Positions 1-64,000 of a DNA stretch of 64,000 bases are shown here, one piece after another (within the stretch, counting starts at the first letter, position 1; every line of letters starts with the position of its first letter). The notes beneath the pieces were generated by a model that was not told where the DNA came from, ran no database searches, and was given only the letters and a program-made list of their open reading frames with translations. A program made the translations under genes and the position numbers. Source of the stretch: Sulfitobacter sp. EhC04 (GTDB lineage Bacteria; Pseudomonadota; Alphaproteobacteria; Rhodobacterales; Rhodobacteraceae); NCBI RefSeq assembly GCF_001650875.1, contig NZ_LXYI01000024.1, positions 1 to 64,000 on the forward strand, in the 5' to 3' direction.

Positions 1-211
1 AGACATCTTCCCCCGCCGCCATCGACATGGCCCCCGCCACCAGCCCCGCAAGGCCCGCGATCAGGATCTCGGGCCGACCCGATCCTGCTGCCGCCACCCC
101 CACCACGATGCTGGCGGTTGAGACCAGCCCGTCGTTTGCCCCCAGCACCGCGGCCCGCAGCCAGCCGATGCGGTGAACCAGATGCGCTTCGGAATGGGCT
201 GAATGGGTCAT
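1..211 (-). CDS. VIT1/CCC1-family transporter, N-terminal part (gene runs off the window)
   Basis: The first 70 codons of a leftward gene are present and the rest lies outside the window. The N-terminus has a short His-containing leader, then [17 protein letters not shown] and a hydrophobic stretch that continues to the window edge with [12 protein letters not shown]. This is the signature of the VIT1/CCC1 membrane family, which moves iron or manganese across a membrane in plants and yeast; the bacterial substrate is usually unproven. The ATG at 211 is chosen because the homologous sequence begins just after it. The gene is divergent from the exported protein at 472, with about 260 bases between them. 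The family call is firm and the substrate is inference. Confidence 0.85.
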
Positions 212-471
212 GGGTACGTCCTTCGTGTCTCATCCGGGCTGATGCCCCTGTTACGCCAAGCCACGCCCCTGCGCCAGACCGCCCGGCCCCCGACGCCCTA
301 CGCCCTACCGGGATGCCGATGCGCGCCCGTTGCGGCAGAAAAAGGCGCATCGACCAATGCGGCCCCCGCGCCCCTTGCCAGCAGGCGGAATTCCATGTTC
401 ATGTATGACAGGGGCCGCGCCTGCGCCCGTGCGCGCGCCCCGAGTTTTATTGAAACGGAACGAGGTATGTC

Positions 472-891
472 ATGTCCCGTCTTTTGAAATCCATTGCCCT
501 GTCTACTTCGCTTGCCCTATTCAGCGCCGGCACAGCCTGGGCCGCCGATCCGGTCCAGCAGCATAATTCCAACGCCGTCTGGTTCGAGAACTGGATCGGG
601 CTGAGCAACGCCAGCATGGTTGTTGCCGCCCCCAACGGCAAGATCACCGAAATCTTTGCAAAATCCGGCACGCCGGTGTTCGAACTGAAACCCGGCGAGG
701 TTCTGGATGGCGTTTATCGCTATGAACTGCGCGCCGCGACCGAGGAAAAGCAGGAAATCGTGAACCCGATCGACAACGGCCGGGGCGAATTGCAGACAGA
801 ATCCTTTGTGCCCTTTTACCGCACCGGTGCCTTCTTTGTGGAACGCGGCGTGATCGTCACGCCGAAAGAGGTCAAGGAAGAAGAAGGCTGA
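472..891 (+). CDS. small exported protein of unknown function
   Basis: A 139-residue protein that I do not recognise as a named family. It begins with a clear Sec signal peptide (basic MSRLLK, hydrophobic core, AWA-A cleavage near residue 24), so the mature product of about 115 residues should be periplasmic. The mature part has no cysteine and no obvious catalytic motif. It is mixed and mostly polar, with an acidic and basic tail ending in KEVKEEEG. It stands alone between a divergent transporter gene and the convergent urease cluster, and has its own strong terminator at 926-952. Gene reality is well supported by the signal peptide, codon use and terminator; function is unknown. Confidence 0.8.
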   Translation: MSRLLKSIALSTSLALFSAGTAWAADPVQQHNSNAVWFENWIGLSNASMVVAAPNGKITEIFAKSGTPVFELKPGEVLDGVYRYELRAATEEKQEIVNPIDNGRGELQTESFVPFYRTGAFFVERGVIVTPKEVKEEEG

Positions 892-925
892 ACGCTTCTC
901 CGCTCAGCCATCCCATTCGGCTACA

Positions 926-952
926 GGCCCGCGCTCCCGGCGCGGGCCTTTT
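926..952 (+). terminator. intrinsic terminator after the exported-protein gene
   Basis: A perfect 9-base-pair GC-rich stem (926-934 with 940-948), a 5-base loop and TTTT at 949-952. It lies 34 bases after the stop of the gene at 472-891 and just before the convergent 3' end of ureG. Confidence 0.85.
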
Positions 953-955
953 GCA

Positions 956-1597
956 TCAGGCATCTGCACTTTCGGGCTGCGGCATCTGCAACCCGCCGAG
1001 AGACAGCACATGGTCCACCACCTGCTGCACACCCGTCCCGTGCCGCAATGCACAGAACGCCACCGGCCTGTCCCCGCGCATCCGCGCCGCGTCACGGGCC
1101 ATGACCTCAAGCGATGCGCCCACATGCGGGGCCAGATCGGTCTTGTTGATCACCAGCAGGTCCGATTTGGTGATCGCTGGCCCACCCTTGCGCGGGATCT
1201 CTTCGCCCGCCGCCACGTCGATGACATAGAGTGTCACATCCGCCAGTTCCGGGCTGAAGGTGGCAGAGAGGTTGTCACCGCCGCTTTCGATCAGCACCAG
1301 ATCGAGGTCGGCGTGCCGTGCGCGCATCTGCGCGATGGCCGCCAGGTTGATCGAGGCATCCTCGCGGATCGCCGTATGCGGACAGCCCCCGGTTTCCACC
1401 CCGATCACCCGGTCCTGCGGCAGGATCTGCATGCGCATCAGCGCCTCCGCATCCTCCTGCGTGTAAATGTCATTGGTGATCACCCCAATCGACAGCGCCG
1501 GGTGAAAGACACGGGCGAGTGCGGCGGTCAGCGTGGTCTTGCCCGCGCCCACCGGGCCGCCGATCCCGATCCGCAAAGGGCCATTCATCGAAGTCAT
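956..1597 (-). CDS. ureG: urease accessory GTPase UreG
   Basis: A 213-residue cytoplasmic GTPase that powers nickel delivery to apo-urease as part of the UreG-UreF-UreD complex. Visible motifs are the P-loop GPVGAGKTT near residue 13, the metal-binding Cys-Pro-His in [13 protein letters not shown] near residue 73, the [16 protein letters not shown] segment and the guanine-specificity NKTD near residue 150. Length is normal for the family. It is the last gene of the leftward cluster, and its ATG overlaps the ureF stop by 4 bases, suggesting translational coupling. No His-rich N-terminal extension is present, so nickel storage is left to UreE. Confidence 0.97.
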
Positions 1598-2241
1598 GAT
1601 CTGAATATCCTGTGTTCAAGGGTTTCGTGCCGCATCGCGGCCACGTCAGACAAAAAGGCGCTGCTGGCCAGATCGTCGAGGCCCATGCCGTGGCTCTGTG
1701 CAACAACCTGTTCCACCAGCGGGCTGAGCGCCGCAAGGCAGGCCTGCCCCTCTGTCTGGCCCAGCGGCACCAGCCGCACCGCCGCCGAGACCAGATTGCC
1801 GGCAAAGGCCTGAAGGTACATCCGCGCGGTCAGTTCCAGCGGCAGCGCCATCCGCCCGGCGGCATAGCCCACTGCAACGGGGTGTGTGAGGTCAGGCAGC
1901 GCGCCGCCCCAGATCGCGGCAGTGGTCCGCGCAAACGCCCCGCCCTGCACCTGCGTTTCCGCCAGCCGTTCGGCGCTGCTGGCAAAGGCGCGGGCATGGG
2001 CATCCACCTGGGCCACTTCATCCACGCTTTCGCAGGCATGGGCGGCGCGGATCAGAATGCAATCACTGCGCCCGGTGCCATGGGCCAGCACGTCCTCCAA
2101 CCATTCCTGCAGGCGCGCGGCACTGTCGATCTGGCCGGTTGCAATCGCCATCTCCAGCCCGTGCGAATAGGCAAAGGACCCCAGCGGATAGCCGGGCGAA
2201 AACCATTGCGCGAGGGTCAGGATGGCGGCGTCAGTGGTCAT
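1594..2241 (-). CDS. ureF: urease accessory protein UreF
   Basis: A 215-residue all-helical accessory protein that bridges UreG and UreD during activation of urease. Recognisable sequence includes [21 protein letters not shown] at the N-terminus, with the conserved Gly-Ser-Phe-Ser/Ala-Tyr-Ser-Gly/His-type motif, and [11 protein letters not shown] further on. I start it at the ATG at 2241 (MTTDAAIL) rather than further upstream, because this start overlaps the ureE stop by 11 bases and gives the usual family N-terminus. The 3' end overlaps the ureG start by 4 bases. Its only visible role is in urease maturation with its neighbours. Confidence 0.95.
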
Positions 2242-2725
2242 GCGCCGTTTTCCCGTGTTCATGGCTGTGCGTGCGCCCATGGCCATAGGCACCGCCCTCG
2301 GGCGTGAAGGGGGCCGTGACCTCCGTCAGGCTCGCGCCCACATGTTCCAGCATATGGCCGATCACCGGATCGTTCTGGATCAACAGATGATCCTGCGCGA
2401 TCTGGCAGGGCGTGTGCCGGTTGCCGATGTGCCAGGCCAGCCGCGCCAGTTCCGGGCCGGTGACACGCAGCAGCGATTCCTCTGCCGCGCGGACAAGGAT
2501 ATGGGTGCCGTCCTCCAGCACCAGCGCATCGCCATCTTCCAGCGAAGTTGTCTGCGGCAGGTCAACGACAAACGGCCGGCCCTCCAGCGTTTCCAACCGC
2601 TTGCGGCGCAGAAACCGCCCGTCGTAATCCAGCAGGCAGATTTCGGCAGGACCGGACCAATGGCCCTGTTTCAGATGGGTCTGCGCCAGGGGCAGCGTTC
2701 TTGTCCTTTCGGCGGTCTGTGTCAT
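2231..2725 (-). CDS. ureE: urease accessory metallochaperone UreE
   Basis: A 164-residue nickel metallochaperone that hands Ni(II) to the UreG/UreF/UreD complex. The N-terminal UreE domain is followed by a C-terminal domain with VIGHMLEHVGA and then a His-rich tail ([16 protein letters not shown]) that is typical of nickel-storing UreE proteins. The gene lies 15 bases downstream of ureC and overlaps ureF, so it is part of the same transcript. The rich tail means nickel buffering is probably done here, because UreG lacks a His extension. Confidence 0.95.
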   Translation of the reverse strand: MTQTAERTRTLPLAQTHLKQGHWSGPAEICLLDYDGRFLRRKRLETLEGRPFVVDLPQTTSLEDGDALVLEDGTHILVRAAEESLLRVTGPELARLAWHIGNRHTPCQIAQDHLLIQNDPVIGHMLEHVGASLTEVTAPFTPEGGAYGHGRTHSHEHGKTAHDH

Positions 2726-2740
2726 CCTCGGCTTCCTTTC

Positions 2741-4450
<1,710 letters not shown>

Positions 4451-4468
4451 GTCAGGCTCCTGGTTTCT

Positions 4469-4681
4469 TCAACGAATTTTCTTGCAGTCCCGCCCGGACG
4501 ACAGGCCGGGCCGCGCCCGACCCTCCCGTCGAACCGAAGGTTTGCCTCCGGCAAAACGGAAGGGCGCATTTGCACCGGTGCGACAGGCGAAGCCGTTACA
4601 CCGGGTCGCGGGCGCGCATTCCCAAAACGAGTGCGGCAGCGCCCACCCAGGCTCGGTCGCGGCCCTCAACGCTGCCATCAT
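4469..4681 (-). CDS. possible small ORF filling the ureB-ureC gap (70 codons)
   Basis: An open frame of 70 codons exactly fills the 227-base gap. Its ATGATG start overlaps the ureB stop (A-TGA-TG), and its stop lies 18 bases before ureC. The product would be Arg-rich with three or four Cys and resembles no family I know. Part of it is made by a small palindrome, TTTGCC-TCC-GGCAAA (4541-4555), which suggests that the gap may instead hold a structured intergenic element. The placement favours translation; the composition argues against it. I rate it as undecided and leaning to non-functional. Confidence 0.25.
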
Positions 4682-4983
4682 AGTGCCCCCATGACCTTGC
4701 CATTGAACCCGAACACCACACGCTTGCCGCCATAAGGCACCAATGCCACCTCGCGGCGCTGGCCGGGTTCGAAGCGCACGGCGGTGCCTGCGGCGATGTC
4801 CAGACGGCGCCCATTGGCTGCGGCGCGGTCAAATTCCAGCGCCGGGTTGGTTTCGGCGAAATGATAATGGCTGCCCACCTGCACCGGGCGATCACCGGTA
4901 TTGGCGACCATCAGCACCACCGCATCGGCACCTTCGTTCAGGGTGATGTCGCCTGCGGCGGGGATCACTTCGCCGGGGATCAT
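4678..4983 (-). CDS. ureB: urease beta subunit UreB
   Basis: A 101-residue structural subunit of the urease (ABC)3 complex. It starts [16 protein letters not shown] and contains the hallmark [16 protein letters not shown] and [18 protein letters not shown] segments. I place the start at 4983, where the ATG overlaps the stop of the preceding small membrane-protein gene in an ATGA arrangement. Frames open further upstream, but those residues have no family resemblance. It is a separate gene and not fused to ureA as in some bacteria. Confidence 0.96.
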
Positions 4984-5192
4984 TTGCGGCGATCCCGCAT
5001 GTTGCGCGCCCGGATGGCCGCACGCCCCGCCGTCACCGCGACGGCAGTGACAATGGCGAGCATGCCCAGCACCAGTGGCAGCCATGCCACCGCACCGTCC
5101 GAAACATGCGGATGCAGGTGCAGCCCCGCATCGGTATGGGCGGCCACCGGGGCGGCCAGGACGGCAAGGCCAAGGGTAGGAATGATTTTCAT
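4980..5192 (-). CDS. small His-containing membrane protein inside the urease cluster
   Basis: A 70-residue protein of no family I can name. It has an N-terminal signal-like segment ([18 protein letters not shown]), a short stretch with several His ([16 protein letters not shown]), one transmembrane helix (about residues 36-58) and a basic cytoplasmic tail ending RNMRDRRK. The predicted topology puts the histidines outside the membrane. It lies 13 bases after ureA with a good AAGGA site and overlaps the ureB start by 4 bases, so it is an integral cistron. A role in nickel handling or membrane association of urease is inference from location and the His cluster. Confidence 0.8.
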
Positions 5193-5205
5193 GGCAGTTT
5201 CCTTT

Positions 5206-5508
5206 TCAGCGGATCGGGTTGTGAACGGTCACCAGCTTGGTGCCATCGGGAAAGGTCGCCTCGACCTGTACGTCGTGGATCATCTCGGCGATGCCTTCCA
5301 TGCATTGATCGCGGGTCAGCACATGGCCGCCCGCCTCCATCATGTCGGCCACGGAGCGGCCGTCACGCGCGCCCTCGACAACGGTGTCGGTGATCAGGGC
5401 GATGGCCTCGGGGTGGTTCAGCTTCACCCCCCGCGCCAACCTCTTGCGCGCCACTTCGGCGGCCATGGCCACCAGCAGCTTGTCCTTTTCCCTTGGGGTC
5501 AGTTGCAT
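5206..5508 (-). CDS. ureA: urease gamma subunit UreA
   Basis: A 100-residue structural subunit, [20 protein letters not shown] at the start and [12 protein letters not shown] at the end, both diagnostic of UreA. The length equals that of stand-alone gamma subunits. It follows ureD by a single base, with GGAG eight bases before its ATG. It packs with UreB and UreC in the mature enzyme and carries no catalytic residue itself. Confidence 0.97.
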
Positions 5509-5509
5509 C

Positions 5510-6274
5510 TCAAAGTCTCCAGTTCATCGGCAGGTGCCCAGTGTTCAACAGCATCAAGGCGGGGATCAGGGTGCGGCGCAGCTCGAAACTGTCCGTCGCC
5601 AGCAGGCGCGCCACCAGCACCCCGCCCGGCAACAGGCTGGCCGCCGCCGTATCGGGCAGCAAGGCGCGCAAGGGCCCCAACTGGGCCTCGGCCTGCGTGC
5701 TGACAAAGACCAGCGTCGCCACCGCCCCTGCCCCCCCCGCAATGGCGGGCCGCGCCAGATGGGCCTGCACATCCCCGTCCAGCGCGATGCCGTCCAGATA
5801 GACCGGCGCGCCGTCGCGGTTGATGCGGATGCGGTCGCGCAGATGTGCGGCATGCAGCACCTCGCCCATCGCGGCGCGGCCAAAGACGAGGGTTTCCACC
5901 ATCAGCAGCGATGCATCATTGGCCAGATCAACCGTCAGACGCCGGTTCAGCGCCGCATGGTCAAACAGGATGGTCTCCTGTGGCAACCAGTTCACCCGCG
6001 CCCCCGCCGCGACCGTCAGCCGGGTCTCGATGCACCCGACCTCGCCCGGTTGCGCCCGGTAGATCCGTTCCGCCGCCTGTGTGCTCAGCGTCAGGCAGGC
6101 GCCGGGACCCGCCGCCGCGTCGAGGTGCAGCCGGTCGCCCCCGGTCACACCGCCCGCCGTGTTCACGATCACCGCCTCGACATCCGGGCGGAAAACGCGC
6201 GGTAACACCAGCTTCATCGCCCCCGACTGGCGCAGGTTGGCCAGCCGCGTCACCCCGCCCGCGTCGGCGCGCAC
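5510..6274 (-). CDS. ureD: urease accessory protein UreD (start uncertain)
   Basis: UreD is the scaffold that binds apo-urease and recruits UreF-UreG for nickel insertion. Diagnostic sequence includes [26 protein letters not shown] and [17 protein letters not shown]. Translation from the only in-frame canonical start, GTG at 6274, gives 254 residues. However, family-like sequence continues upstream in frame ([13 protein letters not shown]) up to an ATC codon at 6350-6352, and an AAAGGA lies six bases before that codon. The frame closes at a TAG at 6386-6388 with no ATG, GTG or TTG in between. The real protein may therefore be about 26 residues longer and use ATC, or an ATG may have been lost by mutation or base-calling error. 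Confidence 0.92.
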
Positions 6275-6526
6275 AGCGATGCTGCCAGCGCCACGGGTGC
6301 GGGGCTGAAGCGGGGCGGCATCAAGCCAGTCCTGCGGCGCAAAAGAAGTGATCGGCTGTCCTTTCCCGTATGGTTGCCGATCAACCTACCGCCCTCGACC
6401 GCCGCTGCAATTATTTGCGCGGGCCTGCGGGGCTTTTCGCCCGTTTTCAGGTCACAGTGATCATTTTTTGTGCAAAGCCACCTGCCACCGCTTGCCTGCG
6501 GCGGGTGCAGACCGCATCAAGAAAGC

Positions 6527-6870
6527 ATGTCGGCCTTTGCCCCTCTCGCCCTCCGATCAGACGCGCTGACGGCGCAGATTCTGCCTTATGGTGCATCGCT
6601 GGTCCGCCTGCATCTGCGGGGCAGCCCGGACAACCTCGTGCTGGGGTTTGCCGACCCGCAGGATCACGCCCGGCTGGTGCTGCGCGCTAAACTGGCGGAT
6701 GGCGAGGGCGGGTTGCCGGCAACCGCGCCCTTTGACCCTTCCATGCCTTCGCGCTGGAACCGCAAGACTGGCCCGACGCCCCGCACCATGCGCATTTCCC
6801 GCAGGTCACGCCAGCGCCGGGCGAGACCTGGCAGCAGACGACCAGTTACCGGATCACTTCGGCACCATAA
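6527..6870 (+). pseudogene. aldose 1-epimerase (mutarotase) remnant with internal deletion and frameshift
   Basis: Two fragments of a galactose-mutarotase-type protein lie in different frames. From the ATG at 6527 the frame reads about 43 residues of the N-terminal strand region (LTAQILPYGASLVRLHL and NLVLGFADPQDHA). From about 6742 another frame reads a typical C-terminus (LEPQDWPDAPHHAHFPQ, then PGETWQQTTSYRI) and stops at 6870. The central 200 or so residues, including the catalytic His and Glu, are missing. The fragments keep correct order and orientation, so this is decay in place by deletion and not a chance match. Confidence 0.75.
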
Positions 6871-6969
6871 CGCCATATTTTTGCCGCAATTAAGCCCCGC
6901 TGTCGGCAAGGTCTTGCGCAAGCCTGTGATCCGGGCGCAGGACCCGCGCCTGAAAACAGGAGCAGTCAT

Positions 6970-7092
6970 ATGGCCCGCCATGACCCCGACCCGATACCCC
7001 AACCGCCAAAACCGGCCCCATCGCCGGACCAGACCCTGGCACAAAAGCCCAAACCCAAACCACCGCTGATCACCGACTACGCAAGTATCTGA
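6970..7092 (+). CDS. small proline-rich ORF (40 residues)
   Basis: An ATG at 6970 is preceded by AGGAG with a 7-base spacer and opens a 40-codon frame ending at TGA 7090-7092. The product begins MARHDPDPIPQPPKP and ends PPLITDYASI. It is very rich in Pro and Lys, with no membrane segment. I recognise no family. The ideal ribosome binding site and the tidy soluble composition support translation; the short length and Pro-rich composition in a GC-rich genome weaken that. It lies between the mutarotase remnant and the DUF4112 gene, on the same strand as both. The rest of the 6871-7173 interval shows nothing else. Confidence 0.5.
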   Translation: MARHDPDPIPQPPKPAPSPDQTLAQKPKPKPPLITDYASI

Positions 7093-7173
7093 GCAGCCTC
7101 CGACGGTCTTTCCCCTTGATTCCTTCAACTTGCACGCCAGTTTTTCGGTGTAAGACCAGGAAGGACCGCACCA

Positions 7174-7590
7174 TTGGAACACCACGCCCACACCAGCGAC
7201 CTGGCGCGCCTGCGCCGCCTCGCGACCCGTATGGACACCCAGTTTCGTCTGCCCGGCACCGGCATCCGCTTCGGCTGGGACGCCGTTCTGGGTCTTGTGC
7301 CCGGCGTCGGTGACACGCTCGCGCTTTTGCCTTCTGCTTACATCATGCAACAATCGCATCGCCTTGGCGCGCCGAAACCGCTTTTGGCGCGGATGGCGCT
7401 GAACACCGGCATCGACCTTGTGATCGGCTCTGTGCCGCTGGTCGGCGATATCTTCGACATCGGCTGGAAATCCAAGATCCGCAACGTGGACCTGCTGGAG
7501 CGCCACCTCAGACAGCAGGCCGCCCGCGCGCCCGACACCCCGCAGGTCGAAGGCGCGCTGTCCTCGCACCATCCCACCTTGCGCGGCTAG
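7174..7590 (+). CDS. DUF4112 domain protein
   Basis: A 138-residue protein whose sequence GIRFGWDAVLGLVPGVGDTLALL and IDLVIGSVPLVGDIFDIGWKS is characteristic of DUF4112, a small family with two hydrophobic hairpins around Gly-Asp motifs that is likely membrane associated. The function is unknown. The start is a TTG at 7174 with AAGGA eight bases before it; no ATG fits the family N-terminus. It appears monocistronic and converges on the VOC gene that ends at 7607. Confidence 0.85.
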   Translation: MEHHAHTSDLARLRRLATRMDTQFRLPGTGIRFGWDAVLGLVPGVGDTLALLPSAYIMQQSHRLGAPKPLLARMALNTGIDLVIGSVPLVGDIFDIGWKSKIRNVDLLERHLRQQAARAPDTPQVEGALSSHHPTLRG

Positions 7591-7606
7591 CGTCGGAGGC
7601 AATTCA

Positions 7607-7969
7607 TCAGGTCACAAAGACCCGGCTTGAGACCTGAATGGAATTGTTCGACGGGTCCTTGGCGTTGGCAAAACTGTATCCTTCCGCTTGATGGATCTTT
7701 CCGAATGCCAACCCATCGGCTCTTGCAGCATCGCAGAACGCCGCGACATCTTCGACGTCGAAGACCAGCTTGACCAGAACCTGCCCTTCTTTCTGCTTTG
7801 CAGCCGCTGGATGCAAGAGAATGGTCAGCCCCGTGCTTTGCGGCACCAGTTCCACAATGCGGTCCCTTTCGGCGCGCTTCACCGAAAATCCGAAGTGCCG
7901 GGCATAGAAATCAGCCATCTGGTCGATCTTGCCCGTATAGATCACGATCCGGCCGAGTGCAGGTGCCAT
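7607..7969 (-). CDS. VOC (glyoxalase/bleomycin-resistance/dioxygenase fold) protein
   Basis: A 120-residue single-domain VOC protein: GRIVIYTGKIDQMADFYARHFGF at the N-terminus and ANAKDPSNNSIQVSSR at the C-terminus show the beta-alpha-beta-beta-beta paired modules, and the FYARHFGF motif is typical. The metal ligands of true glyoxalase I are not obviously complete, so the substrate cannot be assigned. I start it at 7969 (MAPALGRIV), with AGGA seven bases upstream. It is separated from ndk by an intergenic region that contains the ndk terminator. Confidence 0.8.
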   Translation of the reverse strand: MAPALGRIVIYTGKIDQMADFYARHFGFSVKRAERDRIVELVPQSTGLTILLHPAAAKQKEGQVLVKLVFDVEDVAAFCDAARADGLAFGKIHQAEGYSFANAKDPSNNSIQVSSRVFVT

Positions 7970-8053
7970 CGCCTGTTCCTTCAAAAGCTCCAATCGCGAC
8001 CGCCATAGCACAAACAGGTGCCCAAGGCGCGCCCGGTCGGAAAATCGGCGGCC

Positions 8054-8091
8054 AAAAACGCCAACGCCCCCGCAGTTTCCCGCGAGGGCGT
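8054..8091 (-). terminator. intrinsic terminator of ndk
   Basis: Read on the minus strand, a 10-base stem with one mismatch (8082-8091 with 8064-8073) closes an 8-base loop and is followed by GTTTTT (8054-8058 being AAAAA on the plus strand). It lies about 60 bases past the ndk stop. Confidence 0.75.
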
Positions 8092-8151
8092 CAATAATCC
8101 GGGGCGTTCAAAGGCGATACAATGCGCGCCCTCAGCCAGACATGGCCTGCC

Positions 8152-8574
8152 TCAGCCGACCAGTTCCAGACCGGAGAAGAAATAGGCGATCTCCACTGCT
8201 GCCGTCTCCGGCGCGTCCGAGCCGTGCACGGAGTTTTCGCCAACGCTTTCGGCAAATTCGGCGCGGATGGTGCCTGCTTCGGCATCGGCGGGGTTGGTGG
8301 CCCCCATCACTTCACGGTTCTTGGCAATGGCGCCTTCGCCTTCCAGAACCTGTGCCACGATCGGCGCGGAAGCCATGAATTCGCACAGCTCGTCATAGAA
8401 GGGACGTTCCGCATGCACCTTGTAGAACTCGCCCGCCTGCGCCTTGGTCAGGTGGATACGTTTCTGCGCCACGATGCGCAGACCGGCATCCTCGAACTTC
8501 TTGTTGATGGCGCCGGTCAGGTTGCGGCGGGTGGCGTCGGGCTTGACGATCGAAAATGTACGCTCAAGGGCCAT
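8152..8574 (-). CDS. ndk: nucleoside diphosphate kinase
   Basis: A 140-residue cytoplasmic kinase that balances nucleoside triphosphate pools through a phospho-histidine intermediate. It starts [18 protein letters not shown] and carries the active-site His in [18 protein letters not shown] near residue 117. The length is exactly typical for bacterial Ndk. The ATG at 8574 is chosen over upstream in-frame codons because family sequence begins there. It is divergent from the ABC-F gene, with about 105 bases between them. Confidence 0.98.
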
Positions 8575-8679
8575 GTGGCTTGCTCCTTCGGGGTGTTGAA
8601 TTTGGCGCTCCCTAGCATGGGGTCCGGGGCTTGAAAAGCCGCGATTGACGGGGCCTGCAACTTGGTCCACACCGCGCGC

Positions 8680-10539
8680 ATGTTACGCATTTCCGAAATC
8701 AACTATTCCGTCGAGGGCCGTCCGCTCTTTGAAGAGGCAAGCGCCGTCATCCCCGAAGGTCACAAGGTTGGCCTTGTCGGGCGCAATGGCGCGGGCAAAA
8801 CCACGCTGTTCCGCATCATCCGGGGCGAGCTGGGCCTTGATGCCGGGGCCATCAGCCTGCCCAGCCGGGCCAAGATCGGCGGCGTCGCCCAGGAAGTTCC
8901 TTCCTCGGATGTTTCGCTGATCGACACGGTGCTGGCCGCCGACACCGAACGCGCGGCGCTGATGCAGGAAGCCGAGACCGCCCAGGACCCCGGCCGCATC
9001 GCCGACATCCAGGCGCGGTTGGCCGACATCGACGCCTGGTCCGCCGAAGGGCGCGCCGCCTCGATCCTCAAGGGTCTGGGCTTTGACGATGCCGAACAGC
9101 AGATGCCCTGCTCCGACTTTTCGGGCGGCTGGCGCATGCGCGTGGCGCTGGCGGGGGTGCTCTTTGCCCAGCCCGATCTGCTGTTGCTGGACGAGCCGAC
9201 CAACTATCTCGACCTTGAAGGCGCGCTGTGGCTGGAAAGCTATCTGGCAAAATACCCCCATACGGTCATCATCATCAGCCACGACCGTGGTCTGCTGAAC
9301 CGCGCCGTCAACGGCATCCTGCATCTCGAAGACCGCAAGCTGACCTTCTATCAGGGCCCCTACGACCAATTCGCCCGCCAGCGCGCCGAACAACGCGCCG
9401 TGCAGGCGGCGATGGCCAAGAAACAACAGGCCCGCCGTGACCACATGCAATCCTTCGTGGACCGGTTCAAGGCCAAGGCCTCCAAGGCCAAACAGGCCCA
9501 GTCCCGCCTCAAGATGATCGAGAAGATGGACATGATCTCGACCCCCGAACAGGCGGCGAAACGGGTCTTCACCTTCCCGGAACCGGAGGAACTCTCGCCG
9601 CCCATCATCTCCATCGAGGGCGGCTCCACCGGCTACACCGCCGGTCAGCCGGTGCTGTCACGGCTGAACCTGCGCATCGACCAGGACGACCGCATCGCGC
9701 TTCTGGGCAAGAACGGCCAGGGCAAATCCACCCTGTCGAAACTGCTGTCGGACCGGCTGGTGCTGATGGACGGCAAGGCGGTCAAGGCCAACAAGCTGCG
9801 CATCGGCTTTTTCGCCCAGCACCAGGTCGATGAATTGCACATCACCGAAACCCCGTTGCAACACATGATCAGCGCCCGCCCCGGCGTGCTGCATTCGAAA
9901 CTGCGCGCGCAGCTTGCGGGTTTCGGCCTTGGCGCCGATCAGGCCGAAACCGAAGTGGGCCGCCTGTCGGGTGGCCAGAAGGCGCGCCTGTCGCTGCTGC
10001 TGGCGACGCTGGACGCCCCGCACCTGCTGATCCTCGACGAACCGACCAACCACCTCGACATTGAATCCCGCGAGGCGCTGGTGGAGGCGCTGACGCAATA
10101 TTCCGGCGCGGTGATCCTGGTCAGCCACGACATGCACCTGCTGTCCATGGTGGCCGACCGGCTCTGGCTGGTCTCGGACGGCACCGTAACCCCCTACGAG
10201 GAAGACCTCGAAAGCTACCGCAAGATGTTGCTGCAGCCGACCCGTCCGGTCAGCAAGAACAGCAAGCCCAAGGAAGCCCCCAAAGAGAAGCGCGCCAGCC
10301 GCGAAGATATCCTTGTCCTGCGCTCGGAAGTCCGCAAATCCGAATCCCGCGTTGAGAAAATCAACGAAATGCGCGATAAACTGGCCAGGAAACTGGCCGA
10401 TCCCGCCCTCTACGAGGACACCAAGGTGGGCGAGCTTGAAGTCTGGAACAAGAAATACGCCGAAGTGATGCAAGCGCTCGAACGTGCTGAAACACTCTGG
10501 CTGTCGGCACAGGAAAAGCTGGAGAAAGCCACCGCCTGA
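8680..10539 (+). CDS. ABC-F family ATPase, YheS-like
   Basis: A 619-residue soluble protein with two ABC ATPase domains and no membrane segments. ABC-F proteins bind the ribosomal E site. Walker A motifs are [10 protein letters not shown] (domain 1, near 35) and [10 protein letters not shown] (domain 2, near 345); signatures are FSGGWRMR and LSGGQKAR, and Walker B regions read [14 protein letters not shown] and [14 protein letters not shown]. The linker [17 protein letters not shown] matches the P-site tRNA interaction region of the YheS subgroup. A charged coiled-coil tail follows domain 2. The start is the ATG at 8680. A general translation factor is more likely than a resistance factor. 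Confidence 0.93.
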
Positions 10540-10648
10540 CTTTCTTTTTGGCAAGAAATATTCCCGGGGGTATCGGCCCCGGGCCGATGGGGGCAGCGCC
10601 CCCGCAAAACAATGTAATGGGCGCAGCCCGCAATCGGATCACGGCAGC

Positions 10649-11281
10649 ATGACGCTCGACACCGCCTATATGATCACGGCCCTGGTCACCATGTTCGTGG
10701 TGATCGACCCGATCGGCATTGCCCCCCTCTTCATCGCCCTGACGCCTGGCATGACACGCGCCCAGCGGCGACGCGTAGCCTGGCGGGCGGTGCTGGTCGC
10801 CGGGTTCGTGCTGACCCTCTTTGCCTTTCTGGGCGAGGCGGTGCTGGGCTTCATCGGCATCTCCATGCCTGCCTTCCGGGTCGCGGGGGGCATCCTGCTG
10901 TTCCTGACGGCGCTCGACATGCTGTTCGAGCGGCGCACCAAACGGCGCGAGGACCGCACCGACGAGACCTCCGTCGATGACCCTTCGGTCTTTCCGCTGG
11001 CGATCCCGCTGATGGCCGGTCCCGGCTCCATCGCCTCGGTGATCCTGCTGACCGGCGAGCGACCGGGGGCCGAGGGGCTGGTCACCGTGCTGGGGATCAC
11101 CGCGCTGACGCTTGTGGTGATGGCGTTGCTGTTACAGGCCTCCAGCTATCTTGAACATGTGATCGGCAAGACCGGGATCGACGTGATCACCCGGTTACTG
11201 GGCATGTTGCTTGCCGCGCTTTCGGTGCAATTCGTGCTCGACGGGCTCAGCGCCTTCGGTTTTGGCCCCGGCACGGGCTGA
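10649..11281 (+). CDS. MarC family integral membrane protein
   Basis: A 210-residue inner-membrane protein with six predicted helices, starting TAYMITALVTMFVVIDPIGIAPLF and containing the conserved PLAIPLMAGPGSI segment of the MarC family. The name comes from proximity to mar genes in enterics; the function is unproven, and older claims of antibiotic resistance were not supported. The start at 10649 leaves about 110 bases after the ABC-F gene, in which short GC palindromes and an AT-rich motif lie. It probably has its own promoter. Confidence 0.9.
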   Translation: MTLDTAYMITALVTMFVVIDPIGIAPLFIALTPGMTRAQRRRVAWRAVLVAGFVLTLFAFLGEAVLGFIGISMPAFRVAGGILLFLTALDMLFERRTKRREDRTDETSVDDPSVFPLAIPLMAGPGSIASVILLTGERPGAEGLVTVLGITALTLVVMALLLQASSYLEHVIGKTGIDVITRLLGMLLAALSVQFVLDGLSAFGFGPGTG

Positions 11282-11310
11282 CACCACCGCCGGTCGCGCC
11301 TATATCTCAA

Positions 11311-11408
11311 AGCGCCCCGCCTTGAACTTGATACGCCAATACCCTGCCGCGCTGCGCGCTCTCGGGAGATTGGCGAAGTGATATGTTTCAGGTTAAAGGC
11401 GGGACGCT
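11311..11408 (+). repeat. 98-base palindromic dispersed repeat, copy 1
   Basis: An imperfect palindrome: outer arms GCGCCCCGCCTT and AAGGCGGGACGC, inner arms GCCAAT (11335-11340) and ATTGGC (11369-11374), and a central GCGC-TGC-GCGC hairpin. Almost identical in sequence and length to copy 2 at 46776-46873, and related to copy 3 at 61657-61756. It lies 30 bases after the MarC stop and ends 11 bases before the AGGAGG of the next gene. Confidence 0.9.
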
Positions 11409-11435
11409 GTAAGCCAGCAGGAGGTGATGCGAGAC

Positions 11436-12017
11436 ATGGGCGACATCGACACAATGCAATTGATCTACCTGATCGTACTGGGCGCGATGGTGGCCGGCTG
11501 GTTCTTTCTGCAATCGCGCGAAAGCCTGAACCGCAGCCTGCAATATGCCGCCGTCTGGGGCATGATCTTTGTCGGCGGGGCCGCCGCCGTGGGCCTGTGG
11601 CAGGACATCAGCCGCGACGCGCGACGCCCGCAGATGGTGCTGACCGGCGGCGACCGGATCGTGGTGCCCAAATCGCGCGACAGCCACTACTACCTCACGC
11701 TTGACATCAACGACACGCCGATCCGTTTCGTGGTGGACACCGGTGCCACCGATCTGGTGCTGACCCAGGCCGATGCCCGCAGCGCCGGGATCGACCCCGA
11801 CAGCCTGAATTTCCACGGCAGCGCCAATACCGCCAATGGCACGGTGCGCACTGCCTTTGTCCGGCTGGATACCGTCACCCTGGGCGACGTCACCGATACC
11901 AATGTCGCCGCCGTGGTGAACGCGGGCGAGATGCAGCAATCGCTGCTGGGCATGGGTTACCTGCAACGCTGGGGCCGCATCGAAATCACCGGTGGAGAGT
12001 TGATCCTGACGCGTTAA
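11436..12017 (+). CDS. retropepsin-like aspartic protease (clan AA, TIGR02281 type)
   Basis: A 193-residue protein with two N-terminal hydrophobic segments (about 5-22 and 36-54) and a periplasmic retropepsin-like domain carrying the catalytic motif VVDTGATDLVLT near residue 100 and LLGMGYLQR near 172. One aspartate motif per chain implies a dimeric protease, as in retroviral enzymes. AGGAGG (11419-11424) is eleven bases before the ATG at 11436; an ATG at 11427 and a GTG at 11424 are too close to it. The 98-base repeat sits directly upstream. The physiological substrate is unknown. Confidence 0.85.
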   Translation: MGDIDTMQLIYLIVLGAMVAGWFFLQSRESLNRSLQYAAVWGMIFVGGAAAVGLWQDISRDARRPQMVLTGGDRIVVPKSRDSHYYLTLDINDTPIRFVVDTGATDLVLTQADARSAGIDPDSLNFHGSANTANGTVRTAFVRLDTVTLGDVTDTNVAAVVNAGEMQQSLLGMGYLQRWGRIEITGGELILTR

Positions 12018-12044
12018 GGGCGCGCGGGCGGCGTTGTCAGGCGC

Positions 12045-12503
12045 TCAGGTCTCCGCCTTTTTCTCCCAACGGCCTGATTCCTCTGACCAGTATTGGGCCG
12101 AGGCACCCGCTTCCTTCAGCGTCTTCCATTGGGCGCGGGCGCGGGTCAGGGCGGCTTCGTCATCGCCATCGAACAACACGCAGACCCGTTCCAGCGCCGC
12201 AACCTCCTCTGCCGTCACCTCGGCCCCATGCACGGACATGACGCAGGCGGGGGTGTTCGCGGCCTCGGCGGCCGTGGTCAACAGCACCGGCTGCGCGGCA
12301 TCATGCGGCCCGCCTGCCATGCCATGCGGCAGGAACCCGTCGTCGGGGCCCAGCCACAGCGCGCGGTCCAAGGCCTCCAGCCCCGCCAGATCCGGGCCGC
12401 GCACGGCCACGCGCCAACCCTGGGCCTGTGACCTGTCCAGCAGCATCCGCAAAGTGTCGACCAATGGCCGCCGCGTCAGGTGATAGAAATAGGCCGCCCC
12501 CAT
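12045..12503 (-). CDS. holC: DNA polymerase III chi subunit
   Basis: A 152-residue protein matching the chi subunit of the clamp loader, which links the replisome to single-strand DNA-binding protein. Characteristic parts are AAYFYHLTRRPLVDTLRMLLDRS at the N-terminus, ALWLGPDDGFLPHG in the middle and RVCVLFDGDDEAAL near the C-terminus. It follows pepA by seven bases on the same strand, the usual pepA-holC pairing in Gram-negative bacteria, which strengthens the assignment. Confidence 0.93.
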   Translation of the reverse strand: MGAAYFYHLTRRPLVDTLRMLLDRSQAQGWRVAVRGPDLAGLEALDRALWLGPDDGFLPHGMAGGPHDAAQPVLLTTAAEAANTPACVMSVHGAEVTAEEVAALERVCVLFDGDDEAALTRARAQWKTLKEAGASAQYWSEESGRWEKKAET

Positions 12504-12510
12504 CGCCGGT

Positions 12511-13983
12511 TCACTCCGTCTCGAAGCGGTCGGCCACCAGCCGGTTCAGTGCTGCAACGCCCCAGCCTGTCGCCCCTGTGGGGGCCAGCGCCGTCTCCGA
12601 CTTGACCGAGGCAACCCCGGCGATGTCGAGGTGTATCCATGGGGTCTCTTCCTTGACGAAGCGTTGCAGGAACTGGGCCGCGGTGATCGACCCCGCCGCA
12701 CGGCCGCCGATGTTCTTCATATCCGCGATCCGGCTTTTCAGCAGGTCGTCATAGGCCTGACCCAGTGGCATCCGCCATGCGCCTTCGCCCTCGGTCTCCG
12801 CCGCCTTGAGGAAATCAGCGCAGAACCCGTCATTGTTGGAAAAGACCCCGGCGTTTTCATGGCCAAGCCCCACGATGATCGCGCCGGTCAGCGTCGCGAG
12901 ATCAACCATCGCGGCGGGTTTGAACCGGTCCTGCGCGTACCACATCACGTCGCAGAGCACCAAACGCCCCTCGGCGTCGGTATTGATGACCTCGACCGTG
13001 TCCCCCTTCATCGAGGTGATCACATCGCCCGGACGGGTGGCATTGCCCGACGGCATGTTCTCGACCAACCCCACCAGACCCACGACATTGGCCTTGGCCT
13101 TGCGCAGCGCAAGGCTGCGCATCACGCCGGCCACAACGCCTGCGCCGCCCATGTCCATGGTCATGTCTTCCATGCCGGCACCGGGTTTCAGGCTGATCCC
13201 GCCGGTGTCGAACACCACCCCCTTGCCGACCAGTGCCAGCGGTGCCGCATCCTTGGCCCCGCCTTCCCAGCGCATCACCACCACTTTGGACGGGCTGTCG
13301 GAGCCCTGCCCCACGCAGAGCAGCGTGCGCATGCCCAGCTTTTCAAGCGCTGCCTCTTCAAGCACCTCGACCTTGAGGCCGAGCTTTTCCATCGCGGCAA
13401 GCCGGTCGGCGAATTCGGTTGTCGTCAGCACGTTGGCGGGGGCGTTGATCAGGTCCCGGGTCATGAAGGCCCCTTCGGCCACCGCCATCAGCGGCGCGGC
13501 CTCTGCCTGCGCCTCTTCGGGCTTGCTGCACATCACGGTCACGGTGCCCTCGCGGTCTTTCGGCGCGCTCTTGTGGTCTTCGAACCCGTAGTCGCGCATG
13601 GCAAGGCCAAAGGCCATTTCCGCCACCCGGCGCATGCCCGCCGCCAGCACCAGCAGGTCAGCGGTGCCGCGCGCCTTGGCCAGGCTTGCACCTGCGCGGC
13701 GCGCCTCCTTGACGCTGATACGGCGCGGCAGGTGGATCACATCCACCGCCTCCGCCGCCAATCCGGCGGGATAGGCCATCGCCACACCCTGCCCCGGCTT
13801 CATCTGCGCGAACTTCTCGCCCTCGACCAGACGCGCCAGCGCCCCGCGCATCAGCTTGTTGACCCGCCGCGCGCCCGCGTCCAGACGCCCCTCCGGGTTG
13901 ACGAAAACAGCGATCCGGCCCTTGTGGCTGGCGATCTTGTCGATGTCGGTTTGGGAAAAGCTGATCGGGGTGAGGTCGGTCAT
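12511..13983 (-). CDS. pepA: leucyl aminopeptidase (M17)
   Basis: A 490-residue cytosolic aminopeptidase that removes N-terminal residues using two metal ions. The C-terminal catalytic domain shows LVGKGVVFDTGGISLKP, the Lys and Asp metal ligands, and NTDAEGRLVLCD, the M17 signature. The N-terminal domain (about 1-160) is the less conserved macro-like domain. The length is typical. It is transcribed leftward with holC and is divergent from lptF; the 147-base gap should hold both promoters. Confidence 0.97.
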   Translation of the reverse strand: MTDLTPISFSQTDIDKIASHKGRIAVFVNPEGRLDAGARRVNKLMRGALARLVEGEKFAQMKPGQGVAMAYPAGLAAEAVDVIHLPRRISVKEARRAGASLAKARGTADLLVLAAGMRRVAEMAFGLAMRDYGFEDHKSAPKDREGTVTVMCSKPEEAQAEAAPLMAVAEGAFMTRDLINAPANVLTTTEFADRLAAMEKLGLKVEVLEEAALEKLGMRTLLCVGQGSDSPSKVVVMRWEGGAKDAAPLALVGKGVVFDTGGISLKPGAGMEDMTMDMGGAGVVAGVMRSLALRKAKANVVGLVGLVENMPSGNATRPGDVITSMKGDTVEVINTDAEGRLVLCDVMWYAQDRFKPAAMVDLATLTGAIIVGLGHENAGVFSNNDGFCADFLKAAETEGEGAWRMPLGQAYDDLLKSRIADMKNIGGRAAGSITAAQFLQRFVKEETPWIHLDIAGVASVKSETALAPTGATGWGVAALNRLVADRFETE

Positions 13984-14130
13984 GAAAGGGCCCTTGTTCT
14001 GGTTTCCCGCAAAGACCTAGCGCGCCTGCCCGCCCATGACCAGATATCAGTTTTCCCCCCGCAGCTTTTACATTAATGTCGCATTCAACATCGCCGTCAG
14101 AGCGCCGGATGACACCTTGGGGGGATCGCA

Positions 14131-15258
14131 GTGGCCAGACTTGACCGCTACATGCTGTCGCAGTTTCTGCTGCTGTTCGGCTTTTTTGCGCTGGTTCTGG
14201 TGGCGCTGTTCTGGATCAACCGGGCGGTTTTGCTGTTCGACCGGCTGATCGGCGATGGCCAGTCCGCGCTGGTGTTCCTGGAATTCACCGCCCTTGGCCT
14301 GCCCAAGCTGATCCTGACCGTGCTGCCGATCGCCACCTTTGCCGGTGCAGCCTATGTCACCAACCGGATGAGCAGCGAAAGCGAGCTGACCGTACTGCAA
14401 TCGACCGGCTCCGGCCCCTGGCGGCTGGCGCGGCCCGTCTTTGTCTACGGTCTGTGCGTGGCCGGCATGATGTCCGTGCTCAGCCATTTTCTGGTGCCGA
14501 TGGCGCAGGGTCAGCTCAGCCAGCGCGAGACCGAGATTTCCCAGAACGTCACTGCGCGCCTGCTGACCGAAGGCACCTTCCTGCATCCGGGCGAGAACGT
14601 CACATTCTACACCCGGCTGATCGACACCGACGGCGTGTTGCGCGACGTTTTCCTGTCAGACCGGCGCAATCCCGACGAAGGGGTGATCTATACCGCCGCC
14701 GAAGCCTATCTGGTGCGCAACGGCGAAGGCACCACGCTGATCATGGTGGACGGGCTGGCACAGCGCCTGAACCGCGACACCAAACGGCTGGCCACGGCCA
14801 AATTCCGGGACTTTTCCTTTGATATCTCGGCGCTTGTCAGCAAATCCGCAGGGCGGCGCATTTCGGTGCCAAACCGGACAACCCCGGCTTTCCTGACCTC
14901 CTGGGACCAACTGTCAGAGGACTCGGGCGACAGCCTGGGCACGATTGCGGAAGAGTTTCATTCCCGCTTTGCCCAGCCCCTGTTCTGCGTGGTGGCGGCG
15001 ATGGTCGGCTTTTCCACCCTGCTGCTGGGCGGATTCTCGCGCTTTGGGGTCTGGCGCGAGGTCGTCATCGCCTTTGGCTTGCTGATCGCAATCGACGGGT
15101 TTCGCGGCGCGCTGGTGGACGAGGTGCTGACCGACCCGTCCAACTGGCCGCTGATGTACATGCCGGTCCTTGTCGGGACAATCCTGGTGGTGGCGATGCT
15201 GTCGGTGGCATCGCGGCCCAGCCTGTTGCGGCGCCGACGGCGGGGGGCTGCGGCATGA
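14131..15258 (+). CDS. lptF: LPS export ABC transporter permease LptF
   Basis: A 375-residue inner-membrane permease of the LptB2FG complex that lifts LPS from the inner membrane. It shows six transmembrane helices in a 3+3 layout around a periplasmic beta-jellyroll (about residues 130-265), with the N-terminal RYMLSQFLLLFGFFALVLVA helix of the YjgP/YjgQ family. The start is a GTG at 14131, giving MARLDRYML. The gene overlaps lptG by four bases and heads an eight-gene run ending at 23069. Confidence 0.94.
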   Translation: MARLDRYMLSQFLLLFGFFALVLVALFWINRAVLLFDRLIGDGQSALVFLEFTALGLPKLILTVLPIATFAGAAYVTNRMSSESELTVLQSTGSGPWRLARPVFVYGLCVAGMMSVLSHFLVPMAQGQLSQRETEISQNVTARLLTEGTFLHPGENVTFYTRLIDTDGVLRDVFLSDRRNPDEGVIYTAAEAYLVRNGEGTTLIMVDGLAQRLNRDTKRLATAKFRDFSFDISALVSKSAGRRISVPNRTTPAFLTSWDQLSEDSGDSLGTIAEEFHSRFAQPLFCVVAAMVGFSTLLLGGFSRFGVWREVVIAFGLLIAIDGFRGALVDEVLTDPSNWPLMYMPVLVGTILVVAMLSVASRPSLLRRRRRGAAA

Positions 15259-16352
15259 TCCTGCATCTGTATTTCGCCCGGCGTTTTGCCATCACCTTTG
15301 TCACCATCACCGCCATACTGTTTGCACTGGTGATGCTGGTCGATGCGGTCGAACAGGCGCGCCGCTTTGGCAGCTATGACCTGGGATGGCAACGCATCCT
15401 GGGGCTGACCCTGTTGAACACACCGCAGACCATCAACCTGATCCTGCCGCTGATCATGATCCTTGCCACCGTGGCATTGTTCATCTCGCTGGCCCGGTCA
15501 TCTGAAATGGTGGTGACGCGGGCCGCGGGCCGGTCCGCCCTGCGCGCGCTGATCGCGCCCGTGGTGGTGGCGCTGATCATCGGGGTGATGGCGGTGGGCA
15601 TGCTGAACCCCATCGTTGCGGCCACCAACAACCGCTACCTGCAATTGTCCGAAAGCTACCGCGCTGACGGGGCCTCTGCCCTGTCGATCAGCGACGAAGG
15701 GCTGTGGCTGCGCCAGGGCAATGTCGATGGCCAGACCGTGATCCGCGCCTGGCGCTCGAATGCCGATGCATCGGTGCTTTATGACGTGACCTTTATCACC
15801 TATGAGCACGACAAGGGGCCGGTGCGCAGGATCGAGGCCGGATCAGCCGCCCTGACCGACCGCGAATGGCGGTTGCGCGACGCCAAGTCATGGCCGCTGG
15901 AGGCCGGGGTCAATGCCGAAGGCAGTGCCACCACCCACGACCTGCTGACCATTCCGTCCTCTCTGACGGTGGAGCGCATCCGCGAAAGCATCGGCGCGCC
16001 GGGTGCGGTGTCGATCTATGACCTGCCCGAATTCATCCGGCAGCTTGAGCAGGCAGGCTTCAGCCCGCGCAAGCACCAGGTCTGGCTTCAGGCCGAATTC
16101 GCGCGGCCGTTTTTCCTGATAGCCATGGTTCTTGTTGCGAGCGCCTTCACCATGCGGCATACCAGATTTGGTGGTACAGGGGTCGCTGTACTGGCATCTG
16201 TGCTATTGGGGTTCACGTTGTATTTCATTCGCAGCTTCGCGCAAATCCTTGGTGAGAACGGGCAGATTCCCGTTCTTCTGGCCGCCTGGGCCCCGCCTGC
16301 GGTTGCGATCCTGCTGGCACTTGGCCTGCTCCTGCATGCAGAGGATGGCTGA
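15255..16352 (+). CDS. lptG: LPS export ABC transporter permease LptG
   Basis: A 365-residue partner permease of LptF with the same layout: N-terminal helices beginning LHLYFARRFAITFVTI, a central periplasmic domain with YDLPEFIRQLEQAGFSPRKH, and C-terminal helices with PFFLIAMVLVASAFTMRHTRFG. In the Lpt system it drives LPS onto the LptA/C bridge. Its ATG overlaps the lptF stop (ATGA) and it ends three bases before the lptD start, so the three are coupled. The ATPase LptB is not in the window. Confidence 0.95.
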   Translation: MILHLYFARRFAITFVTITAILFALVMLVDAVEQARRFGSYDLGWQRILGLTLLNTPQTINLILPLIMILATVALFISLARSSEMVVTRAAGRSALRALIAPVVVALIIGVMAVGMLNPIVAATNNRYLQLSESYRADGASALSISDEGLWLRQGNVDGQTVIRAWRSNADASVLYDVTFITYEHDKGPVRRIEAGSAALTDREWRLRDAKSWPLEAGVNAEGSATTHDLLTIPSSLTVERIRESIGAPGAVSIYDLPEFIRQLEQAGFSPRKHQVWLQAEFARPFFLIAMVLVASAFTMRHTRFGGTGVAVLASVLLGFTLYFIRSFAQILGENGQIPVLLAAWAPPAVAILLALGLLLHAEDG

Positions 16353-16355
16353 GCC

Positions 16356-18476
16356 GTGTACCGCTGGCTGCTGATACTGGCCCTCGCCGTGATGCCGCTC
16401 TCCGCCAAGGCGCAGCAAAGCGCGCCCCCCGCCGCGGTGCTGGTGGCCGATCAGGTCTTCCTGACCCGCGACCGGACGCTGGTGGCCCAGGGCAACGTCG
16501 AGGCCTTTCAGGGCGAAACCCGCCTGCGCGCCCGCACGATCAGCTACAACCAGACCACCGGGGCGTTGACCATCGAGGGCCCAATCGTCATTTCCGAAGG
16601 CGACGACACGCTGATCCTGGCGGATGCGGCGGAACTGGACCCGGATCTGCAAAATGGCCTGCTGCGCGGCGCGCGGCTGATCCTGAACCAGCAATTGCAA
16701 CTGGCCGCCAACCAGATCAACCGCGTCGACGGGCGCTACAGCCAGCTTTACAAGACCGCCGTGACGTCGTGCAAGGTCTGCGAGGACGGGCGCGCGCCGC
16801 TCTGGCAGATACGGGCCAAGCGGGTGGTCCATGACAAGCTCGAACAGCAGCTCTATTTCGACGAGGCATCGTTTCACATCCGCAACTTGCCGGTCTTCTA
16901 CTTGCCGCGCCTGCGCCTGCCCGACCCGACGCTGGCGCGGGCCACGGGGTTCCTGCAACCCTCGATCAGGACCACATCGCAACTGGGTACGGGTTTCAAG
17001 ATCCCCTATTTCATCAAGATCGGGGACCACCGCGACCTGACCCTGACCCCCTATCTGTCCAGCGCCACCCGGACCCTGGAATTCCGCTACCGGCAGGCGT
17101 TCAAATCCGGGCGCATCCAGTTCGACGGCGCCTATACCCGCGACGACCAGCGCCCCGGCGAAACCCGTGGATACCTCTTTGGTGTGGGCCGGTTCGACCT
17201 GGCGCGCGATTATGTGCTGGAGTTCGGGATCGAGACCACCAGCGACCCGGCCTATCTGACCGACTACGGCTATTCCGCCAAGGACCGCCTGACCAGCCAG
17301 CTGACCGTGAGCCGCGCGCGCCGCGACGCCTATGTGCGTGCCAGCATCTACAATTTCGAATCTCTCCGCGATACCGAAGTGAACGACGAATTGCCCACCA
17401 TCGTCCTTGACGGCGACTACGAGCGGCGGATGTTCCCTTCCGGCATCGGCGGCGAGGTGCGGATGCGAATCCAGGCGCACAGCCACCGGCGCACCTCGGA
17501 TACCGACATCATCGGGCGCGACGTGGCCCGCCTGCACGGAGAAATCAAATGGCTGCGGCGCATGACCTTTGGCAACGGGCTGGTTGCGGACGGGCAGATC
17601 GGCGCCAGCTTCAACGCCTTTGATATCGTGCAGGACAGCAGTTTCGCGCAGAACCACTCTGACATCGTACCGGCAGCGGCCCTTGCCCTGCGCTATCCGA
17701 TGATCCGGCGCGGGCGGGGCGGTGTGACCCACCTGCTGGAACCGATTGCCCAGATCGGCTGGTCCGGCGGCAACCGCCTGCCGATCCCCAACGATGAAAG
17801 CACGCGGGTCGAATTCGACGAGGGCAATCTGCTGTCACTGTCGCGCTTTCCACGCCCCGACCGCCGCGAAAGACATGCGGTGGCGGCCATTGGCCTCAAC
17901 TGGTCGCGCTTTGATCCCACCGGATGGGACGCACATCTGACCATCGGCCAGGTCCTGCGCGAACAGGCCGATCTGGAATTCACCACAACCTCCGGCCTGG
18001 CGGGCACCTCTTCGGATTTCCTGCTGGCGGGCCAGATCAAGACCGCGCAGGGCCTGTCGCTGACCGGGCGCGGGTTGTTTGACGACGAATTCCAGTTCGC
18101 CAAGGCCGAGCTGCGCGGCGACTGGGAATTTACCCGCGGACGCCTTGGCGGCAGCTATGTCTGGCTGGACTCCGATCTGGCCGAAGACCGCACACAGGCG
18201 GTGTCCGAGATCGCGCTTGACGGCGATTACCGGATCAACAGGCAATGGACCGCATCAGCCGACTGGCGTTTTGACGTGGCAGACGACCGCGCCGCCTCGG
18301 CGGGCGTCGGCCTGACCTACAACAATGAATGCGTGTCGGTCGACCTTTCGGTCAATCGGCGCTATTCCACTTCAACAAGTGTTGAGCCCTCTACCAATAT
18401 CGGTTTTAACATCGGGCTCAGGGGCTTTGCCGCCTCCAATGGAACAGAAAGATACGTGCGCTCATGCCGAAACTGA
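16356..18476 (+). CDS. lptD: LPS assembly outer-membrane protein LptD
   Basis: A 706-residue outer-membrane barrel that inserts LPS into the outer leaflet. A GTG start at 16356 gives a signal peptide (YRWLLILALAVMPLSAKA). The N-terminal OstA-like domain (about 30-200) includes VTSCKVCEDGRAPLW; two Cys here and one in CVSVDLSVNRRYS near the end could form the disulphides LptD needs. The barrel carries repeated aromatic strands and an asymmetric C-terminus ending RYVRSCRN. It is shorter than enteric LptD (about 780), as is usual in this group. Confidence 0.95.
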   Translation: MYRWLLILALAVMPLSAKAQQSAPPAAVLVADQVFLTRDRTLVAQGNVEAFQGETRLRARTISYNQTTGALTIEGPIVISEGDDTLILADAAELDPDLQNGLLRGARLILNQQLQLAANQINRVDGRYSQLYKTAVTSCKVCEDGRAPLWQIRAKRVVHDKLEQQLYFDEASFHIRNLPVFYLPRLRLPDPTLARATGFLQPSIRTTSQLGTGFKIPYFIKIGDHRDLTLTPYLSSATRTLEFRYRQAFKSGRIQFDGAYTRDDQRPGETRGYLFGVGRFDLARDYVLEFGIETTSDPAYLTDYGYSAKDRLTSQLTVSRARRDAYVRASIYNFESLRDTEVNDELPTIVLDGDYERRMFPSGIGGEVRMRIQAHSHRRTSDTDIIGRDVARLHGEIKWLRRMTFGNGLVADGQIGASFNAFDIVQDSSFAQNHSDIVPAAALALRYPMIRRGRGGVTHLLEPIAQIGWSGGNRLPIPNDESTRVEFDEGNLLSLSRFPRPDRRERHAVAAIGLNWSRFDPTGWDAHLTIGQVLREQADLEFTTTSGLAGTSSDFLLAGQIKTAQGLSLTGRGLFDDEFQFAKAELRGDWEFTRGRLGGSYVWLDSDLAEDRTQAVSEIALDGDYRINRQWTASADWRFDVADDRAASAGVGLTYNNECVSVDLSVNRRYSTSTSVEPSTNIGFNIGLRGFAASNGTERYVRSCRN

Positions 18477-19762
18477 TCAGACCGACACATTCGTTCATCC
18501 CAAGGTGGGCGTTCATCCCAAGGTGGGCGTTCATCTCAAGGTGGACGTTCCTCCCAAGGTGGGCTGCGGCCCTTGGACTGGCGCTGTGCCTGCTGGTGCC
18601 GCCTGCCGCCATGGCCCAGAACCTCTATGCCTCCGTGGCGCGGGTCAATGACAAGACCATCACCGAATTCGAGGTCCAACAGCGCCAGCGCTTCATGCAA
18701 CTGCTCAACGCCCCCGGCTCGGACCGCCAGAATGTGATCGACAATCTGATCGAGGAACGTCTGCGCAATGACCTTGCCGACCGATACGATCTGAAATTGC
18801 CGCCAGAGGGGATCGAGGCCGGGCTGACCGAATTTGCCGGCCGCGCGAACCTCAGCCTGGAAGAATTCACCGCCGCGCTGGAACAATCCGGCGTGGCACA
18901 GCAGACATTCCGCGATTTTGTCGTGACCCAGCTGACCTGGCGCGAGCTGATCCGCGCGCGCTATGGCGCGCAGGTCAACATCTCGGACGCCGAGATCGAC
19001 CGCGAACTGGGCCGCAGCGGCTCTGGCAGCGGCATCCGCGTCCTGTTGTCGGAAATCATCATCCCCGCCCCGCCGCAGAACGCCGCCCGTGTCAGCGCGC
19101 TGGCCGACCGGATTGCCCAAAGCACGTCAGAGGCCGAATTCTCCCGTTATGCCCAGCAATACTCCGCAACCGCCTCCCGTGGCCGGGGCGGCAGGATGCC
19201 ATGGACCCCGCTGGAAAACCTTCCACCTTCGCTGCATCCCATCCTGCTGGCGCTTGCGCCGGGCGAGGTGACATCGCCGCTGCCGATCCCCAATGCCGTG
19301 GCGCTGTTCCAGCTGCGCGGGATCGAGGAAACCGGCGCGCCCAGCAAGTCCTATTCCGAAATCGAATACGCCGCCTATTACATCCCTGGCGGACGCAGCG
19401 AACCGGCCTTGGCCCAGGCGGCAAACGTGCGCGCCCAGGTCGATACCTGCAATGACCTCTATGGCGTGGCCAAGGGCCAGCCCGAAAGCGTGCTGGACCG
19501 CGGCTCCAAGAAACCGGGCGACATTCCGCAGGACATCGCGATCGAACTGGCCAAGCTTGATCCAGGCGAAAGCTCCACCGCGCTGACGCGGGCAAACGGG
19601 CAGACCCTGGTGTTCCTGATGCTGTGCAAGCGCACCACAGAGGCAAACGCGGAAGTCACCCGCGAGGCGGTGGTCGCAAGCCTGCGCCAGCGCAAGCTGC
19701 AAGGCTATGCCGACCAGCTGACGGAACAATTGCGTGCCGATGCCCGCATCATCGTGAAATGA
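18464..19762 (+). CDS. surA: SurA-like periplasmic chaperone and peptidyl-prolyl isomerase
   Basis: A 432-residue periplasmic chaperone that escorts outer-membrane proteins. After the signal peptide come a SurA N-terminal domain (VARVNDKTITEFEVQQRQR) and a parvulin-type domain (about 190-290) with RGRGGRMPWTPLENLPP and GEVTSPLPIPNAVALFQLR. Its ATG lies 13 bases inside the end of lptD. The signal peptide is unusual: its basic region is lengthened by four near-identical six-residue units (FIPRWA type) encoded by an 18-base tandem repeat at 18493-18564. Cleavage is expected after PPAAMA near residue 51. Confidence 0.92.
   Translation: MPKLIRPTHSFIPRWAFIPRWAFISRWTFLPRWAAALGLALCLLVPPAAMAQNLYASVARVNDKTITEFEVQQRQRFMQLLNAPGSDRQNVIDNLIEERLRNDLADRYDLKLPPEGIEAGLTEFAGRANLSLEEFTAALEQSGVAQQTFRDFVVTQLTWRELIRARYGAQVNISDAEIDRELGRSGSGSGIRVLLSEIIIPAPPQNAARVSALADRIAQSTSEAEFSRYAQQYSATASRGRGGRMPWTPLENLPPSLHPILLALAPGEVTSPLPIPNAVALFQLRGIEETGAPSKSYSEIEYAAYYIPGGRSEPALAQAANVRAQVDTCNDLYGVAKGQPESVLDRGSKKPGDIPQDIAIELAKLDPGESSTALTRANGQTLVFLMLCKRTTEANAEVTREAVVASLRQRKLQGYADQLTEQLRADARIIVK
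18493..18564 (+). repeat. 18-base tandem repeat (four units) in the surA signal peptide
   Basis: Four consecutive units of GTTCATCCCAAGGTGGGC. Units 1 and 2 are identical, unit 3 has two changes and unit 4 has one. Being a multiple of three, they add FIPRWA, FIPRWA, FISRWT and FLPRWA in frame, ahead of the hydrophobic core. Confidence 0.95.
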
Positions 19763-20757
19763 CCCAAGCCCACCGGGACGGAGAGGCGCAGGACAGGCCT
19801 GTGGTGATCTCCTGTGGTGAGCCCGCAGGCATCGGACCCGAAATTGCCGCCCGCGCATGGGCGGCACTTGCCGGTGAAATCCCGATGCTCTGGCTGGGCG
19901 ACCCCCGCCACCTGCCCGCCGATGTCCCGCACCGCACCGTCCGCGGTGCGGCAGAGGCGGCAGAGGTGTCGGCAGACGCCCTGCCGGTGCTGGCGCACAA
20001 CTTTGGCCCGGCCATGATACCCGGCACCCCGCGCCCCGAACACGCGCAGGGCGTGATCAACATGATCGCGCTGGGGGTGGAGATGGTCCGGGATGGCAGC
20101 GCCTGCGCCCTGTGTACCGCCCCGATCCACAAGAAGGCGCTGATGGACGGGGCCGCATTTGCCTATCCCGGCCATACCGAATACCTCGCCGCCCTTGCCG
20201 GTGTCGATCGGGTGGTGATGATGCTGGCCTCGGATCAACTGCGCGTGGTCCCCGCGACCATCCACATCGCGCTGGCCCAGGTGCCGACCGCGCTGACCCC
20301 CGAAAGCCTGCGCCGCACCATCGAGATCACCCATGCGGGCCTGCGCGACCTCTTCGGCATTGCGGCCCCCCGCCTCGCCATTGCCGGGCTGAACCCCCAT
20401 GCGGGCGAAGGCGGTGCCATGGGCCGCGAGGAACTGGACTGGATCGCGCCCCTGATCACCGAAATGCGCGGCAAGGGCTTTGACCTGACCGGCCCGCTGC
20501 CCGCCGACACCATGTTCCACGCCGCCGCCCGCGCGCGCTATGACGCAGCGGTGGCAATGTATCACGATCAGGCGCTGATCCCGATCAAGACGCTGGATTT
20601 CGACAAGGGTGTGAATGTGACCCTGGGCCTGCCCTTCCTGCGCACCTCGCCCGATCATGGCACCGCCTTTGACATCGCGGGCAAGGGGCTGGCCAACCCC
20701 ACCAGCATGATCGAGGCAATCCGCCTCGCACACCGCATGGCCACAGGCACCACATGA
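19759..20757 (+). CDS. pdxA: 4-hydroxythreonine-4-phosphate dehydrogenase
   Basis: A 332-residue enzyme of pyridoxal phosphate synthesis that oxidises 4-phosphohydroxy-threonine before condensation by PdxJ. It shows [19 protein letters not shown] at the N-terminus, the metal-binding His in [11 protein letters not shown], the [15 protein letters not shown] motif and [18 protein letters not shown]. The start ATG overlaps the surA stop (ATGA). The surA-pdxA-rsmA order matches that of many proteobacteria. Confidence 0.97.
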
Positions 20758-20818
20758 CCTTTCATTGTTCCAGAAATATACACATCCCCGGCCCGCGTCC
20801 GGGCGCAGGATGTGCCCC

Positions 20819-21661
20819 ATGAGCGCCATCGACTCCCTGCCGCCCCTGCGCGAGGTGATCCAGACGCACGGGTTGTCGGCGCGCAAGTCGCTGGGGCAGA
20901 ACTTCCTGCTGGACCTGAACCTGACCGCCAAGATCGCCCGGCAGGCCGGTGACATGGCCGATTGCGACGTGCTTGAGATCGGACCGGGGCCCGGCGGGCT
21001 GACCCGTGGCCTGCTGTCCGAAGGCGCGCGCCATGTGCTGGCCATCGAAAAGGACAGCCGCTGCCGCCCCGCATTGGATGAAATCGCCGCCGCCTATCCC
21101 GGCAGGCTGACGGTGCTCGAAGGCGACGCGCTGGACATCGACCCGCTGGCCCATCTGACGCCGCCGATCCGGGTGGCGGCCAACCTGCCCTATAACGTCG
21201 GCACCGAACTGCTGATACGCTGGCTGACCCCGCCCGACTGGCCGCCCTACTGGCAAAGCCTGACCCTGATGTTCCAGCGCGAAGTGGCTGAACGCATTGT
21301 GGCACCGCCGGGCAGCAAGGCCTATGGCCGCCTTGCCCTGCTGGCCCAATGGCGGGCAGAGGCGCGGATTGTCATGCATCTGCCGCCCGGCGCCTTTACC
21401 CCGCCGCCCAAGGTCTCCTCTGCGGTGGTCCATCTGACCGCCCTGGCCGAACCGCGCTTTCCGGCCGATGCCGCCGTGCTGAACCGCGTGGTTGCCATGG
21501 CCTTCAACCAGCGCCGCAAGATGCTGCGCTCGGCGCTCAAGGGCATCGCGCCCGATATCGAGGATGTGCTGAACGCCGCCGGAATCGCGCCCACCGAACG
21601 CGCCGAACAGGTCCCGCTTGAGGGGTTCTGCGCCCTGGCCCGCGAGGTGGCGAAACGATGA
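20819..21661 (+). CDS. rsmA: 16S rRNA (adenine-1518/1519-N6)-dimethyltransferase
   Basis: A 280-residue methyltransferase that dimethylates two adenines in the 3' loop of 16S rRNA during late 30S assembly. Motifs visible are the SAM-binding [12 protein letters not shown] near residue 45 and the catalytic [11 protein letters not shown] near residue 120, preceded by the family N-terminus [14 protein letters not shown] start it at 20819 (MSAIDSLPP) because upstream in-frame codons lie in the intergenic motif region. It overlaps the following lipoprotein gene by four bases. Confidence 0.97.
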
Positions 21662-22242
21662 TCCGGCTGATCGCAGCAATCGCGCTGCTCTGCGCGCTTG
21701 CCGCCTGCGCCCCCACCACCGGCCCGTCACCCGGTTCGCGGGCGGATGTGGCGGCGCTGACCCGCGCCTTGCAGGCGATGTCCCCCGGCGTCGATCCGGC
21801 AGAGGCCGCACATGCGGCTGATCTGTCCTACCGCTATACCTTTCAACTGGCGCAACAGTACCAGATCACCGATGCGCCGCTTGTGCATAACGCCAAGGTC
21901 AACGCCGGGAAAAAACCGCGCGGGCTGTGCTATCACTGGGCCACGGACATGCAGCATCTGCTGAATCAGTCGGGGTTCGAAACGCTTGAGATCCAGCGCG
22001 CCATCGCCAATGCCGCAAACCCGATCCTGATCGAACATTCGAGCGCCGTGATCACCGCGCGGGGTGCCCCGATGCACAGCGGCGTCATCATCGACCCATG
22101 GCGTCAGGGCGGCAGATTATTCTGGTCGCCGGTGACGCAGGACCGCCGCTATGACTGGAAGGAACGCGGCGCGGAGCTGCGCCGCCTTGGGCGCGTCACC
22201 TACGTCAACCCCGATGGCACCGCCTCTCTGCAACCGGAGTGA
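21658..22242 (+). CDS. putative lipoprotein of unknown function
   Basis: A 194-residue protein with a lipoprotein signal peptide (lipobox LAAC with the acylated Cys near residue 17). The mature domain contains [14 protein letters not shown] and [12 protein letters not shown] followed by [11 protein letters not shown]. Cys, His and a later His/Asp in such an arrangement recall Cys-protease-like or transglutaminase-like folds, but that is only a suggestion from order, and I know no named family. It overlaps rsmA upstream and the beta-lactamase gene downstream by four bases each, so it is cotranscribed with both. An envelope function fits the operon. Confidence 0.8.
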
Positions 22243-23069
22243 TCATGCCCCGCTTCCCCCGCCCCCTCCTGCCCGCTGCGCTGGTCCTTGCCGCCAGCAT
22301 CGGCATGGCCTCCGCCACCGGGGCGGAAACCCTCTGCACATTGGTGATGGAGGTGCAAAGCGGCGAACTCCTGCTTGAGCAAGGCGACTGCAAGACGCGG
22401 GTCACCCCGGCCTCGACCTTCAAGATCCCGCTGGCGGTGATGGGATACGCATCCGGCATCCTGGAGGATGCACACGCCCCGGTGCTGTCCTACCGCCCCG
22501 GCGAACCGGATTGGGGCGGCGCGAACTGGACCCGCGACACCGATCCCACCGATTGGCTGACCTATTCCGTGGTCTGGTACTCGCAACGCATCACCGCCGC
22601 CCTGGGCCAGCACGGTCTTGCGGAATATGCGGAATCCTTCGGATACGGGAATGCGGATTTCTCCGGCGATGCGGGCTATGACAACGGCTTGGAACGCGCC
22701 TGGATCGCCTCTTCGCTCACCGTGTCGCCGATCGAGCAGGCCATGTTCCTGCGCGGCCTGCTGCGCGATGAACTGCCCGTCAGCCCCAAGGCCATGGCAC
22801 AGACCCGCGCCATTGTCGAAAAACGGAAAGTGGGCGGCTGGACCCTGCACGGCAAGACCGGAGGTGCCTATCCGCGCCGGGCCGACCGCAGTTTTGACCG
22901 TGCGCACGGCTGGGGCTGGTATGTGGGCTGGGCAGAGCTTGGCAAACGCAAGCTGATCTTTGTCAGGCTGACACAGGATCGCACGCGCAAGACGGGATCA
23001 CCGGGCATCCGCGCCCGCGACGCCTTTATCGAGATATGGCCGGATCTGGCCAAGGGCCTGCGGCGGTAA
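22239..23069 (+). CDS. class D (OXA-type) beta-lactamase
   Basis: A 276-residue periplasmic serine beta-lactamase or closely related penicillin-recognising enzyme. After a signal peptide (cleaved near ATGA-ET at about 29) come all class D motifs in order: S59-TFK, S110-VV, Y136-GN and K206-TG, with the expected spacing. The conserved Trp after KTG (GWGWYVGW) is also present. It should therefore be an active enzyme. It is the last cistron of the lptF operon, overlapping the lipoprotein stop. Location in a core envelope operon and normal codon use suggest an intrinsic, not recently acquired, enzyme; the substrate range cannot be read from sequence. Confidence 0.92.
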   Translation: MIMPRFPRPLLPAALVLAASIGMASATGAETLCTLVMEVQSGELLLEQGDCKTRVTPASTFKIPLAVMGYASGILEDAHAPVLSYRPGEPDWGGANWTRDTDPTDWLTYSVVWYSQRITAALGQHGLAEYAESFGYGNADFSGDAGYDNGLERAWIASSLTVSPIEQAMFLRGLLRDELPVSPKAMAQTRAIVEKRKVGGWTLHGKTGGAYPRRADRSFDRAHGWGWYVGWAELGKRKLIFVRLTQDRTRKTGSPGIRARDAFIEIWPDLAKGLRR

Positions 23070-23121
23070 TCTCCGGCACCGGGCAAAGGCCCCGCCGCCC
23101 CCTGAGGAACGGCGCGGCAGG

Positions 23122-23796
23122 TTATTCCGCCGCCTGGCCCGGATCGCTGCTGTCACTGTCCGCCTTCGGCTTGCGGCGGTAGGTGCGCTTGGGCTTCGGC
23201 TTGCTTTCCGGCGTTTCGACCAGACCGCTGCTGTCCTGATCATCGTCATCGCTGCCGCCTGTCACGAAGTCCGGCAGTTGCGCAGAATCTTTCTGGGGCG
23301 GCTTCTTGGTGCGCTTGGGCTTTTCAGGCGCGGGCTGCTTGGCCTCTTCGACCGCAGGCTGGTGATCATCACCGGGCTGCGGCTGATCGCCCTGATGGGT
23401 GTTTTGCTGATTGTTGTTTTGCTGATTGTTGTTGTGTTGATTCTGGTTGCCGTCGCGTTCCTGCCGCTCCGACCGCTCGCGGTCGCGTTCGGCCTGGCGC
23501 TCGCGGTTCTGGCGTTCCTGCTCCTCGCGGCGCTGGTCGATCTCGCGCTGCGCTTCGGACAACAGGCGCAGGTAATGCTCCGCGTGCTGCTGAAAATTCT
23601 CTGCCGCAACGCGGTCATTGCTTAGCTGCGCGTCGCGGGCAAGCTGATTGTATTTCTCAATCACCTGCTGCGGGGTGCCGCGCACCTTGCCTTCGGGACC
23701 GCTGCTGTCAAAGACGCGGTTGACGACATTACCGCCGCTTTGCGGCTGCCGGTTGCGGTTATTCTTGGACCGGGACCGTGATCTGCTGGATTTCAT
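23122..23796 (-). CDS. DUF4167 domain protein, highly charged
   Basis: A 224-residue protein. The N-terminal half is the DUF4167 domain common in alphaproteobacteria: a basic SRSRSKNNRN leader, NVVNRVFDSSGPEGKVRG and ENFQQHAEHYLRLLSEAQ. The rest is low complexity: an Arg/Glu/Gln coiled coil, an Asn/Gln tract and a Lys/Pro-rich tail. The basic ends suggest nucleic-acid binding, and no function is established. The Asn/Gln tract comes from a 15-base tandem repeat at 23401-23445. It converges on the beta-lactamase gene. Confidence 0.88.
   Translation of the reverse strand: MKSSRSRSRSKNNRNRQPQSGGNVVNRVFDSSGPEGKVRGTPQQVIEKYNQLARDAQLSNDRVAAENFQQHAEHYLRLLSEAQREIDQRREEQERQNRERQAERDRERSERQERDGNQNQHNNNQQNNNQQNTHQGDQPQPGDDHQPAVEEAKQPAPEKPKRTKKPPQKDSAQLPDFVTGGSDDDDQDSSGLVETPESKPKPKRTYRRKPKADSDSSDPGQAAE
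23401..23445. repeat. 15-base tandem repeat coding an Asn/Gln tract
   Basis: Two identical units of GTTTTGCTGATTGTT and one degenerate unit on the plus strand, encoding the NNQQN repeats of the DUF4167 protein on the minus strand. Confidence 0.85.
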
Positions 23797-24004
23797 GAAA
23801 TGATGTCAGTCTTTGGTGAGTTGTCATAAGAACCGGTGCAGCGATCATCGCCAATTGCACCCGATTGCGAAAGATTGTTGGGCTTACCGCCGCGCGGGAC
23901 CGCCAAAGGCATCCACCGCTGCAACACCCTCGATAAAACATGGGCTGGGCGACAGGGCAAGGGCAAAGTGGCGAAAATTAAATAAAGTGGCCCGTTTCCG
24001 CCAC

Positions 24005-24841
24005 TCAGGCTGGGTTTGCAGCACTTACAACCCGCGCGCGCCCGCCCAGATCATGGGCCAGATGCACATCGCCCCAGCCCGCGCGCCGGAAAATATCCTG
24101 CACCGCCGCGCCCTGCTGCCAGCCGATTTCCACCAGCACCCGGCCGGTTGCGGTCAGATACCCCTGCGCTTCCTCAGCAATGGTCCTATAGGCAGACAGC
24201 CCGTCCGCCCCATCGGTCAGCGCGATGCGCGGTTCGTGATCGCGCAATTCCGGTGCCACCTCGGCCATTTCCTCGGCCGCGAGATAGGGTGGATTGGACA
24301 CGATCAGGTCAAAGCGCCCCTCGACCGCATCGAACCAGTCCGACTGCCGGATATCCGCCCGCGCCGCCACACCATGCGCAACCGCATTGGCACTGGCCTG
24401 CAGGCAGGCCCCTTCCGACAGGTCGATGCCCAGTCCCGTCGCCTCGGCCCGCTCCGCCAGCAGGGTCACGAGGATACAGCCCGACCCGATGCCAAGGTCC
24501 AGCACCCGCTCAAACGGCGCGCCAAGCGCCAGTTCGATCAGCGTCTCGGTTTCCGGGCGCGGGTCCAGCACCTCGCGGCTGACCTTGAAATCGCGGCCAT
24601 AAAAGGCGCGCGCCCCCACCAATTGGCTGACCGGCACCCGCACCGCCCTGAGCGAGACCAGCCGCTCGAACCGCTCCGCGATTTCTGGCGCGATCTCTTC
24701 GGGGGCAATCAGCGTCACCCGCCCGGCATCCACCGAGGCCGCATGGGCCAGCAACAGCCGCGCATCGCGGGCCGGGTCCGGCACACCCGCCGCCCTGAGC
24801 CGCGCCGCTGCCGCCGCCATGATTGCGCCCGCCGTCGTCAT
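24005..24841 (-). CDS. prmC: release factor glutamine methyltransferase
   Basis: A 278-residue methyltransferase that N5-methylates the Gln of the GGQ motif of release factors. It carries the catalytic [11 protein letters not shown] (NPPY) near residue 185, the SAM-binding [15 protein letters not shown] near 115 and the family N-terminal helical domain with [10 protein letters not shown]. Its ATG overlaps the prfA stop (ATGA), placing enzyme and substrate genes in one transcript, as is common. Confidence 0.97.
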
Positions 24842-25893
24842 GCGTTCATCGCCGCAAGCTGCTGCGCCTGCGCATCAGCCGTCAGCGCATCCACGATCTC
24901 GTCCAGATCGCCCTGCATCACCGCATCCAGCCGGTACAGCGTCAGATTGATCCGGTGGTCGGTCATCCGCCCTTGCGGAAAATTATAGGTCCTGATCCGC
25001 TCCGACCGGTCGCCCGATCCCACTTGCGCCGCCCGGTCGGCTGAGCGTGCGCTGTCCACCCGTGACCGTTCCATGTCATAAAGCCGCGCTTTGAGCACCT
25101 GCATCGCCTTGTCGCGGTTGCGGTGCTGCGACTTTTCCGAAGAGGTCACCACGATCCCTGTCGGAATATGGGTGATCCGCACGGCGGAATCGGTGGTGTT
25201 GACATGCTGCCCGCCCGCACCCGAGGACCGCATCGTGTCAATGCGCAGATCATTGGCGTTGATCTCGATATCCACATCCTCGGCCTCCGGCAGCACCGCG
25301 ACAGTGGCGGCAGAGGTGTGGATGCGCCCGCCGCTTTCGGTGCTGGGCACCCGCTGCACCCGATGCACACCGCTTTCGAACTTCAACCGGGCAAAGACAT
25401 TCTGGCCGGTGATATGCGCCACCACTTCCTTGACCCCGCCCAGTTCCGTCATCTGGCTTTCGATCAGGTCGAACCCCCAGCCGCGCGTCTCGGCATAGCG
25501 CTGGTACATCCGCAACAGATCCGCCGCGAACAGCGCCGCCTCGTCGCCGCCGGTGCCGGGCCGGATTTCCAGCATCGCAGGCTTGGCGTCAGCGGCATCG
25601 CGCGGCAAAAGCGCCAGTTGCAGCGCCGCCTCCACTTTGGGCAATGCCTCCTTCAGGGTCGGCATTTCCTCGCGCGCAAGCTCGGCCATCTCAGGGTCCG
25701 CCAGCATCGCCCTGGCGTCCTCCATGTCCCTGAGCAACTGCCGGTACAGGTCGATCTGCTCCACCACCGGCTTCAGATCGGCATATTCCTTGGCAAGCGC
25801 GGCAAAATCAGCCCCGTCGGACCCGGCAGACATGGCGGCCTCCAGGTACTGGAAGCGCTGGGTGATCTGCAAAAGACGGTCCATGGGTATCAT
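24838..25893 (-). CDS. prfA: peptide chain release factor 1
   Basis: A 351-residue class I release factor reading UAA and UAG. The GGQ loop ([17 protein letters not shown]) is near residue 230. The codon-recognition tripeptide is PST ([16 protein letters not shown]), a mild variant of the usual PAT/PVT. The rest matches RF1 throughout ([16 protein letters not shown] near the end). I choose the ATG at 25893 (MIPMDRLL); 25884 is an alternative, and neither has a strong ribosome binding site. It is followed by prmC. Confidence 0.96.
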
Positions 25894-25921
25894 CGTCAGG
25901 GATGTCGCTGATGGAAAGGCT

Positions 25922-25949
25922 TTGGTCAAGGGCCGCCGCGTGCTATAGT
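25922..25949 (+). promoter_or_regulatory. putative promoter giving a leaderless transcript
   Basis: TTGGTC at 25922-25927 and TATAGT at 25944-25949 are separated by 16 bases. The expected transcription start about seven bases later coincides with the ATG at 25956 of the next gene, which lacks a ribosome binding site. This fits leaderless initiation. Inference from motif match only. Confidence 0.4.
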
Positions 25950-25955
25950 GGCACC

Positions 25956-26243
25956 ATGTTTCGCGCAGCGCTTCTGATCGGGCTGATCGCCCTGCCCGCC
26001 GTCACCTTGGGCGATGTCACCTCGCCCAGTGGCAAGACGGTTGATTGCTATTGCACCGACCGCAACCACAACCGCATCGAACTGGGTGAAACCATCTGCC
26101 TGCAGGTGGACGGGCGCATGTTCATGGCGCAATGCCAGATGTCGCTGAACGTGCCGATGTGGCGCGAGGTGCAAAAGGGCTGCCTGTCCTCAGAGCTGAG
26201 CCAGCCATCCCTTGATCCGCTTGGCGTTTACCCCAAAATCTGA
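25956..26243 (+). CDS. small exported Cys-containing protein of unknown function
   Basis: A 95-residue protein with a signal peptide ([18 protein letters not shown]) and a mature part with five Cys (DCYCTD, TICLQV, AQCQMS, KGCLS). Oxidised periplasmic Cys pairs and the short length suggest a compact disulphide-stabilised fold. I know no named family. It is divergent from prfA, lacks a clear ribosome binding site, and its last 54 bases overlap antisense the end of the DUF1499 gene. Confidence 0.75.
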
Positions 26244-26600
26244 GCGGCCGAAGCGCAGGCGCCCGAAAACCTCCAGAATGCCGTCATCCAGTGTCACCGT
26301 GGTGTAATCGGGAAACCCGATCCAGCGGGTGCGGCTGACGTAAGTCACCTGCCAATCCCCGACAGACCCGGCCAGAACCTGCGTCCCGGCAGTGCCGCGT
26401 ATGATCCGATCCAGCTGTTCCAGCCTGGCAGGCCCTGCGGCCCCCACATCCTCCCGCCAGATGAAACCGCCGTCCAGTGGCGTCTCGCCCAGCGGCGCAC
26501 CGGCGGAGGCATGATGCCAGCGCATCACATTATGCGGGGCCAGCCGGATATAGGCCAGCAAGCCCGCCAGCAGGAGGACCAGGATCAAGAAAAAATACAT
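26190..26600 (-). CDS. DUF1499 family membrane-anchored protein
   Basis: A 136-residue protein with one N-terminal transmembrane helix (YFFLILVLLLAGLLAYIRLA) and a periplasmic DUF1499 domain, seen in YVSRTRWIGFPDYTTVTLDD and [15 protein letters not shown]. The family is widespread with no established role. I start it at 26600; the in-frame ATG further upstream lies in the repeated CATTGTTCC motif. The last 54 bases overlap antisense the 3' end of the exported protein gene. Confidence 0.85.
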   Translation of the reverse strand: MYFFLILVLLLAGLLAYIRLAPHNVMRWHHASAGAPLGETPLDGGFIWREDVGAAGPARLEQLDRIIRGTAGTQVLAGSVGDWQVTYVSRTRWIGFPDYTTVTLDDGILEVFGRLRFGRSDFGVNAKRIKGWLAQL

Positions 26601-26648
26601 GCGCACCCCAGCTCTTTCATTGTTCCAAAAATACACCCTTCCGCCCTG

Positions 26649-27596
26649 TCAGCGGTACGCGACCCCCGGCAGGACGCACAACAGCTCGTAAAGGATGTTC
26701 GCCCCGGTCAGTGCCGTATTGCCTGATGTATCGTAGGGCGGCGAGACTTCAACCAGATCGGCCCCGACAATATTGAGCCCCTTCAGCCCCCGGATCAGCT
26801 CAAGCGCCTGCATCGTGCTCAGCCCGCCGATCTCCGGCGTGCCGGTGCCGGGGGCAAATGACGGGTCAAGACTGTCGATGTCAAAGGTCACATAAGTGGG
26901 CAGCTTGCCGATGTCGCGGCGGATCTCGCCACTCAGCGCCGACAGGCTGCGCCCCCAGAGTTCATGCGCCGGAAACTGCTGGAACCCCCAGGCCGCGGCC
27001 TCGGCAAAATCATCCGCGCCGTATCCGGTGCCCCGCAACCCGATCTGATAGACTTTCGAAGGGTTTATCAGACCTTCCTCATGTGCGCGGCGGAACACGG
27101 TGCCATGGGTCTCCCGCACGCCGAACATCTCCTCGTTCACATCCGCATGGGCATCCACATGGATCAGCGCCACCGGCCCGTGCCGCCGCGCCATCGCACG
27201 CAGGATCGGCAGGGTTATGGAATGGTCTCCGCCGATGGCCAAGGGCATCGCATCATAGTTGAGGATCGCATCGTAACTCTCTGCAATGATGCGCAAACTG
27301 TCGCTCAGCGAAAAGGTGTTGATCGCCAAATCGCCAATATCGGCTACCTGCAGGCTGTCGAAGGGGGCCGCCCCCGTGGCCAGGTTATAGGGCCGCAGCA
27401 TCGCGCTTTCGCTGCGCACCTGCTTGGGGCCGAACCGCGTGCCGGACCGCCAGGAGGTGCCGATGTCCATCGGCACCCCCAGCACCGCCACATCCAGCCC
27501 CGCCAGATCATTCACCGATGGCAGCCGCATGAAGGTATTTGGCCCCGAGAACCGCGCCAGGTCGTTGCCGCTGATCGGCTGGTTCTTGCCGCTCAT
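26649..27596 (-). CDS. speB: ureohydrolase (agmatinase/guanidino-acid hydrolase family), second copy
   Basis: A 315-residue binuclear manganese hydrolase of the arginase/agmatinase family that splits urea from a guanidino compound. Metal-binding motifs are complete: GGDHSITLPIL, IHVDAHADVNE and TFDIDSLDPSFAPGTGTPE. The start ATG at 27596 overlaps the stop of the preceding ureohydrolase gene (ATGA). The two proteins are paralogues but clearly diverged, so they probably have different substrates. Agmatine, 4-guanidinobutyrate and guanidinopropionate are all possible; the symbol denotes the family only. Confidence 0.9.
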   Translation of the reverse strand: MSGKNQPISGNDLARFSGPNTFMRLPSVNDLAGLDVAVLGVPMDIGTSWRSGTRFGPKQVRSESAMLRPYNLATGAAPFDSLQVADIGDLAINTFSLSDSLRIIAESYDAILNYDAMPLAIGGDHSITLPILRAMARRHGPVALIHVDAHADVNEEMFGVRETHGTVFRRAHEEGLINPSKVYQIGLRGTGYGADDFAEAAAWGFQQFPAHELWGRSLSALSGEIRRDIGKLPTYVTFDIDSLDPSFAPGTGTPEIGGLSTMQALELIRGLKGLNIVGADLVEVSPPYDTSGNTALTGANILYELLCVLPGVAYR

Positions 27597-28558
27597 GCCG
27601 TCCTCATCCGGTGCCCCAGCAGACAAAGGATCTCCGTCGCCACATGCGCCCCGGCAATCGCCGTGGCCCCGGTGCTGTCAAACGGCGGAGAGACCTCCAC
27701 GATGTCGCCGCCCATGATATTGATCCCCGCCAGATCGCGCAGCATGATCGCGCATTGCGCCGATGTCAGCCCGCCCCAGACAGGCGTGCCGGTGCCGGGG
27801 GCAAAGGCCGGGTCCAGCGCGTCGATGTCAAAGGTCAGATAACAGGGCCGGTTGCCCAGCACTTTCTTGATCTTCGCCACGGCGGCGGCAGGCCCCTTCT
27901 CATGCACTTCGCGGGCGTCGATGGTGGTCACCCCCAATGTGTCGGGATTGGTGGTGCGGATGCCCACCTGAACGCTTGTCGCCGGGTCCACGATCCCCGA
28001 TTTCACCGCCTTGTAGAACATCGTGCCATGGTCGATCCGGTCCATGTCGTCATCCGGCCAGGTGTCGGAATGGGCATCGAATTGCAACAGGCTGATCGGG
28101 CCGTATTTCTCTGCATAGGCCTTGAGTATCGGAAAGCTGATGTAGTGATCGCCGCCCAGCACCACGCTGGCAGCACCGGCGTCCAATATGCCCTTGATAT
28201 GCGCCGTCAGCGCCGCCGGGAATTGCGAGACATGGCCGTAGTCAAAGGCCAGATCGCCATAATCCGCGATGGCAAATTCGCTCAGCACGTCGAAATCCCA
28301 GCCGTAAGGCGGGTCATAGGGTTGCAGCGTGCTGGCCTCGCGGATGGCGCGGGGGCCAAGGCGGGTGCCGGTGCGGTTGGTCACCGCCTGGTCAAAGGGC
28401 ACGCCGGTCACGGCGATGTCCACGCCCCTCAGATCCTTGGTATAGCGCCGCCGCAAAAAGGACGTGGCCCCACCAAAGGCATTCTCAAAGCTCGGCCCCT
28501 TAAGGTCATCACGGGTAAAGGCCTGATCGACCTGGGTTTTTGCATCTTCCAGCGCCAT
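27593..28558 (-). CDS. speB: ureohydrolase (agmatinase family), first copy
   Basis: A 321-residue paralogue of the next gene. The metal motifs are LGGDHYISFPIL (with Tyr where the other has Ser), LLQFDAHSDTWPDDD and TFDIDALDPAFAPGTGTPV. The GGDHY form is common among agmatinase-annotated alphaproteobacterial enzymes. It follows the M20 gene by three bases and overlaps the next ureohydrolase by four, so the three are one operon. The substrate is not readable; a guanidino compound and urea release are the secure part. Confidence 0.9.
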   Translation of the reverse strand: MALEDAKTQVDQAFTRDDLKGPSFENAFGGATSFLRRRYTKDLRGVDIAVTGVPFDQAVTNRTGTRLGPRAIREASTLQPYDPPYGWDFDVLSEFAIADYGDLAFDYGHVSQFPAALTAHIKGILDAGAASVVLGGDHYISFPILKAYAEKYGPISLLQFDAHSDTWPDDDMDRIDHGTMFYKAVKSGIVDPATSVQVGIRTTNPDTLGVTTIDAREVHEKGPAAAVAKIKKVLGNRPCYLTFDIDALDPAFAPGTGTPVWGGLTSAQCAIMLRDLAGINIMGGDIVEVSPPFDSTGATAIAGAHVATEILCLLGHRMRTA

Positions 28559-28561
28559 GGC

Positions 28562-29731
28562 TCAGACCTCCGCCACGGGCTGCGCCCGCTCGACCAGCCG
28601 GGCAAAGAAGGATGCGCCGATGGGTGCGATCTCATCGTTGAAATTGTACTTCGGATGATGCACGCCCGCGCCCTCGCCCTGGCCCAACAGCAGATAGGCC
28701 CCCGGCCGTGCCTCCAGCATGTAGGAGAAATCTTCCGCCCCCATGACCGGGGCGAAATCTGTCTCGACCCCTGCATTGCCCGCCACCTCTTCGGCGACAT
28801 CGGCGGCGAAACCGGTGCTTTTGGGGTCATTGACCGTCGGCGGATAGCCGAATTCAAAGTCCAGTTCCGCATGCAGATCAAAGCTGGCCGCATGGCCGTC
28901 CACGATGGCCTGCATCCGGCGCAGAACCATGGCCTGCACCTCCTTGTCAAAGGTGCGCACGGTGCCGTTGATATAGACCTCTTCGGGGATCACGTTGTCG
29001 GTGGTGCCGGTGTGGATCTGGGTGGTCGAGATCACCAGTTGCGACTGCGGGTTGGTGTTGCGGCTGACGATGGTCTGCAGCGATTGTACCAGCGCACAGG
29101 CGGCCACCACCGGGTCGATGCATTCATGGGGCCGCGCGCCATGGCCGCCCTGCCCGGTCAGCCGGATGGTAAAGGTATCCGCCGCCGCCATGATCGGCCC
29201 CGCCGTGGTATGGAACCGCCCGAAATCCAGCCCCGGCGCATTGTGCAGCGCATAGACCTGGGCGATGTCGAACCGGTCCATGACCCCCTCGTTCACCATG
29301 ACCTCACCGCCGCCGCCGGCCTCTTCGGCGGGCTGGAACAGCAGGGCGACACGGCCCGCGAAATTGCGCGTCTCGGCCAGGTATTTCGCCGCCCCCAGCA
29401 GCATCGCGGTATGGCCGTCATGGCCACAGGCATGCATCTTGCCCGCATGGGTGCTGGCGTATTCCAGCCCGGTTTCCTCAAGTATCGGCAGCGCGTCCAT
29501 GTCGGCGCGCAACCCGATGGTGGGGCCGTCGCCCTGCCCGTTGATGATCGCCACGATCCCGGAGGTGGCCACCCCTTCGTGCAGTTCGTCCACGCCAAAT
29601 TCGCGCAGCCGCGCCGCAACAAAGGCCGCCGTCTGGTGACACTCCAGCCCCAGTTCCGGGATGGTATGCAGATGCCGTCGCCATGCGGTCATATCCGCGC
29701 TGAAATCGGCGATGCGGTTGACAACAACCAT
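28562..29731 (-). CDS. M20 family amidohydrolase (hippurate-hydrolase type)
   Basis: A 389-residue cytoplasmic metalloamidase. The metal ligands are seen in MHACGHDGHTAMLLGAA (Cys-Gly-His with Asp/His), the catalytic Glu in FQPAEEAGGGGEV, a dimerisation domain with TGQGGHGARPHECIDP, and MGAEDFSYMLEARPGAY near the C-terminus. The family removes acyl or carbamoyl groups from amino acids and similar compounds. Being first in an operon with two ureohydrolases suggests that it processes an acylated or amide form of a guanidino compound; this is inference. Confidence 0.9.
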   Translation of the reverse strand: MVVVNRIADFSADMTAWRRHLHTIPELGLECHQTAAFVAARLREFGVDELHEGVATSGIVAIINGQGDGPTIGLRADMDALPILEETGLEYASTHAGKMHACGHDGHTAMLLGAAKYLAETRNFAGRVALLFQPAEEAGGGGEVMVNEGVMDRFDIAQVYALHNAPGLDFGRFHTTAGPIMAAADTFTIRLTGQGGHGARPHECIDPVVAACALVQSLQTIVSRNTNPQSQLVISTTQIHTGTTDNVIPEEVYINGTVRTFDKEVQAMVLRRMQAIVDGHAASFDLHAELDFEFGYPPTVNDPKSTGFAADVAEEVAGNAGVETDFAPVMGAEDFSYMLEARPGAYLLLGQGEGAGVHHPKYNFNDEIAPIGASFFARLVERAQPVAEV

Positions 29732-29795
29732 GGGCTGGACTCCTCGGGCTTAAATACTCACCTTCGCATCTGACACCACACAGGACCCGGTTGCA

Positions 29796-30617
29796 ATGGC
29801 ACAAGACCTCATCCACGACCCCGACGCGGGCATCGAACGGCTGCTTGAAATCATGCGCCGCCTGCGCGACCCGGACACCGGTTGCCCCTGGGACATCGAA
29901 CAGGATTTCGGCAGCATCGCCCCCTATACGATCGAGGAAGCCTATGAGGTCGCCGACGCCATCGCACGCGGGGACTGGGCCGAACTGGAGGGCGAATTGG
30001 GCGATCTGCTGCTGCAATCGGTCTATCATACGCAAATGGGCGCGGAGGCGGGGCATTTCACCTTTCAATCCGTGGTGCGCAACATCTCTGACAAGATGGT
30101 GGCCCGGCATCCGCATGTCTTTGGCGACGACTCCCGCGACAAATCCGCCGAGCAGCAAACCGCCGATTGGGAGGCGATCAAGGCGCGGGAACGTGCCGGC
30201 AAGGCGCAAAAGGGCGCGCTGGACGGTGTGGCGGTCGGGTTGCCCGCCCTGCTGCGCGCCTACAAGCTGCAAAAACGTGCCGCACGAGTGGGATTCGACT
30301 GGCCGGATACCGGCGAGGTAATCGCCAAGATCGCAGAGGAAGCCGCCGAACTGGTCGAAGCGCGCGACACCCTCGGACAGGATGAAATGGAAGAGGAATT
30401 CGGTGACCTGATGTTCGTGATGGCCAACCTGGGCCGCCATCTGGGGCTGGACCCGGAGGCAGCGCTGCGCGCGGCAAATGCCAAGTTCACCCGCCGTTTC
30501 GCCGGTGTGGAGGCGCAATTGGCCGCTGCGGGCAAACGCCCCGAAGACAGCACGCTGGAGGAGATGGACGCGCTTTGGGATGCAGTCAAGGCGCAGGAGC
30601 GCAAGACCGCCCCCTGA
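29796..30617 (+). CDS. mazG: nucleoside triphosphate pyrophosphohydrolase MazG
   Basis: A 273-residue housecleaning enzyme that hydrolyses (d)NTPs to monophosphates. It has two tandem MazG domains; the first contains LRDPDTGCPWDIEQDFGSIAPYT region residues and the EEAYEVADAI, ELEGELGDLLLQ metal-binding motifs, and the second has EEAAELVEARD and EEEFGDLMFVMANL. Length and duplication match the full-length enterobacterial type. It is divergent from the M20 operon with 64 bases between starts, and is followed after about 60 bases by the nucleoside hydrolase gene. Confidence 0.96.
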   Translation: MAQDLIHDPDAGIERLLEIMRRLRDPDTGCPWDIEQDFGSIAPYTIEEAYEVADAIARGDWAELEGELGDLLLQSVYHTQMGAEAGHFTFQSVVRNISDKMVARHPHVFGDDSRDKSAEQQTADWEAIKARERAGKAQKGALDGVAVGLPALLRAYKLQKRAARVGFDWPDTGEVIAKIAEEAAELVEARDTLGQDEMEEEFGDLMFVMANLGRHLGLDPEAALRAANAKFTRRFAGVEAQLAAAGKRPEDSTLEEMDALWDAVKAQERKTAP

Positions 30618-30676
30618 CACCGCCCCCCTTTTGTTCCGCCGTCAAACCCCCTATTTCAGCCAAAAGGAATTTTCCC

Positions 30677-31618
30677 ATGCCCCCACGCAAGATCATCATC
30701 GACACCGACCCCGGCCAGGACGATGCCGTCGCCATTTTGCTGGCGCTGGCCAGCCCCGAAGAGATCGAGGTGCTGGGCATCACCTGTGTTGCGGGCAATG
30801 TGCCGCTGGACCTGACATCGCGGAATGCGCGCATCGTCTGCGAACTGGCGGGCAAACCGGATGTCAAAGTGTTTGCAGGCTGCGACCGCCCGCTGGGCCG
30901 CGATCTGGTCACCGCTGAACATGTGCATGGCAAGACCGGCCTCGACGGCCCCGACCTGCCCGATCCCAGCATGCCGCTGCAGGACGGTCACGCGGTGGAT
31001 TACATCATCGACACCCTGCGCGCCGAGCCCGCAGGCAGTGTCACCCTGTGCCCGCTGGGGCCGCTGACCAACATCGCCACGGCGTTTGAAAAGGCCCCCG
31101 ACATCGTCGCAAAGGTGCAGGAGATCGTCCTGATGGGTGGCGGCTATTTCGAGGGGGGCAATATCACGCCCACTGCGGAATTCAACATCTACGTCGACCC
31201 GCAAGCCGCTGATATTGTTTTCAGATCAGGCGTTCCGCTGGTGGTCATGCCACTGGATGTGACACACAAGGCGCTGGTAACCAAGCCGCGCAACGATGCC
31301 TTTCGCGCGCTGAACACGCCCGCAGGCATTGCCGTGGCGCAGATGACCGACTTCTTCGAACGCTTCGACAAGGAGAAATACGGATCGAACGGCGCGCCGC
31401 TGCATGACCCCTGCGTCACCGCCTATCTGATCAACCCGGACCTGTTCACCGGCCGCCACATCAACGTGGAGATCGAGGTGACATCGGAACTGACCATGGG
31501 CATGACGGTCGCGGACTGGTGGCGCGTCACCGACCGTGCGCCCAATGCGATGTTCATGGGCGGCATTGACGCCGATGGCTTCTTTGCCCTGCTGACCGAA
31601 CGGCTGGCGCGGCTATGA
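30677..31618 (+). CDS. inosine-uridine preferring nucleoside hydrolase family
   Basis: A 313-residue hydrolase that cleaves the N-glycosidic bond of nucleosides. The N-terminal calcium-binding motif IIDTDPGQDDAVAILLAL is complete, NITPTAEFNIYVDPQAADIVF is typical of the fold, and the C-terminal DPCVTAYLINPDLF contributes the last metal/ligand Asp. AAAGGA is nine bases before the ATG at 30677. It overlaps the following GNAT gene. With mazG upstream it suggests nucleotide salvage or cleaning; the exact nucleoside is unknown. Confidence 0.93.
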   Translation: MPPRKIIIDTDPGQDDAVAILLALASPEEIEVLGITCVAGNVPLDLTSRNARIVCELAGKPDVKVFAGCDRPLGRDLVTAEHVHGKTGLDGPDLPDPSMPLQDGHAVDYIIDTLRAEPAGSVTLCPLGPLTNIATAFEKAPDIVAKVQEIVLMGGGYFEGGNITPTAEFNIYVDPQAADIVFRSGVPLVVMPLDVTHKALVTKPRNDAFRALNTPAGIAVAQMTDFFERFDKEKYGSNGAPLHDPCVTAYLINPDLFTGRHINVEIEVTSELTMGMTVADWWRVTDRAPNAMFMGGIDADGFFALLTERLARL

Positions 31619-32064
31619 GCGCCTCGCTCACCCTTGGCAAGCCGGAGCATCTGGACAAGCTTGTGGCCCTTGTTGCGGCCTTTCATGCCGAGGAAGGGAT
31701 CGTGATGACCGACGAGGCGCGCCACAAGGGCGTTGCCCCCTTGCTGGACGGCATCCCCCATGGTGCCGCCTATCTGATCGGCCCGCCCCGCGCGCCCATC
31801 GGCTATATCGTGATCACTTTTGGCTGGTCGGTTGAATTTGGCGGTCTGGATGCCATCATTGACGAGCTTTACATCCGCCCCGGCGTGCGCGGGCGTGGCA
31901 TTGCGTCAGAGGCGTTGATCGCCCTGCCCCGCGCGCTGGCGGGCGGCGGTCTGCGCGCGATCCATCTGGAAGTCGACAATACCAACGAGGCCGCCAAGAA
32001 GCTTTACCGCCGCGCTGGATTCGCGCCGCGCGACAACTATATGTTCATGTCGAGGAAGCTATGA
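31615..32064 (+). CDS. GNAT family N-acetyltransferase
   Basis: A 149-residue single-domain GNAT. The acetyl-CoA binding loop is IRPGVRGRGIASEAL (near residue 91), followed by the strand and helix with HLEVDNTNEAAKKLYRRAGF. It sits between the nucleoside hydrolase and selO genes with four-base overlaps on both sides, so expression is coupled. The substrate cannot be predicted. Confidence 0.9.
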   Translation: MSASLTLGKPEHLDKLVALVAAFHAEEGIVMTDEARHKGVAPLLDGIPHGAAYLIGPPRAPIGYIVITFGWSVEFGGLDAIIDELYIRPGVRGRGIASEALIALPRALAGGGLRAIHLEVDNTNEAAKKLYRRAGFAPRDNYMFMSRKL

Positions 32065-33473
32065 AAACACCCGCCTTTGACAACAGCTATGCCGCCCTGC
32101 CGGCGGCCTTTTATACAAGGCTGACCCCGACGCCGGTCAAGGCACCGAGGCTGCTCGCCTTCAATGATGACATGTCATATTTGACAGGTCTTGATGCGGT
32201 GCCGCCCGAGGACCGCGCGGCGGTGTTCAGCGGCAACCAGGTGCCGGACGGGGCCGCACCGCTGGCACAGCTTTATGCGGGGCATCAGTTCGGCACCTAT
32301 AATCCGCAGCTTGGCGATGGTCGCGCGATCCTGCTGGGCGAGGTTCTGGGCCGTGACGGCATCCGCCGCGACATCCAGTTGAAAGGCTCCGGTCCCACCC
32401 CCTATTCGCGCATGGGCGATGGCCGTGCCTGGATGGGCCCGGTGCTGCGCGAATACGTGGTCAGCGAGGCGATGCATGCCCTTGGCATCCCCACCACCCG
32501 CGCCCTGGCCGCCGTCGCCACGGGCGAGGACATCTGGCGCGAACAGGGTGCGCTGCCCGGTGCCGTCCTGACCCGCGTGGCGCGCAGCCACCTGCGGGTC
32601 GGCACCTTTCAGGTCTTTGCCCACAGGGGCGAGGTCGCGGCGCTGAAGACCCTGACCGACTACGCCATCCAGCGCCACTATCCGGATGCGAAAGGCCCGA
32701 TGGACCTGCTGCGCGCGGTCTGTGCCGCACAGGCCAGTCTGATCGCGCAATGGATGTCGGTCGGCTTCATCCACGGCGTGATGAACACCGACAATGCCGC
32801 GATTTCGGGCGAAACCATCGACTATGGCCCCTGCGCCTTCATGGATGCCTTTCACACGGGCCGGGTGTTCAGCTCCATCGACCAACAGGGCCGCTATGCC
32901 TATGGCAATCAGCCCAATATCGCGGTCTGGAACATGGCGCAGCTTGCGACGGCCCTGATCCAGCAGATGGAAGACAAGGACGCCGCCGTCGAAGAGGCAA
33001 CCGAGGTGATCCATGCGATGCCCAAGCAGATCGAGGAGGCCTGGCGGACACGTTTCGCCGCCAAGATCGGGATCGGCACGCCGGTGGCGGATGACACAGC
33101 GCTGATCGAGGATCTGCTGGCGCTGATGCAGAAGGATGGCGCGGATTTCACCAACACCTTCCGCGCGCTTGGCACTGACAACGCCCGCGATCAGTTCACC
33201 GACCGCGAGGCCTTTGACGCCTGGGCCAGCCGTTGGCGCAGCCGCATCGCGTCAGAGCCGGAACCGCTTGCGCTGATGAACGCCACCAACCCGGCGGTGA
33301 TCCCGCGCAATCACCGGATCGAACAGATGATCGAAGCTGCCGTGGCGGGCGACATGGCCCCCTTCGAGCGGCTGACAAAGGCACTGGCCACCCCGTTCGA
33401 GGTAACCGACCCGGAGCTTGCCCGCCCCCCGTCGCAGGACGAGATCGTGCCCGCAACCTTCTGCGGGACCTGA
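32061..33473 (+). CDS. selO: SelO-type protein adenylyltransferase (YdiU/UPF0061)
   Basis: A 470-residue pseudokinase-fold enzyme that transfers AMP to Ser, Thr or Tyr of target proteins in stress responses. Diagnostic segments are YAGHQFGTYNPQLGDGRAILLGE, LKGSGPTPYSRMGDGRAWMG and the active-site loop GVMNTDNAAISGETIDYGPCAFMD. The C-terminus ends FCGT; that penultimate-region Cys matches the redox residue that is selenocysteine in eukaryotic SelO. The start overlaps the GNAT stop by four bases. It is full length and has all the visible nucleotide-binding residues. Confidence 0.95.
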   Translation: MKTPAFDNSYAALPAAFYTRLTPTPVKAPRLLAFNDDMSYLTGLDAVPPEDRAAVFSGNQVPDGAAPLAQLYAGHQFGTYNPQLGDGRAILLGEVLGRDGIRRDIQLKGSGPTPYSRMGDGRAWMGPVLREYVVSEAMHALGIPTTRALAAVATGEDIWREQGALPGAVLTRVARSHLRVGTFQVFAHRGEVAALKTLTDYAIQRHYPDAKGPMDLLRAVCAAQASLIAQWMSVGFIHGVMNTDNAAISGETIDYGPCAFMDAFHTGRVFSSIDQQGRYAYGNQPNIAVWNMAQLATALIQQMEDKDAAVEEATEVIHAMPKQIEEAWRTRFAAKIGIGTPVADDTALIEDLLALMQKDGADFTNTFRALGTDNARDQFTDREAFDAWASRWRSRIASEPEPLALMNATNPAVIPRNHRIEQMIEAAVAGDMAPFERLTKALATPFEVTDPELARPPSQDEIVPATFCGT

Positions 33474-33482
33474 GCCGCCGGA

Positions 33483-34373
33483 TCAGCCGCCGGGAAAGAC
33501 CAGCTTTTTCGCCCGCGGTTTGCGGTTGATCAGGTAGATGCCCGCAGCCACCAGCACCAGCGCACCCCAGACCGATGCGGCCACGTTCTCTGACAGCAGC
33601 AGCCAGCCCAGGATTACCGAGAACACCGGCGACAGAAAGCTGAACGAGGCGACGGAGGATGCCGGATAGATCGACATCAGCCAGAACCATGCAAGGAACC
33701 CCAGGCTGGCCACCGCGATGATCTGGAACAGCAGACCCGCGATGTGCACAGGCTCGATCCCCCGGATCAGCGGCCCGAACAGCGGCGCGATCAACAGCAG
33801 GATCGGTGCGGAAATCGCCACCTGGAACATGAGCTGCAGCGCGGGCGGCACCTCTGAAAGCGGCGTGATCCGCACGCAGAGCACGATCCCCGCCCAGCAG
33901 AGCGCCGACGCCAGCGCCAGCAGGTCGCCGGTCCAGCTGGCCCCGGCCGCATCCCGGTCCAGCAGCGCAATCGCCACCCCCGCCATGGCCATGACCAAAC
34001 CCAGCACCTTGAGCCGGGTCAGCCCCTCGCCCGGAAACAGGAAATGCGCCAGGATCGCCAGCCAGACCGGCATCGTATAAAAGATCACCGAGACGCGGCT
34101 GACGGTGGAAATATCCAGTGCGATGAAAAGGCACATGAATTCAAAGGCAAAGAACAGGCCCGACAGGATGCCGCCAAGCCATGCGCGGCGCGGGATCTGC
34201 ATCGGCACGCCGCGCAGCTTCATCCAGATCAGCAGGACCACCACAGCACCCGCCGACCGCAGACCGGCAGAGAACACCGGGTTGAACCCGCCTGCGGTGA
34301 CCTTGACCACCACCTGGTTGAAAGCCAGGTGAAGGGCAAAGGCAATCAGCGCCGCCGCCCCGAAAAGGTCCAT
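33483..34373 (-). CDS. EamA/DMT family transporter
   Basis: A 296-residue inner-membrane protein with ten predicted helices in two EamA repeats (about 5-140 and 150-285). Typical pieces are VSRVSVIFYTMPVWLAILAH region and SVASFSFLSPVFSVILGWLLL. AAGGA six bases before the ATG at 34373 supports this start over upstream codons. The family exports amino acids, nucleosides or other metabolites, and the substrate is unknown. It converges on selO with 10 bases between stops. Confidence 0.9.
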   Translation of the reverse strand: MDLFGAAALIAFALHLAFNQVVVKVTAGGFNPVFSAGLRSAGAVVVLLIWMKLRGVPMQIPRRAWLGGILSGLFFAFEFMCLFIALDISTVSRVSVIFYTMPVWLAILAHFLFPGEGLTRLKVLGLVMAMAGVAIALLDRDAAGASWTGDLLALASALCWAGIVLCVRITPLSEVPPALQLMFQVAISAPILLLIAPLFGPLIRGIEPVHIAGLLFQIIAVASLGFLAWFWLMSIYPASSVASFSFLSPVFSVILGWLLLSENVAASVWGALVLVAAGIYLINRKPRAKKLVFPGG

Positions 34374-34528
34374 GTGATCCTTGCGTTCCATCCGCACAAC
34401 AACGGTCAGTAGATCGGGGAAGTCAATGCGCGATCAAACGCTTGTTGACGCGCCGCCGGTAATTTTCCCCGCTACGCCGAGGCGAAACATGCCACATTGG
34501 GGCAAACGAGCCATGAAAGGGAATGAAC

Positions 34529-35374
34529 ATGAGTCTGATGAAAACACTCGCCAAAGTCGCCATCGGTGTCGCGCTGGCGAAGGGTGCCAGCTCGATGATG
34601 AAGCGCAACGCAGCAGGCGGTTCGGGCAATGCCGGGGGCCTTGGCGGGCTGCTCGGTGGTCTGACCGGCGGCGGCGCGACCGGCCAGGTCGGACAGGGCC
34701 AGCGCATGGGTGGCAGCCACAGCCCCAAGGGCGGCCTTCAGGACATGATGGGCGGTCTGCTGGGTGGCAGGACCAGCACGGCGGGCGCTGCCTCGGGCGG
34801 ATTGGGCGGCCTGCTGGAAAGCCTTGGTGGTTCAGGGCGTTCGGGCGGTCTTGGCGGGATGCTGGGCGGTCTGGCCGGTGCTGCCGGTGCCGGTGGCCTG
34901 CTCTCCGGCACGGACGAGACCCTGCGCCGCCACCCCGAAAAGGAAAACGCCAGCTTCGGCGCGGTCCTGAACTCGCAGTTCGACAGCACGCCCGAACCCG
35001 AAATCGAACCTTCGCAGGATCAGGAAGCGCTGGCCGCCCTGATGCTGGCGGCGATGATCCAGGCGGCGAAATCCGATGGCACCTTTGACGAGGATGAAAA
35101 GGTAAAACTGCTGGATCACCTCGGCGAGGTCGATCAACAGGAGGCCGCCTTTGTCCAGGCGCAGATGCAGGCACCTGTGGATGTGGATGCGCTGGTCCGG
35201 GACACGCCCGAGGGCATGGGGCCGCAGATCTATGCGGTGTCGCTGCTGGCCATCGACCTCGACACCCAGCAGGAAGCGCAATACCTGCACAAGCTGGCGC
35301 AGGCCTACGGCATGACCCCGCAGGAAGTGAACGAGATTCACGCCGACATGGGGGTGCCGTCGCTTTACGCGTGA
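34529..35374 (+). CDS. DUF533 (YebE/TerB-like) protein with glycine-rich N-terminus
   Basis: A 281-residue protein. The first 140 residues are a Gly/Leu-rich low-complexity region with repeats such as LGGLLGGL and MLGGLAGA. The C-terminal 120 residues are the DUF533 domain: ALAALMLAAMIQAAKSDG, DEDEKVKLLDHLGEVD and YLHKLAQAYGMTPQEVNEI, with a TerB-like all-helical fold. The family is likely membrane linked; its role is unknown. AAAGGG seven bases before the ATG at 34529 favours it over the ATG at 34523. Confidence 0.88.
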   Translation: MSLMKTLAKVAIGVALAKGASSMMKRNAAGGSGNAGGLGGLLGGLTGGGATGQVGQGQRMGGSHSPKGGLQDMMGGLLGGRTSTAGAASGGLGGLLESLGGSGRSGGLGGMLGGLAGAAGAGGLLSGTDETLRRHPEKENASFGAVLNSQFDSTPEPEIEPSQDQEALAALMLAAMIQAAKSDGTFDEDEKVKLLDHLGEVDQQEAAFVQAQMQAPVDVDALVRDTPEGMGPQIYAVSLLAIDLDTQQEAQYLHKLAQAYGMTPQEVNEIHADMGVPSLYA

Positions 35375-35476
35375 TGTCGAACCTTGCGCATGTTTGACCG
35401 ATACCGGACCTTCGACGCAGCGCGCCGCGTAATGGTTCGAAACGCCCTCCAGCTCAGGCGATGTCCGGCCTGCGCC

Positions 35477-36232
35477 TTATGTCGCGCCCGACTCGAAGAG
35501 AACATTCGCCGCCACCGCGCTGCCGTCTTCATGCCAATCGGCCCAACCGGGAAAATCAAGGGGTTTGGCCTCGTCCAGACCGGACAGCCGCATGGACCAG
35601 TCATCCAGGTTTCGTTTCAGCCGGTCGTGAAGAACGTTTTCGTCTTCGTAGCTGTAGCCATGTCCCTGCACCCCGTAGGATATGAAGGGCGGAAGCACTG
35701 AAAAGCCGAGATAATGCATCGAGTACTGCACCGGCCATAACATCGTGTCGAAATTGCCACCCCGTCCGCCCGGACCAAAGGCCCCGCGCGGGGCCCCCGT
35801 CGTGACCGAGACCAGCGCGCGTCGCCCCCTGAAATATCCCGCATCATACCGCATCCGGCTGGTGTAAAGGCCGCCGCTGACAAATACCCGGTCCATCCAT
35901 CCTTTCAGCATCGCCGGGGGACCGTGCCACCATAACGGAAATTGCAGGATGACCAGATCGGCCTGTTCAAGCAGCCCGATTTCCGCCGCGACGTCGGCAG
36001 GCAAGGTGTCGGTCTTCCATGCATGGCGCTGCTCGTTCAGGGCCGCAAAACTTTCGGTCGCGGCCCGGCTTTTGTAGTGGTCGGCGCGTTCGACGGGGTC
36101 AAAGCCCGCTTGGTACAGGTCGCTGACCGTCACCGTGCCTCCCGCCGCGCGCAGCCTCTGCCCTGCGGTCTGGGTGAGCATGGCGTTATATGACCCCGGT
36201 GCCGGGTGAACATGAACAATATGGGTATGCAT
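35477..36232 (-). CDS. NAD(P)H-quinone oxidoreductase, flavodoxin-like fold (MdaB/KefF type)
   Basis: A 251-residue flavoprotein of the NQO1/MdaB family that reduces quinones or nitroaromatics by two-electron transfer. It shows HIVHVHPAPGSYNAML, LVILQFPLWWHGPPAMLKGWMDRVF (the classic WW-P-KGW motif) and VTTGAPRGAFGPGG. The C-terminal part is longer than in the minimal family. The start at 36232 has GGAG upstream. It is divergent from a LysR-type regulator, 93 bases away, which probably controls it. Confidence 0.92.
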   Translation of the reverse strand: MHTHIVHVHPAPGSYNAMLTQTAGQRLRAAGGTVTVSDLYQAGFDPVERADHYKSRAATESFAALNEQRHAWKTDTLPADVAAEIGLLEQADLVILQFPLWWHGPPAMLKGWMDRVFVSGGLYTSRMRYDAGYFRGRRALVSVTTGAPRGAFGPGGRGGNFDTMLWPVQYSMHYLGFSVLPPFISYGVQGHGYSYEDENVLHDRLKRNLDDWSMRLSGLDEAKPLDFPGWADWHEDGSAVAANVLFESGAT

Positions 36233-36325
36233 CTGCAACTCTCCGCTGACGGTTGACATCAGCTTCCATAGTAATGTTCATATTTGATGTGTCTTCGAAA
36301 GATTCATTGGCTTAGCATTGCAAGA
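36233..36325. promoter_or_regulatory. divergent promoter region of the quinone reductase and lysR genes
   Basis: The 93 bases carry an inverted repeat ACATCA (36256-36261) and TGATGT (36285-36290) and a TTGACA at 36253-36258 with a weak TTCATA 18 bases on, oriented towards lysR. AT-rich relative to surroundings. It is a likely LysR binding region by layout; the exact operator is not certain. Confidence 0.5.
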
Positions 36326-37198
36326 ATGAACAACAAGCTCGACTGGAACGATTACGAAATCATCCTGCGGATCGCGGACGCGGGGTCTTTGTCCGGGGCT
36401 GCGGAACAGATGGGGTCAAGCCATCCGACCCTGTTCCGCAAGATCAATGCTGTGGAAGAAAAGCTTGGCGTGCGGCTGTTTGATCGGCTCAGGACCGGGT
36501 ATCAGATTACGCCCGCAGGCGAAGAACTGGCATCCGCCGCCCGCCAGATTGCCGAACTGACCAACACCACCGAAAGGCGCCTGTCCGGGCAGGACCTGCG
36601 GCCCTCGGGTGTGGTGCGTGTGGCGACAACCGACACCTTGCTTTTCGGCATCCTCGCGGGGGAGATCGGCAGATTCCGGCAAGTGGAACCCGACATCATT
36701 CTTGATGTCTCCGTGTCGAATGAGATTTCCAATCTTTCGCTTCGCGAGGCCGATATCGCGATCAGACCCGCATCGTCGCCGGACGACCACCTTGTCGGGC
36801 GACGGCTGGGCGTTATCCGCCAGGGTATCTATGCGCATCGCTCGCTTGATCTTGACGCAGCCACCCGACCGGCATGGGGGGCCTTGCCCTGGGTCGGGCC
36901 AAGCGCGTCAATGGGGTATGGCCAGTTGCACAGATGGATGAAAAGCGCCGGTCTTGACGACGCGTGTGTGTGCCGTCTGGACAGTGTGCTGAGCATCTTT
37001 GCGGCGGTCCGGTCCGGTATCGGCGTTGCGGTTTTGCCGTGTTATCTGGCCGATGCCTGCGCCGAACTTGTCCGGCTTGGGGACCCGATTGATGACGTTG
37101 CGGTGGACCTTTGGATCTTGACCCATCCGGACCTGCGCCGCACAGCGCGCGTGCGGGCGGTTCTGGACCATTTCGGGAGAATTGGTGCGCGCCTGTGA
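36326..37198 (+). CDS. LysR family transcriptional regulator
   Basis: A 290-residue regulator. The winged helix-turn-helix is at the N-terminus (YEIILRIADAGSLSGAAEQMGSSHPTLFRKINAVEEKLG), and the effector domain follows, seen in LSIFAAVRSGIGVAVLPCYLAD. The HTH has PTLFRK where most LysR proteins have PSVSRQ-like residues, a variant found in a subgroup that regulates adjacent oxidoreductases. The start at 36326 (MNNKLDWND) fits the family. It is divergent from the quinone reductase gene and likely senses a redox-active compound. Confidence 0.92.
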   Translation: MNNKLDWNDYEIILRIADAGSLSGAAEQMGSSHPTLFRKINAVEEKLGVRLFDRLRTGYQITPAGEELASAARQIAELTNTTERRLSGQDLRPSGVVRVATTDTLLFGILAGEIGRFRQVEPDIILDVSVSNEISNLSLREADIAIRPASSPDDHLVGRRLGVIRQGIYAHRSLDLDAATRPAWGALPWVGPSASMGYGQLHRWMKSAGLDDACVCRLDSVLSIFAAVRSGIGVAVLPCYLADACAELVRLGDPIDDVAVDLWILTHPDLRRTARVRAVLDHFGRIGARL

Positions 37199-37373
37199 CG
37201 AGACGCAGTTGGCCATTCGCCCGTGACGTACAGGCGCGCCAAAGCCGTCGTTTTGCCACCTGCGCCAAACCCGGCGCACAATCCACACCGGAAAGGAAAA
37301 AGGCAGCCGGGGCCTGAATGCCCCCGCTGCCCTGTTTCCGCGAACCGCGAAATGCGGCGCAGTGCGGCCCGTG

Positions 37374-38705
37374 TCAGGCTGCGTGCTGGCCTCTGGGCTT
37401 GCCACCGCCGCCGCCGCCACCGCGCCGCCGGTTGCGTCCTGCGCCGCCGGGCTTGGCAGCACCACCGCCGCCGCCACCACCGCGCGGACCACCGCCACCG
37501 GGGCGCCCGCCGCCACCGCCGCCGCCCCGGCGACGTCCGCCAGCCTGCTTGGGCTTGTCGGGAATTTCGGAGGCTTCCCAGACCCGACCCGAGGCCACGG
37601 GTATGGAAATGCCCATGGTCTTCTGAATTGCCTTCAGCTCGCCCATCTCGTCCGGTGCGCAAAAGGCGATGGCCGCGCCATCCTTGCCCGCCCGCGCGGT
37701 CCGGCCGATCCGGTGCACGTAGTTGTCGGGCACATTGGGCAGTTCATAGTTGTAGACGTGTTTCACATCGGGAATGTCCAGCCCGCGCGCGGCCACATCG
37801 GTGGCCACCAGCACGGTGATCTTGCCCTCCTTGAACCCTTCGATGGCGCGGTCGCGCTGCCCCTGGCTCTTGTTGCCATGGATGGAAGCCGCGTCGAAAC
37901 CGGCCTTGACCAGCGTCTTCATCAGCTTTTCGGACCCGTGTTTCGTGCGGCCAAAGACCAGCGCGCGCTCGCCCTTGTGTTTGGCCAGCAGCTCGGTCAG
38001 CAGCGCGGTCTTTTCCGCCTTGGCAATGAAATGGACCTCTTGCGTGACCTTGTCAGCGGCCTTGCCCGGCGGGGTGACTTCGATGCGGATCGGACGCACG
38101 AGATAGGAATTGGCAATCTCGTTCATCAGTTTGGGCATGGTGGCCGAGAACAGCATCGTCTGACGCTCTTTCGGGATCACGGCGGAAATCTTGCGCAGGT
38201 CATGGATGAAGCCCATGTCCAGCATCTGATCTGCTTCGTCGAGCACCAGGAAGGTCGTCTCGCTCAGGTCCACCGCGCGGCGGTCCATCAGGTCCAGCAG
38301 ACGGCCCGGTGTCGCCACCAGCATGTCCACGCCCCGCTCCAGCCGCTTGATCTGTGGATTGATCGACACGCCGCCGACCACCATCTGCGCCTTGAGCGGC
38401 GAATTTTCACAATAACCCTTGAGGTTGACCATGATCTGTTGGGCAAGCTCGCGGGTCGGGGCCAGCACCAGCGCACGCACGCAGCGCGGTCCGGGGCGGC
38501 GGGGATTTTCCAGCATCTGCGCCACCAGCGGCACGCCGAAGGCCGCCGTCTTGCCGGTGCCGGTCTGCGCCAGGCCCATCACGTCGCGCCCGTTCAGCGC
38601 ATGGGGGATCGCCTGTTTCTGGATCGGTGTGGGATCGGTGATCCCCATTTCCTTGAGCCGCGCCACCAGTTTCGGCGGCAGCTCCATCATGTCGAAATCG
38701 CTCAT
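37374..38705 (-). CDS. rhlE: DEAD-box RNA helicase, RhlE type
   Basis: A 443-residue ATP-dependent RNA helicase. All motifs are visible: the Q motif (TDPTPIQKQAIP), GLAQTGTGKTAAF, PTRELAQQ, VLDEADQMLD (DEAD), MLFSATMP and HRIGRTARAG. After about residue 375 comes a Gly/Arg-rich tail of RGG and poly-Gly type that binds RNA without sequence specificity. RhlE helicases act in rRNA processing and mRNA decay, often in the cold. A long leader of about 380 bases precedes it, which is unusual in this compact region. Confidence 0.95.
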   Translation of the reverse strand: MSDFDMMELPPKLVARLKEMGITDPTPIQKQAIPHALNGRDVMGLAQTGTGKTAAFGVPLVAQMLENPRRPGPRCVRALVLAPTRELAQQIMVNLKGYCENSPLKAQMVVGGVSINPQIKRLERGVDMLVATPGRLLDLMDRRAVDLSETTFLVLDEADQMLDMGFIHDLRKISAVIPKERQTMLFSATMPKLMNEIANSYLVRPIRIEVTPPGKAADKVTQEVHFIAKAEKTALLTELLAKHKGERALVFGRTKHGSEKLMKTLVKAGFDAASIHGNKSQGQRDRAIEGFKEGKITVLVATDVAARGLDIPDVKHVYNYELPNVPDNYVHRIGRTARAGKDGAAIAFCAPDEMGELKAIQKTMGISIPVASGRVWEASEIPDKPKQAGGRRRGGGGGGGRPGGGGPRGGGGGGGAAKPGGAGRNRRRGGGGGGGKPRGQHAA

Positions 38706-39086
38706 CTTTTATCTTTCCGGCACGGGCAATACCCACGCCCTGTCGTAGGGGCGCATCACGCGCCCGCAGGGTCACGCCAAGGGAATCGCAGGTATCGGGC
38801 TGACTGCCACAACACCTGTCCATCGGCGCTTGGCCCCACGCGTGATTTTGGGAACATCGGCGGACCTTGTGAACCGGATCGCATTCATGCCCCGACATCT
38901 GTCGAAAGGGGCTGGCACCGGCACTGCTCACGCGGCAGAAGGCATCGCTTGACCCCCACATGGCGTGCTGCGGTGCAGAAGTCAACCTTTCACCGCAGAG
39001 CCCGCGCAGTGACCGTGCGAAACCCGGTGGCCCCGGACTGGGTTTCCCGCTAAAGCAGGGGTCCGTACGAACCGGAAAGACATGTC
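38706..39086. other. 381-base gene-free interval upstream of the helicase gene
   Basis: It lies between the divergent helicase and Fur/Mur genes. I see no convincing small ORF and no RNA gene I recognise. The helicase side may be a long 5' untranslated leader; near the other end AAACCC and GGGTTT (about 39021-39046) flank a GC-rich stretch and could pair. Confidence 0.4.
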
Positions 39087-39500
39087 ATGAGCAAACCCAT
39101 CATCAAACGCTGCGAGGCCATGGGCCTGCGCATGACCGGCCAGCGCCGCACCATCGCCACCGTGATCGAAGAAAGCGAGGACCACCCGGATGTGGAGGCG
39201 CTGTTCAGCCGCGCCGTGGCCCTGGATGCCGGTATTTCCATCGCGACGGTCTACCGGACCGTGAAGCTGTTCGAAGAGGCGGGCATTCTCGACAAGCTGG
39301 AGTTCGGCGACGGGCGCGCGCGCTATGAAGATGCGGAACGCGACCACCACGATCACCTGATCGACATGCATTCGGGCGAGGTGATCGAATTTGTCGACGC
39401 CGAGATCGAAGCGCTGCAGGAAAAGATCGCCGAGAAACTGGGCTATGAACTGCGCGGTCACCGGCTTGAGCTTTACGGCGTGCCGATCAAGAAGACCTGA
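39087..39500 (+). CDS. Fur family metalloregulator, Mur-like
   Basis: A 137-residue Fur-family repressor with an N-terminal winged helix (MTGQRRTIATVIEESEDHPDVEAL, then ISIATVYRTVKLFEEAG) and a C-terminal metal-binding dimerisation domain with DHHDHLIDMHSGEVIEFVD. The two Cys-X-X-Cys structural zinc sites of classical Fur are absent: HLIDMHSGEV replaces HLICxxCGKV. This is the pattern of alphaproteobacterial Mur, which responds mainly to manganese. The start at 39087 lies within a sequence ACATGTCATG. The metal is inferred from family knowledge. Confidence 0.92.
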   Translation: MSKPIIKRCEAMGLRMTGQRRTIATVIEESEDHPDVEALFSRAVALDAGISIATVYRTVKLFEEAGILDKLEFGDGRARYEDAERDHHDHLIDMHSGEVIEFVDAEIEALQEKIAEKLGYELRGHRLELYGVPIKKT

Positions 39501-39760
39501 AGGTTATCTGCAAGGCGTGTGCGAAAGACAACAACGTCGCGCCCACGGACCGTGGCCGCGATCCGCTTGGAGGTCTGCCGTGCGGAACATCGCCGCCGCG
39601 CCATTGGCGCAGTGCCTACCCCCAAGCGCCCCCGCCCGGCTCGCGCCTCACGTCAAATTGGGCTCCTTTCCGACCTCCACCGCGCTATGCACGAAGGTCC
39701 GGTTTCCCATTTCGGATCAATTGATGACGCAGAGGTCAAATTCGCCTAACCTCTGACCGC

Positions 39761-40483
39761 ATGAGAATTGGTGTCATAGGATGCGGCAAGATTGCCAGCG
39801 CAGCCGTCCGGGGCATTGCTGCGGACGGTCATCAGATCATCGTGTCCGAGCGCAGCGCCGTGCATGCAAATGCGCTATCGGAAAGCTTTGCCAACGTCAG
39901 AATCGCGGACAATCAAGGCGTCGTGGATGCAAGCGACGTCATCTTTCTGGGGCTGATGGCCGGAACCGCGCCTGATATTCTGGGCGCTCTCGCCTTTCGG
40001 GAGGGCCAGCGGATCATCACCTTCATGGCGGGGGCCAGTCTGTCGGCTGCCGATGCGATGGTGCGCCCTGCCCGCGCGGTTGCGATCATGATGCCCTTTC
40101 CCGGCATTGCCGAAGGCGGCACGCCGGTGATGATGCAGGGCGACGAAACCCTCGTCCGGGACTTGTTCGGTGCAAGGAACAGTATTTTCCCGCTCAAGAC
40201 CGCAGAGGAGCTTGCGGCATATCTGTGCGCCCAGGCCGTGCTGTCGCCGGCCGCGCGGATGGTGCAGGACGCGGCGGGTTGGCTGGGGGAGCGTGTGTCG
40301 GACAAGGTGCAGGCGGAGGCCTTTCTGCGGGTGCTTGTGACCTCGAACCTGTCGGCCATGACAAGTGCTGCCCTGCTGGAGGCGCTGAACACGCCGGGCG
40401 GCTACAATCAGCGGCTTCGACAGCATATGGAGGCTGCTGGCATGCCGGATGCCCTGCGCGACGGGCTGGACGCCCTGGCGTAG
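39761..40483 (+). CDS. pyrroline-5-carboxylate reductase-like NAD(P)-binding protein
   Basis: A 240-residue protein with an N-terminal Rossmann fold (IGVIGCGKIASAAVRGI) and a C-terminal all-helical domain containing LLEALNTPGGYNQRLRQHME, the substrate-domain signature of ProC-like proteins (T-PGG). It is slightly shorter than true ProC (about 265-275) and has diverged in the loop after MPFPGIAEGG. It may be a second reductase acting on a proline-like imine. The 260 bases before it hold no clear gene. Confidence 0.85.
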   Translation: MRIGVIGCGKIASAAVRGIAADGHQIIVSERSAVHANALSESFANVRIADNQGVVDASDVIFLGLMAGTAPDILGALAFREGQRIITFMAGASLSAADAMVRPARAVAIMMPFPGIAEGGTPVMMQGDETLVRDLFGARNSIFPLKTAEELAAYLCAQAVLSPAARMVQDAAGWLGERVSDKVQAEAFLRVLVTSNLSAMTSAALLEALNTPGGYNQRLRQHMEAAGMPDALRDGLDALA

Positions 40484-40621
40484 GCTTTCGGGCGGGAAAC
40501 TGCAGTTTGGTCCCTGTGCCGGCCTGAACTGGTATCGCGTGAGCGGCCTGTGGCCGGGCCGCGCCCCTTCTGGTGGATCATGCTGCTAGACTTCACCACG
40601 GACCTCTGCCACACCGCTTTC

Positions 40622-41344
40622 ATGACAGAACAAATTCCAAATGCTTCACTGCGTGACCGCCCCCTGCTTGCGGTGCTGGTCGACGCGGACAATGTGCCCG
40701 CCAAACACGCCGCCAAGATCATGCGCGAGGTCGCCTCGATTGGTGAACCTGCGCTGCGGCGCGTCTATGGTGACTGGTCGAACCCGCATCTGAAGGGCTG
40801 GAAACAGCCGATTCACGAGCTGGGACTGGTGGCGCATCAGGAGACCTCGAACTCCACCGGCAAGAACGCCTCTGACATCGGCCTGGTGATCCATGCCATG
40901 GACATCCTGCACGGCGGCAAGTTCGACGCCTTTGTCATCGTGTCCTCTGACAGCGATTTCACCGCTCTGGTGAACCGCCTGCGCGAGGACGGGCTGACGG
41001 TGATCGGCATCGGCGAGGCCAAGACGAACCCCGCCCTGCGCAATGTCTACAACCGTTTCATCCTGATCGAGAACATCCCCGACCCGGATGCGCCAAAGAC
41101 CGTCAAGGAGAGCAACGCCAAGGCCGACAAGGCCCTGCCGCTGTTCGAAGATGCGATGGACAAGATCGACGCCGAGGACGGCTGGTACAACCTGGGCCAG
41201 GTCGGTCAGGCGATTCAGGCAAGTCACCCCGATTTCGACACCAGGACCTATGGCCATACCAAGCTGAGCGCGCTGGTCGCCGCATTGACCGCGCTGGAGA
41301 CGGAAAAGAACGGCAACCGGCTGGTGATCCGGCTGAAGAATTAG
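40622..41344 (+). CDS. NYN-domain (PIN-like) protein with C-terminal OST-HTH-like domain
   Basis: A 240-residue probable nuclease or RNA-binding protein. The NYN domain (about 15-150) has the acidic residues expected for a metal-dependent RNase: VLVDADNVPA, KNASDIGLVIHAMD and VSSDSDFTALV. The last 70 residues (ALPLFEDAMDKID, DGWYNLGQVGQAIQ, YGHTKLSALVAAL) look like a LOTUS/OST-HTH domain that binds RNA. The same pair occurs in eukaryotic Limkain/MARF1-type proteins and many bacteria. The start is the ATG at 40622. It appears monocistronic. Confidence 0.88.
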   Translation: MTEQIPNASLRDRPLLAVLVDADNVPAKHAAKIMREVASIGEPALRRVYGDWSNPHLKGWKQPIHELGLVAHQETSNSTGKNASDIGLVIHAMDILHGGKFDAFVIVSSDSDFTALVNRLREDGLTVIGIGEAKTNPALRNVYNRFILIENIPDPDAPKTVKESNAKADKALPLFEDAMDKIDAEDGWYNLGQVGQAIQASHPDFDTRTYGHTKLSALVAALTALETEKNGNRLVIRLKN

Positions 41345-41493
41345 CTCACCACGCCACCGGGGGCGCCCTGGGCCGGATGGATGGAAAACTGACAGGCCCT
41401 GCTTTGCAGAACCAGTGACATTTCTGAATGGTGTTTACACCTGCCGCTCTCGGCTGTGCCGGGTCTCTTTGGCGCGGGGCCTCAGTATGGTGG

Positions 41494-41540
41494 ATCTGAA
41501 CTTCGCTCCGCGCTTCGCATCAGTGAGGCGAACTTCAGAT
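41494..41540. other. hairpin in the 210-base gap after the NYN gene
   Basis: ATCTGAACTTCGC at 41494-41506 pairs with GCGAACTTCAGAT at 41528-41540 with one mismatch. There is no T run on either strand, so it is not a standard terminator, though it sits between convergent genes. Confidence 0.5.
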
Positions 41541-41554
41541 TCGGGTGACTGGCG

Positions 41555-42598
41555 CTATGGGCAGCCTTCGGCACTCGGGTTGCGGCGGCCCAGCATCAGT
41601 GGCAGCAGCACCGTCAGCACCAGCAGCCGCGCGATATGGCAGGCCGCGACAAAGCCGGGGACCACGCCCAGCACCACGCCCATGGCGATCATCGTTTCAA
41701 GCCCGCCGGGGGCAAAGGCCACCAGCACATGCGCCAGCGGCATCCCCAGTGCCAGCGCAACGGGCAGCGCGCCCAATCCCGCGACCCCGACCGCCACAAA
41801 TGTCACCATCAGCCCCGCCCCCAGCCCCTGCATCAGCAGGGCGGGCGTTACGCCCGAGAATCGCGTGCCGATCAACGCGCCAAGCACCAGATAGGCAGGC
41901 TGGACCAGCCAGCCCGGCAATACCCCTGTGGCAAGCCCCGTGAGATGCCCCATAGCAGAGGCGACCATCGCCCCCAGCAGCAGCGGTGCGGGCACCGACA
42001 GCCGGGCAAAAACCTGTCCGAGGCCAAGCGAGATCAGGGCAACCACGACGAGGGCCGCCGGTTCCATCTCTTGCCCCTGCGGTGCGATGTTGCTGGCGAC
42101 CTCAACCCCAAGGGTGATGGCAACAAAGGGCACAACCAGTGTCAGCGCCAGCAGGCGCACCGACTGCACGATGGACACGCGGGCCACGTCCAGCCTGCTG
42201 TCTGCCGCGATTGCGATGACGAAACTCAGATGCCCCGGTGCCGCCGCCAGCAGCGCCGAGCGGCCATCGAAACCGAAGAACCGGGTCAGGATCGCCCGGC
42301 TGACAACCAGGATCAGCCACAGCACCAGCGCCATCAGGACAAAGGCCAGCGGCCAGCGCAGCATTGCCCCCAAAGCGTCGCGGTCAAAACCCGCGCCCAC
42401 CGCGATGCCAAGCACCACAAAGCAGGCATCACGCAGCCGCAGGTCCACCCCCGTGCGCAGCCCCGCCAGCCCGGCCAGCGAGACCGCCACCGCAGGCCCC
42501 AGCAGGATGAAGATCGGCGCAGAGAGCGCCCATGCCACAGCCGCGCCCAGGACACCGACGGCAAGTGTCAGCAAAGTAACCTGCGGCGAGGAAGTCAT
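41555..42598 (-). CDS. AbrB family (ammonia monooxygenase-like annotation) membrane transporter
   Basis: A 347-residue polytopic membrane protein made of two homologous halves, each with the PGHLSFVIAIAADS-type and PGGLETMIAMGVVLG-type Pro-Gly-Gly/His motif that marks the AbrB membrane-protein family. These are often mislabelled ammonia monooxygenase regulators; they resemble aromatic-acid or small-molecule exporters, but no substrate is proven. I start it at 42598 (MTSSPQVTLL). It is divergent from the DMT transporter gene. Confidence 0.85.
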   Translation of the reverse strand: MTSSPQVTLLTLAVGVLGAAVAWALSAPIFILLGPAVAVSLAGLAGLRTGVDLRLRDACFVVLGIAVGAGFDRDALGAMLRWPLAFVLMALVLWLILVVSRAILTRFFGFDGRSALLAAAPGHLSFVIAIAADSRLDVARVSIVQSVRLLALTLVVPFVAITLGVEVASNIAPQGQEMEPAALVVVALISLGLGQVFARLSVPAPLLLGAMVASAMGHLTGLATGVLPGWLVQPAYLVLGALIGTRFSGVTPALLMQGLGAGLMVTFVAVGVAGLGALPVALALGMPLAHVLVAFAPGGLETMIAMGVVLGVVPGFVAACHIARLLVLTVLLPLMLGRRNPSAEGCP

Positions 42599-42712
42599 GT
42601 TGGGCCAGCGCATGGCCGACAGCTATCATCGCAGATGCGCGCCTTCCAGCCATCCCTTGTCCTTTGCACAAAAACCGGGCATCGGTGCAGCAACTGGCAA
42701 AGGACGGGCATC

Positions 42713-43582
42713 ATGGACAATTTTCGCGGCGCGCTGCTGATGGTGTTGTCCATGCTGGGCTTTGCCTTTGAGGACATGTTCATCAAGCTGCTGGCCGATG
42801 CGCTGAGCGTCGGGCAGATTCTGGTCATGCTGGGCTTCGGCGGTGCGCTGGTCTTTGGCGGCGTGGTTGTGGCGCAGGGGCGCAAACCGCTGAGCCGCGA
42901 CATGCTGAACCTGCCGATCGCCCTGCGTGCACTGGGAGAGATCATCGGCACGATGTGCTTTGTCTCGGCCATCGTTTTGACCCCCATTTCAAGCGCCTCC
43001 GCCATTCTGCAGGCCACGCCACTGGTGGTCACGCTGGGGGCGGCGCTGTTTCTGGGCGAAGCGGTCGGCTGGCGTCGGTGGAGCGCAATCATCGTGGGCC
43101 TGCTGGGCGTGCTGCTGATCATTCGGCCCGGCATGGACAGTTTCCAGATGCTGTCGCTGTTGGCGGTGGGTGCGGTCTTTGCCCTTGCCATGCGCGATCT
43201 GGCAACCCGGCGCACGCCTGCGATCTTTTCCTCCATGCAACTGAGCTTTCTGGGCTTTGTCGTGATCATCCCGGCGGGTCTGATCCTGATGGTCGCACAG
43301 GGGGATCGCTTCGTGCTGCCGCGCGGCATCGAATGGGTCTATTTCCTGACCGGGATGAGCATCGGCATCTTGGCCTATTACGCCATCGTGGCGGCGATGC
43401 GGGTGGGCGAGGTCAGTTTCGTGACGCCGTTCCGCTATGCGCGGCTGTTGTTCGCGCTGGTCATCGGCGTGACGGTGTTTGGCGAAAGCCCCGATGCGCT
43501 GACATTGATTGGCGCGGCGGTGATTGTCCTGTCGGGCATCTACACGGTCTGGCGCGAGCGCAGGATCGGCGTGCTGCCCTGA
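42713..43582 (+). CDS. EamA/DMT family transporter
   Basis: A 289-residue membrane protein with about ten helices and two EamA repeats. Visible are FRGALLMVLSMLGFAFEDMFIK, PISSASAILQATPLVVTLGAALFLGE and FVTPFRYARLLFALVIGVTVFGE. The substrate is unknown. Codons match neighbours. The ATG at 42713 is 114 bases from the divergent AbrB start, with AAAGGA a short distance upstream. It is followed by a 365-base interval before eno. Confidence 0.9.
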   Translation: MDNFRGALLMVLSMLGFAFEDMFIKLLADALSVGQILVMLGFGGALVFGGVVVAQGRKPLSRDMLNLPIALRALGEIIGTMCFVSAIVLTPISSASAILQATPLVVTLGAALFLGEAVGWRRWSAIIVGLLGVLLIIRPGMDSFQMLSLLAVGAVFALAMRDLATRRTPAIFSSMQLSFLGFVVIIPAGLILMVAQGDRFVLPRGIEWVYFLTGMSIGILAYYAIVAAMRVGEVSFVTPFRYARLLFALVIGVTVFGESPDALTLIGAAVIVLSGIYTVWRERRIGVLP

Positions 43583-45242
<1,660 letters not shown>

Positions 45243-45259
45243 ACCGCCATCAGACCAGA

Positions 45260-45284
45260 AAGGGAGGGCGCAATGCCCTCCCTT
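45260..45284. terminator. bidirectional intrinsic terminator between eno and the PRC-barrel gene
   Basis: A perfect 10-base-pair stem (45260-45269 with 45275-45284) around the loop GCAAT. It lies 38 bases after the eno stop and 21 bases beyond the convergent gene's stop; short T runs are best on the minus strand. Confidence 0.85.
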
Positions 45285-45305
45285 CACGTTTGCGTGCCAG
45301 CGAAA

Positions 45306-45731
45306 TCAATCGTCCCACATATTTTCATCGACCTCCGGCAGATTGTTCAACTCTTCCTCGGTCAGGTTGGTCACATAGTGGATTGTTCCGCCACTTCCGG
45401 CAAAGCGCACATTCTCAAGCGGCAGGATCACATCGCGGTCGCCGATGTCGAGAAAACCTCCGATCTCGGCCAGAACACCAATGATCTGTCCATTGCGGTC
45501 AAAGAGCACATCTTCGATCTCGCCGACCCGGCTCCAGTTCGCGTCCACTTCGGTATAGCTGGCGTTGTCGGTCCAGACCGTGTCACCCTCGGTCATCTCC
45601 ATCCGGTAAACACTGCCGTCGGTGATCTGATCGGCTGAAATCAGGTTGGCCGGATTCATCTGCTGCTGCGCCATCGCCATGGTGGAGACTGCTGAAAGGG
45701 CGGTCGTGGCTGCAATAAATATGCGTTTCAT
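45306..45731 (-). CDS. exported PRC-barrel domain protein
   Basis: A 141-residue protein with a signal peptide (KRIFIAATTALSAVSTMAMA, cleavage near residue 21) and a PRC-barrel domain: WSRVGEIEDVLFDRNGQIIGVLAEIGGFLDIGDRDVILPL. Such exported PRC-barrel proteins are common in alphaproteobacteria and may bind small molecules or proteins at the envelope. The acidic tail ends in NLPEVDENMWDD. The start at 45731 is fixed by the signal peptide. It is convergent with eno and shares its terminator. Confidence 0.88.
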   Translation of the reverse strand: MKRIFIAATTALSAVSTMAMAQQQMNPANLISADQITDGSVYRMEMTEGDTVWTDNASYTEVDANWSRVGEIEDVLFDRNGQIIGVLAEIGGFLDIGDRDVILPLENVRFAGSGGTIHYVTNLTEEELNNLPEVDENMWDD

Positions 45732-45816
45732 GTCTGATGCTCCTTTATGTCTGTTTCTCAACGCGGACGGCTGGTAAGAGTTCACGCGCCGCCGATCAAT
45801 TCTTGCCGGAGAAGAC

Positions 45817-46341
45817 ATGCCGGATATTCCCTACTCGATCCAGCCAGCGGAAAGCCCCGCCGACCTCGCCGCCGTCCGCGCGCTCTGCTGGGATTACCGC
45901 GCCGCGTTGATTGCCAATTCCGAAACCGACCGGCAGATCACTGAAACCTTCTACCCGGTGCCCAAATACGAAACCCTGATGCGCGACCTGCCCCGCCTGC
46001 ACGCGCGGCCGCGCGGCGTGATCCTGCTGGCCCGTGACCCGGATGGCACCCCGATCGGCTGCGGCATGTCGCACCCGCTGGATGCGGAAACGGCAGAGAT
46101 CAAGCGCGTCTACGTCACACCCGCCGCACGGGGCCTCGGCCTGGCCAAGGCGCTCTGCCGCGCACTGATCGAACAGGCCCGCGCCGACGGCTATGGCCGC
46201 GTGGTGCTCGACACCTCCCGCCATCTGCCTGCCGCCGCGCCGCTGTACCGCGCCCTTGGCTTTGCCGACCGCGGCCCCTATCAGGACATCCCGTCAAGCG
46301 CCCTGCCGCATCTGCTGTTCTTCGAATACGCGCTGACCTGA
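45817..46341 (+). CDS. GNAT family N-acetyltransferase
   Basis: A 174-residue GNAT with the acetyl-CoA loop VYVTPAARGLGLAKALCRALI (near residue 100) and the C-terminal APLYRALGFADRGPY. GGAG lies five bases before the ATG. It is separated by 17 bases from the cupin gene on the same strand, so the two are probably cotranscribed. The acceptor is unknown. Confidence 0.9.
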   Translation: MPDIPYSIQPAESPADLAAVRALCWDYRAALIANSETDRQITETFYPVPKYETLMRDLPRLHARPRGVILLARDPDGTPIGCGMSHPLDAETAEIKRVYVTPAARGLGLAKALCRALIEQARADGYGRVVLDTSRHLPAAAPLYRALGFADRGPYQDIPSSALPHLLFFEYALT

Positions 46342-46358
46342 AAGCCGAGGCCCCCATC

Positions 46359-46775
46359 ATGACCGCCGACCAGATCATCGCGCATCTCGACCTTGCCCCA
46401 CACCCGGAGGGTGGACATTACCGCCAGACCTGGGTGGCAGACAACGCGGGCCGCCCCAGCGGCACCTGCATCTATTTCCTGCTGCGCGCGGGCGAGCGCA
46501 GCCATTGGCACCGGGTCGACGCAACCGAAATCTGGCTATACCACGCCGGTGCGCCGCTGATCCTGTCGCTGTCTGATACCGATACCGGACCCGCCAAAGA
46601 TCACCTGCTGACCCCGGATCTGGCCACCGGCGCACCACAGATCATCGTGCCGGAAAACCACTGGCAGGCCGCACGCAGCACCGGCGACTACACCCTGGTC
46701 AGCTGCACCGTCTCTCCCGGCTTCCACTTCGACGGCTTCACCCTCGCGCCGCCCGGCTTCGACATTCCCCGCTAA
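46359..46775 (+). CDS. DUF985 cupin-fold protein
   Basis: A 138-residue cupin with HPEGGHYRQTWV, AGERSHWHRVDATEIWLYHAG and VPENHWQAARSTGDYTLVSCTVSPGF, the hallmarks of DUF985 (cupin superfamily). His and Glu residues suggest metal binding, as in other cupins; the substrate is unknown. It follows a GNAT gene by 17 bases. Copy 2 of the 98-base repeat starts right after its stop. Confidence 0.92.
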   Translation: MTADQIIAHLDLAPHPEGGHYRQTWVADNAGRPSGTCIYFLLRAGERSHWHRVDATEIWLYHAGAPLILSLSDTDTGPAKDHLLTPDLATGAPQIIVPENHWQAARSTGDYTLVSCTVSPGFHFDGFTLAPPGFDIPR

Positions 46776-46873
46776 AGCGCCCCGCCTTGAACTTGAAACG
46801 CCAATACCCTGCCGCGCTGCGCGTTCTCGGGACATTGGCGAAGTGATATGCTTCAGGGTAAAGGCGGGACGCT
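46776..46873 (+). repeat. 98-base palindromic dispersed repeat, copy 2
   Basis: It begins immediately after the DUF985 stop codon and is nearly identical to copy 1 at 11311-11408. The inner arms GCCAAT (46800-46805) and ATTGGC (46834-46839) and the outer arms are kept. Confidence 0.9.
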
Positions 46874-46879
46874 GTTACA

Positions 46880-47049
46880 TCCCTGGTCTGGCGCCGCCCT
46901 TACTTGAGAACGTCAGGGCACCAGCCAACCGGATTGCCAAACACAATCGCCGAGGGCCCCCGAAGGGGATACGGCTATTGTGCTTGGGAAGACGGATGGC
47001 TGGTGCGATGAAAGAGATCAATCAAGGGCGGCGCCAGACCTTCCTGGGA
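46880..47049. repeat. 170-base long imperfect hairpin
   Basis: Two arms of about 75 bases fold back on each other. The arms share GGTCTGGCGCCGCCCTT, GCACCAGCCA, CCAA, CACAAT and GCCG in the same order on opposite strands; the loop (46953-46971) has a small CCCC-GAA-GGGG stem. It lies six bases after copy 2 of the 98-base repeat and before the convergent anmK 3' end. The size and form resemble a fold-back miniature element or a long structured RNA. Confidence 0.8.
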
Positions 47050-47121
47050 TGGTGGGCCCGCAGCGCAAATCAATAATGTCGTCTGCGCGCAGCGCAGGCA
47101 TTCGGATCACGTCGGATCAGA

Positions 47122-48228
47122 TCACCCCGGCATGCTGACCGTGCCACCGCCTACCGCCGCGCGCACGCCGGTGGTGCCGGGGCAGGACGTGGGCAGCCCC
47201 CGCGCCACCCGCACCGCGAGATAGGCAAAGGCCTGCGCCTCCAGCATGTCGCCATCCAACCCGACCTCCTCCACCGGCACCACGGGGCACTCCAGCGAAA
47301 CGCTGAGCATCTGCATCAACACCGGGTTGTGCCGCCCGCCGCCGGTAACCAGCACCCGTGCGGGCGGGCGCGGGCAGTGCTGCATCGCCTCGGCCACACC
47401 GGCGGCACACATCGCCGTCAGCGTGGCGGCGGCATCGGCATCGGAAAGCTCGCTCACCAGCGCCACCATCTCGGCAAAATCGTTGCGGTCCAGTGACTTG
47501 GGCGGGATACGCGCGAAATAGGGTTCGGCCAGGAACAGCTCAAGCGCGCCGGTTTCCACCCTGCCCCGCCGCGCGATCCTGCCGCCCTCGTCAAAGGGCA
47601 GACCCAGCCGCGCCTGCAACAGATCGTTGAGCGGCGCATTGGCGGGCCCGGTGTCGAAGGCCAGCAAGGCCCCCTCTGCCTCCGGTGCCTCGATGCCTGG
47701 GTCCACCCATGTCAGGTTGCCCACGCCGCCAAGGTTCAGGAATCCCACCGGGCCGTTGATGCCCGCGAACCGCGCGCAGGCGTGGTGAAAGAACGGCGCC
47801 AGCGGCGCGCCTTCGCCGCCAAGCTGCACATCGGCGCTGCGGAAATCCCAGACCACGGGCAGGCCCAGCTTCTGCGCCAATGCTGCGCCATCGCCCACCT
47901 GCAAGGTCCCGCGGCTGCGCGGCGCATGGGCCAGCGTCTGGCCGTGAAAGCCGATCAGATCCACCGCGCCAAAGCCACCCAGCAGTTCCAGATGCGCGGC
48001 TTCCACGACCTCTGCCGCCGCCTGCACTTCCGGCCCCGCCCATTTGCCCAGACCTTCCGCGATAACCGCCCGCTCCTGCGGGGAATAAGCGCGATAACCG
48101 CTCTTGCCGAAAGACGTGATCTGCCGGCCGTCGGTGCGCAGCACCGCCGCATCCACGCCGTCCAGCGATGTGCCCGACATCGCCCCCAGCGCGGTCACCA
48201 CGCCCGTTTTCCCGATGGCCCTGCTCAT
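47122..48228 (-). CDS. anmK: anhydro-N-acetylmuramic acid kinase
   Basis: A 368-residue kinase of the cell-wall recycling pathway that hydrates and phosphorylates 1,6-anhydro-MurNAc. It carries [22 protein letters not shown] at the N-terminus, [29 protein letters not shown] and [15 protein letters not shown] near the C-terminus. I use the ATG at 48228; a TTG at 48240 is possible. It is divergent from tyrS by about 77 bases, a common arrangement. The window also has nagZ, another recycling gene. Confidence 0.95.
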
Positions 48229-48305
48229 GTTGCCGTCCAAGGCCTTTCCCTTTGATCCTGCTGCGCCTATAGATGCCCCGCAATCCCAGCCCGAGGCAAG
48301 ACATC

Positions 48306-49556
48306 ATGACCTATCACCCCAAATCGGAGTTCATCCACACGATGATGCAACGCGGCTTTCTGGCCGATTGCACCGATTATCAGGGGCTGGACGAGGCCAT
48401 GCTGAAGGGTGCGCAGCCGGGCTACATCGGTTTCGACGCCACCGCCAAATCGCTGCACGTCGGTTCGCTGATCCAGATCATGATGCTGCGCTGGTTGCAA
48501 AAGACCGGCGGCAAGCCGATCACCCTGATGGGCGGCGGCACCACCAAGGTGGGCGATCCGTCGTTCCGCGCCGATGAACGCCCGCTTCTGGGGCCAGAGC
48601 AGATTGACGACAACATCGCGGGCATCAAGCGCGTGTTCAGCGCTTACCTGAGTTATGGCGACGCCCCCACGGACGCGCTGATGATCAACAATGCCGAATG
48701 GCTGGACGGGCTGAACTACCTCGATTTCCTGCGCGACATCGGACGGCATTTCAGCATCAACCGGATGCTTTCCTTCGAATCGGTCAAATCGCGGCTGGAC
48801 CGCGAGCAGAGCCTCAGCTTCCTCGAATTCAACTACATGATCCTGCAAGCCTATGATTTCATGGAGCTGCACCGCCGCTATGGCTGCATCCTGCAGATGG
48901 GCGGCAGCGATCAATGGGGCAATATCGTCAATGGCATCGACCTGACCCGCCGGGTGATTGATGGCGAGGTTTATGGCCTCACCTCACCGCTGCTGACGAC
49001 CTCGGATGGCAAGAAGATGGGCAAATCCCAGTCCGGCGCGATCTGGCTGAATGGCGACATGCTGTCACCTTATGAATTCTGGCAGTTCTGGCGCAATACG
49101 ACGGATGCGGATGTGGGCCGGTTCCTCAAGCTTTATACCGAGCTGCCGGTCGATGAATGCGACCGTCTGGGCGCGCTGGCGGGGTCCGAGATCAACGAGG
49201 CCAAGGTGCGGCTGGCCAATGAGGTCACCGCGCTGCTGCATGGTTCAGAAGCGGCTGCCGCTGCCGAGGCCACCGCGCGCGAGGTTTTTGAGAAGGGCGG
49301 CATTGGCGATGACCTGCCCACCCTGACGCTCTCTGCCGCCGATCTGGGGGATGGTATTTCCATCGTGCAACTGCTCGTGAAATCCGGGCTGGCAGGGTCC
49401 GGCAAGGAGGCCAAGCGCCTGATTGCCGAAAACGGCGCACGGCTGGACGATCAGCCGCTGACCAATGCGGGGCTGATACTGGATGCCAAGGCACTGGCCA
49501 GCCCGATCAAACTGTCGGCGGGGAAAAAGCGCCATGCGCTGGTGCAGATCGGCTGA
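48306..49556 (+). CDS. tyrS: tyrosyl-tRNA synthetase
   Basis: A 416-residue class I aminoacyl-tRNA synthetase. The HIGH motif reads HVGS within [18 protein letters not shown], and the KMSKS loop is KKMGKSQSG. The tRNA-binding S4-like domain is at the C-terminus ([22 protein letters not shown]). The length is typical of the long bacterial TyrRS. The ATG at 48306 is the first that gives family sequence. No T-box or leader peptide is visible upstream. Confidence 0.97.
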
Positions 49557-49630
49557 CGCGGCAGGTGCGGGACAGCCGCAACTTACGTTTTCACCGGTTC
49601 AGTGAAACGCCGCTGCGCCGTTGCACCACC

Positions 49631-49759
49631 GTCATCCTCGGGCCTGACCCGAGGACCTCGCACCCCTTTCCCCCCACCGTCATCCTCGGGCTTGACCCGA
49701 GGACCTCTTGAATTTGGGTCCTTCCTGGCAGAGATCCTCGGATCAAGTCCGAGGATGAC
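49631..49759. repeat. three copies of a GTCATCCTCGGG-type palindromic repeat
   Basis: Direct copies at 49631-49660 and 49679-49707 and an inverted copy at 49731-49759. Each is about 29 bases around CTCGGGCTTGACCCGAGG. Such GTCATCCTCGGxCTTGxCCCGAGG repeats are common in alphaproteobacterial intergenic DNA. The whole 49557-49905 interval has no gene. Confidence 0.85.
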
Positions 49760-49760
49760 G

Positions 49761-49820
49761 CCTCTGTGGTGACGTTGCCACCTCCATGGTGACGATGACA
49801 CCTCTACGGTCAGGATGACG
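49761..49820. repeat. three degenerate 20-base tandem units
   Basis: Units starting CCTCTGTGGTGACG, CCTCCATGGTGACG and CCTCTACGGTCAGG at 49761, 49781 and 49801, directly after the inverted repeat copy. The unit length is exactly 20 with 5 to 8 changes between units. Confidence 0.65.
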
Positions 49821-49905
49821 ACGGCTCTTCGACCAGCCCCGCCCGTCACCCGGCCAGGCCACACGCGAAACGTGGCATTAACCATTTTCACGCTCAAATC
49901 GCGGC

Positions 49906-50739
49906 ATGCGCGATACCGCCCCTCCAACCGACACGCCGCTGATGCAGGACCCCTCCTTTGCCGCCGCCCTGCGGCTGTGCGGCGCCTCTCCGGTGATCCT
50001 GCCCGGTGGGCTGATGATCCTGCATCGTCGCATTCTGGGTCTGCCTGTCAACATGCTGCCGCGTACAGTGCCGCCGGATGATCTGTTCGAACAGCTTGCA
50101 GCGGCAGATTTGCACCGCCATCCGCTGATCCTGTCGCCGGAGGTGCCCTGCCACTTGCCCCGCGCCCTGCGCCTGATGGCCGCGCAGCGGAGGGCCGTGC
50201 TGGACCTCTGCCCCGATCCCGGCCAGCGCATCGCCCGTCTGCATCCGAAATGGCGCAACCAGTGGCGCAAGGCGGGGCGCGCGGGCCTGCATCTGTCGCA
50301 TGCACCCATGCCAGCCGATCCGAGCCACCCGCTGTTGCTGGCAGAGGCACGGCAGCGCGCGCAGCGCGGCTATGCGGGCTGGCCCCTGCCCCTGACCCGC
50401 GCCTTTGCCGCCGTGGCCCCGGCGCAGACCCGTCTGTTCACCGCCCGGCACGGGCGCCGGGTGGTGGCGCAGATGCTGTTCCTGCGCCACGGCGCCGGGG
50501 CCACCTATCACATCGGCCATACCTCTGCCGAAGGGCGCAGATGCCATGCCCACAACCTGCTGCTGATCACGGCCTGCGACTGGCTGGCCGCAAAGGGCCA
50601 CCTGACCCTCGACCTTGGCCTGCTGCACCGGCGCACAGCCGGCCTGAACCGGTTCAAGCAGCGCAGCGGGGCGCGGGCGCAACCAACCGGCGGCACCTGG
50701 CTGTGCTGGCATCCTCTTGCGCACCGCCGCTGCCCATGA
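49906..50739 (+). CDS. GNAT/FemAB-fold acetyltransferase-like protein
   Basis: A 277-residue protein with a C-terminal acyltransferase fold: HPKWRNQWRKAGRAGL, RRVVAQMLFLRHGAGATYHIGHTSAEGR and LTLDLGLLHRRTAGLNRFKQRSGA, features of the BioF2-like (GNAT_6) domain related to FemAB. The N-terminal 90 residues include PGGLMILHRRILGLPVNMLP. Such enzymes often add amino-acyl or acyl groups to lipids or peptidoglycan; the substrate here is unknown. The 42-base gap to the SDR gene and shared strand allow cotranscription. Confidence 0.75.
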   Translation: MRDTAPPTDTPLMQDPSFAAALRLCGASPVILPGGLMILHRRILGLPVNMLPRTVPPDDLFEQLAAADLHRHPLILSPEVPCHLPRALRLMAAQRRAVLDLCPDPGQRIARLHPKWRNQWRKAGRAGLHLSHAPMPADPSHPLLLAEARQRAQRGYAGWPLPLTRAFAAVAPAQTRLFTARHGRRVVAQMLFLRHGAGATYHIGHTSAEGRRCHAHNLLLITACDWLAAKGHLTLDLGLLHRRTAGLNRFKQRSGARAQPTGGTWLCWHPLAHRRCP

Positions 50740-50781
50740 TCATCTGACCCCCTGTTCAATTGCATATCCGGGAGGGGCCAC

Positions 50782-51537
50782 ATGCAGCTCGACACCACCG
50801 CCGCCATCATCACCGGAGGGGCCTCTGGCCTGGGCGAGGCAACCGCCCGCCACTTTGCCGCACGCGGCGCGCAGGTCACCCTGCTGGACCGCGACACCAC
50901 ACGCGGGCCGCAGGTCGCCGCCGAGATTGGCGGTCACTTCGCGGAAACGGATGTGACGGATGAAGAATCTGTCAAATCCGCTATCGCGCTGGCCATCCAG
51001 AAGATGGGCAAGATCACTGCCGCCGTGAACTGTGCCGGTATCGCCCTTGGCATCAAGACGCTGGGCCGCGACGGGCCGCATCCGCTGGGCGATTTCCAAC
51101 GCACCATCGACATCAACCTGGTGGGCAGCTTCAACATCGCGCGGCTGGCGGCGCAGGCCATGGCAGGCAACGACCCCGAACCCGATGGCGCGCGCGGTGT
51201 GATCATCAACACCGCCTCTGTCGCCGCCTTTGACGGGCAGAAGGGCCAGGCCGCCTATGCCGCCTCCAAGGGGGGTATCGTGGGCATGACCCTGCCGATG
51301 GCCCGTGATCTGGCCAAGGAGGGCATCCGCGTGATGACCATTGCCCCCGGTATTTTCAAGACGCCGATGCTGGCGGGCTTGCCCGAAGACGTGCAGGCCA
51401 GCCTTGCCGCCGATGTGCCCAACCCCGCGCGGCTGGGCGATCCTTCGGAATACGGGCGGATGGCCGGTTTCATCGTCGAGATGGGTTATCTGAACGGCGA
51501 GGTGATCCGCCTGGACGGCGCGCTGCGGATGCGTTGA
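50782..51537 (+). CDS. SDR family dehydrogenase, 3-hydroxyacyl-CoA dehydrogenase type II-like
   Basis: A 251-residue NAD-dependent short-chain dehydrogenase. It has the nucleotide motif ITGGASGLGEATARHFA, NCAGIALGIKT, the catalytic Ser in INTASVAAFDGQKGQAAYAASKGG and the Tyr-X3-Lys in YAASK. The mid-region with IARLAAQAMAGNDPEPDG and FKTPMLAGLPEDVQ is the HSD17B10/type II 3-hydroxyacyl-CoA dehydrogenase pattern, used in isoleucine or short branched acyl-CoA degradation. Ribosome binding site GGGAGG precedes the ATG. Confidence 0.92.
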   Translation: MQLDTTAAIITGGASGLGEATARHFAARGAQVTLLDRDTTRGPQVAAEIGGHFAETDVTDEESVKSAIALAIQKMGKITAAVNCAGIALGIKTLGRDGPHPLGDFQRTIDINLVGSFNIARLAAQAMAGNDPEPDGARGVIINTASVAAFDGQKGQAAYAASKGGIVGMTLPMARDLAKEGIRVMTIAPGIFKTPMLAGLPEDVQASLAADVPNPARLGDPSEYGRMAGFIVEMGYLNGEVIRLDGALRMR

Positions 51538-51540
51538 GCG

Positions 51541-52089
51541 GTGATGCAGACTGCGCGGGAGAAAATGGCGGCGGGCGCATGGTACTCCTGCCTTGATGCG
51601 GAGCTTGACGCCCTGCGCCGGACCGCGCGGGAGGCGGTGCATCAGCACAATCACATGGCCCCCGGTGCGCGCGAGAGCCTCAGCGCGCCGCTGCGGGGGC
51701 TTTTTGCCGCCCATGGTCCGGATTGCCTGATCGAAGCGCCGTTTCACGCCAGCTATGGCTGTCACATACACCTTGGAGCGCGGATATACATCAACGCGGG
51801 GTGCGTGATCCTGGACAGCGCGCAGGTGGTGATCGGGGATGACACGATGATCGGCCCCGGCGCGCAGATCCTTTGCGCCCAGCACCACAAGGACCCGGTC
51901 AAACGCGCGGAAGGACTGGAAATTGCCCTGCCGGTGACGATTGGCCGGAACGTCTGGATCGGTGCCGGGGCGATTGTCATGCCGGGGATCACGATCGGCG
52001 AGACCGCTATCGTCGGGGCCGGTGCCGTGGTCACCCGCGATGTAGCTGCCGGGCAGACCGTTACCGGCGTGCCGGCGCGGCCGATCTGA
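51541..52089 (+). CDS. sugar O-acetyltransferase (MaA/LacA type)
   Basis: A 182-residue left-handed beta-helix acetyltransferase. The N-terminal Mac domain (REKMAAGAWYSCLDAELDALRR) precedes hexapeptide repeats (GARIYINAGCVILDSAQVVIGDDTMIGPGAQI, then GRNVWIGAGAIVMPGITIGE). The catalytic His is in LCAQHHKDP. A GTG at 51541 or the ATG at 51544 could start it; the difference is one residue. It follows the SDR stop by three bases. The acceptor is maltose-, galactoside- or Nod-factor-like in characterised relatives. Confidence 0.92.
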   Translation: MMQTAREKMAAGAWYSCLDAELDALRRTAREAVHQHNHMAPGARESLSAPLRGLFAAHGPDCLIEAPFHASYGCHIHLGARIYINAGCVILDSAQVVIGDDTMIGPGAQILCAQHHKDPVKRAEGLEIALPVTIGRNVWIGAGAIVMPGITIGETAIVGAGAVVTRDVAAGQTVTGVPARPI

Positions 52090-52407
52090 TCAGCCGCCGG
52101 AGATTTTCAGCCCGATCACGCCGCCGACGATGGCCAGCACCGAGACCGCCTTGAGCGGGGTCATCGCCTCGCCCAGCAGCAGCGTGCCCAAAGCGACCGT
52201 CCCCAACGTCCCAAGCGCGGTCCAGACCGGATAGGCGATGGAAACCGGCAGATGTTTCATCGCAAGGGCGAGGAACCACAGGCCAAAGATGATCCCCACG
52301 ATGGTCACCAGCGACGGTGTGAGCCGGGTGAAGCCATTCGACATCTTCATGCCCATCGCGAACATGACCTCGAAAACCGCCGCCAGAATAAGAAGTAGCC
52401 AAGCCAT
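52090..52407 (-). CDS. small multidrug resistance (SMR) family transporter
   Basis: A 105-residue four-helix inner-membrane protein. The essential Glu is E13 (LLILAAVFEVMFAMG), and the second conserved region reads LPVSIAYPVWTALGTLGTVALG. SMR proteins act as antiparallel dimers exporting cations such as quaternary ammonium or guanidinium. This one has Pro in AYPVW, and SugE/Gdx-like glycine spacing, so a Gdx role is possible but not settled. It is convergent with the acetyltransferase gene, whose TGA is directly adjacent. Confidence 0.9.
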   Translation of the reverse strand: MAWLLLILAAVFEVMFAMGMKMSNGFTRLTPSLVTIVGIIFGLWFLALAMKHLPVSIAYPVWTALGTLGTVALGTLLLGEAMTPLKAVSVLAIVGGVIGLKISGG

Positions 52408-52455
52408 GATGTGATCCTTTCACGCCGCTCTTGCCGCCGCGCCGCCGGGCGCGGA

Positions 52456-54264
52456 TCAGGCCTCTGCCTTGTCTTCCAGCAGCAGCCATTCCTCTTCTGC
52501 CGCGGACAGTTTTTCCTGACGTTCCACAAGGGCTTGCGTCGCCTTGTTGAACTTCACCGGCGCGCGGGTGAACAACTCGGCGTCGGCCAACAGCCCCTCC
52601 AGCTTGCCAATCTCGGCCTCCAGCCGCGCGATCTCGGCGGGCAAGGCCTCAAGCCGGTGCTTTTCGGTAAAGCTCAGGCCGGTTTTCTGCGCCTTAGCGG
52701 TCTTTTCCCGCGCCGGGGCGTCCTTTGCCTTGACCACACTTTGCGAAAAATCGTCCTGCCCGCGCTGGGACAGATAATCGGTCCAGCCCCCGGCATAGAC
52801 CGTGGCGCGCCCGTCGCCTTCCATCGCGATGGTGGTGGCGGCGACACGGTCCAGGAAATCGCGGTCGTGACTGACCAGAATCACCGTGCCATCGTAGGTT
52901 TCCAGCAGTTCCTGCAAGAGGTCGAGCGTTTCCACATCCAGATCGTTGGTGGGTTCGTCCAGCACCAGCAGGTTGGACGGGCGCGCCATCAGTTTGGCCA
53001 GCAGCAGCCGCGCCTTTTCGCCCCCCGACAGGGACCGCACCGGCGCCCGCGCCTGCGCCTCGTCAAAGAGGAATTCCTTGAGATAGCCCACCACATGTTT
53101 TGGCTGGCCGCGCACCAGCACCTGATCGGCCTTGCCGCTGACGCGCATGTCCGGATCGCCGGTCAGCGAATCCCAAAGCGACATGTCACCGTCCAACTGT
53201 GCGCGCGCCTGATCGAACAGCGCCAGTTCAAGGTTGGTGCCCAGCGTGACCCGGCCCGCGTCGGGCTGCTCCGCCCCGATCATCATGTTCAGCAGTGTGG
53301 TCTTGCCCACACCATTTGGGCCGACCAGCGCAATCCGGTCGCCGCGCTGCACCTTGAGGGAAAAGTCGCGCAGAATCACCTTGTCGCCAAAGCCCTTGGC
53401 GATGCCGTCGGCCTCGATCACCTTGCGGCCCGATTTCGGGCCTGCATCCAGCGCCATTGCCGCCGTGCCCTGCCGCCTGATCTGACCGGCCCGTTCCGCG
53501 CGCAGGTCTTGCAACGCGCGCACCCGGCCCTGATTGCGCTTGCGCCGGGCCGAGATGCCCTCGACCGCCCAGCGGGCCTCTGCCTTGATCTTGCGGTTCA
53601 GCTTGTGGCGCTGGCTGTCTTCCTCTTCCCAGATCTGGTCGCGCCAGGTCTCGAAATCGCCGAACCCCTTTTCCTGTCGCCGCACCTGACCCCGGTCGAT
53701 CCACAGGGTTGCGCGCGTCAATGCGCGCAGAAAGGCACGGTCGTGGCTGATGATGACAAAGGCGGTGCGCGTGGTTTTCAACTCTTCTTCCAGCCAGCCG
53801 ATCGCCTCGATGTCCAGATGGTTGGTGGGCTCGTCCAGCAACATCAGTTCCGGGGCCTGCGCCATCAGCCGCGCCAGCGCCGCGCGCCGCCGTTCCCCGC
53901 CCGAGGCCGTGGCCACCGGGCGCGCGGGGTCAAACTTCAGCCCCTCGCCTGCCCGCTCGACCTTGTACATCTCGCCGGGGTCCAGCCCATGGGCGGCAAA
54001 ATCGCCCAGCGTGTCAAAGCCGCTCAGATCCGGGTCCTGTTCCATATAGCCCACGGAAACGCCCGGCCCCGCGATCACCTCGCCGCTGTCGGCCTCGACC
54101 AGCCCGGCCATGACCTTCATCAGGGTGGATTTGCCCGACCCGTTGCGCCCGACCAGCGCCACCCGGTCGCCCGGTTGCACGACCAGAGACAGGTCCTCGA
54201 ACACCGGATCACCACCGAAGGTGAGCGATATTTCATTCAGTTGAAGAAGGGGTGCACGTGCCAT
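52456..54264 (-). CDS. uup: ABC-F family ATPase, Uup-like
   Basis: A 602-residue soluble protein with two ABC domains: Walker A GRNGSGKSTLMKV (near residue 41) and GPNGVGKTTLLNMM (near 320), signatures ASGGERRRAAL and LSGGEKARLLL, Walker [15 protein letters not shown] and LLVLDEPTNDLDVE. The C-terminal basic and coiled-coil tail (EKHRLEALPAEIARLEAEIGKLEG) is the DNA/rRNA-binding region of Uup. Uup links translation and transposon excision phenotypes in enterics. It is the second ABC-F gene in the window and differs from the YheS-like one in linker and tail. Confidence 0.93.
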   Translation of the reverse strand: MARAPLLQLNEISLTFGGDPVFEDLSLVVQPGDRVALVGRNGSGKSTLMKVMAGLVEADSGEVIAGPGVSVGYMEQDPDLSGFDTLGDFAAHGLDPGEMYKVERAGEGLKFDPARPVATASGGERRRAALARLMAQAPELMLLDEPTNHLDIEAIGWLEEELKTTRTAFVIISHDRAFLRALTRATLWIDRGQVRRQEKGFGDFETWRDQIWEEEDSQRHKLNRKIKAEARWAVEGISARRKRNQGRVRALQDLRAERAGQIRRQGTAAMALDAGPKSGRKVIEADGIAKGFGDKVILRDFSLKVQRGDRIALVGPNGVGKTTLLNMMIGAEQPDAGRVTLGTNLELALFDQARAQLDGDMSLWDSLTGDPDMRVSGKADQVLVRGQPKHVVGYLKEFLFDEAQARAPVRSLSGGEKARLLLAKLMARPSNLLVLDEPTNDLDVETLDLLQELLETYDGTVILVSHDRDFLDRVAATTIAMEGDGRATVYAGGWTDYLSQRGQDDFSQSVVKAKDAPAREKTAKAQKTGLSFTEKHRLEALPAEIARLEAEIGKLEGLLADAELFTRAPVKFNKATQALVERQEKLSAAEEEWLLLEDKAEA

Positions 54265-54328
54265 GGGCCGCTGCTAGCGTCACCTTGAGGGGAAATCAAC
54301 GCCCCTCCTCTTTTTGGCCAAAAATATC

Positions 54329-55051
54329 CTAGACCAAGGCCCGCAACAGGCGCTTGCGGGCGGCGGGGATCGCGCCGATCTCAAGCCCGGTGAAGACGTG
54401 CAGCGTGTTCATCTGACGGTCCACCACCGCATGGTCGCTGACCCAGCCGCCCATCATCAGATAGGTCCGCAGCAAAGGCGGCATCCGCAGCATCGCCTTT
54501 TTCAGGTCAGGCTTGCGCCGCAGCCGGGCGGCAAAGCGAAAGACATCCGGGGCCTTCACGCGGGGCAGCCAGCGCTTGGGGGCCAGATGGCGCGCGCGCA
54601 GCATGGCAAAGGCGTCAAGATAGGCTTCGGTTTCCGTGCCGGCAAAGGAGGAGCAGCCAAACAGCATCTGGACCCCGCCCGCATCCACAAGGTCGGTCAT
54701 CGCCGCCCAGGCGACACGCTGGATGTCGGGGTCGCGCCAGTCGGGATGCACGCAGAATCGGCCCAATTCCATCATCAGGCCTTCGTAGGATTCAAGCGCG
54801 CTGAGTTCGTAGAACTGTGCAGCATAGGACCGGGGCAGTTCCGCCCCCCGCAGGGTCAGCAGCCGATAGCAGCACACCAGCGTGCCGCTGGCAGTATCCT
54901 CGATCAGCACATGGGTGCACTGGCTGTCAAAGGCATCCACATCAAGTGCTGCATCCAGCCCGAAACAAAAGGCGCGCAACCGCTGGGCCGCCACCACATC
55001 GGCAGACCCCTCGGCGGTGCGTGCGCGGTATCGTCCCTTGTTCAGATGCAT
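54329..55051 (-). CDS. olsB: ornithine lipid acyltransferase OlsB (hemolysin-like GNAT)
   Basis: A 240-residue acyltransferase that attaches a 3-hydroxyacyl chain to ornithine, the first step of ornithine lipid synthesis. It has the conserved LRAFCFG, CTHVLIEDTASGTLVCCYRL, SYAAQFYELSAL, MMELGRFCVHPDWRDPDI and GCSSFAGTETEAYLDAFA segments of the OlsB family. I start it at 55051 (MHLNKGRYRAR). The partner olsA is not adjacent in this window, although olsBA pairs are common in relatives. It ends 65 bases past the Uup-like gene's start on the same strand. Confidence 0.88.
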   Translation of the reverse strand: MHLNKGRYRARTAEGSADVVAAQRLRAFCFGLDAALDVDAFDSQCTHVLIEDTASGTLVCCYRLLTLRGAELPRSYAAQFYELSALESYEGLMMELGRFCVHPDWRDPDIQRVAWAAMTDLVDAGGVQMLFGCSSFAGTETEAYLDAFAMLRARHLAPKRWLPRVKAPDVFRFAARLRRKPDLKKAMLRMPPLLRTYLMMGGWVSDHAVVDRQMNTLHVFTGLEIGAIPAARKRLLRALV

Positions 55052-55120
55052 CACCGGTTCATGCTCCCCTTGCACTGCCGCCCCTGTGACGACCTGCCAA
55101 AGAGATATGACACCATGATG

Positions 55121-55576
55121 TCAGCCCGCCAGACCGGCCGGGTTGAAGCGTCCGATGTTGCCCAGAAGCTGCCGGATAAAGGATTTGTCGCTCACCGGCG
55201 AGGAGGTGACACGCTGGGTCAGCGGCACGACCTGCCCCTTTTCCAGGCCAAAGCGTTCGACGTTCTGCACCACGCCCTGTTCGGAGAAGCTGATTGCGAC
55301 CACCTGGCGGTCGATCTCCTTGGCGGCCAGCGGACCGATGGTCCGGGTGCGCATCCGCACGTAGTAGTAACCGGAGTTGGTCAGCACACCGGAGGAGGCA
55401 GGCACGCCGATCTTTTCGGCAACCGTATCCTTGGTATCCGCACCGACCTGGATCTGCTGCAGATCCTCCTCTGGGGGGACATAACCGTGGTTGCGGTACT
55501 GCGGTGAACATGCGCCCAGGGCGAAGATCCCGGCAAGCGCCAATGCCATCACGCTGGCTTTGTTGGTCCTGTGCAT
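55121..55576 (-). CDS. bamE: BamE-like outer-membrane lipoprotein (SmpA/OmlA)
   Basis: A 151-residue lipoprotein with lipobox LGAC (acylated Cys near residue 23). The mature domain shows QIQVGADTKDTVAEKIGVPASSG, YYYVRMRTRTIG and QVVAISFSEQGVVQNVERFGLEKG, the SmpA/OmlA pattern of BamE, which stabilises the outer-membrane protein assembly complex. The start at 55576 is chosen because the signal peptide begins there. It is divergent from the DUF177 gene by 90 bases. The rest of the BAM complex is not in the window; LptD, a BAM client, is. Confidence 0.92.
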   Translation of the reverse strand: MHRTNKASVMALALAGIFALGACSPQYRNHGYVPPEEDLQQIQVGADTKDTVAEKIGVPASSGVLTNSGYYYVRMRTRTIGPLAAKEIDRQVVAISFSEQGVVQNVERFGLEKGQVVPLTQRVTSSPVSDKSFIRQLLGNIGRFNPAGLAG

Positions 55577-55666
55577 CTGTCCTGCCCTCTTGCCCTTGTT
55601 TGGTCTGGCTTTATTTCGCATACACCATGGACCCCCTCCGGTTCAAGAAACGAAAACAGGCCTCTC

Positions 55667-56218
55667 ATGTCCCCCAAGCCCCCAAGCGACACTGCCATCC
55701 GCGTCTCTGAGCTGTCCCAGAGCGCCGAAAACGGTTTTGCCCTGCGCCCCGACAAGGTGGCGCTGGAGCGGATCGCGGCAGAACTCGACCTCAGCGCCCT
55801 GCGCAAACTCAGCTTTGAAGGGCGGATCAGCCCGCTGGGCCGCAGCGACTGGCAGTTGACCGGCAGGCTGGGTGCCACGGTGGTGCAGCCCTGCGTCGTC
55901 ACGCTGGCCCCTGTCACCACCCGCATCGACACGGATGTGACGCGCCAATTCGTGACCGGGTATGTCGACCCCGAGGAGCCGGAGGCCGAAATGCCCGAGG
56001 ATGACAGCACCGAACCGCTGGGCCAGTGGATCGACCCCGCCATCGTCATGCAGGAGGCGCTGGCCCTGGCGGTGCCGGATTATCCCCGTGCCGAGGGGGC
56101 CGAGCCGGTGCAGATGGTCTATACCGAACCGGGCCAGGCGCCGATGACGGACGACGACGCCAAACCCTTTGCCGGGCTGGCCGATCTGAAGGCAAAGCTG
56201 AAAAAGGAAGACCCCTGA
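55667..56218 (+). CDS. DUF177 (YceD) protein
   Basis: A 183-residue protein of the DUF177 family, recognised by LSFEGRISPLGRSDWQLTGRLGATVVQPCVVTLAPV and the acidic C-terminal region. Plant and E. coli members are needed for normal 23S rRNA or RpmF processing. The gene is followed, as usual, by rpmF and plsX. The start at 55667 (MSPKPPSDTAIRVSEL) was preferred over upstream in-frame codons. There is no signal peptide, so it is cytoplasmic. Confidence 0.9.
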   Translation: MSPKPPSDTAIRVSELSQSAENGFALRPDKVALERIAAELDLSALRKLSFEGRISPLGRSDWQLTGRLGATVVQPCVVTLAPVTTRIDTDVTRQFVTGYVDPEEPEAEMPEDDSTEPLGQWIDPAIVMQEALALAVPDYPRAEGAEPVQMVYTEPGQAPMTDDDAKPFAGLADLKAKLKKEDP

Positions 56219-56272
56219 ACACCGCCTTCGGTTGGTCCTTGCCGACGGGTCGGCACAACGCGAAATACCTGC

Positions 56273-56300
56273 TTGCATCGGGGCATTTTCGCGGTATTTT
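56273..56300 (+). promoter_or_regulatory. possible promoter for rpmF-plsX-fabH
   Basis: TTGCAT (56273-56278) and TATTTT (56295-56300), spacer 16, lie about 140 bases upstream of rpmF in the 218-base gap after the DUF177 gene. The match is moderate. Confidence 0.35.
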
Positions 56301-56436
56301 GCCGCCCTCACCCCAATTAAGGTTGGACAATGCATGGCCTCTCGCCTAAAGCGGCGTCACGCCCGATAAGGGGTCGATTGAAACACGGCTGTTTGCGCCC
56401 ATGGTGCACAGCCCCGAACCGACAAAGGCACCAGAC

Positions 56437-56643
56437 ATGGCTGTCCAGCAGAATAAAGTTTCCAAGTCGCGCCGCAACAACCGCCGCGCGCACGATTCGC
56501 TCTCGGCTGCGAACCCGAACGAATGTTCCAACTGCGGCGAGCTGAAGCGCCCGCACCACATCTGTGCCGCCTGCGGTCACTACGATGATACAGAGGTGGT
56601 CGCCCTGGCAGACGAGATCGAACTGGAAGACGACGCGGCCTGA
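56437..56643 (+). CDS. rpmF: 50S ribosomal protein L32
   Basis: A 68-residue ribosomal protein: [20 protein letters not shown], then the zinc-binding Cys pattern [22 protein letters not shown] (two CxxC pairs), so it is the C+ form. The start at 56437 is fixed by the conserved [10 protein letters not shown] sequence. It lies between the DUF177 gene and plsX, the standard order in proteobacteria. Confidence 0.98.
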
Positions 56644-56687
56644 GCCGGCGCTGACTGAATTCAGATCATAAAAAGGCATTCGCACCC

Positions 56688-57764
56688 ATGACGGCCCCGA
56701 CCGATCATACCGCAGCGAAGGCCGGACGCACCCTGATATCCGTGGACGCCATGGGGGGTGATGAAGGCCCGGCAGCCGTTGTTGCCGGGTGTTCGCTGTC
56801 TGCAAAGCTCAATCCTGATATCGCCTTTGTCCTGCACGGGGACGAGGCGCAGCTGGCACCGCTGGTCGCCAAGCGGCGCGAGCTGAAAGGCCGCTGCGAG
56901 ATCAGGCATGCCGCCGATGTCGTGACCATGGAGGACAAGCCGAGCCAGGTGGTACGTACCGGCAAGGACACCTCAATGTGGTCCGCGATCGAGGCGGTGC
57001 GCACGGGCGAGGCCGCCGTGGCGGTGTCCTGCGGCAATACCGGGGCGCTGATGGCGCTGTCGATGATCCGGCTCAAGAAACTGCCGGGTGTGAACAGGCC
57101 CGCCATCGCGGTGCTTTACCCGTCGTCCAACCCGCAGGGCTTCAACGTGATGCTGGACGTGGGCGCGGATGTGCGCGCCGACGCGGATGACCTGCTGCGG
57201 TTCGCGCTGATGGGAACATCCTATGCCCGCAATGGCATGGACATCGCCCGCCCCCGTGTCGGGCTGCTGAATGTCGGCACCGAAGAGCACAAGGGCCGCG
57301 CCGAGTTGAAAGAGGCCTATGACCTGATTCGCGACCAGCGCGATCAGGCCGGGTTTGAATTTGTCGGCTTTGTCGAAGGTGGCGATATCTCAGGCGATGC
57401 GGCAGACGTGATCGTGACCGACGGCTTCACCGGCAACATCGCCATCAAGACCGGCGAAGGCACCGCCAGCATGATCGGCGACCGGCTGCGCGAGGCGTTC
57501 AAATATTCGCCCCTGTCCCGGCTGGCCTCGCTGCTGGCCTATACCTCGCTGATGCGCCTGCGCCACAAGATCGACCCGCGCCGGGTCAATGGCGGCGTAT
57601 TTCTCGGCCTCAATGGCACGGTGGTCAAATCACACGGCTCTGCCGATGCAACCGGCGTATCTGCGGCGATCAAGCTGGCGGCGCAGCTCTCCGAGAGCCG
57701 CTTTAACGACAAACTTGCCGCACGCGTCGCCGCCACGCTGCCGACCGAAGAGACGCCCATATGA
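56688..57764 (+). CDS. plsX: acyl-ACP:phosphate acyltransferase PlsX
   Basis: A 358-residue peripheral membrane enzyme that makes acyl-phosphate from acyl-ACP for phospholipid synthesis. Diagnostic sequence: SVDAMGGDEGPAAVVAGC, VSCGNTGALMALSMIRLK, NPQGFNVMLDVGADVRAD and VVTDGFTGN-type IVTDGFTGNIAIKTGEGTAS. The length matches the family. Its stop overlaps the fabH start by four bases. Confidence 0.97.
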   Translation: MTAPTDHTAAKAGRTLISVDAMGGDEGPAAVVAGCSLSAKLNPDIAFVLHGDEAQLAPLVAKRRELKGRCEIRHAADVVTMEDKPSQVVRTGKDTSMWSAIEAVRTGEAAVAVSCGNTGALMALSMIRLKKLPGVNRPAIAVLYPSSNPQGFNVMLDVGADVRADADDLLRFALMGTSYARNGMDIARPRVGLLNVGTEEHKGRAELKEAYDLIRDQRDQAGFEFVGFVEGGDISGDAADVIVTDGFTGNIAIKTGEGTASMIGDRLREAFKYSPLSRLASLLAYTSLMRLRHKIDPRRVNGGVFLGLNGTVVKSHGSADATGVSAAIKLAAQLSESRFNDKLAARVAATLPTEETPI

Positions 57765-58732
57765 ATACCAGATCTGTTGTCATTGGCTGCGGCCACTACC
57801 TGCCTTCGCGGATTGTCGAGAATTCGGAGTTCGAGGCCACGCTGGACACCAATGATGAATGGATCAGATCCCGTTCGGGCATTGAACGGCGCCATTTTGC
57901 GGCCGATCATGAAAACACCTCGCAAATGGCCACTGCCGCTGCCCAGGCAGCGCTGGACGATGCTGGCCTTGGCGCGGACGACGTTGATGCCATCATCCTG
58001 GCGACCTCTACCCCCGATCTGACCTTTCCTTCTGCTGCAACCATGGTGCAGGCCCAACTTGGCATGACGCGCGGCTTTGCCTTTGACGTGCAGGCGGTCT
58101 GCGCGGGCTTTGTCTTTGCCCTGGCCAATGCCAACGCGCTGATCCTCTCGGGCCAGGTCTCGCGGGTTCTGGTGATCGGGTCGGAAACCTTCAGCCGCAT
58201 CATGGACTGGACCGACCGTTCAACCTGCGTGCTGTTCGGTGATGGTGCGGGCGCTGTGCTGCTTGAGGCGCAGACCGGCGAGGGCACCGCGCAGGACCGT
58301 GGCATCCTCTCGACCGATCTCAACTCTGACGGGCGGCACCGCGAGCTGCTTTACGTCGACGGCGGCACCAGCACGGGCACTGTCGGCTATCTTCGGATGC
58401 AGGGCAATCAGGTGTTCCGCCACGCGGTCGGCAAGCTGGCAGCCACCGCCACGACGGCGATGGAACGTGCAGGCGTCACCGCCGGGGATGTGGACTGGAT
58501 CGTGCCGCATCAGGCCAACATCCGCATCATCCAGGGCACCGCGAACAAGCTGAACCTGCCAATGTCGCAGGTGGTTGTGACGGTGCAGGACCACGGCAAC
58601 ACCTCGGCGGCCTCTATTCCGCTGGCGCTGTCCGTTGGCCGTGACCGTGGCCAGATCAAGCAGGACGACCTGCTGGTAATGGAGGCGATCGGCGGCGGCC
58701 TGGCCTGGGGTGCTGTCGTTCTCAGGTGGTAA
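57761..58732 (+). CDS. fabH: 3-oxoacyl-ACP synthase III
   Basis: A 323-residue condensing enzyme that starts fatty-acid synthesis from acetyl-CoA and malonyl-ACP. The catalytic triad is visible: Cys in FDVQAVCAGFVFAL (near 112), His in WIVPHQANIRI (near 247) and Asn in QDHGNTSAASIPLAL (near 277). N-terminal SRSGIERRHFA is the CoA-binding region. The start overlaps plsX (ATGA). A perfect 16-base palindrome follows the stop at 58747-58762. Confidence 0.97.
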   Translation: MNTRSVVIGCGHYLPSRIVENSEFEATLDTNDEWIRSRSGIERRHFAADHENTSQMATAAAQAALDDAGLGADDVDAIILATSTPDLTFPSAATMVQAQLGMTRGFAFDVQAVCAGFVFALANANALILSGQVSRVLVIGSETFSRIMDWTDRSTCVLFGDGAGAVLLEAQTGEGTAQDRGILSTDLNSDGRHRELLYVDGGTSTGTVGYLRMQGNQVFRHAVGKLAATATTAMERAGVTAGDVDWIVPHQANIRIIQGTANKLNLPMSQVVVTVQDHGNTSAASIPLALSVGRDRGQIKQDDLLVMEAIGGGLAWGAVVLRW

Positions 58733-58746
58733 GCGCCTGTTATTCT

Positions 58747-58762
58747 GGCGGAAATTTCCGCC
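58747..58762. promoter_or_regulatory. perfect 16-base palindrome GGCGGAAATTTCCGCC between fabH and ihfA
   Basis: It lies 15 bases after the fabH stop, 81 bases before ihfA. There is no T run after it, so as a terminator it would be weak; as a symmetric site it could bind a dimeric regulator. Confidence 0.4.
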
Positions 58763-58842
58763 GAAACAGCGCCACACAAGTCATTGATATTGACTTCTAA
58801 TTCCACTGCAGCCAAAGTTGCCGAAAATAAATGGGGGATTGA

Positions 58843-59145
58843 ATGTCGAATAAGACTTTGACGCGCATGGATCTGAGCGAAGCTGTGTTTCGCGAAGTGG
58901 GTCTATCGCGCAACGAGAGCGCGCAACTTGTCGAGTCCGTTCTGGAGCACATGTCCGACGCGCTGGTCGTCGGAGAGCAGGTCAAGATTTCGTCTTTTGG
59001 CACGTTTTCGGTCCGTGACAAGACCGCCCGCGTGGGCCGCAATCCCAAGACCGGAGAAGAAGTGCCGATCAACCCGCGCCGGGTCCTGACCTTTCGCCCA
59101 TCCCATCTGATGAAAGACCGCGTCGCCGACGGCAACAAGTCCTGA
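58843..59145 (+). CDS. ihfA: integration host factor alpha subunit
   Basis: A 100-residue DNA-bending protein. [52 protein letters not shown] with the [11 protein letters not shown]-binding arm and [14 protein letters not shown] are the IhfA pattern. In this group the gene usually stands between fabH and a MerR-like gene, as here; 4 bases separate it from the next ATG, so they are cotranscribed. Confidence 0.96.
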
Positions 59146-59149
59146 TCTC

Positions 59150-60343
59150 ATGGCCAAATCGCCCGACGCGTTCCGTACCATTTCCGAAGTGGCCGACTGG
59201 CTGGGCATCCAGGCCCATGTCCTGCGGTTCTGGGAAAGCAAGTTCACGCAGGTCAAACCGATCAAGCGGGCGGGCGGACGGCGATACTATCGCCCCGGTG
59301 ACATGCAACTTCTGGGCGGCATCAAGAAACTGCTGCATGACGACGGACTGACCATCAAGGGCGTTCAGAAGATCCTCCGGGAGGAAGGCATGAACCACGT
59401 CGCCGCCATGTCGGCGCCGCTGGATGAACTCACGGCCTCCCAGATAGAAGACATGCCGGAAGCCGCCGCACCGCCACCGCCGATAGCACCGGTGGAGCCG
59501 GAAAAGGGCGTTGTGCTCAGCTTTGAATCCGCGGCAGACAAAGACGTGAACAAAGCCCCGGAAGGCGTTGAAGACAAAGAAGATACAGCGCCTGAAGCCG
59601 CTGATGAGTCAATTGAGGCAGCGCAACAGCCCCCCGCCGCTGTCCCGGATGTTCCGATACCCGATGATGCGGCCAGCGCGACACCGTCAGACCCGTCCGT
59701 GCCAGCTTCGGACGTGTCCGCCGACAGGTCTGAGCCGGAGCAGCAAGACGACGCTGCGCCCGCCGGAAACGATCCCGAACCAGTCGAAGACCCCGCGCCC
59801 GTTGAAGAGGCCCCGATGGCCGAAGATGTTGCGGAGACGGAATTCGAACCGATGGCGGAGGAACCGGCAGACATACGGCAGGCCGACACCCCCGACCCGG
59901 AACCGGAAGCCCCGGAACCGGACGCCCCCGCAGCGGCCCCCGAAGACAGGCAGGCCCTGCCCGCCTTTCTGCGCCGCCCGCTGGACGGTGGCCCGGCTGA
60001 CATTTCCGACAACACCCCGCCAAGGGCGACGCAGGGTGGCGAAGCGCCTGCCCCGCAGGCAGATGCCCCGCAATCAACGCCCGCCTCGCAGTCGGCCCCA
60101 GCCGACCCACCCGAAGAAATGGTGCCGCCCGCGCCGAAACCGCGTGTCCTGCCCGATCTGGCGCTGACAGCGGAACAGGACTTTGATGCGATCCCCGCCG
60201 TTCTGACCACGGCATATCGGCTGGGATCCTTGAATCGGAACAATGTCGCCAGGATTGAACCGCTGGTGGCACGGCTGACAACGCTGCGTGATTCGATGGC
60301 CGCCCGCAGGCGCAACGGCGGCAGCCCCCCGTCAAACAGCTGA
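59150..60343 (+). CDS. MerR family regulator with long acidic, proline-rich extension
   Basis: A 397-residue protein. Residues 1-75 form a MerR-type winged helix ([46 protein letters not shown]), and the downstream 250 residues are Pro, Ala, Asp and Glu rich and probably disordered, with a small ordered end ([18 protein letters not shown] and [15 protein letters not shown]). The C-terminal extension has no known effector site. The ihfA-merR-tRNA order is typical of Rhodobacteraceae. Function unknown; DNA binding is clear. Confidence 0.9.
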
Positions 60344-60371
60344 TCCCCATGTTCAGGGTGGCAATTCCCTC

Positions 60372-60399
60372 TTGCACGCCGGGCAAGATCAGGTATGAA
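60372..60399 (+). promoter_or_regulatory. promoter of tRNA-Pro
   Basis: TTGCAC (60372-60377) and TATGAA (60394-60399) are separated by 16 bases; the expected start is four or five bases before the tRNA gene at 60411. Confidence 0.55.
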
Positions 60400-60410
60400 C
60401 CGCCTGAGTT

Positions 60411-60487
60411 CGGGCTATGGCGCAGCCTGGTAGCGCGTCCGTCTGGGGGACGGAAGGTCGCAGGTTCGAGTCCTGCTAGCCCGACCA
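60411..60487 (+). tRNA. tRNA-Pro (anticodon GGG)
   Basis: A 77-base cloverleaf including an encoded CCA. The acceptor stem is CGGGCTA paired with TAGCCCG, the D arm has GCGC-AGCCTGGTA-GCGC, the anticodon stem is TCCGT/ACGGA around loop CTGGGGG (anticodon GGG), and the T arm is GCAGG-TTCGAGT-CCTGC. Its 3' end has no integrase or repeated copy nearby, so it is not seen to serve as an attachment site. Confidence 0.97.
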
Positions 60488-60496
60488 AACAATCCG

Positions 60497-60535
60497 AACG
60501 CCCGCACCCCCTGTGGTTCGCGGGCGTTTGTTTTT
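60497..60535 (+). terminator. intrinsic terminator of tRNA-Pro
   Basis: A 9-base-pair stem AACGCCCGC (60497-60505) with GCGGGCGTT (60520-60528), then TTGTTTTT. It starts ten bases after the tRNA end. Confidence 0.85.
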
Positions 60536-60550
60536 GAAAGGCCCGACCCG

Positions 60551-61639
60551 ATGAGCGATGTGATGCATGGCGTGATCCCCAACCAGCAGATCAGCGACAT
60601 GATCGACGCAGGTCAGATCAGCGCGTCCCAACCCGTCCTTCCCGGTCAGATCCAGCCTGCCAGTCTTGATCTGCGCCTGGGCACCCGCGCCTTTCGCGTG
60701 CGCGCTTCCTTTCTGGCCGGGCGCGGCAACAGCGTCGCGGATCGGTTGAGCGAATTCCAGATGCATGAGGTTGATCTGACCCAGGGCGCGGTGCTGGAAA
60801 AAGGCTGCGTCTATCTCGTGCCGCTGATGGAGGCGCTGTCGCTGCCTGCCGGTACTTCCGCTGTGGCCAATGCCAAAAGCTCGACCGGGCGGCTTGACCT
60901 GTTGACCCGCACGATCACCGATGGCGGCACCGAATTCGACCGGATCGCGCCGGGCTACACCGGGCCGCTTTATGCCGAGATTTGCCCGCGCTCCTTTTCC
61001 GTGCTGGTGCGGCCGGGCATGCGCCTGAACCAGATCCGCTTTGGCCGGGGCGATGCGATGCTGGACGACGCGGCCCTGCGCGCCCTGCATGATCAGACCC
61101 CGCTGGTGGATGGCAAACCGGTGATCGACGACGGGCTGGGCTTTTCCGTTGATCTGAAGCTGCCTGGCACGACATTGGTGGGCTACCGGGCCAAGCCCCA
61201 TACCGGCCTGATCGACCTTGATCTTATCGGCCATTACGCAGCGGCGGATTTCTGGGAAGAGGTCCACAGCACCCAAGGGCATATCATCCTTGATCCCGGC
61301 GCATTCTACATCCTCGTCAGCCGCGAGGCGGTGACGATTCCGCCGGATTTTGCCGCTGAAATGGCCCCATATCTGGCCATGGTGGGCGAATTCCGGGTGC
61401 ATTACGCGGGGTTCTTCGATCCCGGGTTTGGCCATGCCGCAGCGGGTGGCACAGGCTCACGCGGCGTGCTTGAGGTCCGCTGCCACGAAGCGCCTTTTGT
61501 GCTGGAACATGGCCAGGTGGTGGGCAGGCTGATCTACGAACGGATGACCGAACGGCCCACACAGCTTTATGGCGCGGGCATCGCGTCGAACTATCAGGGA
61601 CAGGGGCTGAAACTCAGCAAACATTTCAAACCTGCCTGA
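60551..61639 (+). CDS. dcd: 2'-deoxycytidine 5'-triphosphate deaminase, two-domain form
   Basis: A 362-residue enzyme of the DCD long form, with an N-terminal dCTP deaminase-like domain (PGQIQPASLDLRLGTRAFRV, then VANAKSSTGRLDLLTRTITDGG) and a C-terminal domain of the same fold (IDLDLIGHYAAADFWEE, GTGSRGVLEVRCHEAPFVLEHGQ). It produces dUTP from dCTP for thymidylate synthesis. This duplicated architecture is typical of alphaproteobacteria and is nearly twice the length of E. coli Dcd. Copy 3 of the 98-base repeat follows after 17 bases. Confidence 0.92.
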   Translation: MSDVMHGVIPNQQISDMIDAGQISASQPVLPGQIQPASLDLRLGTRAFRVRASFLAGRGNSVADRLSEFQMHEVDLTQGAVLEKGCVYLVPLMEALSLPAGTSAVANAKSSTGRLDLLTRTITDGGTEFDRIAPGYTGPLYAEICPRSFSVLVRPGMRLNQIRFGRGDAMLDDAALRALHDQTPLVDGKPVIDDGLGFSVDLKLPGTTLVGYRAKPHTGLIDLDLIGHYAAADFWEEVHSTQGHIILDPGAFYILVSREAVTIPPDFAAEMAPYLAMVGEFRVHYAGFFDPGFGHAAAGGTGSRGVLEVRCHEAPFVLEHGQVVGRLIYERMTERPTQLYGAGIASNYQGQGLKLSKHFKPA

Positions 61640-61656
61640 CACCCCCGCTCTTTTAG

Positions 61657-61756
61657 AGCGTCCGACCTTAAACTTGAGAGACGAATACCCTGCCGCGCCT
61701 GCGGCGCTCTCGGGACATTCGTGTCACAGGATGATTCAGGTTAAAGGCCGGTCGCT
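61657..61756 (+). repeat. palindromic dispersed repeat, copy 3 (100 bases, diverged)
   Basis: Shares the order and spacing of copies 1 and 2, including CGAATACCCTGCCGCGC-type and GCTCTCGGGACATT-type segments. The inner arms changed together to ACGAAT (61681-61686) and ATTCGT (61717-61722), keeping pairing. It lies just after the dCTP deaminase gene. Confidence 0.85.
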
Positions 61757-61819
61757 ATAGGCAAAAAAATATCCCTTCGCAGCATAGGCCGCGCAAGATA
61801 CCCTCGCCAGTAAACCGCT

Positions 61820-62080
61820 TCAGAACTTCGAGAAGCGGCGCATCGCCTTCATGGATTGCTTGGCATGGCCGGTATCCTGCCGCGCCTGCCGACGGGCGCG
61901 CCGCTCCGCGCGTTCCTGGGGCGTCAACTGGCGCTGCTGCACCTGGTTGCCATCCTCGTCGATTTCGGGCTGATTGCGGCGCTTGCCGACCTTGGACGCC
62001 TGATCAAACCCGGCGTTCACGCCGCGCCGCACCAGTTGATGCATGACCTGGCGGATAATCATGTTGATAATCTGGTTCAT
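61820..62080 (-). CDS. small basic/Gln-rich protein of unknown function
   Basis: An 86-residue protein. The N-terminal part (MNQIINMIIRQVMHQLVRRGVNAGFD) could be an amphipathic helix; the rest is a charged region with RQLTPQERAERRARRQARQDTGHA. I recognise no family beyond its being a typical small alphaproteobacterial protein. I choose the ATG at 62080. Upstream on its strand is an AT-rich TTATATAG-type sequence that may be its promoter. It stands alone between dcd and scpB. Confidence 0.7.
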   Translation of the reverse strand: MNQIINMIIRQVMHQLVRRGVNAGFDQASKVGKRRNQPEIDEDGNQVQQRQLTPQERAERRARRQARQDTGHAKQSMKAMRRFSKF

Positions 62081-62167
62081 TGACTGACCCCTCATTGCCT
62101 CGACACTCTATATAACACGTAATGCGGCGATTTTCAGGCGTAAACCGCCGAAAACCTGCAATCGGCG

Positions 62168-62833
62168 TCAATCCTCGAATAGCTCGCTCTGGCCTTCCGT
62201 GCTCTCTTCTTCGTCCTCGCCCTCGCCCATCAGCGGCAGGGTGCCGGGCGGTGGCCGGTTTTCCAGCAACCCGGCAGAGCGCAATTCCTTCAATCCCGGC
62301 AGATCGCGGGCGTTCTCCAGCCCGAAATGGTCAAGGAAACCTTCGGTCACGACAAATGTCACCGGACGGCCCGGTGTCATCTTGCGGCGGCCAAAGCGGA
62401 TCCATTCCAGTTCCAGCAATTGGTCCACCGTGCCCCGGCTGACCGACACGCCCCTGATCTCCTCGATCTCGGCGCGGGTGACGGGCTGGTGATAGGCGAT
62501 GATCGCCAAGGTCTCGATCGCGGCACGGCTCAGCTTGCGCACCTCGACGGTTTCCTTTTGCATCAGAAAGCCCAGATCCGCCGCCGTGCGCATCGCATAG
62601 CCATCGCCAACCTTGGAAACCTGAACGCCACGCCCTTCGTAGCGGCGGCGCAGATGCAGCATCGCTTCGCCCGCGTCACAGCCATGCGGCAGCCGCGCCT
62701 CCAGTTCTTTCAGCGTGATCGGCTCGAAAGTGGCGAAAAGCACCGCTTCGATCATGCGTTCTTGTTCCGCCATCGGGGGGGCTTCAAACAGGCTTTCTTC
62801 TTTTTCTTCAATATCATCCGCCACGCGGCTCAT
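62168..62833 (-). CDS. scpB: segregation and condensation protein B
   Basis: A 221-residue subunit that with ScpA and SMC forms the bacterial condensin. The two winged helices are seen: ERMIEAVLFATFEPITLKELEARLP and LSRAAIETLAIIAYHQPVTRAEIEEIRGV, then GFLDHFGLENARDLPGLKEL. The acidic tail ends SELFED. The start at 62833 overlaps scpA by 20 bases; upstream in-frame codons belong to scpA sequence. Confidence 0.96.
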   Translation of the reverse strand: MSRVADDIEEKEESLFEAPPMAEQERMIEAVLFATFEPITLKELEARLPHGCDAGEAMLHLRRRYEGRGVQVSKVGDGYAMRTAADLGFLMQKETVEVRKLSRAAIETLAIIAYHQPVTRAEIEEIRGVSVSRGTVDQLLELEWIRFGRRKMTPGRPVTFVVTEGFLDHFGLENARDLPGLKELRSAGLLENRPPPGTLPLMGEGEDEEESTEGQSELFED

Positions 62834-63611
62834 CCTTTTTTCGCAGCTGGATCGGGGCAAAACTCTCCGATTGCCGGATCTCCAGATGGCCCTCTTTGAC
62901 CAGTTCGAGAGAGGCGGCAAAGGTCGAGGCCGTGGCAGAGCGGCGGCGCGCCGGGTCGCTTTCCCAGCCTTCGGGCAGATAGCTCATCAAGTCGCCCCAG
63001 TCCCCGGCATAGCCGATCAACCCCCGCATCCGTTCCAGCGCCTGTTCCATGGTAAAGACCGCGTCGCGGTCCATGACAAAGGGGCGGAATTCGTCGCGGG
63101 TGCGGATGCGTGCATAGCCCTGCATCAGGTCCAGCAGGGTGGCAGTATAGGTCACCCGGCGCACGCGCTGGACCTCGTGGGTCTGGCCGCGCGCGAAAAA
63201 ATCGCGGCCCAGCTGGTCGCGGGCCATCAGCCGGGCGGCGACGTCGCGCATCGCCTGCAACCGTTCCAGCTGAAACGCCAGATGTGCGGCCAGTTCCTCG
63301 CCCGAGGGTCCTTCTTCGGTCGGGTCCGGCGGCAGCAGCAAGCGCGATTTAAGAAACGCAAGCCAGGCCGCCATGACCAGGTAATCGGCAGCCAGTTCCA
63401 GCCGCAGCGCCTTGGCCTTGTCCACAAAGGCCAGGTATTGCCGCGCCAGTTGCAGCACCGACACCTTGCGCAGATCGACTTTCTGGGTGCGGCTGAGGGT
63501 CAGCAGCAGGTCCAGCGGCCCCTCAAACCCATCCACATCGACAATCAGCGCTTCGGCGGCCCGCCTTTCGGCAACCGAAACAATATCTTCCTCGAATGTG
63601 GATTCAGCCAT
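62814..63611 (-). CDS. scpA: segregation and condensation protein A
   Basis: A 265-residue kleisin bridging the SMC heads. Characteristic are LIVDVDGFEGPLDLLLTLSRTQKVDLRKVSVLQLARQYL near the N-terminus, the charged middle, and a C-terminal winged helix (RRRSATASTFAASLELVKEGHLEIRQSESF). The start at 63611 (MAESTFEEDI) overlaps the nagZ stop by eight bases. The nagZ-scpA-scpB order is common in this family. Confidence 0.95.
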   Translation of the reverse strand: MAESTFEEDIVSVAERRAAEALIVDVDGFEGPLDLLLTLSRTQKVDLRKVSVLQLARQYLAFVDKAKALRLELAADYLVMAAWLAFLKSRLLLPPDPTEEGPSGEELAAHLAFQLERLQAMRDVAARLMARDQLGRDFFARGQTHEVQRVRRVTYTATLLDLMQGYARIRTRDEFRPFVMDRDAVFTMEQALERMRGLIGYAGDWGDLMSYLPEGWESDPARRRSATASTFAASLELVKEGHLEIRQSESFAPIQLRKKDEPRGG

Positions 63612-64000
63612 GCCCCGTCCCGCCCAAAAGCGCTTCAAGTTCGCTTTCCAGTGCGGGAATGTCAACGTCATCGGGGCCATTGCGCATCGACAGGGCACGC
63701 AGCGCGCGGGTCTGAGCGGCATCCGTCATCTCGCCTGCCGCCTCTGCCACCGCGATCCGGTCCGCCAGCGGCTGGTTGCAATAGAGCGCCACGTCGCAGC
63801 CCGCCGCAAGTGCGGCCCGCGTGCTGTCCACATGGCTGCCCGCCAGCGCCTTCATCGACAGGTCGTCTGTCATGATCAGGTTGTCGAAACCGATCTCTTC
63901 GCGGATCAGGGTCATGACAGCGGGTGAGCAGGTCGCAGGTTCGGCATCAATCGCGTCATAGACCAGATGCGCGGTCATCCCCATCGGCAGATCGTTCAGC
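63604..64000 (-). CDS. nagZ: beta-N-acetylhexosaminidase NagZ, C-terminal part (gene runs off the window)
   Basis: The last 132 codons of a family 3 glycosidase that removes GlcNAc from muropeptides during cell-wall recycling. The NagZ region LNDLPMGMTAHLVYDAIDAEPATCSPAVM is followed by EIGFDNLIMTDDLSMKALAG, where DD-x-x-M-x-A belongs to the catalytic loop. The catalytic Asp/His in the N-terminal part lie outside. It overlaps scpA by eight bases. With AnmK in this window the recycling route is represented twice. Confidence 0.9.
   Translation of the reverse strand, partial: LNDLPMGMTAHLVYDAIDAEPATCSPAVMTLIREEIGFDNLIMTDDLSMKALAGSHVDSTRAALAAGCDVALYCNQPLADRIAVAEAAGEMTDAAQTRALRALSMRNGPDDVDIPALESELEALLGGTGHG

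Follow-up and report, generated by a model that had tools for sequence, protein, structure and literature searches.

What kind of element is a palindrome of about 100 bases that occurs three times in one stretch of Sulfitobacter sp. EhC04 DNA, each time just behind a gene? The window, that is the whole 64,000-nucleotide stretch analysed here, was described in an earlier note as carrying a repeat whose pairing is selected and which would be, among other readings, a structured RNA or a miniature mobile unit, and not a simple terminator. We examined the three copies, their relatives in the same and in other genomes, the sites they occupy, the pairing of their arms and the enzymes that could move them.

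Three copies of a palindrome in the window

The copies at 11311-11408 (W1), 46776-46873 (W2) and 61657-61756 (W3) were confirmed in the sequence; the length of 98 bases attributed to all of them holds for the first two, whereas the third has 100. The element proper, A-AGCG...CGCT-G, occupies 11310..11409 in W1 (plus strand, 100 bp; covariance-model match 11308-11411, 127 bits) and is flanked there by CA (11308-11309), where TA is expected, and by TA (11410-11411). W2 covers 46775..46874 (plus strand, 100 bp; model match 46773-46876, 124.9 bits) between TA (46773-46774) and TT (46875-46876, TA being expected). W3, a member of another subfamily, covers 61656..61757 (plus strand, 102 bp; model match 61654-61759, 90.6 bits) and has TA on both sides (61654-61655 and 61758-61759).

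As the earlier note had it, every copy directly follows a plus-strand gene. W1 lies 29 bases behind a gene for a MarC family membrane protein (10484..11281; PF01914, 190.8 bits), W2 at the stop codon of a Cupin_5 (DUF985) gene (46359..46775; PF06172, 155.3 bits), whose ORF end is the left edge of the element, and W3 17 bases behind a dCTP deaminase gene (60551..61639; PF06559 and PF22569). On the other side, W1 is followed by an aspartyl protease-like gene (11424..12017, plus strand; PF13975, 89.4 bits), and W2 and W3 face convergent neighbours on the minus strand, namely the AnmK gene (47122..48240; PF03702, 235.8 bits) and a predicted gene (61820..62095) found with a home-made gene caller and free of Pfam matches. 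At W2, the upstream gene ends in a TAA that is composed of the flanking TA and the first A of the element.

W1 and W2 share 95% identity over 98 bases, and each of the three copies folds as one long hairpin. The outer arm GCGCCCCGCCTT pairs with AAGGCGGGACGC, one C.A mismatch excepted, and the pairing of the inner arm GCCAAT/ATTGGC is complete. The paired differences reported for W3 are seen in the alignment: its inner arm, ACGAAT/ATTCGT, carries two paired changes and one outer C-G pair has become G-C, in an outer arm that also has two mismatches. Folding z-scores of W1, W2 and W3 are -5.5, -4.0 and -4.1 on the plus strand, with 0, 0 and 1 of 200 shuffles folding as well, and -6.5, -5.2 and -4.2 on the minus strand, with 0 of 200 in each case. 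Read directly on the plus strand, the sequences 3' of the three stems (GTAAGCC, GTTACAT and ATAGGCA) are without a T-run.

A dispersed family with a patchy host range

Searching the own genome (G000, a draft assembly of 89 contigs) with the W1 98-mer gave 42 matches at E <= 0.001. A covariance model built from 42 copies and run against both strands of this genome yielded 108 matches, from which 83 distinct places were aligned; since 150 of 3,919 first-look candidates were scored, 83 is a lower bound. Within the genus, 12 of 36 genomes have a match, the own one counted. Two congeners are rich in copies (at least 59 matches in G018 and at least 41 in G010, with 66 candidates scored in each), and the nine others have 1-3. 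Matches were obtained in at least 44 of 295 genomes of the family, the own one counted (a lower bound, 13 candidates being scored per genome), and in 0 of 24 genomes from other families of the class. The search of relatives that the earlier note had proposed finds further copies in the family, and the three in the window are not the only ones. A scan of named genomes with the core pattern returned 71 stretches, of which 69 are Rhodobacterales by their titles, including Sulfitobacter, Pelagimonas, Shimia, Primorskyibacter, Loktanella and others, some of these genera being presumably members of that order; the remaining two belong to a Nitratireductor and to an unresolved alphaproteobacterium. 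Furthermore, 75 plasmid records carry copies, 68 of them predicted conjugative, and none of 50,697 phage records has a match. Near-identical copies of subfamily B have unrelated flanks. The palindrome is a dispersed family, patchily spread over genomes.

No Rfam family matches the palindrome, either in the window, where only 5_ureB_sRNA and tRNA exceed the threshold, or at five other palindrome loci, where nothing does. The 5_ureB_sRNA match (RF02514, 105.3 bits), at 4009-4297 of the window, is a strong one and is enclosed by a long same-strand ORF. Searches of the open-access literature, with most subscription journals outside their range, yielded no description of the palindrome family; as far as such searches reach, it is undescribed.

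Boundaries, target and empty sites

At the left boundary of the 83 copies, Y is found in 77, T in 61 and A in 66, followed by the element's A or G; at the right boundary, T is found in 79, A in 71 and R in 78. Positions outside the boundary hold at most 0.16 bit. These counts support a boundary of the form Y-TA-[A-AGCG...CGCT-G]-TA-R, that is, a YTAR target of which the TA is duplicated. The same target and TA duplication are reported for IS711 of Brucella (PMC2266754).

The W1 region is present in 40 of 40 same-genus genomes searched, the own one counted, and W1 itself is absent in all 29 relatives with both flanks. These flanks are 40-94 bases apart, compared with 139 in the own genome, so that none of the 29 relatives can hold W1; one of the gaps, too short for a copy, contains 11 bases that match the core apart from two mismatches. 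At the W2 site, both flanks were recovered in 12 of 16 genomes, and in six the matching sequence extends as far as the cupin gene's end. W2 is absent in four of these six (G356, G024, G032 and G021); in the other two, the site is occupied by about 1 kb of different sequence, with a two-mismatch stretch in one. Where the own genome reads CGCTAA at the element edge, G356 reads CGCTAG and lacks the element, with about eight extra bases before the alignment resumes. At the W3 site, both flanks were found in 15 of 16 genomes and a copy at the same place in none; a different copy lies about 0.5 kb off in G018, and G029 has a two-mismatch stretch.

The flanks of 20 further copies were then joined over a single TA and searched in G356 and G018. 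Joined flanks align across the junction in G356 for 6 of the 20 copies, two of them also in G018, and at L062 the two flanks stand side by side. Four of the six G356 junctions are gap-free within four bases, and the others show a 2-base gap at a distance of three bases. Of seven comparisons with G356, three (L030, L013 and W2) give TA as the empty allele and the rest TT, CA, TG or GA, G356 being only 80-86% identical at these places. The lengths of the empty sites fit an insertion with a 2-base duplication; that these two bases are TA is indicated mainly by the sequence logo.

Some copies depart from the common form. At L018, L024, L167, L174 and L197-L201, TTG replaces the left TAA; these variants have longer flanks in common, in the own genome and G356, and resemble composite or nested repeats. 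On contig C31 of G000, two copies (25048-25145 and 25150-25247) stand in tandem with GTAA between them, as would result from insertion of one copy at its neighbour's edge.

Gene context

Neighbouring genes were called with a home-made program that uses codon usage and was trained on 30 ORFs of the window. Among the 76 copies with both neighbours called, 42 occupy gaps between convergent genes, compared with 37 of 175 background YTAR sites outside genes (Fisher p 3e-7), and 4 occupy gaps between divergent genes, compared with 39 of 175 (Fisher p 8e-4). The edge of the element is a neighbour's stop codon in 26 of 83 copies (15 on the left, 11 on the right; two copies with the stop 4-6 bases off are left out) versus 23 of 219 background sites (p 4e-5). 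On the left, TA and the element's A make a TAA stop. A right-hand stop is rebuilt only with T or C before TA, and a terminal G, present in 59 of the 83 copies, is absent from all 11 right-hand cases. Two of the 83 own copies overlap a called gene. Purifying selection on random YTAR insertions could account for most of this pattern.

Pairing of the arms

Covariation was assessed in an alignment of 73 copies (3 from the window, 5 from G356, 20 from G018, 20 from G010 and 25 from other genomes). The 34-pair structure used is the minimum-energy fold of W1 and hence leans to W1, and the alignment (A3) was fitted to the related model R1, which has only 23 pairs. Double changes occur at 21 of the 34 pairs, 14 of them among the 19 pairs of the outer stem, where 83.9% of cells are paired. 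The number of double-change cells is 198, compared with 56.2 (sd 6.0) in shuffles, which are no strict null as the copies are related and the alignment was fitted to a related model. The covariation score is 0.263 versus 0.110 in shuffles and at most 0.096 with the partners slid. The arms occur as the variants GCGCCCCGCCTT/AAGGCGGGACGC, GCGTTTCGGGAT/ATCCCGAAAAGC, GCGTTTCCAGTTT/AACTGGAAACGC and GCGCCCTTTCT/AGAAAGGA, switching in blocks from subfamily to subfamily, while the core AATACCCTGCC...CTCTCGGGACATT is almost invariant. By reading, a second core, ACTTGTTCGCTGCC...GCGCGAAAAGTGA, was found on the same arms and ends in 11 of the 83 own copies (L184, L186-L190 and L192-L196). A stretch of this second core beside L028 matches more than 20 places in G018.

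Resident copies behave differently. We compared 37 of the 42 aligned own copies with their subfamily consensus, leaving out five rows of other kinds: 31 changes break a pair, 7 keep it via G-U and 1 is compensated. Changes per site in the stem and in the unpaired part, which contains a variable loop, are 0.50 versus 2.23 in subfamily A and 0.09 versus 0.40 in subfamily B; these 4-5 times fewer stem changes per site could mean a constraint on resident copies. Grouped by genome or subfamily, with four core pairs omitted, 15 A.C versus 13 G.U states are counted and neither strand is favoured; two T-G columns that hardly vary distort the raw counts (158 A.C, 165 G.U). In 68 of the 73 copies, the better fold is that of the minus strand; its mean advantage is 8.2 kcal/mol, compared with 2.4 (sd 4.2) in shuffles.

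Since the arms change together between subfamilies and the core stays constant, we infer that pairing matters for propagation of the family; at any one resident copy it would matter little. Compensation would have arisen within the lineage of moving copies. The earlier claim that pairing is selected is retained as a constraint at the family level (21 of 34 pairs, 198 versus 56.2 cells); a role of pairing at each site is not supported (31 breaks, 1 compensated). Sole copies, chance covariation and a lack of empty sites, the outcome that the earlier note had set against its own reading, are not what the data show.

Copies in genes, on plasmids and split by other elements

A gene that adjoins ParB on the D. 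shibae plasmid pDSHI03 (L396) encodes a protein of 230 residues, compared with 197 residues for the 'regulator' of an S. mediterraneus plasmid. Apart from three substitutions, the two differ only in 33 residues (99 bp) that are inserted in frame in the longer protein; this insertion is a copy of the palindrome family without a TA duplication. On the S. mediterraneus plasmid, another copy stands at the stop codon of the 'regulator' gene, a place at which pDSHI03 has the empty CATAATGGG. Together with L396, the loci L395 and L400 represent this insertion and a second copy that sits at the stop of the ParB-adjacent gene in other plasmids. One gene on a Pseudosulfitobacter plasmid is as long as the enlarged form, and the gap behind it is roughly as large as the element. 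At L203 and L079, a gene among conjugation-type genes, which we take to be trbG, starts within a copy that forms its N-terminus.

Two copies are split by a nested non-coding element, at L022 (1197-1500, 304 bp) and L166 (3910-4170, 261 bp). It has the ends GGCTCTGGACCCATTAAT with TA on both sides, and these resemble the ends that relatives show at four of their loci for DUF4096 transposases. A further dispersed repeat, GGGCCTGTGGACATTCAT...CCACCCG, occurs in the downstream flank of L031, upstream of the copy at L198 and at more than 10 places in G356.

Search for the moving enzyme

Three kinds of partner were tried and rejected. For an IS630-type enzyme, the own genome offers three DDE_3 matches, of which one is over the cut-off and is a fragment only. 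DUF4096, examined as an IS5-type partner, is present in 7 of 8 genomes searched; 5 of the 26 loci examined show TA-flanked inverted ends, none of them palindrome-like. Among the IS630-type and DUF4096 loci examined, no transposase with the palindrome's ends was found. A RAYT partner fails on the absence of Y1_Tnp from the copy-bearing G018 and G356. The arm pattern was counted 68 times in forward and 72 times in reverse orientation, and inspection by eye of 100 places listed gave no pair at IS length that could bracket an autonomous element.

Interpretation

Collectively, the number of copies, their absence from orthologous sites and the YTAR/TA boundary support the miniature mobile unit suggested in the earlier note. 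In our judgement, the palindrome is probably a non-autonomous, MITE-like mobile element of about 100 bp that is moved in trans by a TA-duplicating transposase and is also carried on conjugative plasmids. Several results speak against this reading: no transposase with the palindrome's ends at the loci examined, an empty allele of TA in just three of seven comparisons, the pDSHI03 copy that lacks a TA duplication, the TTG variants and the slower change of stem positions within subfamilies. A transposase acting in trans would move it into YTAR sites, duplicating TA. With the left TA and the terminal A giving TAA, insertion in a TAA or TAG stop would keep a stop. Selection against insertions within genes and promoters would leave copies at gene 3' ends, and conjugative plasmids would carry copies along. 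A more speculative possibility is that the element is recognised by its shape: the enzyme may read the hairpin core and the TA-N-AGCG ends, the arms may need only to pair, and arms and cores may be exchangeable modules. Two cores on one kind of arms do occur in one genome. If the element is recognised in this way, pairing would be selected in moving copies, and covariation in a repeat family would record transposition and not an RNA.

The covariation itself could also be mutational. Imperfect palindromes are substrates of template-switch correction, and hairpin template switching that copies one arm onto the other would let a mobile element covary with its pairing unselected. The blockwise change of arms between subfamilies agrees with this, and such correction is the chief competing explanation of the covariation; still, we find it rather unlikely, given that the core pairs are constant although the arms vary and that, within subfamilies, unmatched single changes outnumber matched double changes by 31 to 1, so that correction is infrequent on that time scale. 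Alternatively, the hairpin could be a functional RNA or mRNA 3'-end element that stabilises, processes or terminates the mRNA of the upstream gene, a role that has been proposed for other intergenic palindromes, host use retaining the copies that mobility spread. The strong family-level covariation, the 42 of 76 copies between convergent genes, the fewer changes at stem positions and the better folding of the minus strand (8.2 kcal/mol versus 2.4 in shuffles) are all in its favour. However, pairs in resident copies are broken by single changes far more than they are compensated (31 versus 1), the G-U strand preference disappears after grouping, presence varies among close relatives, neither an Rfam match nor a T-tract in the window copies was found, and 3'-end placement is equally expected from purifying selection. 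We therefore judge a host RNA improbable and do not maintain the structured RNA of the earlier note.

Two further readings have little to commend them. An element of the REP/RAYT type, mobilised by a Y1 tyrosine transposase, would be compatible with the single Y1_Tnp match in each of the own genome and G010, but not with the lack of Y1_Tnp in the copy-rich G018 and the copy-bearing G356, nor with G002, G013, G015 and G017, which have Y1_Tnp yet no element match. To our knowledge, TA duplication is not expected of Y1 enzymes, and we see a very small chance for this reading. Ordinary intrinsic terminators resembling one another would explain stable stem-loops directly 3' of genes, but the window copies have no T-run after their stems on the plus strand, and about 100 bases of common sequence with fixed ends recur at 83 places; this reading is scarcely credible, and the earlier note rightly set a simple terminator aside.

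Covariation is the usual evidence for functional RNA. Because it combines strong covariation between subfamilies with hardly any compensation in resident copies, the palindrome family is a caution for RNA discovery. It is also a test case for structure-dependent transposition, shows a repeat landing in stop codons while preserving them, and marks traffic between roseobacter chromosomes and conjugative plasmids.

Comparison with known systems

Bru-RS1 and Bru-RS2 are reported as intergenic palindromes of Brucella, 103-105 bp long (PMC2267715), and associated with IS711 (PMC2266754). Similar in size to these alphaproteobacterial palindromes, the present one measures 100-102 bp plus TA on each side, and here too copies are split by a nested TA-duplicating element. 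Compared by description, the two differ in host order, and no Brucella is found among the 71 core-pattern stretches. Rickettsia palindromic elements, of about 100-150 bp, are reported to insert in frame into genes in some cases (PMC10969869). The 33-residue in-frame insertion in a plasmid gene and the copy serving as N-terminus of a conjugation gene recall this behaviour, whereas, on comparison by description only, the present copies are mostly intergenic or at gene ends, with 2 of 83 overlapping called genes. REP/REPIN sequences with their RAYT enzymes are likewise dispersed extragenic palindromes, but the present element is longer, has TA edges and occurs in G018 and G356 without a Y1 transposase.

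RUP, Correia/NEMIS and ERIC are bacterial MITEs of the TA-duplicating kind. The palindrome resembles them in being short (98-104 bp), non-coding, dispersed and built of inverted repeats with TA at both edges, though a few copies are read through in genes. It differs from them in its arms, which vary with paired changes between subfamilies while the inner core is fixed; this combination of arms that covary with a core that is conserved is the unusual feature of the family.
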